Part shown: positions 1-64,000 of the stretch, piece after piece
Layout of the letters: every line of letters starts with the position of its first letter
Position numbering within the stretch: the first letter of the stretch is position 1
Assembly: GCA_029783825.1 (NCBI GenBank)
Contig: JAREIK010017110.1
Coordinates: forward strand, 1 to 64,000
Origin: Sapria himalayana
Lineage: Eukaryota; Streptophyta; Magnoliopsida; Malpighiales; Rafflesiaceae
DNA: 64,000 nucleotides
Reading direction: 5' to 3'
Position numbers and translations under genes: made by a program
The notes under the pieces: generated by a model
What the model was told of the DNA's origin: nothing
The model's database searches: none
The model's input: the letters and a program-made list of their open reading frames with translations, nothing else

Positions 1-1073
1 TCTTAATCTGGCCAATTCTGTTATCCAAAGATAGATAGCATGTTTCAATGTAATTTTTAAACAAAATTATTTTAGAATTTATTTATCATCCTTGATTTAG
101 CTAACCATAGATTATATATGTCATTTTTTTAAAAATGATATATCTAATGATAATTATCAATTATATATAATCGAATATCGAATAAAAAAGATTTAAAAAA
201 TTCTAATAGAAAAATTTGTGCAAATCATGAGTAATTGGAAATGAAACCCAAAATGTACACAATGTTTATCACTCGATAATTACATTTTCTAGTTACACCA
301 ATATATCTTTTATTACACCTCACAAAAGTTTCATTAAAAGAATTGTGAAAGAAAGTGTGATACTTATGAGTTTAAATTTTTTAATTCCATTTGAGTATAA
401 AGTGAATAAGTGAAGAGATTTTTGCATACTTCCAAATCTAATTTAGACTATAAAATGAATAAGTCATGAAATTTTCTCAATTGAATTGCTCAGATAACTC
501 TGATTTATTTATTTTACAAGAATTTTGGACTCAATTATAATAATAACTTGATTGGTCAATAATATCAATTTGCTAATTTTAAGTCTCATTTTCACCTGAT
601 ACAAAATAGCATATGATTAATTGAGAACTTTAACACTCTTAAACCACCTTACTAATATGAGGGAAAAATTGTTGAAACTTCAATAATTACACATGCACAT
701 GTTTTGTTTGTTGAACTTCAACATACATAAATATAATGAGCAATGTTTATGCACCATACATATTGAATTTGAGTTAAGTAAAAAATATTTAATTCAAGCA
801 ATTATAGATATAAATCAAGTTATGAATAAAATAAAAATTTTAGGATTTAACTAAAGCAATTAAAGATAAAATCATGTGATGAATTTGAGTTAAGTAAAAA
901 TGGAGTACAATATAATTAATGAATTTATTTAAATTATTTTTAATTATATTAATAAACATTTCCTCATAAACTAGACTTTAAATTTAACATGCATTTTTTT
1001 AATTCTACCATGCTTTAAAAGACTTTATCATTATTACATATATTCCCATGTTAATTTAATAAAAAGAATATAT
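1..1073. other. AT-rich non-coding sequence
   Basis: No coding region, RNA gene or recognisable repeat family could be supported here. The stretch is AT-rich with many stops in all frames. It is probably intergenic or decayed transposon DNA. Confidence 0.6.
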
Positions 1074-1374
1074 ACTACAAAAAAAAATCTGATAAATTTT
1101 GTAGGGTAAATAATATTTTCATATATTACTTACAAATCAATAATCTTAATATTTATAAAATTAAAATTATTTAACAAACAACATTTTTAACTCTAATATA
1201 CTAGACTTAATCTTTTCAGAATTAATATTAGCATTGTATTTTTTATAATATAAATATAAATATGTGTTTATATTAAATTTAAAAGCCAAAAGCAGAGCAT
1301 TACTCTTGACCCTAAAAATATAAGTTTTTAGGTCATGTAATGCTCTACCTAAGCAATACTCATATTTTATATTA

Positions 1375-1460
1375 TTCCCAATATTCATTCAAATATTGGG
1401 AATAACTTCATTCCCAATATTCATTCAAATATTGGGAATAACTTCATTCCCAATATTTTA
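1375..1460. repeat. 36-bp tandem repeat made of palindromic units
   Basis: A 36-bp unit starts at 1375 and 1411, with a partial third at 1447. Each full unit contains TTCCCAATATT followed a few bases later by AATATTGGGAA, so each can fold into a hairpin with an 11-bp stem. The two full units are identical by eye, suggesting recent duplication. Confidence 0.85.
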
Positions 1461-2200
1461 TTTATAATTTATAATATAAAATTCTCAAATTATTCATAAT
1501 ATTTAGTGAGTGTTTCAAATTCTTCGAGAGGCCCTTAGGGTTTAGTCACATAGGGTTCACCTTCACTGACACATTTACACACTTAGAACACCTACCATCA
1601 TCTTTACATTCAATTTGTAATGAAGGTTGTTTTGATGGTGCAACATTAATATCATAACAATATTTTTTACAATCATACAAAGTAAATAATGAGCAAAATA
1701 CCTTTTCTAGTATTAATCTTTAAAATGAGAGCATCTTGCACTTGCAATAGCTAAGCCACTAATTCTGTAAATGAATACAATATAGTAAAAAATAAGTCGT
1801 AAAAAATGTGATCAGGGTGTTGAAAAGGACACAATCAGATATTACTTATATATAGAACATGTCTAGTGAACCCAACAATCTATATAACATCCATAAAACT
1901 AAAATTTTCAGCTAGAAGCTACCTCTTTTAGAGCATCTTGGTTCCATAAGAGCTCGCACTCCTCTATTTCCTCATTTAGCAACTTTGTCATCCTGGTGAA
2001 AAAAAAAATTCCTCTTCTTCAATAATAGAATACATCAAAATCATCAAAAGTATCAAAAGGACTCATATAACCATATTTCAAAATGATTCAAAATATAATA
2101 ATACAAATAATAAAATGAAGGTAAAACCTATATTTTGGAGAAACCACCTCCTCATACTTGTTTGTCATAATATATGGGATAGAATTCTTGTATAAGAAGT

Positions 2201-3160
2201 TTGCATAATGAATTACGGAAACTACTAGTACATAATTATACCATTAGTATCAACATCAGGTGTAGACAATTTGATAGAAACTTTAACAAAGGAAATGGCA
2301 GAGGAAAGGTAGAAAATCATATTTGCAAGTCTTGTAATAGAAGTAACATGAAATGCTATAACAACGACAAGTTTGGTCATTTCAAAAGAAATACTATAAG
2401 TGATATTAAAATGTTAAAATGAAATGATGCCTTAGATGTTACAATGATAAAAGAAGAAAGTGTTTTTTTACTTTTTATTGGTAAAAAATTATGTTGATTA
2501 TTTGATTTTGGATTTGAGGTATCATTTCACACGACTACACAATATGAGACATTAAAAAATTATTTTGTTGGAAATCTTGAACAAGTATATCTCACTATAA
2601 AGGAATAATTGGATATAATTTTTATTGGTGATGTCAACTTGAGGATATCAACTAGATCTGTGTGATAAATGCATAGAGAAGAAATTATCCACCCTTAATA
2701 CAAAATATAATAATGACTAGTCGGCTTAATGATGAAGTCCCAATTTAACTTTTAAAATGATGACATATGGAAATTTATGGATCGACCATGGTTGTTACTC
2801 GAGGAAATAAAATTAGAATAATCAACATCACATATGTTGGTAAAGATACATTTGTTGTTGATGATTCGACAATGAGTTCGATTTGTTGCATTACAAACTC
2901 GGACACACGAGTGAAAAATGAGACAACTATTATAATCTAGAGGTAAGCTATCTATACATAATTTTTGTAAGCATGATTTATGTAAAAGTTGTATCTTCAA
3001 TAATCAAAATGAATAAGTATCTCAAGAGTTGGAAGAAAACCAAAATTAGTAAGATTGGAATTAGTTCATACAATTATGTAGGGACATGCTCTTGTTTCTT
3101 ATGTTGGGTGATCCCACTATTATGTGATATTTATTGTTGATGCAAGCATATAGTATCTTG
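2201..3160 (+). pseudogene. Degenerate Ty1/copia gag-pol fragment (CCHC, protease, GAG pre-integrase, start of integrase)
   Basis: Translation in shifting frames gives a copia-like order of domains. At about 2280-2400 there is a zinc-knuckle relic reading CYNNDKFGHFKRN, where two knuckle cysteines are replaced by Asn. At about 2500-2660 a protease-like segment has SFHTTTQYETLKNY followed by GDVNLRIS, matching the copia region after the DSGAS active site; the active-site triad itself is lost. At about 2710-2990 a GAG pre-integrase-like segment contains DDIWKFMD and ends in HDLCKSCIF. At about 3000-3160 the start of an integrase-like region follows. Stops and frameshifts occur throughout and no LTR was found, so this is a dead fragment. 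The family assignment rests on motif resemblance recalled from copia polyproteins. Confidence 0.6.
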
Positions 3161-5440
3161 ATGCCTCTCTATCTATTTTTAATTTTTATGTACAAGCTAT
3201 TCTATCATTTGACTGAACATAAGTCTGTTAGGAATAAAGGAGTTTAATCATGGTGCATGGTTCATTGAGAATAAGAAGAAATGATTTATATATTTATGAA
3301 GATCAAAAATTAATTTTTTCCAACCTTATGGTATGAATATGATGCTATGCTTTTAATGTTAATATTGAGCCACTTAGTTCCAAATGACATGCAAAATATT
3401 ATGGATTAACTTGATTGAGTCATACATTACTAGTTTCCAAAAAAATAATAATATTTTTTTAGTAATCAACATACTTTGTTAATCATGTCATTTGAGGTAA
3501 TCATGAAATAATAATCAAAATAATTTTGAATGCAGAGACATGATTTTTATAAGAATTAATTTCATAGGAAATTCACTTTTAAGTTACTTTTTATAAAAAA
3601 ATTTCCTCATATCTTAAGAAAAATGTGATTTATATTTGATAAATCATGGCAATAAGTTTTTTAAACTAAAATTGATTATATTTTATTAGATTATATATTA
3701 TAATCATTATTTTCTTAAATTAATTTATTCGTTAATATATTTTTAGTTATCGTAACTAATCGATGCCATTTAGATTATCTTAACTTGATCCTAACATTAT
3801 TTTAACGATGAATTAAATTATTCTATAAATGATTTTTTTTCAAAAAAAAACTACCAAGTAATATATTATATTATAAATTTGTTGCAACACTTTCACTAAA
3901 TAAGTTAATATTCAAATAATCATTGATTATTATTTTTATGTCTAATTTGACTCAATAAAGAATTTATACAAGCATATAAATTATTTTTATAAAATTACTT
4001 TTGTAACTATGAAAGTAGATTTCTTACTCAGATAAACATAAATGGTTAAGAAGGTTGTGATAACCATTCACAAAATATCAATTGTATTTCTCAGTCAAAC
4101 ATCATGCAAAATGATAAATATGAAAATATATGTCATTCCTTACTATATGTGGCACAATGTCATCCTTTTTATTTGTGAATTGGCAAATGAATAACACATG
4201 ATATAATGATCTCCTATAATATTAGTAAATGGACAATTTATTTGGTACCATACTAGATGTTAGCAAGCACATAAACAAGTTTGTTGTAGAACTAGAATTA
4301 TAGTGTATACCATTCATACATATAAGACAAATAAAGTTTGGTTTCAAGATAGAGTAGGATAACATATTTAATGAAATAGGAGAATGTTCAAATATTTTGG
4401 CACAATTTGGTTTAAATGAAAAAAATAAGTATAATTTCTTTACAAGATAATGTTAATGGTTTTAAAAGTTGTTAGGATAAACAAAAAGAAGAATTTTACT
4501 TGAAACCAAAAGAATATCAGATGGAATGTTCTAGTATATACAATAAAAGTCATATTGGTTTTATTTTTGTTAGTATGAAATAGCTGAGCTATTATAAAAT
4601 TGAAATTTATATCAAAGAATACCTAATAAGATAAGATAGATCATTAGTTTCTAAATTTTATCTTAAAAGTGAGATAACATATTCAAAGGATTGATTATAC
4701 CAAGAATTAATTATGTATAATATTTTTTTATTTATACTTATAGTCAAAGACAATTATTTAAAGTTATATGTTTATAATATATTTGGAGAAAACAAAAATA
4801 GAACCCATTAACATTAAATTTGTTTTTTTTAAGTTAAAGAATCAGAAAACATCAAGCATTATTTATTTTCTTAAGTTACAAAAGGAGAAAACAAAATGCA
4901 AATATTTAGTATTTGAAATCAATAAATCCGAAAAATTTAAACAGTAAAAGAATAAATATTACATTGAAATTTTTTGTTCCATTAATGGTGTAGAGTTAAA
5001 ATAATGTAGGTGAAATGAAAATAGAAGCTAAAATAAGAAAAATTGGGGGAAAATAAAAATAAAATTATGCCCGAATATTCTATAAAAATGAAAACCGCTA
5101 GTGGTAATCAAATTGAGAGAGAAGGAGATATGTATATAGCATTCGAAGGAGAAGAACAATGAAATTATTACCTGGTAATGAAGATGAGATAGATTTCTAG
5201 GTTGCTCCCTCGTGTTTTGGCTCTCCTTCATCGTTTGAGAGATAGAAACTTTTTTAGCATTTTTTTTCCATGAAACCTTATATATACTAAACTGTTATAA
5301 AATAAATTACAAAAAAAATAACACTAAAATAAATTTAAAAGAATAAATAATTTAAATAAAATAATAGAAATAGATTTTTATTTAATCATAAATGATATTA
5401 TTTAATAAATAAATAAAAAAATTATATAAAAAAAAGTATT
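3161..5440. other. AT-rich sequence without recognisable genes
   Basis: This may hold the rest of the decayed copia element, but I found no conserved reverse transcriptase or RNase H motif in any frame. Short open frames here are not supported by codon or motif evidence. Confidence 0.5.
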
Positions 5441-5455
5441 CACACACACACACAT

Positions 5456-5487
<32 letters not shown>
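5441..5487. repeat. Compound (CA)n-(TACA)n-(TA)n microsatellite
   Basis: A short CA run grades into CATA units and then a TA run. It sits in very AT-rich non-coding DNA. Confidence 0.9.
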
Positions 5488-6285
5488 TATATGGTTATAA
5501 ATATATAAGAATTTAATTTATTTTTTATTAATATAATATGAAATAATTATAAAAGCATATAATTTGAATCTTTTAATCATTATAAATTTTAATGTTTGAA
5601 GTGTTTATTTAATAACCACACTGAAATATTAATCTTTTTTAATCATCAAATTTTTTTATGATATAATTAAAACATCAATATATTAATCATTAAATGAGAA
5701 CTTTGTTTCTTTTAAATATTATGAAAAATTGAATTTTTTTTATAATTCAAAATTTTCTAATCTTTTAGTCATTATTTTTTAAAAAATTTTTAATCATAAA
5801 ATTATTTTTATACTTTTATTTTTATAAATATTTACTTGTTTATTTGTTTATTCATATATTTTTAAATTTTTTTTAATCAAACAATTGTTTATTTTAGTTT
5901 TTTATTAGTTGTAATTTGTATTTATTTTTATTTATTAATTAAAATATTTTATAAATATGATACTTATATAATAAATTATATAATATTTTGTAATACAAAT
6001 ATTTAAATATCATAAATAAATATTTCAGATAAAATTAAGTATAATATTTTAATTAAATTATAATCAAAAAATAGTAATTTTAGTAATATTTAATATAAAT
6101 TTTTATTCATATTTATATATTTATTAATTTTTTTATAATATCATATTTTAATTATTATAAGAGAAGATTGTTTCATTCAATGATCGCTCATCTATAGACC
6201 ATGACATATCCTTAATATATAAAATTATATAAAATATTAAAATAAAGAATGCTTAAAAAATATCATTAAAGAGTAGCGATGAAAA
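5488..6285. other. Extremely AT-rich non-coding sequence
   Basis: Nothing beyond A/T-rich low-complexity sequence is seen. It lies just inside the right subterminal repeat block of the probable CACTA element. Confidence 0.55.
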
Positions 6286-6960
6286 TTATAACAAACCCAA
6301 ATAGCTAGGAAAAATCCATAGCTAAATTCATATATTTTGATAAAATAAATATTTAATGAATTATCGATTCTAATTGTATAAAAACTAATAAAAAAATAAA
6401 TTCAGATAATTATTTAGTGATGGATTTAAATTTGATAAGAAAATTTCATCGCTAAATCCATCGCTAATAATTACCTACAAAAATTTCATTGCTAATCCAT
6501 CACTAAATAAAGGATTTAATTAGCAAAGGAAAATCCGTAGTTAAATCCGTCGCTAAATCAAGGATTTAATTAGCAAGAGAAATTCTGTCGCTAAATCCGT
6601 CACTATATCAATGATTTAATTATCAGGGAAAAATCCGCCGCTAAAACCATCACTAAATAAGGGATTTAATTATTCAGGGGAAATCCATCACTAAATCTGT
6701 CGCTAATTTCGGGATTTTATTAGTGAGGGATATTCCGTCGCTAAATCCCTCGCTTTTTTTGAGTGGAATTTACAAAAATCTTCCGTCACTAATCCGTCGC
6801 TAAATTCCCCACTTTTCTTGAACGAGATTTACGAAAAAAAATTTCGTCGCTAATCCGTTGATATTTTTTTCAAAGAAAAATCATAAATCCCTTGTATTCC
6901 TTAGTTAATCCATCGCAATTTAGCTAGGGATTGATCCCTAGCTAAAATTCCCTAGCTAAA
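6286..6960. repeat. Subterminal repeat block of CACTA type (AAATCCGTCGCTAAAT family)
   Basis: More than a dozen degenerate copies of a short motif, AAATCC(G/A)TCGCTAAAT, occur in direct order and alternate with GGATTTAATTAGCAA. The copies diverge by a few bases. Such arrays next to a CTACAAGAAAAA terminus are the usual transposase-binding subterminal region of plant CACTA elements. The block stops about 15 bp before the putative terminus at 6977. Confidence 0.75.
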
Positions 6961-6978
6961 ATGATTTTTTCTTGTAGC

Positions 6979-8120
6979 ATTATTCTTCTTATTTTTCTTA
7001 TTCTTATTGTTCTTCTTTCTTCGTAGTCTCATTTTTCATCTTTTTCTTCTTGTTCTTCATATTCTTCTTGTTCTTCTTATTCTTCTTGTTCTTCTTATTC
7101 TTTTTTTCTTTTTTTTCTTTTTTTCTTATTAATCTTCTGATTCACCTTATTCTTCTTATTCTTTTTATTCTTCTAATTCTTCTAAATCTTTTTTTCTACT
7201 TATTCTTCTTATTCTTCTTATTCATATTATTCTTCTTATTCTTCTTATTATTTTTATTCTTCTTATTCTACTTATTCGACTTCTTCTTATTTGAATTCTT
7301 CTTATTATTCTTCCTATTCTTCTTTTTCTTCTTATTCTTTTTAATCTTTTAATTCATCTTATTCTTTTTAATCTTTTAATTCATCTTATTCTTTTTAATC
7401 TTTATATTCTTCTTATTCTTCTTAATTTTTTATTCTACTTATTCTTTTTATTTTTTTATTATACCTATTCTTGTTAATTTTTTTTATTTTTCTTATTCTT
7501 ATTATTTTTATTTTTTATTCTTCTTATTCATATTATTCTTCTTATTCTTTTTATTCATCTTAATAATCATATTCTTCTTATTCTTATTTTTAGTATTATT
7601 CTTCTTATTTTCTTATTTTTAGTATTATTCTTCTTATTCTTCTATTCTTCTTATTCTTCTTATTCTTCTTATTCTTTATTTTTATTATTCTTCTAATACA
7701 TCTTATTCTTCATATTCTTCTTATTTTTTATAATCTTTTTAATCATCTTAATCTGATTCTTCTTCTTTTCTTCTTATTTACCTTATTCTTCTTATACTTC
7801 TTACTTTTATTTTTCTACTTTTTCTTCATATTCTTCATATTCTTATTATTGTTTTTTTATTGTTATTCTTCTTATTCATCTAATTCTTCTTATTTTTGTT
7901 ATTTTTAATATTATACTTATTCTTATTATTATTCTTATTCTTCTTATTTCTCTTATTCTTCTAATTCTTGTTATTGTTATTATTCTTCTTATTTTTTTAT
8001 TCTTCTTATTCCACTTATTCTTCTTATTTTTTTATTTTTCTAATTATTCTTTTTCATCTAATTCTTATTATTCTTGAATTACTTCATATACTTCTTATTA
8101 TTCTATTTCTTCTTCTTTTT
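6979..8120. repeat. Satellite array A1 (TTATTCTTC 9-mer)
   Basis: The array is built from TTATTCTTC and variants such as TTATTATTC, TTCATATTC and TTATTTTTC. On the left it begins directly after the CACTA-like terminus. On the right it joins the 3' end of L1a. The + strand is almost free of G. Because all changes are substitutions or multiples of three, it gives long meaningless open frames rich in Phe, Leu, Ile, Ser and Tyr. Confidence 0.95.
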
Positions 8121-8297
8121 TATAAAATTCATTTATTATTGATAACCCTCCCTTTTGGCGAAGGAAAACCATTTTTACAACCTATGGCTACCCATAGCCC
8201 TCTTACACCCATCTTAAGTTTTAAATTTACTCACTAACATATTAAATTATAAATGTTTTGCTCAATAAAACATTTTTTGCCTATATTATTTGATCTT

Positions 8298-8372
8298 CGG
8301 CCCGTACTTCCCGTTTTGCTATTTTCGGCCCGTCTTTCCCGTTTTGTTATTTTCGGGTCATCTTCTCGGCCC
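8298..8372. repeat. 28-bp tandem repeat in the L1a 3' UTR
   Basis: Units starting CGGCCCGT at 8298 and 8326, with a partial unit at 8354, repeat with a 28-bp period. The repeat is clearly more GC-rich than its surroundings. Confidence 0.85.
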
Positions 8373-8659
8373 ACCTTCTCATTTAATAATTCTTGTAATC
8401 TTCGGACCTCTATCTCTCGTCTTCCCCATGTCTCGGGCTCTTCTCTTCACGTTATTTCTAAAAATTTCCAGCCGTCCTCCTTTTTTTATATACTCATGAA
8501 CCTGTAAAATCCAAAGAGAAAAATGAACATGCCTGCAAGATAACTTGTCACCCTATTACCCTTGTCCCTTGTTAAACTTATACATAATTTCTTCGTTCCC
8601 TCCCATTCTCTATGGCATTCCTATACTGCTTTACTATTCTTTATAAGTTATTACGTGAT

Positions 8660-8790
8660 AACTTAATCATTGAACCGCAAAGCCAGTAGTCACTACCCAG
8701 TGGAAGATGAATTATCTATGAACTTAAGCATTGAACCGCAAAGACAGTTTATGGTATATGAACTTATCAAGACGAATTATCTATAAACTT
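8660..8790. repeat. Approximately 61-65-bp direct duplication in the L1a 3' UTR
   Basis: CATTGAACCGCAAAG occurs at 8668 and 8729, and GAATTATCTAT at 8709 and 8774. The order is conserved, so this is a tandem duplication with small indels. Confidence 0.8.
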
Positions 8791-9290
8791 CATTATTTAA
8801 CTCCACAGGATTATCGGATTAAAAACAGAAGTCTCCTTCTTAACATCTTCATCCTGCAAGGAAAATCCAAATACATATTTATACATATGCACCATTCTGC
8901 CGAAACTGCTTTGCAAAATTAACACATACATAGCTCTAACCTATTTGCTTCTTTTTTAGATTCGTTATTCTAAATTATGTTCTAAGTTTTATTTTTATTT
9001 CTAAAGATGGCTCAACCTCCACCCTTCCTATTCCTTAAACTTCTATTAATATAACACAAAACTTGTGTGAAACTTTAGCATTTGATAATACAAAGATAAC
9101 CCAGTAATTTTATAACACCTTGGTAAGGCTGATGTTTCACTTCAGTAGGGCGTGATTACCTGCAAGAAGAAAAAATTCCAACACTTACCTGTTGCCTTCT
9201 ATTTTCTTTTTGGACTTGCTTTGCTAGGACAGAAATTCCCTGCAATGTCGGATTCCCGCACGAAAATTCCAACAGGAGATTAAGTCTTTA

Positions 9291-11708
9291 TCATATGTTC
9301 GTAGGCTGTTTATTTGTTCTAATATAAGGAAATCCCATTTTATCTAAACATGATATTCCCTTTAGTTTATTTGGCATGGATTCCACGTTATATTCTATAT
9401 CTCCTCTAGTGGAGCCTATTCTAGATAGGCTATCCGCTAGATTATTAGCTTCTCTATATATATGTGTTATTGAGGCCTTCAGTTCATCCAAAAGGCTAAG
9501 AATTACTTCTAAATCATCTTCATATCTCCATAATATTTTCTTGTTAATTACTGTTTCGACTAATAATTTCGAGTCTACCTGAACTTCTATATTTTTAAAA
9601 TTTAGCTGCTTACATATCTCTAACCCTGATTTCAATGCTTTAATTTCTGATTCTAGGGCCGAGGAGGCTCTACTAGATCTGGTGAAAGCTCACTTTACTG
9701 TCCCTGTATGATCTCTTATTACCCGCCTCCTCCTGCTATTCCAGTGTCCCTGCTAAAACTACCATCCGTATTAAGTGAAAATTTACCAACCGATGGAGTG
9801 TTCCAATGTATACATTTAGCGAATTGCTATTTTATAACTTTATAAGTGAGGTCCCATGTTTTCTCAAGCTTCTTTTCTTGTTTCATTTCCTCTATTTTTA
9901 TAGGTTTCATTATTGATATATTACTTATATCCTTTCTAATATCTTTTATAATTTCTGTTAAATTCATCCTTTTATTTTCAAATTTACTTTTGTTTCGAGA
10001 TTTCCATATGCACCAAATAATTAGATGCGGCAATTTCTAATTAAGCCATTTTCTGATGGGGCTTTTCATGTTTTCACTTTCCCATTTTTTAACTTTATCC
10101 ATTAATCCATCATCTTTATTACATATTCTTTTTTCCCCTTCCATCTCTCTCCATATTTCCACTGCAATTGGCCCATTGGAAAATAAATGATCGGTTGTTT
10201 CAACTGCTTGTGACCAGCATTCACTTCTTGATGCCATTTTTATCCCTTTTTTTGTACATTCTTATCTACCGGTATAGCATTCATTAGAGCCTTCCATGTG
10301 AAGGAACGCATTTTTTGCAGGACGTTTTCTTGCCATACCCATTTGAATAAAGTTTGAGCCGGTTTTTTCTTTCTGACCAGATCTTTTGCCGACTTGAGAG
10401 AGAATTTTTCTTGTGGTGTTAAAGTCCATTTCCAGCCACTCTTCTTTAGTGTGGAGTGTGAGTCTACTATCTCTTTTTGTTTTTCCATTGTCTTCCAGCT
10501 GTTCGAAGCTTTCTTAGGGCTCTTATTCTTATTATCTAAATATTTTGCCCGCATGTATTCAGCCCAGAGATTATCACTTTCTTTAAGTCTCCACCATCCT
10601 TTGCAATCCCAGGCAGCTGCCGAGTCCTGAAGGCTCATTAGACCTAATCCTGCTTCCTCTTTCGGATAACAGATGCTTTTCTAGTCCTTCCAGTGTAATT
10701 TATTTCTACCTTCTTTTTTACCCCATAAGAAGTTAGCCAGTTCTGATTCGAGTTTTTTAATAAATTTTTTAGGGGGATGTATGACTGATAAAATATGTGT
10801 TAGTGTGCTTTGTAAAACATGTGAGAGTAGTGTTCCTCCCCCCAAATCCCAGGAGCTCTTCTTTCCATCCTGCTATTTTCTTTCTTAGCTTATCTTGAAG
10901 GTAAGTTAGATATTCTTCCTTCAACCTCCCCTCATATATCGGAAACCTAGGTACATTAATGCCCCTTTAATTTATGAGAAGCCTGTGATATTTTTGATTT
11001 TATCTACTAACTTTAATTTTGCATTTTTAGCAAGCATAAACTGACATTTACTTTTATTTACCATTTGACCTGTCTCTTTTCCAAATATTTGAAGAAGATC
11101 CATAAGATTCATTAATGATTTTGTACTAGCATTTTTAAAAATTATAAGGTCATCCGTGTAGGCTAAACAGCCTATTCTGGGTGTATTCCTTGGTTGTCTG
11201 AATGACATTATTTTACCTTCGGATATTCTCTTATTCAAGTTTCGAATTAATAATTCTAAGTAGATATCAAAAAGAAGGGGGGATAACGGATCCCCTTGCC
11301 TTATACTTCTATTTGGTTTAAATTCTCACTTATCTTTCCATTTACAAGGACTCTTACCCAAGTACTTGAAATGGATCTATATATTAGATCTATGGTTAGC
11401 TCAGAGAAACCGAACCTTCTCAGCACAAAACAAAGGGTATCCCATTCTACTCTATCGAAGGCTTTCGATAGATCTAGCTTAACCACTAAATTTTTTCCTC
11501 TTGATTTACCTCCTATTTCTTTCATCATTTCTGATGCAAGTTTTATATTTTCAATCATTAATCTATTTTTAACAAACCCATTTGTTCCTGAGATATTATT
11601 GAAGGTAAAATTAAGCTTAGTCTATTTTGTAATATTTTTGCTAAAATTTTATAAATAGCATTGCATAAACTTATAGGTCTGTAATCCTCGTATTTTGTGG
11701 TGATTCTT
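9291..11708 (-). pseudogene. L1a ORF2 remnant: reverse transcriptase - zf-RVT - RNase H
   Basis: In an active LINE, ORF2 nicks the target and copies the RNA by target-primed reverse transcription. At the 5' side, 11301-11700 encodes the finger/palm region with DYRPISL, FVKNRL and the catalytic motif A (KLDLSKAFDRVEW). At 10972-11238 the second catalytic motif reads AYTDDLIIF, so YADD has become YTDD but both Asp remain. At 9827-10638 the zf-RVT region shows FSLKSAKDLVR, KMRSFTWKAL and IIWCIWKSRN. At 9291-9785 the RNase H has NTDGSF, ESEIKAL, QVDSKLLV and HIYREANNLADSLS, so its catalytic acids look intact. At least four frame changes or stops break the reading frame. The endonuclease half is missing because of the 5' truncation. 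Confidence 0.92.
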
Positions 11709-14219
11709 TTTCTTCTTATTTCTTCTTATTATTCTTATTCTTCTTATCTTCTTATTCTTCAAATTCTTGTAATTATTCACATTCTTTTTATTCTTTAAAT
11801 TTTTATTATTTTTCTTATACTTCTTTTTATTCTTATTCATTTTATTCAACTTATTCTTCTAATTTTTATTTTTATTCTTATTCTTTTAATTTTTCTTATT
11901 CTTCATGTTCTTTTTACTATAATATTTCATCTTATTCCTTTTATTCTTCTTATTCTTGATATTCTTGATATTCTTCTAATTCTTCTTATTTTTATTTTTT
12001 TTCTTATTTTTCGTATTCTTTTTATTCTACTTATTTTTAATATTTTTTTATTTATCTTAATTTTTTTTTGTTATTTTGCTTCTTATTCTTCTTATTCTTT
12101 TTATTATTCTTATTTTTTAATTTTTCTTATTCTTCTTATTCTTTTTATTATTCTTTTTTTTTATTTTTGTTTGTCTTCTTATTGTTTATATTCTTATTTT
12201 TCTTTTTATTCTTCTTATTCTTCATATTAATCTTATTCATCTTATTTTTCTTATTATTCTTATTTTTCTTATTATTCTTATTAATCTTATTTTCTTATTC
12301 TTCTTATTTTCTCATTCTTATCATCCTTCTCAATCTTCTTATTCTTCTTATTCTTATTATTTTTCTTATTCTTCTTATTCTTCTTATTTTTTATTCTTTT
12401 TATTCTTCTTATTTTTCTTATTCTTATTTTTCTTCTTATTCTTCTTATTCTTCTTATTATTCTTGTTTTTTTATTCATCTTATTCAACTTATTCTTCTTA
12501 TTCTTCTTATTCATATTTTTTTCTTTATCTTATTATTCTTTTCATTCTTCTTTTTCTTATTATTCTTCATTTTCTTGTTATTCTTCATTTTCTTCATATT
12601 ATTCTTATTATTGTTATTTTTCTTATTATTTTTATTATTGTTATTTTTTTTCTTATTTTTTTTATTATACTTCTTATTCAAATTATTCTTATTCTTCTTA
12701 TTATTTTTTTTATTTTCTTATTCTTCTTATTCAAATTAATCTTCCTATTCTTATTATTCTTCTTATTCTTCTTATTCTTCTTATTATTCTTATTCTTCTT
12801 TTTATTCTTATTCTTTTTATTCTTTATATTCTTTTATTCTTCTTGTTCTTCTTATTCAACTTATTATTCTTATTCTTTTTATTCATTGTATTTATCATAT
12901 TTTTCTTATTCTTTTTTTTTTAATATTCTTCTTATTCAATTTATATTCATATTCTTTTAATTGTTTTTATTCATATTATTCATCTTATGCTAATTATTTT
13001 CTTATTCTTTTTATTCTTTTTATTCTTTTTATTCTTCTTATTTATTATTTTTCTTATTCTTCTTATTCTTCTTATTCTTCTTATTCTTTTTATTCTTCTT
13101 ATTCTACTTAATCTTCTTATTTTTCTAATTCTTTATATTATTCTTATTATTCTTATTATTCTTATTATTCTTATTGTTCTTATTCTTCTTATTCTTTGTA
13201 TTCTTCTTATTCTTTTTTTCTTATTTTTCTTCTTTTTCATTTCTTTCTTATTATTCTTTTTATTCTTTTTATACTTATTATTGTTATTAATCTTCTTAAT
13301 CTTTTTTTTATTCTTATTCTCATTATTATACTTATTCATCTTATTATTTTTATTATTCTTTTTCTTCTTATTTTTCTTATTCTTCTTATTCTTATTCTTC
13401 TTATTATTTTTATTATTCTACTTTATTATTATTATTCTTATTATTCTTCTTATTCTTATTATTCTTTTTATGCTTATTATTCTTCTTATTCTTTTCATCC
13501 TTCTTATTCTTCTTATTCTTTTATTCTTATTATTCTTATTATACTTCCTATTATTCTTATTTTTTTTATTCTTCTTATTCTTCTTATTCTTCTCTTTCTT
13601 CTTATTCTTCTTTATCTTATTATTCTTCTTATTCTTATTATTCTTATCATTTTTATTATTCTTCTTATTCTTATGATTTTTATTTTCTTATTCTTCTTAT
13701 TTTTGTTATTCTTCTTATTCTTCTTTTTCTTCTTATTTTTTTATTCTTCATCTTCTTCTTATTCTTAATATTCTTCTTATTTTTATAATTCTTCTTAATG
13801 TTTATATTCATTTAATTTTTTTAATTATTTTAATCTTTCTTATTTTTCTTATTTTCTAATTCTTATAATTCTTCTTATTTTTCATATTCTTCTAATTCTT
13901 CTTTTCTAATTCTTTTAATTCTTCTTCTTCTTTTTAATCTTTTTATTATTCTTATTCTTATTATTCTTATTATTCTTCTTATTCTTCTTATTCTTCGTAT
14001 TCTTATTATTCTTATTATTATTCTTCTTCTCATTATACTTCATTTTCCTTTTATTCTTGTAAATCTTGTTATTCTTATTATTCTACTAATTCTTTAAAAT
14101 TTTCTTATTCTTCATATTATTCTTATTATTCTTATTCTTCTTATTATTCTTACTGTTCTTATTCTTCTTATTTTTTATTCTTCTTATTTTTTTTTCTTCT
14201 TATTTTTCTTTTTCTTATT
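11709..14219. repeat. Satellite array A2 (TTATTCTTC 9-mer)
   Basis: This 2.5-kb array has the same composition as A1. It lies between the truncated 5' side of L1a and the 3' end of L1b. Runs of perfect TTATTCTTC units occur near 13060-13110. Variant TTATTATTC runs occur near 13140-13170 and 13930-13980. Confidence 0.95.
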
Positions 14220-14311
14220 TAAAAATTTGTTTTATTATTAACTCTCTCTCTTTTGGCGGACGAATATCATTTAATACAAGCTAAATCTACCCTTTTCCCT
14301 TTTACACGTAT

Positions 14312-14455
14312 CTAAAATAAAAAATAAAAAAATAAAAATAAAAATAAAAATAAAAATAAAAATAAAAATAAAATAAAAATAAAAAAAATAAAAAATAAAA
14401 ATAAAAATAAAATAAAAATAAAAATAAAAATAAAATAAAAATAAAAAATAAAAAT

Positions 14456-14491
<36 letters not shown>

Positions 14492-14497
14492 AAAAAA
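14312..14497. repeat. (AAAAAT)n low-complexity tract in the L1b 3' UTR
   Basis: This is a 185-bp run of AAAAAT-type units on the + strand, or T-rich on the element's sense strand. The A/T polarity is opposite to a poly(A) tail, so it is an internal expansion and not the element terminus. The other copies do not have it. Confidence 0.92.
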
Positions 14498-14738
14498 CAC
14501 ATTCCAACTTGTTTAGCCTTATGATTCTGCAAGAGACTTTATCTATATAAAACATGCACCACAAGAATAGAACTAACATCCTAGGCTTTACCCCCCATTT
14601 ACTCACCATTAATTCCTTGTATTCTCCATTATAAATTCTTACATGCTTTGAGAGAATGCCAGTGAGATCCTTCAATAACATTATATAATAGAAAGACCTA
14701 CATCTACCCTTATTCTACCCTTTTACTTATCCCTTATC

Positions 14739-17700
14739 CTAACTAATTCTACAAATTCTGACATAAGGACCGGCTATTTCATCTAGCCTTGCTAACCCTC
14801 TAAATCTATCCAGAATATTGCATCTATCAAAATCTTTTTCCTCTTTATGCAATCCTTCCTTTGCTAGCCTATCAGCTAGTGCATTGTCTCCCTATAAACA
14901 TGAGTTATAGTCGCTTTCAATTCTTTTATATATTCTTTATAAGTTCTATCTTCTCCTCATATCTCCACATCTCTAAATTTTTGGAAGCGAGACCAACTAG
15001 TAGATTTGAATCCACTTGAATTACGATCTCTTTTAGATTAAGTCCTCTGCAAATTTGCAGACCTCTCCCAAGTGTCTTTATCTCTGCATGTAAAGTTGAG
15101 TTTGCCTTACCCGCCATTGTAAATTCTTTAATGATCTTTCCCTGCGAATCACTTATCACTCCCCCTCCTCCCATTGCCCTCATATCTTTAGAGAAGCTTC
15201 CATCAGTGTTGAGAGCAAGCTTTTCTATTGGTGGCTTCTCCCATATTACCTCTTTATACCCTCCCTTTGTTCTATATTATATGTTAGTCCTCATGCTCCT
15301 TTGAGCTCTTCTGAAACTCTCGTAACTTGTGCTATAATAGGGTTTTTACTTGATAAAATGGGGATCTCCCTTTTTATATCCTTCAGTATGTCTTGAGAGT
15401 TCATTTGGACATTCTCAAATCTACTTCTATTTCTGGCTTTCCATATACACCAGACTACTACTAGTGGGATGTTTTCTCTGAGCAACATTTGAGCTTTATA
15501 ATTAGACTTGCCTTTAATCCAATGTGACAGCTTATCCTTTAGCTTTCCACCTTGCTGCTACTATAGTCCAGTACCCAGCTGGCTCCACACCTCTCTAGCT
15601 ATAGTCCCATTTGAAAATAGGTGATCTAAGCTTTCCCTTTCAGAAAAGCAGCATTCACACCTTGAAGCTGTTGCTATTCAGTTCTTCTGAATATTAATGT
15701 CTACGGGTGTAACTTATAAGAGTGCTTTCCATAGAAAGATTTTCATCTTCTGTAGAGTATCACTCTTCCATAACCATTTAAATACTGGCTGCAACTCACG
15801 TTTATTCCTTATTAATTCTTTTACAAATTTTATAGTGAACTTGCCCGACACGTTTAGCATCCATTTCAAGCCACTATTCAATTGAGAATGCACATCCACT
15901 AATTCTTTATGTTTTAACATTGTTTTCCAGGTTTTGGAGGCTTCTTCTCATGCCTGTAAGATCCCTTTTCCCATCCATATTTAGCTGGCATAAAACATGC
16001 CCAAAGACTTTCATTCTCTTTCAACTTCCACCAGCCTTTACAAGCCCATGCACCAACTATATCCGTGAGACTAGTAAATCCCAGTCCCACCTCCTCCTTA
16101 GGATGACATAAAGTATTTCATCTTAGCCAGTGCAATTTAGGTTTTCCCTCCCTCTTACCCCATAAGAAGTTGCCCATTTCTTTCTCTAATCTCTTTAACA
16201 CCTTTTTTAGAGAGTGAATAACTATTAGAATGTGTGCCAGTGAACCTTGTAACACGTGCTATCAACATGGCTCTGCCTCCCAAAATTAATAATTCTTCTT
16301 TCCACCCCACTATCTTTCCTCTCATTTTCTCTGTTAGGAAACCTAAATATTCTTTTTTTAACCTGCCTTCAAATATTGGGCATCCCAGGTACATCAAAGC
16401 ACCTTTCTTTTGAGTAAAGCTTGTGATTTCTTTCACTCTTTGAGACACTTTTACCGTGGCTTTATTTGCTAACATAAACCAACATTTCTTCTTATTCAAA
16501 GTCTTCACCATATTTTCTTTTAATGTCTTTTGGCTGCCTGGATATGTGAAACATCATCAGCATATGTAAAGATGATGACATCATCAGCATATGTGAAACA
16601 TCCCACTAGGGGGATCTCTTTTGGATGCCTGGATGTTAAAATAGTATTATTTCTCATTCTCTCTTCAAATTCAAGAGAAAAAGCACCAATAAATGTTAAA
16701 GAGTTAGGGGAATAATGGATCTCTTTGCCTCAAACCTCTGACTAACTTGAATTCCTCCCCTTTTTGGCCATTTATTATAATTCTGACCCATACGCTCGAA
16801 ATGTATATACACACTAGGTCTATCCAAAATTCTGAAAATCTATTCTCTTCATGACATAACATAGAATGACTCATTCCACCCTATCAAATGCTTTTGACAA
16901 GTCTAGCTTGAGTACTACGTTAAGTCCTCTAACTTTAGCTCTAATGTCTCTCATTAATTCAAAAGCTAAACTTATGTTTTCCATCATTAATCTATTTTTT
17001 ACAAAGCTTGTTTGTTCCTGTGAGATAATCCTAGAAAAAATATCACTTAATCTGATTTGCAATAGCTTAGCTAAAATCATGTAAACTGCATTGCATAAGC
17101 TAATTGGCTGGTAGTCTTCTACCCCCTGAGGGTTCTTTATCTTCAGAATAAAAATGATAAAAGAACTAGCCCATGATTTGGTTATATATGCCCCTGCAAA
17201 TATCCAAGAGATGGCTTGAATTAAATCCATTTTAATAATATGGCAGTATACTTGAAAGAATGCATTATTCCTTCCATTCAGTCCTGCAGCACTCTCCTTG
17301 TTCATGCTGAAAACTACTCTTTTAACCTCCTCATCTTCTGGAGGTTCCTCTAGCTTCGCATTCTCTTCTAGTGATATTCATTTTTCCAATGCATGCATTA
17401 AGGTCTTTCCTTCCTGGCTCCCTATCTCACATAAATATCTCTTAACATATTCATTTATTTGAAATTTTATATCCTCCTCCTTTTCCATCCATTCTCCTTT
17501 TGAATTTTTAATGCCTTTAATTCTATTTTTTTGAGTTTTAATTTTTGTCATAGTGTGAAAAATTTTGTGTTATGATCACCCTCCTTCAGCCACTTCACTT
17601 TCGCTCTTTGCTTTCATAAGATTTACACCATGTGAAGATTAAGTTTTAGCTCAGCCTCTACTCTACTTAATTCTCATCTATTCTCTTCATTTTGGTCTCT

Positions 17701-18618
17701 TTCATATGTTGCTTCATAGCCTACCACTATTTTTTGCCTATGTAATCTTCTTATTAATGTTTCCAAAAACTTCTTTGTTCCATTTGCTCAGAGTGTCTTC
17801 AACCTAGGCATCTTGATTGCCAAAATATGTAATGGATTTTCTGATGCCGGTTCTGATCATGATCTTTCCACTATCTTATCAAAATCTGAGTGAGAACTCC
17901 ACTTGTTCTGATATTTAAATTATTTTGCTAGCGTCTGGCTTGAGTTAAATGGTAAAAGCATTGGACTATGATCTGAACAAGTTCTGTTTAATATTCGTAG
18001 GTTCATGCCCCCATACAAAGCCAGCCATTTCGTGTTATACAAGACTCTACCTAGTCTCACCCAAATAGCACCTCTCTTCTTCCAGTTATTGCACCAAGTA
18101 TACTCTTAACCCAAGAAATCCACTTCCATAAGATTTGAATTTGAAATCGCCTCATTAAACTAATTTATTGCTTCTGCATCTGGGGATCTCCCTACTAGCT
18201 TTTCATTGGAGTATATGATCACATTAAAATCACCATCGATGACCCATGGGAGATCCTTTGATGATATTTCCACCATGTCCCACCATAAAGACCTCCTCCC
18301 TTCTTTAGTATTTTTTTGCATATACTACCAAAATATGCGCTTCTGTATTAGCAAGTTTAAAGTGGATTAGCTATTCTGTGTGTTTTAGAACAGCTAAATC
18401 ATTCTTTGTGGCCCATATGACCCATATTTTCCCATTATAATTAGCCCTATCATTTTCAAAACCCATTAGCTTTCTATAATTATCAAGTTGATTAATGTCT
18501 ACCATAGGTTCCGATATAACCACTATTTTTATTTTATGCATTCTGATTAATTTTTTAATTCTTTTAAGGAGGGTTTGTTAGCCACTCCCCTAATATTCTA
18601 ATATATGCAACTATTCAT
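14739..18618 (-). pseudogene. L1b ORF2: endonuclease - reverse transcriptase - zf-RVT - RNase H
   Basis: The start ATG at 18616-18618 lies inside the end of ORF1. The endonuclease (about 17930-18618) opens with a decayed NIRGVAN segment, has an SEPMV motif and ends with RTCSDHSPMLL, the conserved SDH of APE-type nucleases. The reverse transcriptase (about 16100-17400) has DYQPISLCNAVY, SFVKNRLMMENI and KLDLSKAFDRVEW. Its YADD motif is duplicated in frame (16544-16608). The zf-RVT (about 15290-16050) has WCIWKARNRSRFEN. The RNase H has NTDGSFSKDM, HAEIKTL and IQVDSNLLV, with a frameshift in the last helix. It ends in PYVRICRIS and a stop at 14739-14741. Several stops and frameshifts inactivate it. 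Confidence 0.93.
16527..16634. repeat. Tandem duplication at the YADD motif of L1b
   Basis: On the minus strand the catalytic box reads FTYADDVIIF followed by TYADDV, a 27-bp (9-codon) in-frame repeat. A longer partial duplication of about 89 bp is also visible, since TCTTTTGG(C/A)TGCCTGGAT occurs at 16527 and near 16615. About 20 residues normally present between YADD and the NKKKC segment are missing, so a deletion accompanied the duplication. Confidence 0.8.
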
Positions 18619-20132
18619 AAAGAGTGGATTTTTCTTGCGCTCTTGTTTTGCATTTCGATTCATATTTCAAATTCTGATACTTTTTACCATTGCTTTGTTT
18701 TTTTGTGGAGCTAACTCCATCCATCTACTCCATGTTAGCTTCTTTAAAACTTTTACTAAGTTTCAAAGCATTATTTTAACTTCCTCCATAGCTTCCTCTC
18801 TAGTATAAGTATACCATCTTCTCATACCTATTTCTGCATCCTCATTGGTCATTTTCATATCCAAATGCTTAACTGGACTTTGACTAAAGAAATTACAGCT
18901 CTTGACCTCCGTTTCTGCATTAGAGAAATCCAACATATCATTATCCATCCAACTAAGATCTCTCTCTCACTCCTTGTCTATGTATTTTATTCTACCCTCC
19001 CTATCACCCCTTCCTCTAACTATTCTGACTATGGAGTCTAAGACATCTCTTCTTACAGGGAGCCTCAGCTCTGCCATGTTCTTTCTTGAAGTCATCTTCC
19101 TTGTTAAGACCCTTGCCTAAGTCTCTTCCTCCCTCCCCTTTCTAGGATCCCTACAAGTTTCCTCTTCTATTCCTCCATTCCCTAGTCTTCCATCTTCCTT
19201 GCTACCTACCTCAATACTTCTTTTTCTGGAGAGATTTCACCACACAGAAGTTCTCCCCTAGGAAACAAGGCATCTTCCCTTTCCTATCCACTCAATACCC
19301 CCTTCCTACTATCTCAATTCAAGGCCTTCTCTGGAGCAAACTCATCTTGGGGACTATCCCTCATGACCCATTCCTTTAATTTTCCCTTACCTTGAGAGCC
19401 CATTCTCCCCCCCCCCCCTACTGCCCATATTCACCCTACACTTCTCTAACCCATGCCCTACTTTTCTAAAATGTGTACAGAAACTAGGTAGGTTCTCAGG
19501 CTCAATGGATTGCCAGAAACAACTACCCTCATCTTCACCTATCCATATTTATTGTGGGAGCTTTGATTCGAGGTTAGCCTCTATGAAGGCTTTTGAACCA
19601 AAGAGACAAGTCATAGAGGCAGTGGCCTCGTCCATCATCATGGGCTTGCCAATACATTTAGCTATGAATAAGAGAGCAAGCTTATTAAAATAAGGGAGAA
19701 GAAGGTTCAGGAAGAAATGCCATATCAGAGCAATTGGTGCTCTTCTACATGAAGAGAACTCCTTCATCCATTTCAGTAGGCACATAGGGTATCCGTTGAT
19801 GAACCATGGCCCACACAGCCATAGCCGGTTGTAGTCCTCCTCGGTAGTGAGTTGTAGGAAAGTATGCTTGGAGTCGTAGACTCCTATTTTTGCAATGCCT
19901 CTATGTTTCAGCGAGATTAAAAACTCACTGATATCCTCACCTCGTGGCCTGCCATGTGAGAATTTGGCAATAAGTGTTATATTAAAGGGTTCTGCCATTT
20001 ACATAATCTCGTTCGAAGAGAAGAACACTGCTGGGTGCAAATTTTTATTTCCGAGAGTAGAGAGATAAGTGCGGGCTCTTTAAGAATAGTTGCAATTAAC
20101 TTATTATTCATTAAAAAGTCATTTTGACCCAT
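18611..20132 (-). pseudogene. L1b ORF1: DUF4283 RNA-binding protein with CCHC knuckle relic
   Basis: ORF1 proteins coat LINE RNA. The start ATG at 20130-20132 encodes MGQNDFL, matching MGQEDFL in L1g. The DUF4283 domain (about 19550-20000) has MAEPFNITLIAKFSHGRP and PWFINGYPMCLLKW, followed by IGKPMMMDEATASM. The zinc knuckle near 19440-19480 reads FCTHFRKVGH, so its second Cys is lost. A G12 tract (C12 at 19407-19418 on the + strand) encodes a Gly run after the knuckle. The C-terminal part (18611-18950) has EVKSCNF and TREEAMEE, like L1g, and ends in TLYE and a stop that overlaps the ORF2 start. A frameshift between the N-terminal leader and DUF4283 and several stops mark it as a pseudogene. 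Confidence 0.9.
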
Positions 20133-20240
20133 TCTAAGCTTGGGAGAAGCTTGTTCTACAAAATGTTGGAGCTTTCTCTCTCTAAAAAATAGGTCTTTAT
20201 CTCTCTAGAAGTTGAGAGCATTTTTCAAAGAAAAGAAGCA
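20133..20240 (-). promoter_or_regulatory. 5' UTR / putative internal promoter region of L1b
   Basis: This segment lies between the satellite array and the ORF1 start. It contains TGCTCTCAACTTCTAGA (complement at 20204-20220), which is identical in L1g at 61815-61831. LINE promoters lie in the 5' UTR, but no specific promoter element is identified here. Confidence 0.5.
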
Positions 20241-23200
20241 TTTTTTTCTTCTTATTCTTCTTTATCTTCTTATTCTTATAATTCTTCTTATTCTTCTATT
20301 ACTTATTATTATTATTTTTTATTCTTCTTACTCTTCTTATTCTTCTTATTCTTATTATTCTTTATTATTCTTATTATTCTTCGTATTCTTCTCTTTTTTA
20401 CTATTCTTATTTTTCTTATTCTTTTTATTCTTATTATTCTTCTTATTTTTATAATTCTTTTTATTCTTCATATTTTGCTAATTCTTCTAATAGTTCTAAT
20501 TCTTCTAATTCTTCTATTTCTTCTTATTCTACTAATTCTTATAATTCTTATTATTCTTCATACTCTTTTAATTCTTCTTATTATACTAATTCTTCTTATT
20601 ATTCTTATTCTTGTTATCTGCTTATTTTTCTAATTCTCCTTATTCTTCTTATTTTTTTATTTTTGTTATTCTAATTATTCTTATTATTCTACTAATTGTT
20701 CATAATCTTATTATTATTATTATTATTCTTATTCTTCTTATTATTTTTATTCTTCTCATACTTCTTATTTTTCTTTTTATTATTATTATCATTATTTTTT
20801 CTTCTTAGACTTCTTATGCTTATTATTCTTATTAGTCTTCTTTATCTTCTTATTCTACTTATTTTATTATTCTTCTTATTCTTCTTTTCCTTATTATTCT
20901 TTTTATTCTTCTTTTTCTTATTTTTCTTTTTCTTCTTCTTATTATTTTTATCCTTATCTTTCTTATTATTATTATTATTATTCTTATCCTTCATATTATT
21001 CTTATTCTTCATATTTATTTATTCTTTTTATTCTTCTTATTTTTCTTATTCTTCTTATTCATCTTATTCTTCTTATTCTTCTTATTCATCTTATTCTTCT
21101 TATATTTCATATTCTTCTTATTTTTTTTTCTTCTTATTCTTATTATTCTTCTTATTCTTCTAATTCTTGTAATTCATCTTATTCTTCTTATTCTTCTTAT
21201 TTATCTTATTTTTCCTATTCTTCTAATTCTTCTTATTGTTTTTATTCTTCTTATTCTTCGTATTCTTTAATTTTAATTATTCGTATTATTCTTCTTTTTC
21301 TTCTTATTCTTTATATTCTTATTCTTCTTGTAATTATTCTTATTCTTTTTATTCTCATATTCTTCTTATTCTTCATATTCTTTTTATTCTTATTATTCTT
21401 ATTATTCTTCTTTTTTTTATTTTTCTTATTCTTCATATTCTTCTCATTATTCATATTCTTCTTATTTTTATAATTATTTTTCTTCTAATTATTCTTATTC
21501 TTATTATTCTTGTTATTCTTCTATGTATTCTTATTTTCTTATTCTTATTATTCTTCTTTTCTTTTTTTATTCTTTTTATTTTTAATATTTTTAATATTTT
21601 TATTTTTTTTTTATTCTTCTTATTCTTTTTATTATTCTTATTTTTCTTATTCTTCTTATTTTTCATTTTCTTCAAATTAATCTTATTCTTGTTATTCTTG
21701 TTTTTTTATTTATTCTATCTATTCTATTTATTCTATTTATTCTTTTATTTATTATTCTTATTCTTTTTAATCTAGTTATTCTTCTTATTATTCATATTCT
21801 TATTATTCTTATTATACTTTATATTATTATTATTATTCATATTTTTTTATTCTTTTTATTTTTCTTATTATTCTTATTCTTTTTATTCGTATTTTTCTTC
21901 TTATTCTTCTTATTCTTCATATTCTTTTTAATCCTTTATTATTATTATTCTTATTATTTTCTTATTTTCCTATTTTTTTATTATTCTTAAACTTCATATT
22001 CTAGTTATTCTTATTATTCATTTTAATCTACTTATTCTTCTTTATAATTTCTTTCTTATTATTCTTCTTATTCTTCTTATTCTTCTAATACTTCTTATTC
22101 ATCTTATTATTCTTATTCTTTTATTTTTCTTATTTTTATTATTCTTCTTTTTCTTCTTATTCTTTTTTTTTATTTTAATTCTTTATTCTATTTATTCATC
22201 TTATTATTATATTATTATTATTATTATTCTACTTATTCTTCATATTCTTCTGATTCTTCTTATTTTAATAATTATCTTATACTACTAATCTGCATATTCT
22301 TATTATTTTTCTTATTATATTGTAATTTTTATTCTTTTTATTCTTTTTTTATTCTTCTTTTTCTTCTAATTCTTCTAATTCTTCTTATTCTAGTTATTAT
22401 TATTATTATTCTTCATATTCTTCTTATTCTAGTTATTATTATTATTCTTCATATTATCTTATTCTTTTTATTCTTCTTCTTCTTGTTTTCCATCTTATTC
22501 TTCTTATTTTTACATTTCTTCTTATATTTCTAATTCTTCTTATTCTTCTTATTCTAGTTATTTGTCTTATTTTTCTTAATCTACATATTCTTCTTTTTCT
22601 AATTATTTTTCTTATTCTTTTTATTCTACTTATTATTCATATTCTTCTTATTCTTCTTAATATATTTATTCATTTTATTCTTGTTATTCTTGTTATTTTT
22701 ATTATTATTCATATTCTTCTTATTCTTATTATTCATCTTCTTATTTTTATTATTCCACTTATTCTATTTATTCTACTTATTCATATTATTCTTCATATTC
22801 TAATTATGCTTCTTATCCTTATTATTATTATTATTATTCATATTATTCAAATTATTATTATTTTATATAATTTTGTTATTCGATTTATTCTTGTTCTTCT
22901 TATTAGTTTTATTGTTCTTATTATTTTTTTATTCTTCTTATTTTTCTAATTCATCTTATTCTTCTTATTTTATTTAGTATTCTTATTCTTCTTATTCTAG
23001 ATATTATTCTTATTATTCTTATTCTTTTTATTATTCTTATTATTCTTATTCTTCTTATTCATATATTTCTTCTTATTCTTTTTATTATTTATATCTTTTT
23101 ATTCTTCTTATTCTTCTAATTCTACATATTCTTTTTATTCATCTTAGATTTCTTAATCTTCTTATTATTCTTATTCTTATTATTCTTCTTATTTTTCTTA

Positions 23201-26200
23201 TTCTTCTTATTATTCATATTCTTATTATTTTTCTTATTCTTCTTATTCTTATTAATCTTCTTATGCTTCTAATTCTTTTATTTTTCTTATTTTTTTATTA
23301 TACTTTTTCTTCTTATTCTTTTTATTATTTTAATTCTTCTTATTCTATTTATTCTTCTTATTCTTCATTTTCTATTTATTTTTCTTTATTTTAATATTCT
23401 ACGTATTCTACACTATTCTTCATATTCTTCTGATTCTTCTTATTTTTCTTATTATTCTTGTAATTTTTATACTTATTTTTCTTTTTTTATTCTTCTAATT
23501 CTTCTAAGTCTTCTAATTCTTCTAATTCTAGTTATTATTATTATTCTTATTCTTTTTTTATTGTTATCCTTCATATTCTTCTTATTTTTCTTATTCTTCT
23601 TATAATTATAATTCTTCTTATTCTTTTTATTCTTCTTTTTAGTTATTCTTCTTATTCTTCTGAATATTTATATTCTTATTTTTTTATTTCTTCTTCTTAT
23701 TCTTTTTATTCTACTTATTATTCATATTTTTCTTATTCTTCTTAATCTACTTATTCTTGTTATTCTTGTTATTCTTGTTATACTTGTTATTCTTGTTATT
23801 CTTGTTATTCTTGTTATTCTTCTTATTATTTATATTCTTCTTATTATATTTTCTCTTTCTTATTATTCTTCATATACTTATTATCTTCTATTCCTTCTTG
23901 TTTTTTTTATTATTCTTATTATTCTTATTATTCTTATTATTCTAATTATTCTTATTTTACATATTCTTGATATTCTTTTTATTCTTGTACTTCTTATTTA
24001 TTTATTGTTCTTATTTTTTAATCTTCTTATCCTTCTAATTCATCTTATTCTTCTTATTTTATATAGTTTTCTTATTCTTCTTATTCTAGTTATATTCTTT
24101 TTCTTTTTATTCTTCTTATTCTTCTTAATATTCTTATTATTCTTATTCTTATTTTTCTTCTTATTCTTTTTATTCTTCATATTCTTTTTATTTATCTTAT
24201 TCTTCTAATTATACATATTCATCTTAATTTTCTTAATCTTTTTATTCTTCATATTCTTCATATTCTTCTTATTCTTCTTATTCTTCTTATTCTTCTTATT
24301 ATTTATATTCTTATTATTCTTCTTTTCTTCTTCTTATTCTTCTTATTATTTATATTCTTATTATTCTTATTATTCTTATTTTATTATTATTTATATTCTT
24401 CTTATTCTTTTTATTTTTCTTTTTCTTGTTATTCTTCGTATTCTTCTTTATCTTCTTATTCTTCTTATTCTTTATTTTTATTTTTATTTTTTTATTCTTC
24501 TTATTATTCTTTTTTCTTCTGATTCTTCTTATTCTTCTAATTCTTCTTATTCTTCTTATTCTCTTATTCTTCTTATTCTTCTTATTCATCTTATTTTTTT
24601 TATTTTTTTTCTTTTTCATATATTCTTATTATACTATTTTTTTATTCTTATTCTTCGTATATATCTTTTTTTCATATGTTTCTTATTCTTCATATTCTTA
24701 TTATTCTTCGTATTCTTATTCTTCTTATTCTTATTTCTCTTCTAATTTTTATTATATTTCTTATTATTCATATTCTTTTTCTTATTGTTATAATTATTTT
24801 TCTTCTTATTATTCTTATTCTTATTATTTTTAATAATTTTCTTTTAATTCTTTTTGTTATTATTTTATTATTATTCCTATTATTTTTATTATTCTTTTTC
24901 TTCTTATTCATCATATTATTCTTATTCTTCTTATTTTTCATTTTCTTAAAATTATTTTTTTTCTTGTTATTCTTATTTTTTACTTATTCTATTTACTTTT
25001 TTATATTTATTAATCTAATTATTCTTTTTATTCTTCTTAATTTTCTTATTCTTTTTAATCTTCTTATTCTTCTTATTATTTTTATTCTTTTTATCATTCT
25101 TATTCTTTGTATTCTTCTCATTCTATTTATTCTTCTTATTCTTATTATTTTTATTCTTTTATTTCTTTTATTTCTTCTTACTTTTTTTGTTATTCTAATT
25201 CTTCTTATTCCTCCTTTTATTCCTTTCCTTTTTATTCTTCTATTTATTTTTATTATTCTTATACTTCCTTTTGTTCGGATTCTCTTGTTTATTACTATTT
25301 TTTTATTCTTTGTACTATTCTTATTTTTCTTATTCCTCAGATTCTTCTTATTCTTTTATTCCTCTTATTCTTCTTAATCTTCATATTCTTTTTATTCTTC
25401 TAATTCTTTTTATTCTTCTTATACTTCTTTTGATTGATATTCTTCTTATTCTTCTTTAATTTTTTATCCTTTTATTCTTCCTTGCTTCTTATTCTTGTAA
25501 TTCTTGTTATTCTTCTTATTCTTTTTATTCTTCTTATTATTTTATTCTTCTTATTCTTCTTTTGGTCTTATAATTCATATTCTTATTATTCTTCTTTTTC
25601 TTCTTATTATTTTTATTCTTCTTTTTCTACTTATTCTTTTATTCCTCTTTTTTTTCTTATTCTTCATATTCTTCTTTTTTTATAATTCTTCTTATTTTAT
25701 TAATTTTTCTTATTAGTCTTATTCTTCTTATTCTTATTATTCTTCTTATTATTCTTATATTCCTTTTCATCATCATCATCATCTTCTTATTATTCTTATT
25801 ATTCTTCTTATTATTCATATTCCTCTTCTCATTTTTATAATTATTTTTCTAATTATTATTCTTATTCTTTTTATTCTTGTTTTTCTTCTTTTTTTTCTTA
25901 TTCTCTTTATTCTTATTCTTTTTCTATTTATTATTCTTTTTATTTTTATAATAATAATTATTTTTATTATTCCTACTCTTCTTATTCTTTTTATTATTCT
26001 TATTCTTTTTATTCTTCTTATTTTTCATTTTCTTCAAATTATTCTTATTCTTGTTTTTTAATAATTCATTTATTCTATTTATTCTTTTATTCTTCTTATT
26101 CTTCTTATTCTTCTTATTGTTCTTATTATTCATATTCTTATTATTCATATTCTTATTATTCTATTTATACTTCATATTTTTCTTATTTTTTTATTCTTAT

Positions 26201-26582
26201 TATTCTTCTTATTTTTCTTTTTTTCTTTTATTTTCTTATTTTTCTTATTTTTCTTATTTTTCTTATTTTTCTTATTTTTCTTATTCTTTTTATTCTTATT
26301 ATTTTTCTTATTCTCCATATTCTTCTTATTCTTCTTATTCTTTTTATTTTTCTATTTTCTTCTTATTCTTCTTTTTCTTCTTTTTCTTTTATTCTTTGTA
26401 TTTTTTTTATTCTTCTTATTCATCTTATTCATCATATTTTTCATTTTCTCTTCTTATTCTTCTTAGTCTTTTTATTATTCTTTTTTTTATTATTCTTCTT
26501 ATTTTTCTTATTCTTCCTATTTTTTTATTTTTCTTAAACTTCTTATTCTAGTTATTTTTCTTATTCTTATTATTCTTTTATT
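20241..26582. repeat. Satellite array A3 with approximately 1.09-kb higher-order repeat
   Basis: This is the longest array, 6.3 kb between the 5' end of L1b and the 3' end of L1c. Over the basic TTATTCTTC 9-mer there is a longer periodicity of variant landmarks. TTTCATTTTCTT starts at 21661, 24936 and 26023. TTCTACTTATTATTCATA starts at 22623 and 23709. TTCTAATTCATCTTATTC starts at 22944 and 24033. The offsets are 1086, 1087 and 1089 bp, plus 3275 bp (three times about 1092). Positions were counted by eye. A local run of seven TTGTTATTC units is at 23757-23819, and a TTATTTTTC run is near 26236-26282. Confidence 0.93.
23757..23819. repeat. Homogenised TTGTTATTC sub-array
   Basis: Seven consecutive 9-mers carry the same C-to-G-type variant (TTGTTATTC, one unit TTGTTATAC). 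G is otherwise rare on this strand of the array, so this marks local amplification of a single variant. Confidence 0.9.
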
Positions 26583-26591
26583 TAAAGGTCT

Positions 26592-26610
26592 GTTTTATTA
26601 ATTATAAAAC
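26592..26610 (-). other. 3'-terminal stem-loop of L1c
   Basis: GTTTTAT and ATAAAAC arms pair across a 5-nt AT loop about 10 bp from the array junction. Related palindromes occur at the same place in L1d, L1e and L1f. Stringent-type LINEs use a 3' hairpin for template recognition; that role here is inferred. Confidence 0.6.
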
Positions 26611-27480
26611 CCTCTCTTTTGGCGGAGGAATACCATTGATACAATCTAGAGAACTACACTTTGCACCTTTTACACCCTTGACAAAATAAGAAAAAAATAA
26701 TGCACAATAGAGTTTTACAGTCAAGCTTTATATGAAATAAAACTGCTTTGAGTTTCTCCTTAATCAAAATTTCATGATCTTTAGCATACTTTGTTTTACT
26801 TTTTCTTCTCTACCCATTAAGTCTGCATGCTTGCTTCCTTTTACAGCTACAGCTGCTTACTTCCTAATAGCATATCTACTACTTCTTTAGGTACAAATTT
26901 TGGCAGCCTCTTTGCTATTTTATCTGGTTCCACCATAGCTTGGTTATCCCTAAGCTTTAATATGTTGTCTGTCTTGTGTTGCTAGATAATTTGCCAGTTG
27001 TAGACCCTATATTCTAGTAAACTTACAAAACCCAAGAACATAGCATAATATAGTAGTACATAATCATATACAGTCATCCTTCTGCCCAACAGCACAATAG
27101 TCCATACCATTTAGTCAGCATTACTACTACCTTCTACTTTCTAATATCTACATTCAATCTTTATCCTATCTTTCATCTGTTCAAATAGTCTGTGATCCAT
27201 GAAACACAACAGAAATGCAATGCAATATATTTAGATGAACTTTCTCATAAAAAAGATCCAAACTGTCTGCATAGGTAATTGTAAACAATTCGCAGCTAGC
27301 AGAATCATGTCTGCCAATGGATATGATTTTTCATTTCCCTACCTCCTCCTACTTTCCCTGCTCTACGATCTTAGACAATACCTACGATTTTAGTAAAACT
27401 AAAAATCAAAACAAAATACATTTCTATAATTTTTCTACAGACCAGGGAGATCTTTAGATTTTAGAACTTCCTCTAACCTC

Positions 27481-29408
27481 CTAATATTTTTGAATTCTAA
27501 TATAAGGCTTGTATAATTAGGCCATTGTATTTATTCGTAAAATATTTTTATCAAACTCTTGTAAACCCTTCCTCATGCCTTCCTCTGCTAGTTTGTCTAT
27601 GACAGCATTTGGTTCCCTGAACGTATGTGTTACTTCCCCATTTAGGCCAGTTAAATGGCTTTTAAATGAAACTATATGCTCATCATACTACCACATCTTT
27701 ATTTTACTTGTAGCTAGATTCACCAGTAGACTAGAGTCCACCCATGCTCGAATATTTATAGAAGAGTATTCTTTACAAATTTGAAGGTCCTTGAGCAAGG
27801 CTAACATTCCCACATGCAAAGCTGGAGATGCTTTTTCCCTCATTCTAAATGTTTTTAATACATCCCCTTGCTCATTTCTTATCATGCTTCCTTCTCCTGC
27901 CATACCCATATCCCTGTTAAAGCTTCCGTATGCATTTAGAGCAATTCTTTCTTGTGGATGTTTATACCAACAAACCATCCTTATCTCATGTATTTTTTCT
28001 TTAATTGCATGTAGGCCCCATATCTTTTTTTTCATCTTCCATTTCAGTGCTTCTGAGTCTTAAAGGGATCCTTACTGAAATCCATATGTACTCTTTTTTA
28101 ATTTCTTCAATTATATAATTAGCAATCATATTAATACATTCAAATCTACTTTTGTTTCTCTTTCCATAAGCACCAGACTATGATATGTGGGATGTAGTCT
28201 CTTAGCCAGTTACATATTTTGTTCTTTGTGTGTCTTATCTTCCATCTCATTAATCTATCCTTGAGATCCTCTATCTTATTACTTATTTGTGTGTCTTTTC
28301 CTAGGTAGCCCCAGACTTCCACCACTATCTTTTCTGTCGAAAACAAGTGATTTGAGCTTTCTATGCTGGCGAAATAGCATTCACACCTAGAAACTAATTT
28401 AACCTCTTTCTTTTGAATATTTGAATCCACCAGAATGACATTCGATAGAAGCTTCCACATGAATATGTTAAATTTTTGTGGGTTCTCTTTCACCCAAGTG
28501 CCTTTTAAGACTTCTTGGGGAGTTTTTACTTTTCTTACTAATAATTTTGCACTTATGAGTGTAGACCTCTCCCGTGGGTTCAGAATCCATCTCCATTCGT
28601 TATTAATTAAGAGTGCATTACTTTCTACTAATTTTTTTTGTTTAGACATCATTTTCCAACTTTTAGATGTTTTTTTAGAATTCTTGAATACTTTGTTTCA
28701 TATTCCATATCTAGCTTTCATGTATCTCGCCCATAGACTATCATTCTATATGAGCCTCCACCATTTTTTGCATGCCAGGCTTTAGCCATATCATTTAGCT
28801 TGTTTAAACATAGGTCTGCCTCCTCCTTTGGGCAACATATGTCTTACCATTTTTTCCAGTGTAGCTTGTTTTTTCTTGTTTTTTACCCCATAAGAAATTA
28901 GCCATCTCCTTCTCTAAGTTACTCAAAACCTTCATCAGGGGCTACAAAATCATTAGAATATGTGCAATAGAGCCTTGTAGAACATGTTTGATTAATGTAA
29001 TTCACCCTGCCATGCTCAACATGTTATTATTCCATCCTGCTAATTTACTTCTAAGCTTGTTCATCAAAAAAGCTAGATATTCTTCCTTGAATCTTCCTTC
29101 ATAGATTGAGCACCCCAAGTACATTAACACCACTTTTTTCTATTCAAATCCAGTAATTTTTTTGATTCATTGAACTGTCCTTTCGGGTGCTTTTCCCATA
29201 ATCACAATTTGACATTTATTTTTATTGAGCTGTTGTCCCATTTCTTCTTATAGTATATCAAATAGACTCATCATATTCATCTCCCAACATGTGTAAAAAC
29301 AATCACATCATCTACATACACCAAGTAGGTCACATTGGGGAATTGTCTAGGTTATTTGAATCTAAAAATCTTGCCCTCCTTCATTTTCTCTTTTAAATTT
29401 ATTATTAG

Positions 29409-29479
<71 letters not shown>

Positions 29480-31414
29480 ATATATATATTAAATTAGGCT
29501 GGAAATAATAGGTCCCCCTGTCTAAGTCCTCTGATTGGCTTGAATTCTTCGCATGCCTCCCCATTGATTCAGATTTTAACCAGGCACTAGAGATGCATCT
29601 ATACATTAGGTCTATCCAAAATTCTAAAAATCTAATTTTTCTCATTGTATAGCATAAAATGTCTCATTCTACTCTTCAAATGCTTTAGACATATCTAACC
29701 TCATAATCACATTATGACCCCTAACTTTAGCACCTAGTTCCTTCATCAATTCTGCGATTAAATTGATATTATCCATCATTAATCTAATTTTAATTAATCC
29801 TACTTGTTCAGCCAATATAATGGGAGGATTTACCCTATTTAAACTATTCTGGAAGAGTTTTGCCAGAATTTTTTACACCGAGTTACATAGACTTATAGGT
29901 CTATAATCCTCAATTTTTTGTGGGTTATCCTTCTTGGGAATCAAGACAATAAATGAGCTGGTCCATGCTTTTGTAATCTCTACTCCTGCAAAGACCCAGA
30001 CAATGGTGGCTAACAAGTCTTCTTTTATTATATTCCAAGCTTGTTGATAAAAGTCATTGTTTCATCCATCAGGTCTAGCTGCACTATCTTTATTTCTACT
30101 AAAGACTGCAGCCTTTATCTCTTCTTCTCTAGGGCTCTCTTTCAAAGCTTTGTTTTCATCCTCTATTACTCTTTTTCCTATGAGCTGAATTAAGGTGTCA
30201 TTCCTTTAATGACTATAGCCATAAAGATGACTTTTAAAGTAGTATTCCAACACTTTTTTAATCTTCTCCTCTTCTTCTACTCATTTACTAATATCATTTT
30301 TTATGCCTTTTATTTCTTGTTTTTGGCCTTTTAATTTTGCAACTATATTAAAAAACTTAGTATTTCTATCCCCTTCTTTTAGCCACTTTATTTTGGCCCT
30401 TTGTTTCCAAAATATTTTTTCTATATTTAACATTAATTTTAATTCTACATTAGCTTTATTCAAATTAATTCTAGAGGGTTCATCCTAGGTATTCTCGTAT
30501 TATATTTCTAATAAGCTGACTTTTAGTTCAACATCTTGAATATTCTTATTTATATTCCTAAATCTCTTTTTATTCCATTGGCTAAGTTCTAGTTTTAATC
30601 TATGTAATTTTATAGCTAGAACCTACATGGGATTCCCAGTTTTTGGAATTTGCCATGAGTCCCTTACTATTTTCTCAAAATCTTTATGCATTCCCCACAT
30701 ATTCTGATATTTAAAGGTTTTGTTGTTTCTCTCTCTAGATTTAAATTTTAGGAGAAGAGGGCTATGATCTGAGCATATTCTGCTTAAGTGCTTCATGCTC
30801 ACCCCTCCACAGTAATCTATCTATTTGGTGTGATACAGGATGCGATCTAGTCTAGACCAAATTGCTCCTCCATTTTTCCAGTTATTATATCATGTGAAAT
30901 TAGGACCTAGATAATCAGCCTCCATAATATTTACATTTTCTATAGCCTCATTAAATTGAGCTATGGCTAATGGGTCAGGAGGCCTTCCTCCACTTTTCTC
31001 TTTAACATTCCTAAACCACATTAAAATCCCCTCCTATGATCCATGGAGCTTTCCTTGCGACTATCTCTCTCATCTCACCCTACAATTCTTTCCTTTTTTC
31101 TTGCAAAATGTTGGCGTATACCACCAAAATAATTGGTTCTGAATTTTTCTCTAGTTTAAAGTTAATTATCTGGTCCGCCTTTGATATAATATTAATATCA
31201 ACTTTATTTTTCCATAACAGCCATATCTTGCCATTATTATTGGAAAACACCTTGTCTAGTCCTATTTTCTTTTTATACTCTTCCAGTGAATCCTTACTAA
31301 CCATGGGTTCAACTATCATTACTATTCTAATGTTGTGAATTTTAATTTTTTATTTCTATTTATCGATGGAGGGTTTCCTACTCCTCTTAGGTTCCAATAT
31401 AAGCTATTATACAT
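27481..31414 (-). pseudogene. L1c ORF2: endonuclease - reverse transcriptase - zf-RVT - RNase H
   Basis: The start ATG (31412-31414) overlaps the ORF1 stop. The endonuclease (about 30750-31414) shows LRGVGNP, IVEPMVSKDSL, GKIWLLW, IIGGDFNV and ICSDHSPLLL. The reverse transcriptase (about 28900-30480) shows KVKWLKEGD-like and DYRPISL-like segments. Its motif A is altered (MRLDMSKAF) and its motif C reads YVDD. It is interrupted at 29408-29489 by a TA/TG microsatellite. The zf-RVT (28146-28652) has STLISAKLLVRK, FNIFMWKLL and IIVWCLWKEK. The RNase H (27481-27970) has lost key acids: TDGS is now NAYGSF and the usual HAE reads HVG, while VDSSLLV remains. It ends PYIRIQK-Y-stop. The gene is dead from numerous stops. 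Confidence 0.92.
29408..29489. repeat. (TA)n(TG)n(TATG)n microsatellite inside the L1c reverse transcriptase
   Basis: A TA run is followed by about 20 TG units and then TATG and TA units. It lies where the codons just after LSPLLF are expected, upstream of the YxDD box. L1d (about 40422-40440) and L1f (about 58036-58062) have TA-rich expansions at the same place. Confidence 0.93.
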
Positions 31415-32866
31415 TATTAGGTCTAGCTTGAAATCTAGTTATACATCTTGTTTCGTAGTACATGTTTAAGTATTTTTTTTTGTTTCTTGAACTTTTACTT
31501 GCACTAGGTTGTAGCTATTCAAAGCTACTTACTATATTCAGTTTGTTTATTTGCAAGCTCATCAATTTTATTTTGTCCAATGCACTGTCCCTATTATTCA
31601 GGATCCACTCCAGCTCATTATGTTTGAGTAGCTTTGAGTCGTCTTGTGCCAATGCAAAATCTAAAATCTGCATTTCCTCATGCATGCCCGTGATAGGCCA
31701 GCTTTTGGTCTCTGTTTCTCCTTTCGATAAGAGGTCACCTTTTCCCCGTTAAAATTTGCAATTTATTTTTTTAACTCCAATGCCCTTCTCCCTACCTCTC
31801 TCTTTCCTTTTGCCACCAATCCCTTCAACCCAATCCCTACCCCTTCGGTTGCTCTAGCCCCTTCATCTAATCATTTTTAATTTCTTGTCTTTTATTTTTT
31901 TCCTTCCTCTTTATCTTTTTCTAACCCCCCTTCACTCTCTTCTCCCTCCATCCTCTTCATACTGCCTTTTCCTCCAATTCATTCTCCCCCACCTCCCCTA
32001 CGTCCCCCCATCTCTTCATTCCCCCTCATCTGGCCTTCCTCGGCCATCTCTTTTTCTGCCACTGCCCTCTCCCCATTCATCTTTTTCATACAAACCTTCT
32101 CCCTCTCCCTCTTTTCTATTTTGCCTAAAATCCTTCTCCTTACCTTTGCAATACATTCCATTTTCATAGGTCACAATTTTTTACAGTTTAAGCAGTATCT
32201 GGGTATCTTTTCTGGAACTATATCTTGTCAGAAGCCACTTGAGTGACCACTACCTACCCACACCCTTTGAGGAATAGAAACAGAAGCATCAATTTCAATA
32301 AAGACATTTGCCATGCTAGGCCTGGTCATATAGGCCGTAGCTTCATCCATTAGCCATGGCTTACACACACACACACACACACACCATGTAATAGAATATA
32401 GAGAATGCTTAAAAATAGGTGAAATAGGAGTTGAGGGAGAGAAAATCAAACCAAGACTTGCACGGATTCCTTATTCGGTTTGAATCTGGGCATCCATTTG
32501 AATAATCTCATAGGAAACCCTGAGATTTTCCACTTCCCGCATAGCCATAAGCGGAGGAAGTCTTCTAACTTTTTAATTTACAACATTATGTGATTTGCAT
32601 CATAATATGAGAGTCTACCTGAGTCCCAAGCTTCAAAGCTTCGATAAATGCATAAATGTTTTTGAACTTGGGTAGCCATATGAAACTTGCCGATTAGAGT
32701 AAGTTTAAATGGAGTAGTAAGCTTCTTCATGTGTTCCTTTGGGAAGAAGACTATTGGTGCCTCATACTTCATGTCAAAATCCTTAGTTAATAGAATGGGT
32801 TCATTAATAACCAAAGCAAAGTATAAATTTTAATATATAGTTTAGAGAGTTTTTCAATAACTCAAG
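31407..32866 (-). pseudogene. L1c ORF1: DUF4283 protein remnant
   Basis: The reading starts near 32866, where L1d has ATGGAG and this copy has ATTGAA after a 1-base insertion, so the start codon is lost. The leader (IEKLSKLY) and DUF4283 (about 32480-32820) carry EAPIVFFPKEHMKKL and PFKLTLIGKFHM. Next comes the WLMDEATAYMTRPS segment, interrupted by a (CA)11 run at 32362-32384. It continues with PQRVWVGSG. The zinc knuckle near 32170-32200 retains YCLNCKKL but loses its His/Cys part. A highly basic/acidic Lys-Arg-Glu-rich region follows (31979-32167). The end reads YYETRCITRFQARPNNV and a stop at 31407-31409, overlapping the ORF2 ATG by 8 nt. Several frameshifts are present. Confidence 0.88.
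32362..32384. repeat. (CA)n microsatellite in L1c ORF1
   Basis: About eleven CA units are inserted at the conserved KPWLMDEATA segment and break the frame. Confidence 0.9.
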
Positions 32867-32950
32867 CTGAAATCTTCAAAAATGGAGTTTCTCTCTCTAT
32901 GAAAACAACTTTTTCTCTCTAGAATTGAGGGAGAAGCTTTTCTCTTTTCG

Positions 32951-35900
32951 TCTCCTTATTCTTTTTATTCTCATTGTCTTTTTATTCTTCTTATTCTTCT
33001 ATTTCTTTTTATTCTCCTTATTTTCCTTATTCTCTTTGTCTTCTTATTCTTTTTATTCTTCTTATTCTTTTTATTCTTCATATTCTTTTTATTCTTCTTA
33101 TTCTTTTTTTCTTCTTATTCTCTTTGTCTTCTTATTCTTCTTATTCTTTTTATTCTTCTTATTCTTCATATCTTTTTATTCTTCTTATTTCTTCTTCGTA
33201 TTCTTCTTATTCTTTTATTTTTCTTATTTTTTTTTTATTTTTTTTCTTCTTATTCTTTTTAATTTTTTAAACTTCTATTTTTTATTATTTTTATTCTTAT
33301 ATTCTATTTATTCTTCTTATTCTCTAATCATTTTATTCTACTTATTCTAAGTATCTTCATATTCTTCTTATTCTTCTTATTCTTCATATTCTTTTTGTTT
33401 ATTATACTTTGATTATTCTTTATTATTCTTTCTCTTTTATTATTAATATTCTATCTATTCTATTATTCATCATATTCTCTAATTTTCTTATTTTCTAATT
33501 ATTTTATTCTACTTATTCTATATTCTTCTTATTCTTTTTATATTCATGTACTTTTTATTATTTATTCTTTTTTATTAATCTATTTCTAATTCTTCTTATT
33601 CTAGTTATTATTATTATTCTTAAATTCTTCTTATTCTTTTATTCTTCTTATTCTGGTATCCTTCTTATACTTCTTATTTATTATTCTTCTATTCTTTTTA
33701 TTCTTCTTATTCTTCTTAGTCTTCTAAATTCTTCTTATTCTTCTAATTCTTCTAATTCTTCTTATTCTAATTATTCTTTTTATTTTCTTATTCTTCCTAA
33801 CCTACATATTCTTTTTTTTATATTATTCTTCTTATTATTTTTATTCTACTTATTATTCATATTATTCTATTCTTCTAATCTAATCTATTATTCTTGTTAT
33901 TCTTGTTTATTCTTGTTATTCTTCTTATATATCTTATTCTTTTTATTATTCATATATTTTTTTTTTTTTATTCTAATTATTATCTTATTATCTAATTTTC
34001 TTTATTATTATTTTTTCTCTATTCTTTTTATTACTATTATTCATATTCTTTTATTCTTTTTAATCTACTTATTCTTTTTAATCTTGATATTCTTGATATT
34101 CTTGGTATTCTTCTTATTCTTCTTATTCTTCTATTATTTTATTCTTCATATTATTTTTATTCCTTTATCTTCTTCTTCTTCTTCTTTTTCATTTTCTTAT
34201 TATTCTATTATTCTATTTATTCTACTTATTCTTATTATTCTTTATTTTCTTATTAGTTTTCTTATTATTCTTATTATTAGTATTATTCTAATTATTCTTA
34301 TTTTACTTATTCTTGTTAATCTTTATTCTTTTACTTCTTATTCTTTTTTATGTTCTTATTCATTTTTTATTCGTCATATTCTTATAATCAGTAGTATTCT
34401 TATTTTATTGATTATTCTTTTTCTTCTTATTATTCTATTTTTTTATTCTTCTTATAGTTCTTATTTCTTAATATTCTTATTCTTTTTATTATTCTAATCA
34501 TTTCTTATTTACTTTATTCTTGTTATTATTATGATGATTTTCTTATTCTTATTATATTTCTAATTCTTATTACTATTATTTTTCATCTTATTCTCTTCAT
34601 TATTCATATTCTTCATATTAATCATTTTCTTCTTATCTTATTTTTTTAATTATTCTTCTTTTTTTATTTTTTTATTCTTCTAATTCTAGTTATTTTTATT
34701 ATTCTTCTAATTCTTCAATTTCTTTTTTTTTTTTTTCTTTTTTTTCTTTTTCTTCTTTTTCATATTATTTTCTTATTTTTTTTATTTTTCTTATTAATCT
34801 AATTCTTTTTATTCTTCATAATCTTTATATTCTTATTATTCCTCTTATTATCTTATTTTTATTAATATTTATTTTTTCTTATTTTTCTTATTTTCTTATA
34901 CTTATTATTCTTATTTTAGTTAATTTTATTTTTATTATTCTTCTTATTCTTCTGAAACATCTTATCTTCTTATTATTTTAGTTTTTCTTTTTTCTTATTC
35001 TTCCTATTCTTCATCTTTTTCTTTTCATCTTATTCTTGTTTTTTATTCTTCTTATTCTTCTTTCATTCTTATTCTTTTTATTCATCTTATTTTTCTTATT
35101 TTTCTTATTTTTCTTATTTTTCTTATTTTTCTATTTCTTCTATTTGATCTTATTCTTCTTATTATTATATTATTATTATTTTTTTTATTTTCTTATTCTT
35201 CATATTATTCTTATTATTCTTCTAATTATTATTATTATTCTTATACTTCAAATTTTTGTTATATATATTTTTTTTTTATTCGTATTCTTGTTATTCTTGG
35301 TATTCTTGTAATTTTTCTTTATCTAATTATTATTATTATTATATATTATTATTATTATTCTTCTTTCTAATTTTTATTTTTATTCTTAGTATTCTTTTTA
35401 GTCTTATTTTTTTTATTATTTTTATTCTGCTTAGTTTATAATTCTTTTTATTTTTATTTTTTAATTATTTTCTTTATTATACTTACTCTCCTTATTCTTT
35501 TATTATTCTTAATCTTTAATTCTTCTTTGTATTCTAATTTTTTTATTCTTCTTATTCTTGTTATATTTGTTTTTCTTCTTATTCTATTTATTTTTTTTAT
35601 TCTTCTTTTTCTTCTTATTCATCTTATTCGTTATTTTCTTATTTAATATTTATTCTTATTCTATTTTTTTTATATTCTACATATTTTTGTTATTGTTGTT
35701 ATTCTTTTTATTATTATTATTCTTCGTATTATTCATATTTTTCCTTCTTCATTATCTTTTATTCTTCTTATTCATATAATTCTTCTTATTCATCTTATTG
35801 TTATTTTTTTCTTATTCATTTTATCTTTGTTATTATTCATATTCTTCATACTCTTTTAATTCTTCTTATTCTACTTGTCCTACTTATTATTCTAATTATT

Positions 35901-37520
35901 CTTATTCTTCTTATTAATATTATTCTTCTTATTCTAGTTATTATTTGTATTTTGCTTATTCTTCTAATCTAATTCTTGTCATACTTACTTATTTTCTTAT
36001 TCTTATTATTCTTTTTATTTTTTTATTCTTCTTATTCTTCTTATTCTTTTAATTCTTCTTATTCTAATTATTCTTCTATTCTTTTTAATCTACTATTTCT
36101 TATTTTTTTATCTAATATTCTTCTTATTTTTGTATCTTATTGTTCTTCTTATTCTACCTATTATTCATATTCTTATTTTTAATAATCAACTTGTTCTTTT
36201 ATTCTTACTTTTTTATTCTTCTTATACTACTTAGTATTATTATTCTTCTCATTTTTCTTATTCTTATTATATTCATTCATATTCTTCTATTCTTCTTATT
36301 TTCCTTATTCTTCTTTTTCTTCTTATTCTTTTTATTTTTTTTATCTTTCTTATTCTTCTTATTCTTTTTATTCTTAATCTATCATTTCTTATTATTCTTT
36401 TTATTCTTTTTTTTGTTCTTATTCTACATATTCTTTATTCTTAATATTTTTCTTATTTTACATATTCTTCTTATTCTTCTTCATTTTTTTATTCTCTTAT
36501 TAATCTTATTCTACTTATTCTTATTATTCTAATATTCGACTATTCTACTTATTCTACTTATCTTATTATTCTTCATATTTTTTTTCTGTTCTTATTCTTT
36601 CTATTCTTATTATTTTCTTATTCTTTCTATTATTCTTATTCTTATATTATTATTATTTTTCTTCTTATTATTCGTATTCTTCTTATTCTTAATTTCTACT
36701 TATTCTTCATATTTTTATTATTCTTCTTTTCTTCTTATTCTTCTTAGTCTTCATATTCTATTATTATTATTCTTCTTCTTATTCTTCATATTTTTATTCT
36801 TCATATTCTTATTTTTCTTATTCTTCTATTCTTCTATTCTTCTTATTCTCTTATTTTAATTACTCTTCTTATTCTTATTATATTTCTTATTCTTATTTCT
36901 CTTCTTTTTTTTCTTCCTATATTTCTTATCTTCAATCTTCTTATTCTTCTTATTCTTCTTATTCTTATTCTTCTTATTCTTCTTATTCTTCTATTCTTTT
37001 CTTATTACTCTTCTTATCCTTCTTATACTTATTCTTATTATTATTATTTTGTATTCTTCTTATTAATCATATTCTTCCTAATCTTCTTATTCTTCATTCT
37101 TCTCATTCTTTTATTCTTCTTATTCTTCTTATTTTTTATTTTTATATTTTTATTCTTCATATTCTTCTAATTCTTCTAATTCTAATTATTTTTCATATTC
37201 ATTCTTCTAATTCTTTTTATTCTTCATATTCTTATAATTTTTCTAATTCTTATTTCTATTCTTTTATTCTTTTATTTTTTTTATTCTTTTGATTCTTCTT
37301 ATTCTTCTAATTCTTCTTATTCTTCTTTTTGTTCTTCTTCTTATTCTTTTATTCTTATTATTATTTTATGTTTCTTATTTATCTTATTATTTTTTTTTTT
37401 TTTTTTTTTTCTTATTATTCTTCTATTTTTATACTAATTATTATTCTTCTTAATCTCTATTCTTTTCTTTTATTCTTTTTATTCTCCTAATTCTTATAAT
37501 TTTTCTTATTCTTCTTTTTT
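32951..37520. repeat. Satellite array A4 sharing higher-order landmarks with A3
   Basis: This is a 4.6-kb array between the 5' end of L1c and the 3' end of L1d. TTCTAGTTATT landmarks start at 33599, 34684 and 35932 (offsets 1085 and 1248). TTCTAC(T/C)TATTATTCATAT landmarks start at 33844 and 36152. The first landmark precedes the second by about 220-245 bp, as in array A3 (22388 to 22623). Motif order is thus shared between two arrays that are now separated by a 6.4-kb LINE. Confidence 0.9.
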
Positions 37521-37530
37521 TAGAAATTTG

Positions 37531-37544
37531 TTTTATTAATAAAA
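37531..37544 (-). other. 3'-terminal palindrome of L1d
   Basis: TTTTATTAATAAAA is a perfect palindrome about 10 bp from the array, at the same place as the L1c hairpin. Confidence 0.55.
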
Positions 37545-38472
37545 ATCTCTCTCTTTTGGTGGAGGAATACCTTTTTATAATCTAGAACTACCATTTTACT
37601 CTTTTACACCCTTGAATAGAATAAATAAAACAATTCACATATTCTAGAATTGAATCTCTTACCCTATCTCTAAATGCATCACTTCACTTTGATTCTGCAC
37701 AATATGTTTTTACTTGAAGCTTGGCCTGTTATCTTTTATTTCTCTGTCCCATATGCATTTTGTTTGTCCCTTTCTCTCTACAGCCACTTTATTGTCCTAC
37801 TTTTGTTTAATATTTTGGCACATCTCTACTATTTTATTCATATTTCCTTTCCTCCTCTGCCTACTAATATCTAAGCCTTTCCCCCTGCAAAATAGACACA
37901 ATGCCAAGAACATAGAAAGTACCAGTATCTATCAGCAGCAACCATTCTCTGCCCTTTGCAAGCTATTTTGATGTTGTTTTAATCCTTTATAGCCTCTCTG
38001 CCTCAAACCCCTGCACTTCAATCAGAATAACAGAATTTATATTGCCTCTATTACAGCTCTTAACTCCTTTTACACCCTTAAACAAAAATCAAAGCATGCA
38101 TTAAATCACTGCTCCTCTAGTTGTAGCTTTATCCAGCTTCATGTATTTAAAAGAAAATAGCGGCCTTCATGTATGCATTTGACTGTCTCCCCTGCAATGC
38201 AAGCCAAAAGATAAAAGCAGCTATATATAATTTAATTGCCTCCTAGCCGGTGATGAAACTTTATTTTGGCAGCCTCGCTCTCTGCCTTATATTGCTTTCG
38301 GACCTTCACTTTAAGCATACATAAAGTACACTGATTTATATATCAGACCATCTTCCATAGGATGTTCCTTTCATCTTGAGGTATACTTTTGAACCTAAAA
38401 ACAAAAGCAAATCAATATATATTTATGATTACCACACAGAACTATGGAGATCAAAGATTTGTTTTCTAGCTA

Positions 38473-41400
38473 CTACTTTTGAATTCTAATATACATGAAT
38501 TCTAATTTATCTAATATGATTAAGCCCTTATATTTTTTCGGAATGTCAGCTTCCTCAAACTCTTGTAAACCCTTCTTCAAACCTTTTTTGGCTAAGTTGT
38601 CTGCTACAACATTAGCTTCTCTATATATATGCATAATTTCCCCTTTTATGTCAGTTAAAAGACTCTTAATTGTCTCTATCTATTGTTCATACTGCCACAT
38701 TTTTATCTTATCATAACCAGATTCACCTGTATACTAGAATTCACATGTACTCGTAAGTTAATATAAAAGTATTCTTTGCATATTTTAAGGCCTTTATGTA
38801 TGGTTATAATTTCTGCATGCAAGGCTGTGTATGCTTTTCTTTCATTGTAAAAGCTTTTATAATTTTACCCTACTCATTTCTTATCACACCTCCCCCCTAC
38901 ATCCCCATGTCCCTGTTAAAACTACCATTGTGTTTAAAGCAAGCCTTCCCTGAGGAGGTATTCCCAGCACACCGTTCTAACCTCAGGAATATTTTTCTTA
39001 AATGCATGTAATCTCCATATCCTTCTTTTCTCGTCTTCCATTTTCATGCTTCTAAGTTTTAGTGGAAATCCTACTGATACCCATGAATAATCTTTTTTAA
39101 TTTCTTCTATTATATACTTAGCATTCATTTTAATATTCTCGAACCTACCTCTATTTCTGGCTTTCCACATATTCTAGACTGTGATGTGCGGAATGTAAAC
39201 CCTTAGCCAATTACACACTTTTATCTTTGTGTGACTACTTATCTATCTCATTAGTCATTCCTTAATATCTTCTAACTTATTGCTTACTTGTGCATATATC
39301 TCCAGATAATTCCAGACTTCCACTGCTATTTTTTCTGTTGAAAATAAATTATTTATGCTTTCTATGTTAGTAAAACATCATTCACACCTGGAAGCTAATT
39401 TTACTACCTTCAATTGAATATTCGAGTCCACCATAATAGCATTCGATAAGAGCTTCCACATAAAAACATTCATTTTTTGTGGGATCTCTTTCAGCTAGGC
39501 TCACTTAAAAACTTCTTGACTGAATTTTCTTTTTCTTACACAAAATTTTTGCGCTTTTAAGCATGACCCTCCCATTTGGATTTAGAGTCCATCTCCATAC
39601 ATTGTTAATTAGATGTGCATTACTTTCAACAAATATTTTTTGTTTAAGCATCATGTTCCAACTTCTAGAGTTTTTTTAAAATTCTTACATATTTTATTTC
39701 CTGACCCATATCTAGCTTCCATATAGCTCACCCATAGGCTATCATTCTGCTTGAGCCACCACTAGTTCTTACATGCCCAGGCCTTAGCCATATCATATAA
39801 TTTATTCAATCCTAGTCCTGCTTCCTCCATTAAATAGCATATATCTTCCCATTTTTTTTCAATGTAGCTTATTTTTTCCTGACTTTTTACTCCATAGGAA
39901 GCTAGCTATTTTCTTTTCTAGGATGCGCAAGATCTTCTTTGGTGGCTGTAAGGAGATTAAGATGCGTGCTATGGTTCCCTATAGGACATGTTTAATTAAT
40001 GTGATTCTTCCCTCCATACTTAACATATTATTTTCCATCTAGCTATTTTACCTCTTAATTTATTCATTAGAAATGTTAGATATTCTTTTTTCAGTCTACC
40101 CTCATATAGGACAACCCAAATACATTAATGCCACTTTACTCTACTCAAAGCCTATAATTCTTTTTACCCTTTGAATACTTCTTTTAGGTGTTTTCCTTGA
40201 AACAACAAATTGGCATTTTTTTATTAAGTCCTTGTCACGTTTCTTCCTCTACTATGTCATATAGCTTCATCATATTCTTCAATGATGTGCTCCCGGTATT
40301 TGTAAAAATAGTTAAATCATCTGCATAAGCTAGGCAGCTTACAATCGGAGTATGTCTAGGTTGTTTAAAGCTAGTAATATTCCCTTCTTTCATTTTTCCT
40401 TTTAAACTTGTTATTAACAATTCTATATATATATAAATAATAATGGAGATAAAGGATCCCCCTGTCTAAGTCCCCAACTAGCTTAAATTCACCACATGCC
40501 TCCCCATTAATTACAATTTTAACCCATGTGCTAGAGATACATTTATACATTAGATCTATCCAGTTTTTCCTAAAATCTCATTTTCCTCATCGTGTAACAT
40601 AAAATATCCTATTTCACTTTGTCAAATACTTTAGACAAATCTAATTTCATAATCACATTATGGCCCTCGACTTTGGCCTCTATTTCTTTCATCAGTTCTG
40701 TAGTTAAATTAAGCTTTTCTATCATTAATCTATTTTTAACGAATCTTACTTGTTCTACTGAAATAATGGAGGGAATTATTCTATTTAGTCTATTCTGCAG
40801 GACATTTATCAAAATTTTATCCACCAAATTACATAGACTTACAGGTCTATAATCTTCACTTTTTTGCGGATTATCTTTCTTGGGTATCAGTACAATATAT
40901 GAGCTAGTCCATGATTATGTGATTTTTGCTCCTGCAAAAACCCAAGTAATTGCGGCGTCAACTCTTTATATATATTCATGGTTTGTTTGAAAAAATCATT
41001 ATTCCATCCATCTGTACCCCTGCACTGTCTTTATTTCCACTAAAGGCTGCAGTTTAATCTCCTCCTCACCAGGGCACTCTTCTAATAGTTTATTTTGTTC
41101 TTCAGTTACTCATTTATCTAGTTATCGAATTAAGGAGTCCTCCCTTTGTTGGTTGTGTCCAAGAGATGACTTTTAAAGTAATCTTCCAAAACTTTTTTAA
41201 GTTCTCCTTCATCGTCTATCCACTTGCCCATATCATTTTTGATACCTTTTATTACTTGTCTTTGATTTTTTAATTTCGCAACTGCATTAAAAAACTTAGT
41301 ACTTCTATGCCCTTCCTTGAGCCACTTTACTTTGGCCCTTTGTTTCCAAAAAATTTCTTCCATATGCTGCAATAATTTTAATTACGCATTTGCTTTATTT

Positions 41401-42347
41401 AAATTAATTCTAAAAGATTCATCCTGATTGTTCTCATGCTCTATTTCTAATTTACTTACTTTAGATTTGATATCCTAAATATTCTTATTTATATTCTCAA
41501 ATCTTTCTCAATTCTACTTATTAAGTTCTAATTTTAACCTACGTAATTTAATAGCTAGAACCTGCATAGAATTCCTCTTTGTTGGATCTTGCCATGAGTT
41601 TCTTACTATTCCATCAAACTCTTTATGCAAACCCCACATGTTTTGATATTTAAAAGTTTTATTCTTTCCCTCTAGCTTTAAAACTTAGAAGAAGGGGGGT
41701 GTGATCTGAGCAAGTTATGCGCAAGTGTTTCACACTCGCCCCTCCACAATAATCCACCAATTTAATGTTATAGAGAATACGATCAAGTCTGGACCAGTTC
41801 ATTCCTTATTTTTCTCATTATTACACCATGTGAAGCTAGGACCCAAGTACCCAGCCTCCATGAGATTCAAGTTATTAATTACCTCATTAAATTGAGCTAT
41901 CACTGAGGGGTCAGGCGACTTTCCTCCTTTTTATTCTTTAGCATTTCTAACTATGTTAAAGTCCCGTCCTATATCGATGAGATATTTTATCAGCTATCTT
42001 CCTCATTTCACCCCATAGGTCTTTTCTTTTTGCTTTCGAGTTACTGGCATATACCACCATTATAATTGGGTCCGTATTATTTTGAGCTTAAAATTTATAA
42101 TATGATCTGCCTCTGAAATAATTACTATATCGATTTTCTTTTTCCATAACATCCAAATCTTACCATTATTATTATAGAATGCATTTTCGAAACCTAGTTT
42201 CTTTTTATATATTTCTAGAGAATCCTTAGTAACCATAGGTTCCACTATTATCACAATTTTAATATTATGAATTTTTATTAATTTTTAATTCGATTTATGA
42301 CGGAGTACTTCATACTCCTCTTAAGTTCAATATAGACTATTGAACAT
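38473..42347 (-). pseudogene. L1d ORF2: endonuclease - reverse transcriptase - zf-RVT - RNase H
   Basis: The ATG is at 42345-42347. The endonuclease (about 41690-42347) shows IVEPMVTKDSLE, GKIWMLW and ITCSDHTPLLL. An internal linker shows KVKWLKEGHRSTKFFN (41130-41372). The reverse transcriptase (about 39900-41050) has FVKNRLMIEKLN, motif A MKLDLSKVFDKV and motif C AYADDLTIF, so its catalytic Asp residues survive. A TA expansion lies near 40430. The zf-RVT is at about 39000-39720 with MWKARNRGRFEN. The RNase H (38473-38945) has KHNGSF, where TDGS is lost, and HIYREANVVADNLA. It ends MYIRIQK and a stop at 38473-38475. Many stops and frameshifts are present. Confidence 0.92.
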
Positions 42348-43670
42348 TATTAGGTCTAGCCTGCGCTTTGGTTATGCATCTTGACTCATAAAACATGTTT
42401 AAATATTTTTTAATATTTCGTGAACTTTTGTGTACGCTTGATTTGCCATGCTCATTTTTACTTATTAACCTTAATTACTTATTTGGAAACTCATCAATTT
42501 TAATTCCTCTATTGCACTATCTCTACTATTCGGTAACCCCTCCCATTCTTTTGATCCATCCTCTCTGAGTCATCTTGTGTCAATGTAAAGTCTAGACTTT
42601 CATTTCTTTATGCATGTCTATAATTGGCAAGCTTTTAGCCACGGTTCCTTCCTCCGAAAGGAGGCCATCCTTCTCCCCGATAAAATTCATTATTTATTTT
42701 ACCGAATCAGTTTCTATTCCTATTTTTTACATCTCTCTTCTTGAAACCCCTCCTCCCTGCCCTCTCCATTACCTTAGCCCCCTTATCTAGTCACTTCTTT
42801 ATTTCTAGTATCTTTATCTGCCTTCCTCTCTATCGCCCTCCCCCCCCCCCCCCACAGCCTAAACCCTCCTTCTGCCCCTCTCTGCCCACACCTTTTCATT
42901 CCTATCTCCCTAATCTCTTGCCTTCTTCTAGCCCAATTTTTCCCACTCTCCCTCAAAACTGTTTTGCCTATCCCTCTTCCCCCTCCCTTAAAATACAATT
43001 CGAAACTGAGTGACCGAGTTTCTTACAGTTTAAACAATATTGTAAAAGATTTTCACAATTATTTCTTGCCAATGCCCACTACCCACCTACATTCTATTCA
43101 AATGGAGGCACAAACATCCACCTCCACACACACCCTTCCATGCTGGCCTTGTCATGTAGGCCATAGTTTCATCCATTATCCAAGACTTACCCACACATTG
43201 AGGAAGGTGAAACAAAAAAGACTTAAAGAATAGATGAAATGGGAGATGAGGAAGAAAAAACAAAACCAGGGCCTTTGCTGATTCTTTTTAGGGTTGAATT
43301 CAGGCATCCATTTGAACATCCTCATTGGATATCCCACGATATTCCACTACCCACGTAACCATAAATGGAGGAAATCTTCCTCCTCCTTAACTTGTATCAT
43401 TATATGTTTTTGTAATACCATGCATTAACCGAACGACTCTCGAAGTTTCAAAGCTTAAAAAAAAGCATATTTCCTTGAACATAGGACTCCCATAGAAAAT
43501 TTGCCGAAGAGTGTAAGATTGAATGGGGCAGCAACCTTCTCGATGTCCTCCTTTGAGAAGCAAACTGCTGGCACCTCCAATTTCATACTATACACGGGAT
43601 TAAGACTATAAAATTCCTTAATAACCAAAGAAAAAGACTTTTTGTTAAATATCTTAGAGAAATTCTCCAT
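42337..43670 (-). pseudogene. L1d ORF1: DUF4283 protein with intact CCHC knuckle
   Basis: The start ATG at 43668-43670 gives MENFSKIFNKKSF. DUF4283 follows with LEVPAVCFSKEDIEKV and APFNLTLFGKF. The zinc knuckle at about 42990-43045 reads YCLNCKKLGHSVSNC, a complete C-x2-C-x4-H-x4-C. Next comes a Gly-rich stretch from a G14 tract (C14 at 42840-42853, + strand) and a basic region. The end reads YESRCITKAQARPNNVQ and a stop at 42337-42339. That stop overlaps the ORF2 ATG by 11 nt. Frameshifts occur within DUF4283 and around the Gly tract. Confidence 0.9.
42840..42853. repeat. C14 homopolymer in L1d ORF1
   Basis: A run of 14 C on the + strand encodes Gly on the element's sense strand. L1b has a C12 run in the comparable post-knuckle region. 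Confidence 0.9.
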
Positions 43671-43770
43671 AACTCAAGCTTGAGAGCTTAATAATGGAGT
43701 TTCTCTCTCTTCGAACCCACTTACTCTTTCTAGAATTGAGAGAGAAGAAAATTCAAAAAAATATATTTTG

Positions 43771-45856
43771 TTCTTTATAATTCTTCTTATTCTTCTTTCT
43801 CTTTTCTTCATTTTCTTCTTATTCTTGTTATTCTAGTATTTCATATTATTCTTATTCTTCATATACTTCTAATTCTTCTTATTATTCTTATTTCTATATT
43901 CTTATTCTATTCTTCTTATTCTTCTTATATTTCTTATTCTTTTAATTCTTCTTATTCTCTTATTTTCTTATTCTTTTATTCTTCTTATTATATATTATTC
44001 TTATTCTTTTATTCTTCTATTATTTATTGCTTATTCTTCTTATTCTTCTTTTATTCTATCATTTAATTCTTCTAATTCTTTTAATTATTCTAATTCTTTT
44101 ATTCTTTTATTCTTCTTATTCTTCTAATTCTTATTCTTGTTATCTTTTATTATTTTGATTATTCTCATTCTTCTTTTTTTTATTCTTATTCTTCTTATTC
44201 TTCAATCTTTTTATTCTTCTTTTTTTCTTTTCTAATTATTATTCATATTCTTCATTTTCTTCTTATCTTCTATTCTTTGTTCATATTCTTCTTATTCTTT
44301 TTATTAATCTGATTCTTCTTATTCATCTTATTCATCTTATTTTTTTTATTCTTTTATTTTCTTATTCTTTTCTTATTCTTCTTATTCTTCTACTTATATT
44401 ATTATTATTATTCTTAGTCTTCTTTTTTTCTTATTCTTTTATTCTTGTTATTCATCTTACTCTTCATTCTTCTTATTCTTCTTATTCTTATTTCTTATTA
44501 TTCTTCTTATTTCTTATTTTCTTATTCTTTTATTCTTCTTATTTTTATTTTTTACTTATTCTTCATATTCTTCTAAATCTTTTAATTCTTCTAATTATTC
44601 TAATTCTTCTTATTCTTCATTCTTCTAATTCTTCTAATTCTTTTTATTTCATATTCTTGTATTTCTTCTGAATATTCTAATTTTTTTTTATTTTTCTTAT
44701 TCTTCTTATTCTTCTATTCTCTTTACTCTTTTTATTCTTTTATTCTTGTTATTCTTCTTATTTTTATTCTTCTAATTCTTTTTTATTTTCTTATATTTCT
44801 TATTCGTCGTATTCTTTTATTATTATTTCTTCTTATTATTCTTATGTTCTTATTGTTCGTGTTCTATTCTTCTTTTTCTTCTTATTGTTCGTGTATTATT
44901 TTTTTTTTTTCTTCTTATTCTTCTTATATTCTTATTCTAATTATTCTTCTTATTCTCCTTATTCTTATTATCTTCTTATTCTTCTTTTTTTTATTCTTCT
45001 TATTCTTCATATTATTCTTATTCTTCATATTTTCTAATTCTTTTTTTTTTCTAATTCTCTTATTCTTCTTATTCTTTTCATTCTTCTTATTTTTCTTATT
45101 CTTATTATTTTTTTTATTCTTTATTTTTCTTATTCTTTTATTCTTTTATTCTTCTATTTTTTTATTCTTTTTATTTTTCTTATTCTTCTTATTTTTCATA
45201 TTCTTTCATTCTACTTATTCTTTTATTCTTTATTTTTAATACTCTTCTTCTTCTTATACTTCTTATTCTTATTATTTTTATTATTCTTCTTACCCTTCCT
45301 ATTCTTCTTAATCATCTTATTCTTTTATACTTCTTATATCTTTATTCTTTTTATTCTTCTTATACTTCTTATTAATTATATTCTTCTTATTCATCTTATT
45401 CTTCTTAATCTTCTTATTCTTCATATTCTTCTATTCTTTTTTCTTCTCATTCTTTCTTTATTCTAATTCTTCTTAAACTTCTCATTCTCTTTTTCTTCTT
45501 ATTCTTCCTATTCTTCTTAATCTTCGTATTCTTCTTATTCTTCTTATTCTTTTATTTTTCTTATTCTTCTTATTCTTCTAATTTTTTTATTCTTTATTCT
45601 TCTTATTCTTCTTATTTTTATTATTCTTTTTATTCATCATATTCTTCTAATTCTTCTAATTTCATATCTTTTATTCTTCTAATATTTTTATTCTTCATTC
45701 TTATAATTCTTCTTATTCTTCTTATTCTTCATATTTTTCTTAATCTTTTTATTCTTTTATTCTTCTATTATTCTTATTCTCTTTTTTTTCTTATTATTTT
45801 TATTCTTGTTATGTTATTCTTTTATTATTCTTATACTTCTAATTCTTCTATTTTTT
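43771..45856. repeat. Satellite array A5 (TTATTCTTC 9-mer)
   Basis: This 2.1-kb array lies between the 5' end of L1d and the 3' end of L1e. Its frame is less regular than in A2 and A3: TTTTATTC and TTCATTC indels are common, so long open frames are rarer. Confidence 0.94.
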
Positions 45857-45864
45857 AAGGTTTG

Positions 45865-45881
45865 TTTTATTAATTATAAAA
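45865..45881 (-). other. 3'-terminal stem-loop of L1e
   Basis: TTTTAT and ATAAAA arms pair across AATTA-type loop sequence, next to the array junction, as in L1c. Confidence 0.55.
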
Positions 45882-46196
45882 GCCCTCGATTTTGGCGGAG
45901 GAATATCATTTTTTAATCTAATGATTTACTCTATTCCCCTTTTACATACTTGACAAAATAAAACAATGTACAAAATAGCTTTACAATCAGCTTTCTTAAA
46001 AAATAAAGAATCTTTGAGATTTTCATTTGTATAATTTTTATGTTGTGTATCCTGCCCTAATTTGCTTTTACTTCTTTGTCTGATAAGCCTACATGCTTGC
46101 TCCCTTTTATAGCAACAACTTTAACCATTGTCTTTAAGAATAGAAATTCACAGCATAGCAGCATAGCAACCTCATTTCACAGCTATAGTCTTAGAA

Positions 46197-46830
46197 AAAA
46201 ATTTGACAGCATCTTTGCTATTTTTTTCAAGTACCAGCCTCGCTTGATTATCCATAATCTTTAATTTAATGCTGTCTTGTATTGATGGATCATTTGTAAG
46301 CTGCAATTCCTTTTTTTCCCATCTCCAGCTACTTATTTACTGGCATGAAATCTTTATGTAAGAATTTTGGCAGCCTTTGCTATTTTATTCAGTCAGCCTA
46401 TCCTCCTCTTCCGTGTGTTGTTAATGCATTTGACCACTGTAGCCCTGCACTTTAAGCATGCAAAGCCAAAAACAATAGTAACAACAACTATCAATTATAT
46501 ATTGCCTCCTGACTAACAACACAGCCCTTCCTCATAGCCAAGAGATCTGCAGACTGTTCAATACAGTAGGCAATCTACTTCTAGTTAAATTATTTTAGAA
46601 TGTTGGAAGCCTCTTTGCTATATTACAGTTTCAGCCTATCCTCCCTGTCTTGAATTGTAAATGCATTAGATCAATACAGTCCCTGCACTTCAAGCATTCA
46701 AATCCAATAACATAGTAACAATAGATATCAAAATATATATTGCCTCCTGACCAATAGCACAACCATCCTCACAACCAAGCGACCTTGCAGAATGTTTGAT
46801 ACGAAGGCAACCAAATGCCGTAACAACAAA
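46197..46830 (-). repeat. Approximately 236-bp tandem repeats in the L1e 3' UTR
   Basis: Two diverged units, 46367-46602 and 46603-46830, share TTTGCTAT, CAGCCTATCCTCC, CCTGCACTT, AGCAT and ATATATTGCCTCCTGAC in order. A partial third unit starts near 46197. Related single or partial units are seen in the 3' UTRs of L1c (near 26905), L1d and L1f. Confidence 0.85.
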
Positions 46831-47048
46831 TGAAAGATACAAATTGTTTTAATTATTATTTAAAGCTCATTATCTGCTTAGGCAGTGATAGTTAGTCTCT
46901 ACCCAAATTTTGCTTTTCCTGCCATATGCCATTTTCTATATACTTTCATCTTAGCCCATACCTGTAATTCTTAAAAACAAAATAGAGCAAGGTATATTTT
47001 TATGATTTCTCCATAGGACCTAGGAGATCAAGAATTTCTATTCGGCTA

Positions 47049-48344
47049 CTATTTTTGAATTCTAATATACGGTATACGAATTTGTCTAATGTAATTATAC
47101 CTTTATATTTCTTCGGTAAATTAACCCCATCAACTAATGTAGAACCTTCCTCATGTCTTCCTTTGCTAGTTTGTCTACAAAAGCATTTTCTTCCCTAAAT
47201 GTATGCATTACTTCCCCATTTAGCTCATTTAAAAGATTCTTGATTATCTCTATATTCTCATCATACTGCCACATTTGTGTCTTATTTGTAGCCAGATTCA
47301 CCAGTAAACTAGAATCAACCTGCTAGAATATTCATATAAGAGTGTTCTTTACATATTTTAAGGCCCTTAAGTAATGCTAGGATTTCTGCATGCAAGGCTG
47401 AATATGCTTTTTCCCTCATTATAAATGCTTTTAATACGTTACCTTTCTTATTTCTTATCTAACCTCCTCCACCTGCCATTCTCATATCTCTATTAAAACT
47501 AACATCTATGTTAGGGCAATCCTTCTCTGTGGAAGTTTATTCCAACAAACCATTCTCACCTCAGGTATTTTTCTCTAATTGCAAGTAAGCCGCATATTTT
47601 CTTTTTTGTGATCTTCCATCCCAATGCTTCTGAGTTTTAAGGGGGACCCTACTAATATCCATGAACATTCTTTTTTAATTTCTTCAATTATATGATTAGC
47701 ATTCTTTTAATATTCTTGAACCAACGTCTATTCTTGGTTTTCCACATACTCCAAACTGTGATATGTAGAATATAATCCCTTAGCTAGTTACATACTTTAT
47801 TCTTTGTGTGTCTTATCCTCCATCTCATTAATCTATCCTTGAGATCTTCTAACTTATTGGTTATTTGCGCATCTCTTCCTAGATATTCCCAAATTTCCAC
47901 CACTATTTTTCCTGTTGAAAATACATGATTTGTGCTTTCTATGCTAGTATAACACATTTGCACATGGAAGCTAATTTAACTCCTTTCATTTGAATATTTG
48001 AATTCACCGGAATGACATTCGATAAAAGCGTCCACATAAATACATTAATTTTTGTGGAATCTTTTCACCTAGGCTCCCTTAAAGACTTGGCTAATTTTTT
48101 CTTTTCTTTCTAATATCTTTGCACTTTTAAGTGTGAACCTTCCCTGTGAATTTAGAGTCCATCTCCATTGATTTTTAATTAGACGTGCATTACTCTCAAC
48201 TAGATTTTTTGTTTAAGCATCATATTCCAACTTTTAGATGGTTTTTTAGCATTCTTGAATGCTTTTTTCTTAACCATATCTAGCCTTCATATATCTTTCC
48301 CATAGGCTATCATTCTGCACGAGCCTCCACCAGTTCTTACATGC
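47049..48344 (-). pseudogene. L1e ORF2 remnant: zf-RVT - RNase H
   Basis: The zf-RVT region (about 47690-48344) matches the same part of L1c and L1f, including the Lys/Cys-rich block around 47950 and the Trp-rich end. The RNase H (47049-47560) is frameshifted several times. It ends in YIRIQK and a stop at 47049-47051, the shared C-terminus of this subfamily. The reverse transcriptase and endonuclease are missing. Confidence 0.87.
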
Positions 48345-51300
48345 TTCGTGTCTTCACGTTCCCATGTGCTTCTTTATCCTTGATGCGGCCATATCACTTT
48401 TACTAGTCTCACAGTTTTGCGTCGCAAAACTTGATCTCGACTATCAATAATCATATTGGCATTTCTTTAAATATTCATCTAATCAATAACTAGTTCGCCC
48501 CAATCTATTACATGAGTTGGATCAGAAATATATTTCTAAGCATAGAGATATAAATATCTCGTGGATACCAGATAAATGTGGTGGCAATGCCAATCGATAA
48601 GCAAACAACTCACCTTCTCGACTATTTCGAAAGGCCAAAATATATCTTGGTGATAACTTTCCATGCTTGACAAATCTGATTATTCCCTTTTTGTCATCAC
48701 TTTCAAGAAAACATGATCTCCCGCTTCAAATTCTAGGGGCCATCTTCATTTATCAGCAACTTTTCTATCGTCTTTGTGCTGTAAGAAGATGTGTCGTATC
48801 AAATCTACTTTCTCAGTGGTATCTTTAATCACATCTCGACTCGTGATGGATTGATCTCCCACCTCAGCCCAACAAACTAGAGATCAACATGTCCTTCCAT
48901 ACAATGCTTTATATGGTGCCATTTGGATACTTGCTTGATAACTATTGTTATAGGCAAAATCGACCAAAGGCAGATGTTCTTCCCAGCTACCCTTGAAATC
49001 TAGCTAACATGCTCGCAACATATCTTCCAAAATTTGTATGGTTCTTTCTGACTGACCATCTGTTTGTGGTTGGAAATCACTGCTCATTATCAACTGTGTT
49101 CCCATTGCTTTTTGAAAACTCTTCCAAAAATAAGCCATAAATCTGGGATCTTTATCCGATACAATAGATACTGGCACTCCATGTAATTGGACAATTTCTC
49201 GTATGTATAACCTGCACAGTTCTTCGCGTGTGAATGTCCTTCACATTGCTAGAAAATGTGTGGGCTTTGTCAGCTGGTCCACAATTACCCACATAGCATC
49301 ATGTTTTCGTGATGTCCATGGCAAGTGAGTCACAAAATTCATCGTGATATTCCCATTTCACTCTACTACCTCCAAAGGATGGAGTAATTCTGTTGGCCTC
49401 TGATGCTCCGCCTTTATCTGCTGACACGTGAGGCATCGTCGAACAAAATTTCCATTATGTCTCTTCATCCCATACCAGTAATACTAGCGACGAAATTATT
49501 ATACATTTTTGTGCCACCTAGATGTACTGTAAAATGAGAACAATGAAATTCTTTAAGAATCTCCTCTCTCAATTCCACTATCTAGGGAACCAAATCCATC
49601 CCCTAAACCAAAGACTACTATTCATATGAATAGCTCAACCTTCATCACACGTACCAGTCTCTACTCGGGTCTTTATAGATAAAATTTATGCTTATTGTTT
49701 CAGCATCTTAATCACCTTATTTAATAGCAAAGGTTTAGCTACTAAACTCCCGATAATACCATGATTTTGACTGCTATATTTTAAGCTGAATTATCCCACA
49801 GTTTCAAGCATATCCCATTCTCACAAAGCTATACTAGCTAATGCAGCTCATGACTTTTGACTAAGTGTATTGGCAACCACATTTGTCTTACCTGGATGGT
49901 AATGCAAAGTACAATTATAATCTTTTAGATACTCCATCCATCGACGTTGTCTCATGTTAAGATCTCATTGTGTAAAGATATTTTAGACTTTTACGATCTT
50001 AATATACCTCAAATTGCTTCCCATACAAATAGTGGTGACATATTTTTAAAGCAAAGACTATTGCCACAAATTCTATATCATGTGTGGGGTAATTTCTCTC
50101 ATGATTTTTTAACTGTCTTGAACCATAAGCAATCACTCTCCCAAATTACATCAGAACACATCTCGATCCATCTTTTGAGGCATCACACTCCACTATATAT
50201 TTTTACCCCCTATTCGAAATTATCAGAATAGGTGTTGAAGTAAGCCTCCTTTTTCAATTCCTGGAATATCTTTTCACATGAATCAGTCCACTCATACTTG
50301 ACACCCTTCTTGGTCAATCTAGTCATTGGAGCAGCTAACCGAGAAAAATCTCATACATCTTTTGTAATCTCCAACAATCCCAAAAAATACGTATTTCCAA
50401 AAACTACTTTGGGTTTTCCAACTCATGATAGTCCTGCCATTTTCAGTTCCACTAACACACATGTAGCTGATTACTACATGTCCCAAAATTTTACTTCTAT
50501 CAACCAAAAGTCCACATTTACCAAACATGGCATACAACTCATGTTTCTCTCAAAGTTTGGAGAAACAATATGTAAATGATCTTCATGCTCTCCCTCGGAC
50601 TGCGAATAATCAAAAATATCATCTACAAAAATCACTAACAAAATAATCTAGATATGGCTGAAATATTCTATGCATAAGATCCTTGAATACTGCTGGTGCA
50701 TTCGTTAATCTGAAAGATATTACTGTAAACTCAAAATGCCCATACCGTGTTCTAAATGTTGTCTTAGGGATGTCAGCCTTTCTAACTCGTAACTAGTGAT
50801 ATCAAGTACGAAGATCTATTTTGGAAAAGACATATGCGCTTTTTAACTGGTCAAATAAATCATCAATCCTTGGTAATGGATATCGATTCTTTATCGTAAC
50901 CCTATTCAACTGTCAATAATCAATGCACAATCGAAGGGTTTTATCCTTCTTCTTTACAATAAAATCAGAGCACCCCAAGGTGAAGTGCTGGGTCTAATAA
51001 AACCCTTGTCCAACAAAGCTTGTATCTGGACTTTGAGTTCTTGTAATCAATCAGTGCCATCCTATCTAGAGTCATAGAAATGGGTGATGTACCAAGATGT
51101 AACTAAATACACAAATCCACATTCCTGTGTGGGAGTAATTCTAGTACTTTATTAGGAAACAAAATCTCATATCACAAAACTATCCAAGGAAGATTATATT
51201 CAATATTTCTTTTTCTTCCTAGGGTGAGACATGCCAGCCAACCCCATAAGTTGTCCATGCCATTAGAATCTACATAGTAAGGGGTAACGTATCAAGCTTA

Positions 51301-51700
51301 TCCCCCTGAAATATAACACATATATCATCTGGTGTGTGGATAATAAATCATTTATGATCACAATTAATAATGATCCAATGTGATGTAACCAGTCCATGCC
51401 GATAATTACTTCAAAATCTGAACTTATCCATGACTCAAAGATTTTTCCATGAATATAATCCTTGAGATTTCTAACTCACAATCTTGATATATCTGACAAA
51501 TTTTCACCTTAGACCCCAAAGGAGAAGTCACATGCAATAACTTGTCCAAATTTTTAACTCTTAATCCCAATTCTTCCACACATGATGTAAAAATAAATGA
51601 ATATGATACATCAGAATCAAATAGAACTCTTGCCCATAAATGAAAAAGCAAGAAAGTACATTGTACTACTAACTGATCTATCCTTTCCATATGTGGTGTA
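48345..51700 (-). pseudogene. Gypsy pol: protease - RT - RNase H - integrase
   Basis: The protease (51424-51690) has VLFDSDVSYSFI, where the expected DSG is now DSD. The reverse transcriptase (about 50300-51060) shows [39 protein letters not shown] and FVDDIFDYS. The RNase H (about 49750-50250) shows [26 protein letters not shown] and SLKYLYT. The integrase (about 48600-49500) shows KAEHQRPTELLHPL, DQLTKPTHFL, SDKDPRFMAYFW and QPQTDGQSERTIQ, then the GDHVFLKV block and a WPFEIVEKV segment. The last residues match the chromodomain-like end (VRLVKVIW, then TWERE). Frequent stops and frameshifts show long decay. Lineage is judged from motif style and is less certain than the superfamily. Confidence 0.88.
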
Positions 51701-52465
51701 ATTGCATAGACACACCCTTGGTCCTTAAAGTCCCAGACTGTGAGCTCTCAACTCGACGTCGACCCATGCCTTGGCCTCCCTGATATGTTTGTGAAGTAAG
51801 AGATATTTGTTGAATACCCTGAGATTGCACCCAATTCCTTGGATCTATACTAAAAAAGGAAGGAATAAATCGTGTTCGCATATTTCCCACGAATGTCTAG
51901 GATTGTGATGTTCTTATAATCCTGGAATTCCATAATCATGGAGTAGCACATAATTATTCCCAAAACATGCCAACTTGGTGAATTTAGCCTTGTAGTCTAA
52001 CACTGATATATTTCATTGTCTAAGTTCAGGGAATTCTCGGGCCTTGGCATATCTAGATGAAGTCGTCCATAACTAGTTTTTTGAATTCTTCCTATGTCAT
52101 TACCTCTATATTCTTCAAGGCATTGATCCAATCCCACCAAATTTGTGACTCACCTTCTAGTTGAAATGCTGCTAGCGGATCTTGATAAAATTGCAAGTGA
52201 TTTCCATTGCATCCAAGATTTTATCAACTTGTCGAAACAAATAATCTGCTGCCATTGGGTCTCCTCCCCCCATAAATGTTGGAGGATGATGTGCTAGGAA
52301 TTTTTGAAGGTTACATGATCCTTCTTGACCTCCAGTTGTACTAGTTTGTGCAACCCTTGCAACAGCAACACCCACAGCCGCTATTAGAGCCTACTGATCA
52401 AAGAAGGCTAGGGATTGATCCTCATTTCGTGGACATCCCCAGCATCCTTATTCTCTACTTGTCAT
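51701..52465 (-). pseudogene. Gypsy gag remnant
   Basis: The likely ATG at 52463-52465 is followed within a few codons by a stop. The N-terminal gag segment FLAHHPPTFMGGGDPMAADY and KILDAMEI is clear at 52172-52330, and a Trp-rich capsid-like segment follows near 51980-52140. The CCHC knuckle normally found before protease was not seen. Confidence 0.8.
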
Positions 52466-52696
52466 CTTTCTATAAGTCAAATAATAATATAAGAATCACA
52501 TTCATTCCCTATTATTAGTGCACATGCCAACTAATAATAGTCTTTTCATTTTGAAATATCATTTCATTTTCAGAATCACTAAGGTTATATGTTCTTTACC
52601 CTAGTGTTATTCTCTTTACCTGAGTTTTCGAATATCTAAATGTTTCCTATCACATTATGAAACTTGTACCAATTTCTGAGTTATAGGTATTCGTAT

Positions 52697-52716
52697 ACCT
52701 AATCTTGATACTAAAT
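52697..52716 (-). promoter_or_regulatory. Primer-binding site next to the gypsy 5' LTR
   Basis: On the minus strand the LTR ends ...GTGTCACA and is followed by ATTTAGTATCAAGATTAGGT. This is a mutated form of the TGGTATCAGAGC site complementary to initiator Met tRNA that plant chromoviruses use. Confidence 0.65.
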
Positions 52717-53162
52717 TGTGACACATCATTTCCCAGGGGTGTGCAATTCATTCCATCATACAATACAATGTGTAATAAAATAAAAATTTCTCAAATATAC
52801 AATACATTTTTTTTCATTTTACATTTTATTTGCATAGTGGAAGAAACAAAACACCCATCATATTATTTAAGCCATAAACCAGCTTTCCTTCACATGTGTG
52901 ATCCGTATGTGAATCTGTCATCTATCCTGGACTTGTACCTGAAAGGGGTCTCCACAATGGAGTGAGCAAAGCTCAGTAGGGTAAACTCTTTCAGAGTTAC
53001 TACCTACCTAACTGCACATAAAATGTCATGAATAATTATCAACACCCATTCAAGTACAATGTTTATATGATGCAATTATGGATGAAATGTTACTAGCCCA
53101 TATTCCTAAGATCCTCAACTCCTCACATATGCCGAAGCCAACTGTGAATATTATATATCTGG

Positions 53163-53196
<34 letters not shown>

Positions 53197-54289
53197 GTAT
53201 ATAGTATATATATCTATAGAAATATTTATTTTTTTGGAATTATTCCGAAAACTATGGACCTCCTCCGAAAAATCATATATACATTTATCCGAATAAAATA
53301 TGATTTTCTTGGATTTAATCCAAGAAATAAGCAACTGCCATAATTCTGTGTGGACTTGTCCCAATTCAAGTTTCAGGAATCTATAATAACCATATACCAA
53401 ATAAAATCACACGAAACTCAGTCTAGACGTTGTCCCAATTCGAGTTGGCTAAATACCATCCATACACACACACACACACACATCTGTAACCAAACCATGT
53501 ATATAAAATGTTCCCGTGCATATGAAATGCAATTATATCATTTCCAATTTAATCCATATTTCAGGACACCATTTTTAACAATCCAAATCCAATTCGTCCT
53601 ATACTAATTTTTATTAAATGAATACCGAAACATTTCACCAATTAATTATTTCCAATTAAAATTTCTAACAATTCGAATGAAATATAAACCATGATCATTT
53701 CTTGCCATTAAATAGAAAGGAATTCTGATAAGATAAAACCTCTACCTTTCGGAATATTTCACAGAAACTTTATAAATTTGATATCAATGTGAAGATCTTG
53801 TCGTGTAGAGTAACTTTAATTCTTGAATTATTTCATTCTGATTCCAGAAAATCCATTAGGTTTAAAAGAAAATTCACTGATATTTTTTTCTGTACTATCT
53901 TTCCCTCCAGTGCTGAACATTTTTTTTCAGCCTTTCTCTCGTTTTCTAGATTCCTGACATTTTTCTTTTTTTTAATAATTATTATCATTAATTAATAAAA
54001 AAAATTATTTTATATTTCTTTTAGGTTGATATCTAGACAGCCAACAGACTACCAGCGCAGGCACATCCACGTTCAGATGACGTGGCGTGGTCTTTCGGGT
54101 GAGCAAATTTTTTTTTTCAAAATATTCTAATAATTATTTATACAATAAAAATATAACAAATTCTGATTTTCTCATAATTTAACGAAATTTGACACTTTAG
54201 CTATATTTTCTAAGACGAATTCAATAATGACATCTATTTTATTATTATGGCTCTAAAATATTCAGGTTATTTTCTCTTATTGCAAAATT
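52717..54289 (-). repeat. 5' LTR of the gypsy element (outer edge uncertain)
   Basis: It starts next to the primer-binding site at TGTGACACATC (+ strand). It contains an S/G-rich patch near 52950-52990 and short TA (53164-53184) and CA (53465-53482) microsatellites. No second LTR is available for comparison, so the outer boundary near 54289 is taken from the start of the satellite array. Confidence 0.6.
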
Positions 54290-55147
54290 ATCTTATTGTT
54301 CTTATTCTTCTTATTCTTCTTCTTTTTTTATATTACTCTTATTATTTCTTATATTTCTTATTCTTATTATTCTTTTATTCTACCTATTCTTCAAAATCTT
54401 TTATTCTTCTTATTTTCTTATTCTTGTTATTCTTTTATTCTTGATATTCTTCTTATTTTTTATTCTTCTTATTTTTATTCTTATTATTCTTCTTATTCTT
54501 CTTAATTTTTTTTTTTCATATACTTCTAATTCTTCTAATTCTTGATATTCTTCTTATTTTTCTTATTCTTCTTATTTTCTTATTCTTATTATTCTTCTTA
54601 TTCTTCTTAATTTTTTATTTTTCATATACTTCTAATTCTTCTAATTCTTTTAATTTTTCTAATTCTTCTAATTCTTCTAATTCATCTTATCCTACTTTTT
54701 TCTTCTTTATTCTTTTTATTTTTCTTATTCATCTTATTGTTCTTATTCTTCTTAGACTTCTCTTATTATCTTTCTTAATCTTTTTATTCTTCTTTTTCTT
54801 TTTTTCTATCTTAATTTCTTATTCTTCATATTATTCTTTTTCTTCATATTCTTCTATTTCTATTTATTCTTATTATTCTTTTTATTCTATTTAATCTTCT
54901 TATTCTTTTTATTCTTCTTATTCTCCTTATTCTTATTATTCTTCTTATTTTTATTATTCTTCTTTTTTTATTCATCCTTTTCTTATTATTCTTATTATTC
55001 TTATTATTCTTCATATTATTCTCATTCTTCATTTTCTTCTAATTATTTTTATTATTTTTATTTATATTATTCTTCTTATATTTCTTCTTCTTCTTTTTCT
55101 TCTCATTCTTCTAAGTCTTTTTATTCTTTTTATTCTTCTTCTTTTTT
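54290..55147. repeat. Satellite array A6 (TTATTCTTC 9-mer)
   Basis: This is the shortest array, about 0.86 kb between the gypsy LTR and the 3' end of L1f. It includes a near-duplicate segment (ATACTTCTAATTCTTCTAATTCTT near 54520 and 54615). Confidence 0.93.
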
Positions 55148-55157
55148 GGAAATGTTG

Positions 55158-55171
55158 TTTTATTAATAAAA
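55158..55171 (-). other. 3'-terminal palindrome of L1f
   Basis: TTTTATTAATAAAA, identical to L1d, lies about 10 bp from the array. Confidence 0.55.
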
Positions 55172-56092
55172 AAGTCCTCTCTTTTGGTGGTGGAATATCA
55201 TTTTTACAATCTATAACTACCCTTTTCCCCTTTTACACCCTTGAATAAAATAAATGAAACAATACACATTATGCTTGAAGTGAATATTCTTGTCCTATCT
55301 CTAAGTGCACTACTTCACTTTGAATCTGTACATTAGACTACTTTACTTGAAGTATATCTTGGCCTATATATCTTTTATTTCTCTATCCTTATGCTTTTTT
55401 GTCCCTTGCAGAATGTTTTAGTGCTTCATAGCTTCTCTGCCTTATGTCCCTACACTTTAAGCAGCCATAACAGAATATATGATGACTCTAAAGCATCCCT
55501 TGTCCCTTTTTACACCATTGAAAAAGAAATAAGCAAAGCATGCATTTGACAGCCCTAACTGATCTTCTTATTATAGCTTTATTTATCTTCCTGAATTTAA
55601 TATAATCTAACAGCCTCTTTGCTGTTCTATTCATTTTTGCCTAACCTCTTTGCCTCATGTATGCATTTGACTGTATCCCCTGCACCACAAGCCCACAAAC
55701 CTAATAACATATAAAATAGGTATATATTTAAATTGCCTCCTCACCGATAGTGTTACTATATTTTGGCAGCATCATTCTCTACCTTATATTTCTTTTGTAG
55801 TTCCTACACTTTAAGCATACAAGATACAAGTACAGTTTCATACACTATTTAATATTGCAGGCCAACTGCATAATTAGAACTTCACATAGTTTTAACTTAT
55901 TTAAAATCTAAATATCTACTTAGGCAGTGAAATTAAGTCACTACCCATTTTTACTTTCCTACCATAGGTCATTTCCATATCCTTTCATGTTAAGCTACAC
56001 TTATAATCCTAAAAACCAAAGAAGTGCAATATATTTTCATAATATCCTCACTGGATCGGAAATACCAAAGATTTTTTTTCCAGCTTCTGCTT

Positions 56093-59000
56093 TTGAATTC
56101 TAATATATAGGTATTTTTATTTATCTAATATGATTATGCCTTTATATTTCTATGGTATATCAGCCCCCTCAAACTCTTGTAACCCTTTCTTCAAGCCTTC
56201 TTTAGCTAAGTTGTCTGCTAAAACATTAGCTTCCATATATATATATATGCATAACTTCCCCTTTTATGTAAGTAAAAAGACTATTGATTGACTCTATCTA
56301 TTCATGATACTGCCACATTTCTATCTTATTCATGACCAGATTCACTAGTATACTAGAATCTACCTGTACTCGTATGTTAATATAAGAGTTTTCTTTGCAT
56401 ATTTAAGGCCTTTATCTAAGGCTAAAATTTTTACAAGCAAGACTGAGGATGCTTTTTATTTCATTGTAAATGCTTTTAGAATGCTACCCTGCTCATTTCT
56501 TATCACACCTCCTCCCCCTGCCATTTTCATATCTATTAAAACTACCATCTATGTTTAGGGCAAGCCTTCCCCGTGGAGATTTTTTCCAACACACTATTCT
56601 AACCTCATGAATTTTTTTCTTTAATTGTATGTAATCTTCATATCCTTTTTTTTCATCATCCATTTCCATGTTTCTAAGTTTTAATGGGAATCCTACTAAT
56701 ATCCATGAACAATCTTTTTATTTTCTTCTATTATATGATTAGCATTCATTTTAATATTTTCAAACCTACTTCTATTCATGGCTTTCCATAGATTCCACAT
56801 TGTAATGTGCATGATGTAATTCCTCAGCCAGTTACATACTTTATTCTTTGTGTGACTTATCCTCCATCTCATTAATCTTTCCTTGATATCTTCTAGCTTA
56901 TTGCTTACTTGTGCATCTCTCCCTAGATATTCCCAGATTTCCACAACTATCTTTCTTGTTAAAAATAGCTGATTTGTGCTTTCTATGCTAGTGTAACAAC
57001 ATTCACATCTGGAAGTTAATTTAATCTTTTTCAACTGAATATTCGAGTCCACTATAATAACTTTGATAAGAGCTTCCACATAAATACATTAATTTTTTGA
57101 AGGATCTTTTTCACCCAGGCTCCCTTAAAAACTTATTGACTAATTTTTTCTTTTCTTACAAATATTTTTGTGCTTTTAAGCGTGAACCTCCCCTATGGAT
57201 GTAGAGTCCATCTCCATTCATTATTGATTAGGCGTGAATTACTTTCAACTAATTCTTTTTATTTAAGCATCATGTTCCAACTTCTAGATGCTTTTTTAAC
57301 ATTCTTACATGTTTTATTTCCTGACCCATATCTAGCTTTCATATAACTAGCCCACAGGCTATCATTCTACTTGAGCCTTCACCAGTTCTTACATGCCTAG
57401 GCCTTGGCTATATCATTTAATTTATTCAAGCCTAGACCCACTTCCTCCTTTAAACAGCATATATCTTCCCATTTTTTCCAATGTAGCTTATTTTTTCCTG
57501 ATTCTTTACCCCATAGAAAGTTAGTCATTTCCTTTTCTAAGTTATTCAAGATCTTCTTTGGTAGCTGTAAGGACATTAATATGTGTGCTATAGTTCCTTG
57601 TAGGACATGTTTACCTAATTTGATCTGTCCACCATACTTAACATATTCTCCTTCCATCCCACTATTTTACCTCTTAATTTATTCATTAAAAATGTTAGAT
57701 ATTCTTCTTTCAGTCTACCCTCGTATATAGGACAACCCAAGTACATTAATGCCTCTTTACTCTGCTCAAAGCCTATAATTCTTTTCTCTTTGAATTGTCC
57801 TTTCAGGTGTTTTCCATGAAACCACAAATTGACATTTATTTTTATTAAGTTGTTGTCCGTTTCTACCACTACTGTGTCAAATAGTTTCATCATATTCTTC
57901 AGTGATTTGCTCTCAACATTTGTAAAAACAATTAAAACATCCAAATAGGCTAGGAAGCTTACATTCAGAGTATATCTAGGTTGTTTAAGGCTAGTAATAT
58001 TGCCCTCCATTTTTTCTTTTAAACTTGCTATTAAGAATTATATATATATATATAATAATATAATAATGGAGATAAAGGATCCCCCTGTCTAAGTCCACTA
58101 ACTGGCTTAAATTCACCACATGCCTCCCCATTAATTAGAATTTTAACCCATGCGATAGAGATGCATATATACATTAAATCTATATAATTCCAAAAATCTC
58201 ATTTTCCTCATCATGTAACATAAAATGCCTCATTCCACTCTGTCAAATACTTTAGACAAATGTAATTTCATAACCACATTATGGCCCCTAACTTTGACCA
58301 CTATTTATTTTATCAATTCTACAGTAAAATTAATGTTTTCCATCATTAATCTATTTTTAATGAATCCTACTTGTTCTATCGAAATAATGAAAAGAATTAC
58401 CCTATTTAGTCTATTCTGGAGGACTTTTGTTAAAAATTTATACACCGAATTATATATACTACTAGGTCTATAATCTTCACTTTGTTGCGGATTATCTTTC
58501 TTGGGTATCAGTACAATATATGAGCTGACCCATGATTTTATGATTTTTGCTCATGCAAAAACCCAAGCAATTGTGGCAGTCAGCTCTTTATTTATTATAT
58601 TATAGGTTTGCTAATAGAAACCATATTCCATCAGTTTGGACCCACTACACTGTCTTATTTCAACTAAAGACTATATATTTTATCTTCTCCTCTCTAGGGC
58701 ACTCTTCTAGTAGTTTATTTTGTTCTTCAGTTACTCTTTTGTCTATTTTTCGATTTAAGGAGTCATCCCTTTGGTGGCAGTGACCATATCGATGTCTTTT
58801 AAAATAATCTTACAAAACATTTTTAAGGTCTCCTTCCTCATCTATCCACTTGCCAATATCATTTTTGATACCATTTATTTCTTTCTTTGATTTCTTAATT
58901 TCGTAACTACTTTGAAAAACTTAGTGTTTCTATCCTTTTCCTTAAGCCACTTTATTTTGACTCTGTATTTCTAAAAAATTTCTTCCATATTCAGCAATAA

Positions 59001-59250
59001 TTTTAATTCCACATTTGCTTTATTTAATTTAATTCTACAAGGTTCATCCTGTTTATTTCATGCTCTATTTCTAATTTACTCACTTTAGATTTGGTATCCT
59101 GAATATTCTTGTTTATATTCTCAAATCTTTCTCTATTCCACCTACTAAATTCAAATATTAATCTACGTAATTTTATAGCTAGAACATGGATGGGATTCCT
59201 ATTTGTTGGCTCTTGCCATGAGTTTATTACTATTTCATCAAACTCTTTAT
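56093..59250 (-). pseudogene. L1f ORF2 remnant: reverse transcriptase - zf-RVT - RNase H
   Basis: The reverse transcriptase (about 57400-58860) has lost both catalytic motifs: motif A reads MKLHLSKVFD (first Asp to His) and motif C reads AYLDV instead of YADD. A TA expansion lies near 58036-58062. The thumb region keeps ALMYLGCPIYEGRLKEEYL and NFLWGKESGKNKLHWKKW. The zf-RVT (56696-57079) is open over 127 codons with SRCECCYTSIES and LWKAMNRSRFEN. The RNase H (56093-56580) keeps NIDGSFNR but is frameshifted. The usual stop after YIRIQK is changed to a Gln codon, so reading continues a little further. Confidence 0.9.
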
Positions 59251-61785
59251 ATTCTTCTTATTCTTCTTATTCTTCTTATTCTTCGTATTCTCTTATTCTT
59301 ATTATTCTTCTTATTCTTCGTATTCTTCTTATTCTTTTATTCTTCTTATTCTTCTTTTTTTTTTATTCTTCTTATTCTTCTTATTGTTTTTTTCTTGTTA
59401 TTATTGTTATTCTTATTATTCTTTTTATTCTTCTTATTCTTCTAATTTTTTTATTCTTAATATTCTTTTAATTTTTTTTATTCATCTTATTCATCTTATT
59501 CTTTTATTCATCTTATTCTTCAAATTCTACATATTTTTATTATTTTTCTAAATTTATTATTATTATTCTTCATATTCTTCATATTCTTATTATTCTTCAT
59601 ATTCTTCTTATTCTTATTATTCTTCTTATTTTTATTATTCTTCTTATTATTCTTATAATTCTTATTATTCTTATTCTTTTATTCTTCTTATTCTTCTTAT
59701 TCTTCTATTATTCTTATTCTTCTTATTCTTCTTATTATTCTTATTCTTCTTATTATTCTTATGTTTATTTTTCTTTTTATCCTACTTATCCTTCATATCC
59801 TTCTTATCCATTTTAATCTTCTTATCCTTCTAATCATTCTTATCCTTCTTTTCCTTCTTAACCTTGTTATCCTTCTAATCCTTCTTATCCTTCTTTTCCT
59901 TCTTAACCTTCTTATCCTTCTAATCCTTCTTATCCTTCTTAACCTTCTTATCCTTTCTTTCTTTCTATCTTTTTATTCCTTATGTTACATCTTATCATTT
60001 TTATCATTTTTATTCTTCTTAATCTTTTTATTCTCTTTATTCTATTTATTCCTCGTATTTATATTATTCTTTTTATTCTTCTTAAATTTATTATACTTCT
60101 TATTATTCTATACTTCATTTTCTTTTATTATATTTTTATTCTTTTTCTTATTATTATTCTTTTTTTTTATTATTCTTCATATTCTACATATTATACATAT
60201 TCTTTTTATTCTCTTATTCTTTTATTCTCTTATCCTTCTTATCCTTCATATCCTTCTTATTATTCCTATCCTTCTTATCTATCTTATATTTCTTATATGT
60301 GGTATTCTTCTTATCCTTCTTATCCTTTGTTATCCTTCTTATCCTTCTTATACTACTTTCCTTCTTATCTTTCTTATTTTTCTTATTCTAGTTATTCTTT
60401 GTATACTTCTTATTCTTCTTATTCTTCATATTCTACTACTTCTTTTTATTCTTCTTGTTATTTTTATTTTTATTTTTATTTTTATTTTTCTTCTTATTTT
60501 ACTTAGAATTTATATTTTTTTTATTCTTATTCTTATTATTCTTATTAGTATTAATATTCTTTTTTTTTGTGTCCTTTACTTCTTATTTTTCTTATTATTA
60601 TTATTATTATTATTATTCTTAAAATTATTCTAGTTATGTTTAATATTCTTTTCTATTCTAGTACTTTTCTTATTATTTTATTCTTATTATTCTTCTTATT
60701 CCTCTTATTTTTCTTATTCTTCATATTGTTCTTATTCTACTTATTATTTTTAATATACTTATTCTTCTTATTCTTCTTATTCTTTTTATTCTTTTTATTC
60801 TTATATTCATCATATTCTTTTTAATCTTTTATTCTTCTTATTCATCTTGTTCTTTTTATTCATCATATTTTTCTTATTCTTCTTATTCTTATTATTCTTC
60901 TTATTCATATTATTCTTCTTATCCTTCTTATTCATCTTATTCTAATTATACTTCTAATCTTCTTATCCTTCTTATCCTACTTATCCTTGTTATCCTTATT
61001 ATTCTTCTTATCTATTTATCCTTCTTATTCTACTTATCCTTCTTATCCTTGTTATTATTCTTTTCTTTTTATTCTTCTTATTCCTCTAATTTTACTTATT
61101 CTTCTTAATTTTTTTATTTTTTATACATCTTATTCTACTATACTTCTTAATCTTTTTATTATACATATTCTTCTTATTCTTCTAATTCTTCTTATTTTTC
61201 TTATTCTTCTTAATCTACATATTATTCATTTTCTTTATATCATTCTTATTCTTCTTATTCTTTTATTCTTCTTAATCTTTTTATTCCTGTTATTTTTTTT
61301 CATTTTTATTATTTCTTCTATTCTAACTATTCTTTTTATTCTTATTATTATTTTTATTCTCATTTTTCTTCTGATTTTTCATATTCTTCTTATTCTTCTT
61401 ATTTTTCTTATGCATATTATTCTATTATTTTATTATTCTTTTTATTCTTGGTATTTTTCATATTTTTCATATCTTCTTATTATTCATATATTCTCATTCT
61501 TTTTATTTTTATTATTCTTATTATTCTTATTATTCATTTTATTACTTTTCTTCTTCTTACTCTATTTATTATTCTAATTCTTATTATTATTCTTAGTCAT
61601 CTTATTCATCATTTTATTATTATTCTACATATTCTTTTTATTCTTTGTATTCTTCTTACTTATTTTGTATACTTATGAATCTACTTATTATTCATATTCT
61701 ATTTCTTATACTTATTCTTCTTATTCTTCTTGTACTTATTATTCTTTTTATTCTTATTATTCTTATTTTAATTTTTGTTATTATG
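59251..61785. repeat. Satellite array A7 with TTATCC variant domain
   Basis: This 2.5-kb array lies between the truncated 5' side of L1f and the 5' UTR of L1g. Two stretches (about 59770-60000 and 60230-60380, with scattered units to 61070) are dominated by TTATCCTTC units, in which the usual TTC is TCC. The remainder is the standard 9-mer. Confidence 0.94.
59840..59956. repeat. 45-bp higher-order repeat within A7
   Basis: Five 9-mers in the order TTATCCTTC, TTTTCCTTC, TTAACCTTG/C, TTATCCTTC, TAATCCTTC repeat at 59840 and 59885. A third copy begins at 59930 but lacks the second 9-mer. The period is exactly 45 bp by count. Confidence 0.9.
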
Positions 61786-61902
61786 GTTCAACCATCTTTG
61801 TTCTTATGAAAAAATGCTCTCAACTTCTAGAAAGAGAAAATCCAAATTCTAGAGAGAGAAAACCTCCATCTTGGGCAGAAAATAGCCAATCTTGAGCTCA
61901 AA
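61786..61902 (+). promoter_or_regulatory. 5' UTR / putative internal promoter of L1g
   Basis: TGCTCTCAACTTCTAGA at 61815-61831 is shared exactly with L1b. A purine-rich stretch with repeated AGAGAGAAAA follows, up to the ORF1 ATG at 61903. No separate promoter motif is claimed. Confidence 0.5.
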
Positions 61903-63332
61903 ATGGGGCAAGAGGATTTCCTAACTCATAGGAAGTCATTTGCCTCAATACTAAAAGGGCCCGTGCTCATATCCCCTCTATTCGGGAACAAACAGGAACT
62001 ACCGGCGGTATTTTTCTCTCCTTCTGAACTCACGAAAATGGCAGAACCATTTGAGTTGACCTTGGTTGGTAAGTTCTCTCATGGTAGACCGAGCTCCAAA
62101 GACATTCGGGATTTCCTAACCTCACTAAGGCTCAAAGGGGCAGCAAAAATAGGAGACTTCGACTCCAAACATGTTTTCCTACAACTCACGGAGGAGGATG
62201 ATTACTATAGAATATGGATGCGAGGTATGTGGTTTATCAATGGCTTTCCTATGCGTATGCTAAAATGGACGAATGAATTCACCCCGTAGGAAGAGTCACC
62301 TATTACACCGGTTTGCTTTCTACTACCTAATCACCCTCTAACATTCTATAACAAAGCTGCTCTCTTCTCAATTGCCTCGTGTGTGGGTAAACCGATGAAG
62401 ATGGATGAGGCTACTGCCTCGATATCAAGACCTCATAGTGCTCACGTATGCATTGAAACGTATTTGCTATCGATGCTCCCACACAGACTGTGGATAGGAA
62501 GTGATGTCAACACAGGGTTTTGGCAAACCATTATTACCGAATACCTTCCAACATATTGTATGACATGTAAAAGAATGGGGCATGGTGAAGAAGACTGTAG
62601 GATGGGCTCGGACATCAAAGAGTATGGCAATGAAAGGGGAGGAAGGGGAAGAATACAGAAATGGAGGAGGAAGGGAAGCCCAAGTATAGGACCTCCTTTA
62701 CTCTCTAATGATATCCCGAATGAAGTACCTCCAAGGAGTGATGCTAGAAGCTCAGGCGGGGGGAGAGGTTTTGACTCGGAAAGGAGTAGTGAGGGAGAAG
62801 GCAAAGCCGAGGAGGAAGTGAAGACATGGAAGGAGGAGAGAAGCCCCCGACTAAGGAGGTTTGCATACTTGGTGAAGAATTAGGAACATTATTCCAGCAG
62901 GATTGGGTCTTTCCTAATTCTAATAAGAGGCGGGCTATGAAGGTTAGGAGCAAGAGGAGTGTGAGAGACAAAGAAGAAGACTTAAGCTGGATTGATACAG
63001 ATGTGCTGGGTTTTTCAGAAGAAGAATTTGAGGTAAAAAGCTGTGATTTCCCAACTCAAAGCAAGGCTATGGAAAGGCTGGAAATAAACAATCCTAAAGA
63101 TGATCTGGTAATGGCCATAAAAATATGGGATTCCAGTACAAGAGAAAAGGCTATGGAGGAGATTAAAACAATGGCTTTACCGCTTGGAAAAAGTTTAAAG
63201 GATAAGAGGATTGAACCGGTTTGTGCAATTAGCGCCATAAGACCCCCGAGGAACATGAAGAAATGCATTAATATGGAACATGAATCAAAGCGTTGGATGA
63301 GAGCGCAGACTAAATCAGCAGGTCATGAATAG
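61903..63332 (+). pseudogene. L1g ORF1: DUF4283 RNA-binding protein with CCHC knuckle
   Basis: The ATG at 61903 gives MGQEDFLTHRKSF. DUF4283 (residues about 40-125) has AVFFSPSELTKMAEPFEL, GKFSHGRP, DSKHVFLQL and GMWFINGFPMRMLKW. A single TAG at 62287-62289 interrupts the frame, after which the same frame continues: GKPMKMDEATASI, LPHRLWIGSD and a complete knuckle YCMTCKRMGHGEEDC (C-x2-C-x4-H-x4-C, about 62555-62600). A Gly/Arg/Ser-rich region ends at a stop at 62883. After a frameshift the C-terminal part (62826-63332) continues with DLSWIDTD, EVKSCDF and STREKAMEEI, ending GHE and TAG at 63330-63332. With one stop and one frameshift it is a near-intact pseudogene. Reading through the amber codon is not suggested by any visible signal. 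Confidence 0.92.
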
Positions 63333-64000
63333 ATATATATATTTGAATATAAGAGGGGTGGCCAACACATCCACCCTAAACAGAATAAAAAGCTTATTAA
63401 AATTTATAAACTAAAGACTATAATTATAACCGAACCAATGGTAGATAAAATAAATTAGATCAATATAAAAAATTGATGGGGTTTGTTAATGCAATAGCGA
63501 ATTTGAATGGGAAAATTTGGGTCATGTGGGATAGGATGATAGAAATCATAATATTAAAGGATGCAGATCAAGTAATAGATTTCAAAGTTATCAGTTATAC
63601 AGAATTTTTAATGTCGGCAGTTTATGCGAAAAACTCCAAGGAAGGGAGGAAAATGTTATGGCATGACATGGAGGAAATAGTGGTGAAGGATCTTCCTTGG
63701 GTTATTGGTGGAGACTTCAATGTAATAAGAAGTCCTAGTTAGAAAAAAGGAGGAAGACATTTGGATGCAGAGGCGATGTCACATTTTAATGAGGCGATTG
63801 CTAATGTAAATCTTATTGAAGTTGATTTCTTAGGGGCAAGATATACATGGTGCAATAACTGGAAGAAGCGGGGAGCGATCTGGGCAAGACTAGACAGGTT
63901 TTTGTTCAATGTGAAATGGGTAGATTTACATGGATCTACAACTATTAACCATTTAAATAGAACTTGTTCTGATCATAGTCCTATACTATTGACTTACTAG
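63325..64000 (+). pseudogene. L1g ORF2, endonuclease domain (runs off the window)
   Basis: The ATG at 63325 overlaps the ORF1 stop by 8 nt. The APE-type endonuclease starts YLNIRGVANTSTLNRI and has TEPMVD, GKIWVMW, VIGGDFNVIRSPS, GARYTWCNNW, ARLDRFL and CSDHSPILL, so the catalytic Glu, Asp/Asn and SDH box are all present. Two premature stops break it, TAG at about 63457 and TAG at about 63740. The reverse transcriptase lies beyond the window edge. Confidence 0.92.

Follow-up and report, generated by a model that had tools for sequence, protein, structure and literature searches.

Plant L1 LINEs in the genome of Sapria himalayana lie in degenerate tandem arrays that are the target of LINE insertion and not tails made by the elements. 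The elements probably enter such pre-existing purine/pyrimidine arrays by target-primed reverse transcription, with the choice of site by the endonuclease as the likely cause. The window analysed here is a 64,000-nucleotide stretch (GCA_029783825.1, contig JAREIK010017110.1, positions 1 to 64,000, forward strand), and its own genome (2.06 Gb, very rich in repeats) was the search space.

The initial annotation had described six minus-strand LINEs, each with its 3' end running into an array of one 9-mer, and the six end positions and their arrays were confirmed (6/6). The mosaic was borne out as six L1-type LINEs, head to tail and in one orientation, set in degenerate TTATTCTTC array that totals about 20 kb. 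Seven 9-mer arrays were delimited, all with TTATTCTTC on the + strand (7/7) and with 84-90% of their bases fitting the 9-mer after alignment. They occupy positions 6980-8114 (the 3' flank of L1a), 11703-14221, 20246-26582 (the longest, 6.3 kb), 32951-37516, 43780-45849, 54291-55143 (the shortest, 0.85 kb) and 59250-61764 (between the truncated L1f and the + strand LINE L1g). At all six 3' ends the conserved terminus is followed by AATAAA, a short A-run and then the array. The complete 5' ends and two truncated 5' sides had also been said to adjoin an array; this held for L1b, L1c and L1d, which are apparently full length, and for the truncated L1a and L1f. L1e does not adjoin an array there: its LINE part ends near 48344 and is joined on its 5' side to a decayed LTR retrotransposon (48345..54290, - strand) with an RVP_2 aspartyl protease piece; no LTR pair was found for the latter. 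An array does adjoin the 5' end at 61786, but that element is on the + strand, so the array runs the opposite way relative to it. A CACTA-like terminal repeat, TTTTCTTGTAGCA (6960..6979, - strand), is placed exactly at the left array edge and is preceded by 50-bp CCGTCGCTAAA-type repeats. The match at 6979/6980 is a 13-mer with two mismatches; the window has seven matches of this kind, and no other falls at an array edge.

On the - strand, L1a (8115..11703) is a 5'-truncated L1 LINE with RVT_1, zf-RVT and RVT_3 pieces. L1b (14217..20245) has DUF4283, RVT_1 and RVT_3 pieces and an internal T-rich (TTTTTA)n-like stretch at 14314-14497. A zf-RVT piece was detected in L1c (26583..32950) and an RVT_1 piece in L1d (37517..43780). 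L1e (45850..48344) is a LINE 3' part, its similarity to L1c, L1d and L1f beginning at 48344, and L1f (55141..59249) has an RVT_1 piece just under the cut-off. L1g (61765..64000, + strand) starts near 61786 and has its 3' end outside the window. Matches to RVT_1, zf-RVT and RVT_3 (RNase H-like) were above cut-off in pieces of L1a-L1d, and the ORF1 domain DUF4283 was present in L1g (E 2.4e-21) and L1b (E 6.1e-15). The endonuclease looks to be of the AP type, from an Exo_endo_phos match in L1g (E 3.5e-5; 24.1 bits against a Pfam cut-off of 24.5). Judged by DUF4283, RVT_1/zf-RVT/RVT_3, poly(A) and, in copies elsewhere in the genome, target-site duplications, these LINEs are plant L1-clade elements of ordinary structure. 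A conserved 3' hairpin is not claimed, since none of the 13 pairs predicted by RNAalifold showed a two-sided change.

Exact copies of the LINE 3' motif numbered 6,062 in the genome. Purine/pyrimidine arrays were found at 45 of 70 sampled 3' flanks. For a young subfamily, whose 367 copies have an identical 33-base terminus, the figure was 12 of 20. The 70 flanks comprised GATA (30), the 9-mer GAAGAATAA (10), GAA (3), GAATAAGGA (2), TATAACTA (2) and other DNA (23). Background pieces lay in purine arrays in 5 of 38 cases. The arrays make up roughly 15-18% of the genome by a count-based estimate (about 12% GATA and 2-5.5% 9-mer); the patterns searched as 'controls' were the 9-mer and GATA repeats themselves, read backwards, and do not serve as controls. 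The association is thus widespread in the genome and not confined to the window, and the LINEs are specific for a class of arrays, not for the TTATTCTTC 9-mer. Of the proposal that the LINEs target this satellite, target choice stood; GATA, GAA, GAATAAGGA and 9-mer arrays and non-array DNA are all used, with about one third of insertions outside arrays. A single strict repeat target of the Togen/Kibi/Koshi type does not fit, since several array classes are used among the 70 flanks, nor does a telomeric repeat, the arrays being TTATTCTTC, GATA, GAA and their kin. Ordinary poly(A) tails with unrelated flanks elsewhere had been named as evidence for a merely local pattern: the tails are indeed ordinary and short (of 90 flanks sampled, 84 have an A-run of at least 5 close to the 3' end), but most sampled flanks are still arrays. 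A lineage-fixed choice of array was considered and rejected, clustering being weak (17 changes for GATA against 20.8 when shuffled; 15/500 as low).

In 53 of 57 array insertions the sense strand of the LINE coincided with the purine strand (41:4 in the 70-flank set and 12:0 in the young subfamily); L1g, L009, L031, L133/L134 (duplicates) and L154 have the opposite orientation. Nick sites were read as TATCT|A in L140 and L129, TTCTT|A in L096 and TTTT|C in L150, the motif TCT(T)|A being drawn from three array insertions. TCTA and TCTTA sites together occur at 99.7 per kb on one strand of GATA arrays against 0.7 on the other, at 58 against 0.3 in 9-mer arrays, and at about 7 on each strand of non-array background. 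A point against the nick-preference reading is that under the stricter motif [CT]TCT(T)A only about 26% of sites, not 50%, fall in such arrays. Canonical TTTTAA sites showed no enrichment in arrays. As evidence independent of arrays, the first base after poly(A) at non-array sites was G in 12 of 24 (14 of 27 before three array-like rows were taken out), where a fraction of 0.15 was expected. The junction phase in GATA arrays was G in 26, T in 4 and C in 2, and in 9-mer arrays it was mixed. A nick preference for TCT(T)|A is likely, as is its causal role in array targeting; with its sites dense on one array strand, it would explain the strand bias and part of the enrichment.

That the array is the target follows from siblings in different sites, matching 5' and 3' flanks and duplications with private variants. 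The siblings L150 (non-array), L165 (GAA) and L129 (GATA) are 95-97% identical over about 6.1-6.2 kb, and L009 (TCTA array) and L015 (another LINE as 3' flank, no array) are 95.4% identical over 5.2 kb. Among 25 elements classified on both sides, array class and strand agree in 14 (three of them, L088, L092 and L094, seemingly copies of a single insertion), the sides differ or a neighbouring LINE is present in five, and GATA on one side with GAA on the other was never seen. Clear target-site duplications were found in five cases, all elsewhere in the genome than the window. They include private array variants in L140 (17 bp), L129 (15 bp), L017 (up to 19 bp) and L096/L097 (about 18 bp), and non-array DNA in L150 (13 bp). 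Candidates seen by eye in the window for L1b and L1d were unsupported by controls: among 150 array pieces drawn at random, 18 to 110 scored as high, and so did 66 of 120 permutations; the L1d flanks have AAAGAAGAATAAGAARAATTATAA in common, a possible duplication that was not significant against controls.

The initial annotation had also proposed that the elements make satellite-like 3' tails and are then invaded by relatives; such tails would arise by reverse transcription or slippage of the element's tail and then expand. All six window 3' ends do run on into array, and short GAA spacers separate some head-to-tail LINEs. The differing flanks of near-identical siblings, the same array and strand on most 5' sides and the array variants within target-site duplications contradict this reading and led to its rejection; a poly(A) run also stands between LINE and array, and we give such an origin almost no credence. 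A self-templated 3'-repeat LINE would have its repeat on the 3' side only, as a fixed trait of its lineage, and this was not what was found. It is also very improbable that the window arose from a single LINE-plus-array unit multiplied by local tandem duplication. The head-to-tail order in one direction would agree with it, as would segmental duplicates of LINE-array loci elsewhere (L013/L014, L017/L018 and the mirror-image spacing of C121). The window copies, however, are only 64-84% identical (L1f and L1d, 84% over 3.3 kb) and so are not one recently duplicated unit. They also differ in truncation point, and at least one of them, L1a, is nearer to a LINE elsewhere (L027, 81% over 1.6 kb) than to its window neighbours.

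More weight, although it is still unlikely, belongs to passive accumulation, by which mobile elements of every kind enter array-rich heterochromatin or persist there, LINEs no more so than others, and an ordinary AT-rich L1 nick preference sets the direction. Of 20 CACTA transposons, which are unrelated to LINEs, 8 (40%) lay in a GATA array, against the 5/38 of background pieces in purine arrays. For GATA alone LINEs (39/90) did not differ from them (p=1), and over all purine arrays the comparison of LINEs with CACTA gave p=0.07. The GATA part need therefore not come from the LINE endonuclease, and part of the array association is not LINE-specific. The large genome share of the arrays points the same way. 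Against this, GAA/9-mer arrays were used by LINEs and not by CACTA (18/90 versus 0/20, p=0.04), TTTTAA sites are no richer in arrays, and the G-first signal at non-array sites differs from a TTTT|AA pattern. The TATAACTA arrays can be read both ways: they hold 5 of 38 background pieces and only 2 of 70 LINE flanks (p=0.09), but also 2 of 20 young LINE flanks, and are thus not clearly avoided.

Under the preferred reading, insertion through endonuclease choice, the targets would be pre-existing degenerate arrays with purine-rich and pyrimidine-rich strands (GATA, GAA, GAAGAATAA and kin). The nick would fall on the pyrimidine strand, at TCT(T)|A or another site of this kind that ends in CT. The T-rich end released in this way would pair with the poly(A) tail of the RNA, and completion would duplicate 13-19 bp of array. 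Because the 9-mer carries the nick site on one strand only, successive insertions would come to lie head to tail, giving the window mosaic. A general tendency of mobile elements to build up or survive in arrays may add to the bias.

TRAS/SART LINEs insert in one orientation into one telomeric pentamer and build LINE-array mosaics. The Sapria elements likewise enter short tandem repeats in one orientation and form mosaics, but in several kinds of array, none telomeric. Kibi and Koshi, of the Tx1 clade, are microsatellite-specific LINEs with one target each. Togen, in (TG)n, and some HERO families are animal microsatellite-specific LINEs (PMC4640811). The Sapria LINEs share with these and with Kibi/Koshi a target of simple tandem repeat DNA. 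Togen and HERO have a restriction-like endonuclease and one target (PMC4640811), whereas an AP-type-looking endonuclease and an array class are seen here. SaTar MULEs of guayule and rice are also plant mobile elements built up side by side in microsatellite DNA (PMC5907723), but are DNA transposons and not LINEs. The initial annotation knew of no plant L1 family with such an association; L1-CS of Cuscuta europaea, which inserts preferentially into the satellite CUS-TR24, is one and is the closest precedent (PMC8091179). It too is a plant L1-type LINE interspersed in tandem arrays, with heterogeneous copies and a prevailing orientation. Its preferred sites, TTCTA and TTTCAA (PMC8091179), resemble the TCT(T)|A site proposed here, and its target-site duplications are about 13-16 bp (PMC8091179). 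L1-CS uses one satellite with two mapped hotspots (PMC8091179), whereas the Sapria lineage uses several simple degenerate arrays, and the two plants belong to different orders.

The analysis tells target from tail in an L1 family of plants and sets a second such case next to that of Cuscuta, both species being parasitic. The finding offers a testable site, TCT(T)|A, with the young 367-copy subfamily as test set, and suggests that a nick preference alone could make a habitat for LINEs out of entire classes of simple-repeat array. In Sapria, a plastid-less holoparasite, it is conceivable, if somewhat short of an even chance, that the L1 endonuclease preference matches not one repeat but a class of strand-asymmetric simple arrays, which, at roughly 15-18% of the genome, would then be the large landing site that let LINEs grow and would in turn be fragmented by them.

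The boundaries proposed by the initial annotation for seven degenerate GAAGAATAA-type 9-mer arrays and the adjoining LINEs were confirmed. After alignment, 84–90% of array bases matched GAAGAATAA/TTATTCTTC, similarly across all seven. The LINE pieces matched DUF4283, RVT_1, zf-RVT and RVT_3 above the Pfam cut-offs and the endonuclease model just under its cut-off. The six minus-strand elements (L1a–L1f) were 64–84% identical in pairs over their aligned parts, and where pairs diverged more, their bodies were less conserved than the final ~120 bases (L1b versus L1c, L1d and L1f: 74–78% at the end, mostly 64–72% elsewhere). All six 3' termini had the order AATAAA, ~12 nt, short A-run, array. Exceptions were the 5' side of L1e, which is fused to a decayed LTR retrotransposon, and the LINE at 61786, which is on the + strand and departs from the shared orientation. 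The left edge of the arrays resembles a CACTA end: at 6400–6979, CCGTCGCTAAA-type 50-bp repeats lead up to a CACTA-like terminus that coincides with the array edge, and no second end was recognised within the window. A (TTTTTA)n-like stretch lies at 14314–14497, within the L1b 3' region, ~90 bp short of its end.

Genome-wide counts were made on the 2,057.7-Mb assembly (18,497 contigs), in which a 22-base LINE 3' motif had 6,062 exact copies (control, 0). Among 100 places listed, 70 3' flanks (30 cut automatically, 40 fetched) were classified by a fixed rule (coverage of at least 0.45 in 250 bp); the 30 excluded places were in contigs C121 (22), C100 (4), C111 (2) and C124 (2), and 11 of them were fetched as pairs. 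GATA arrays made up 30 flanks, with the LINE sense on the purine strand in 26 and on the opposite strand in 4; GAAGAATAA (10), GAA (3) and GAATAAGGA (2) were all in purine sense, and the remainder were TATAACTATATA (2) or other (23). Two sampled loci classed as other were L009, a CTAT array by TRF and so a fifth opposite-strand case, and L157, which is GAA-like. Purine arrays, with one purine-rich and one pyrimidine-rich strand, formed 45/70 LINE flanks versus 5/38 background pieces (Fisher p=2.4e-7); with six segmental duplicates removed (L014, L018, L134, L138, L139, L144) they formed 39/64, with a strand ratio of 36:3. The background was picked without regard to content (20 pieces at round coordinates in hit-list contigs and 18 of 20 from arbitrary contigs, two being too short) and held 5 GATA or 9-mer arrays, 5 TATAACTA arrays and 28 other pieces. 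Tabulation of genomic copies by their 3' terminus, as initially suggested, extended the association beyond this locus, to several array kinds and not just this 9-mer. A TATAACTATATA-like 12-mer formed a third array class (L060, L061, L065, L068, L112, L115), seen in 5/38 background pieces, 2/70 LINE flanks and 2/20 young LINE flanks.

A 33-base terminus with 367 exact copies defined a young subfamily. Purine arrays, all in purine sense, formed 12 of its 20 sampled flanks (GATA 9, 9-mer 2, GAA 1), the rest being TATAACTA (2) or other (6). By eye, 11 of 17 further 5' flanks were purine arrays oriented with the LINE, one of these being a short stretch of GAA that follows another LINE; 2 resembled TATAACTA and 4 were of neither kind.

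Such junctions could arise if LINEs target the arrays or if they make satellite-like 3' tails. Near-identical siblings in different flanks, arrays on both sides and target-site duplications decide for the former: the array is the target, not a LINE-made tail. L009 (TCTA array) and L015 (no array, another LINE as 3' flank) were 95.4% identical over 5.2 kb, and L150 (non-array), L165 (GAA) and L129 (GATA) were mutually 95–97% identical over ~6.1–6.2 kb. TRF at the settings used found no array of at least 60–80 bp at L015, L034 or L150; L034 carries a 62-bp AT repeat. Class and strand matched on both sides in 14 of 25 elements classified at 5' and 3', including L088, L092 and L094, whose nearly identical flanks mark them as probably copies of one insertion. 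The 25 further include L009 and L157, whose two sides agreed below the class cut-off, and L015, L034 and L150. L090/L091 was flanked by GAA at one end and by GAATAAGGA at the opposite end; five of the 25 (L100, L102, L104, L106, L108, with partners) had short GAA spacers, neighbouring LINEs or differing sides, and none of the 25 paired GATA on one side with GAA across the element. L024 was excluded from this set (3' AAG array, none found upstream). Paired flank scores of 24 elements exceeded all 20,000 permutations, mostly through array-type agreement; those of the five window elements alone were not outstanding (66/120 permutations). Target-site duplications with private variants were found in arrays at L140 (17 bp), L129 (15 bp), L017 (up to 19 bp) and L096/L097 (~18 bp), and L150 has one of 13 bp in non-array DNA. 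The target is not the one satellite first envisaged, since the same family is flanked by GATA, 9-mer, GAA, GAATAAGGA and non-array DNA.

A CT-ended nick at the start of the target-site duplication probably starts priming. It was placed at TATCT|A (L140, L129), TTCTT|A (L096) and TTTT|C (L150), the exact base being uncertain owing to the A-run. In GATA arrays the pyrimidine strand carried ~99.7 TCTA+TCTTA sites per kb and the opposite strand 0.7; the corresponding densities were 58 and 0.3 in the window 9-mer arrays, ~7 on each strand of non-array background and ~2–3 in TATAACTA arrays. TTTTAA sites were not enriched in arrays. In the background pieces, GATA/GAA/9-mer arrays contained about half of TCT(T)A sites and only 26% of [CT]TCT(T)A sites; the observed share of LINE insertions in such arrays was 64% (interval 52–75%). 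At non-array sites G was the first base after the poly(A) in 12/24 (expected 15%, p=8e-5; 14/27 before L009, L132 and L157 were dropped; 2/29 'other' flanks were without an A-run of 5), an array-independent sign of CT-ended priming. GATA junctions were in phase G (26), T (4) or C (2); the phase of 9-mer junctions was mixed, which counts against this model.

Some LINEs lie head to tail, with only ~60–150 bp, consisting of poly(A) and a GAA-rich spacer, separating the 3' motif of each from the 5' motif of its follower (C124 ~1246860–1246975; C121 ~113057, 153872, 193821 and 247666; L100–L107, L117). Fresh copies insert directly at the tails of older ones. In C121, at 152001–308976, 3' motif spacings of 6210, 6286, 6554, 6359 and 1850 in the + half are mirrored in the - half (6165, 6316, 6564, 6411, 1853), a pattern suggestive of inverted duplication on a large scale.

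The initial annotation named no plant L1 family with this association, but one has been described: in Cuscuta europaea, 91% of L1-CS elements are near satellite CUS-TR24, with sites TTCTA and TTTCAA and duplications of ~13–16 bp, the nearest precedent located (PMC8091179). According to the introduction of another paper, most reported target-specific families belong to the early-branched, Tx1 and R1 groups (PMC4640811). Ohshima's review describes a maize/sorghum L1 group with conserved 3' ends bearing a hairpin (PMC3747384); the conserved 3' end of the present LINEs is alike in kind, with a hairpin no more than putative. In the openly accessible literature searched, which included passages of the Sapria genome paper, L1 elements that target GATA/GAA/9-mer arrays in Sapria were not described.

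The Sapria himalayana genome paper gives 18,718 scaffolds, GC of 27.47%, LINEs at 12.81% and repeats of 691.1 Mb (33.53%, implying ~2.06 Gb), and its Table 1 an assembly size of 1.92 Gb (PMC10246380). From whole-genome exact 16-mer and 27-mer counts divided by their density in known arrays, degenerate GATA arrays were estimated at ~257 Mb (~12.5%) and 9-mer arrays at 44–113 Mb (2–5.5%), both roughly because purity differs from array to array. A DYW-type PPR protein of this genome had its best match at 75% identity over 54% of the query, and its best species-named matches in Erythroxylum (58%) and Hevea (57%), both over the whole query. The ~2-Gb genome held 37 DYW-deaminase matches, some partial. 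Green plants carry more, and the low count is in line with a plastid-less parasite.

As a control, 20 CACTA ends were sampled from 5,122: 8 were in GATA arrays, 2 in TATAACTA and 10 elsewhere, with none in GAA/9-mer arrays. In 7 of the 8, GATA was on the strand reading into the element (by eye, some possibly duplicates). The loci behind the GATA estimate and the CACTA sample were L049, L051, L057, L075 and L194–L213. For GATA alone LINEs (39/90) did not differ from CACTA (8/20); for GAA/9-mer arrays they did (18/90 versus 0/20, p=0.04). The arrays thus gather mobile elements of all sorts; what is particular to the LINEs lies in strand, junction and use of the GAA class.
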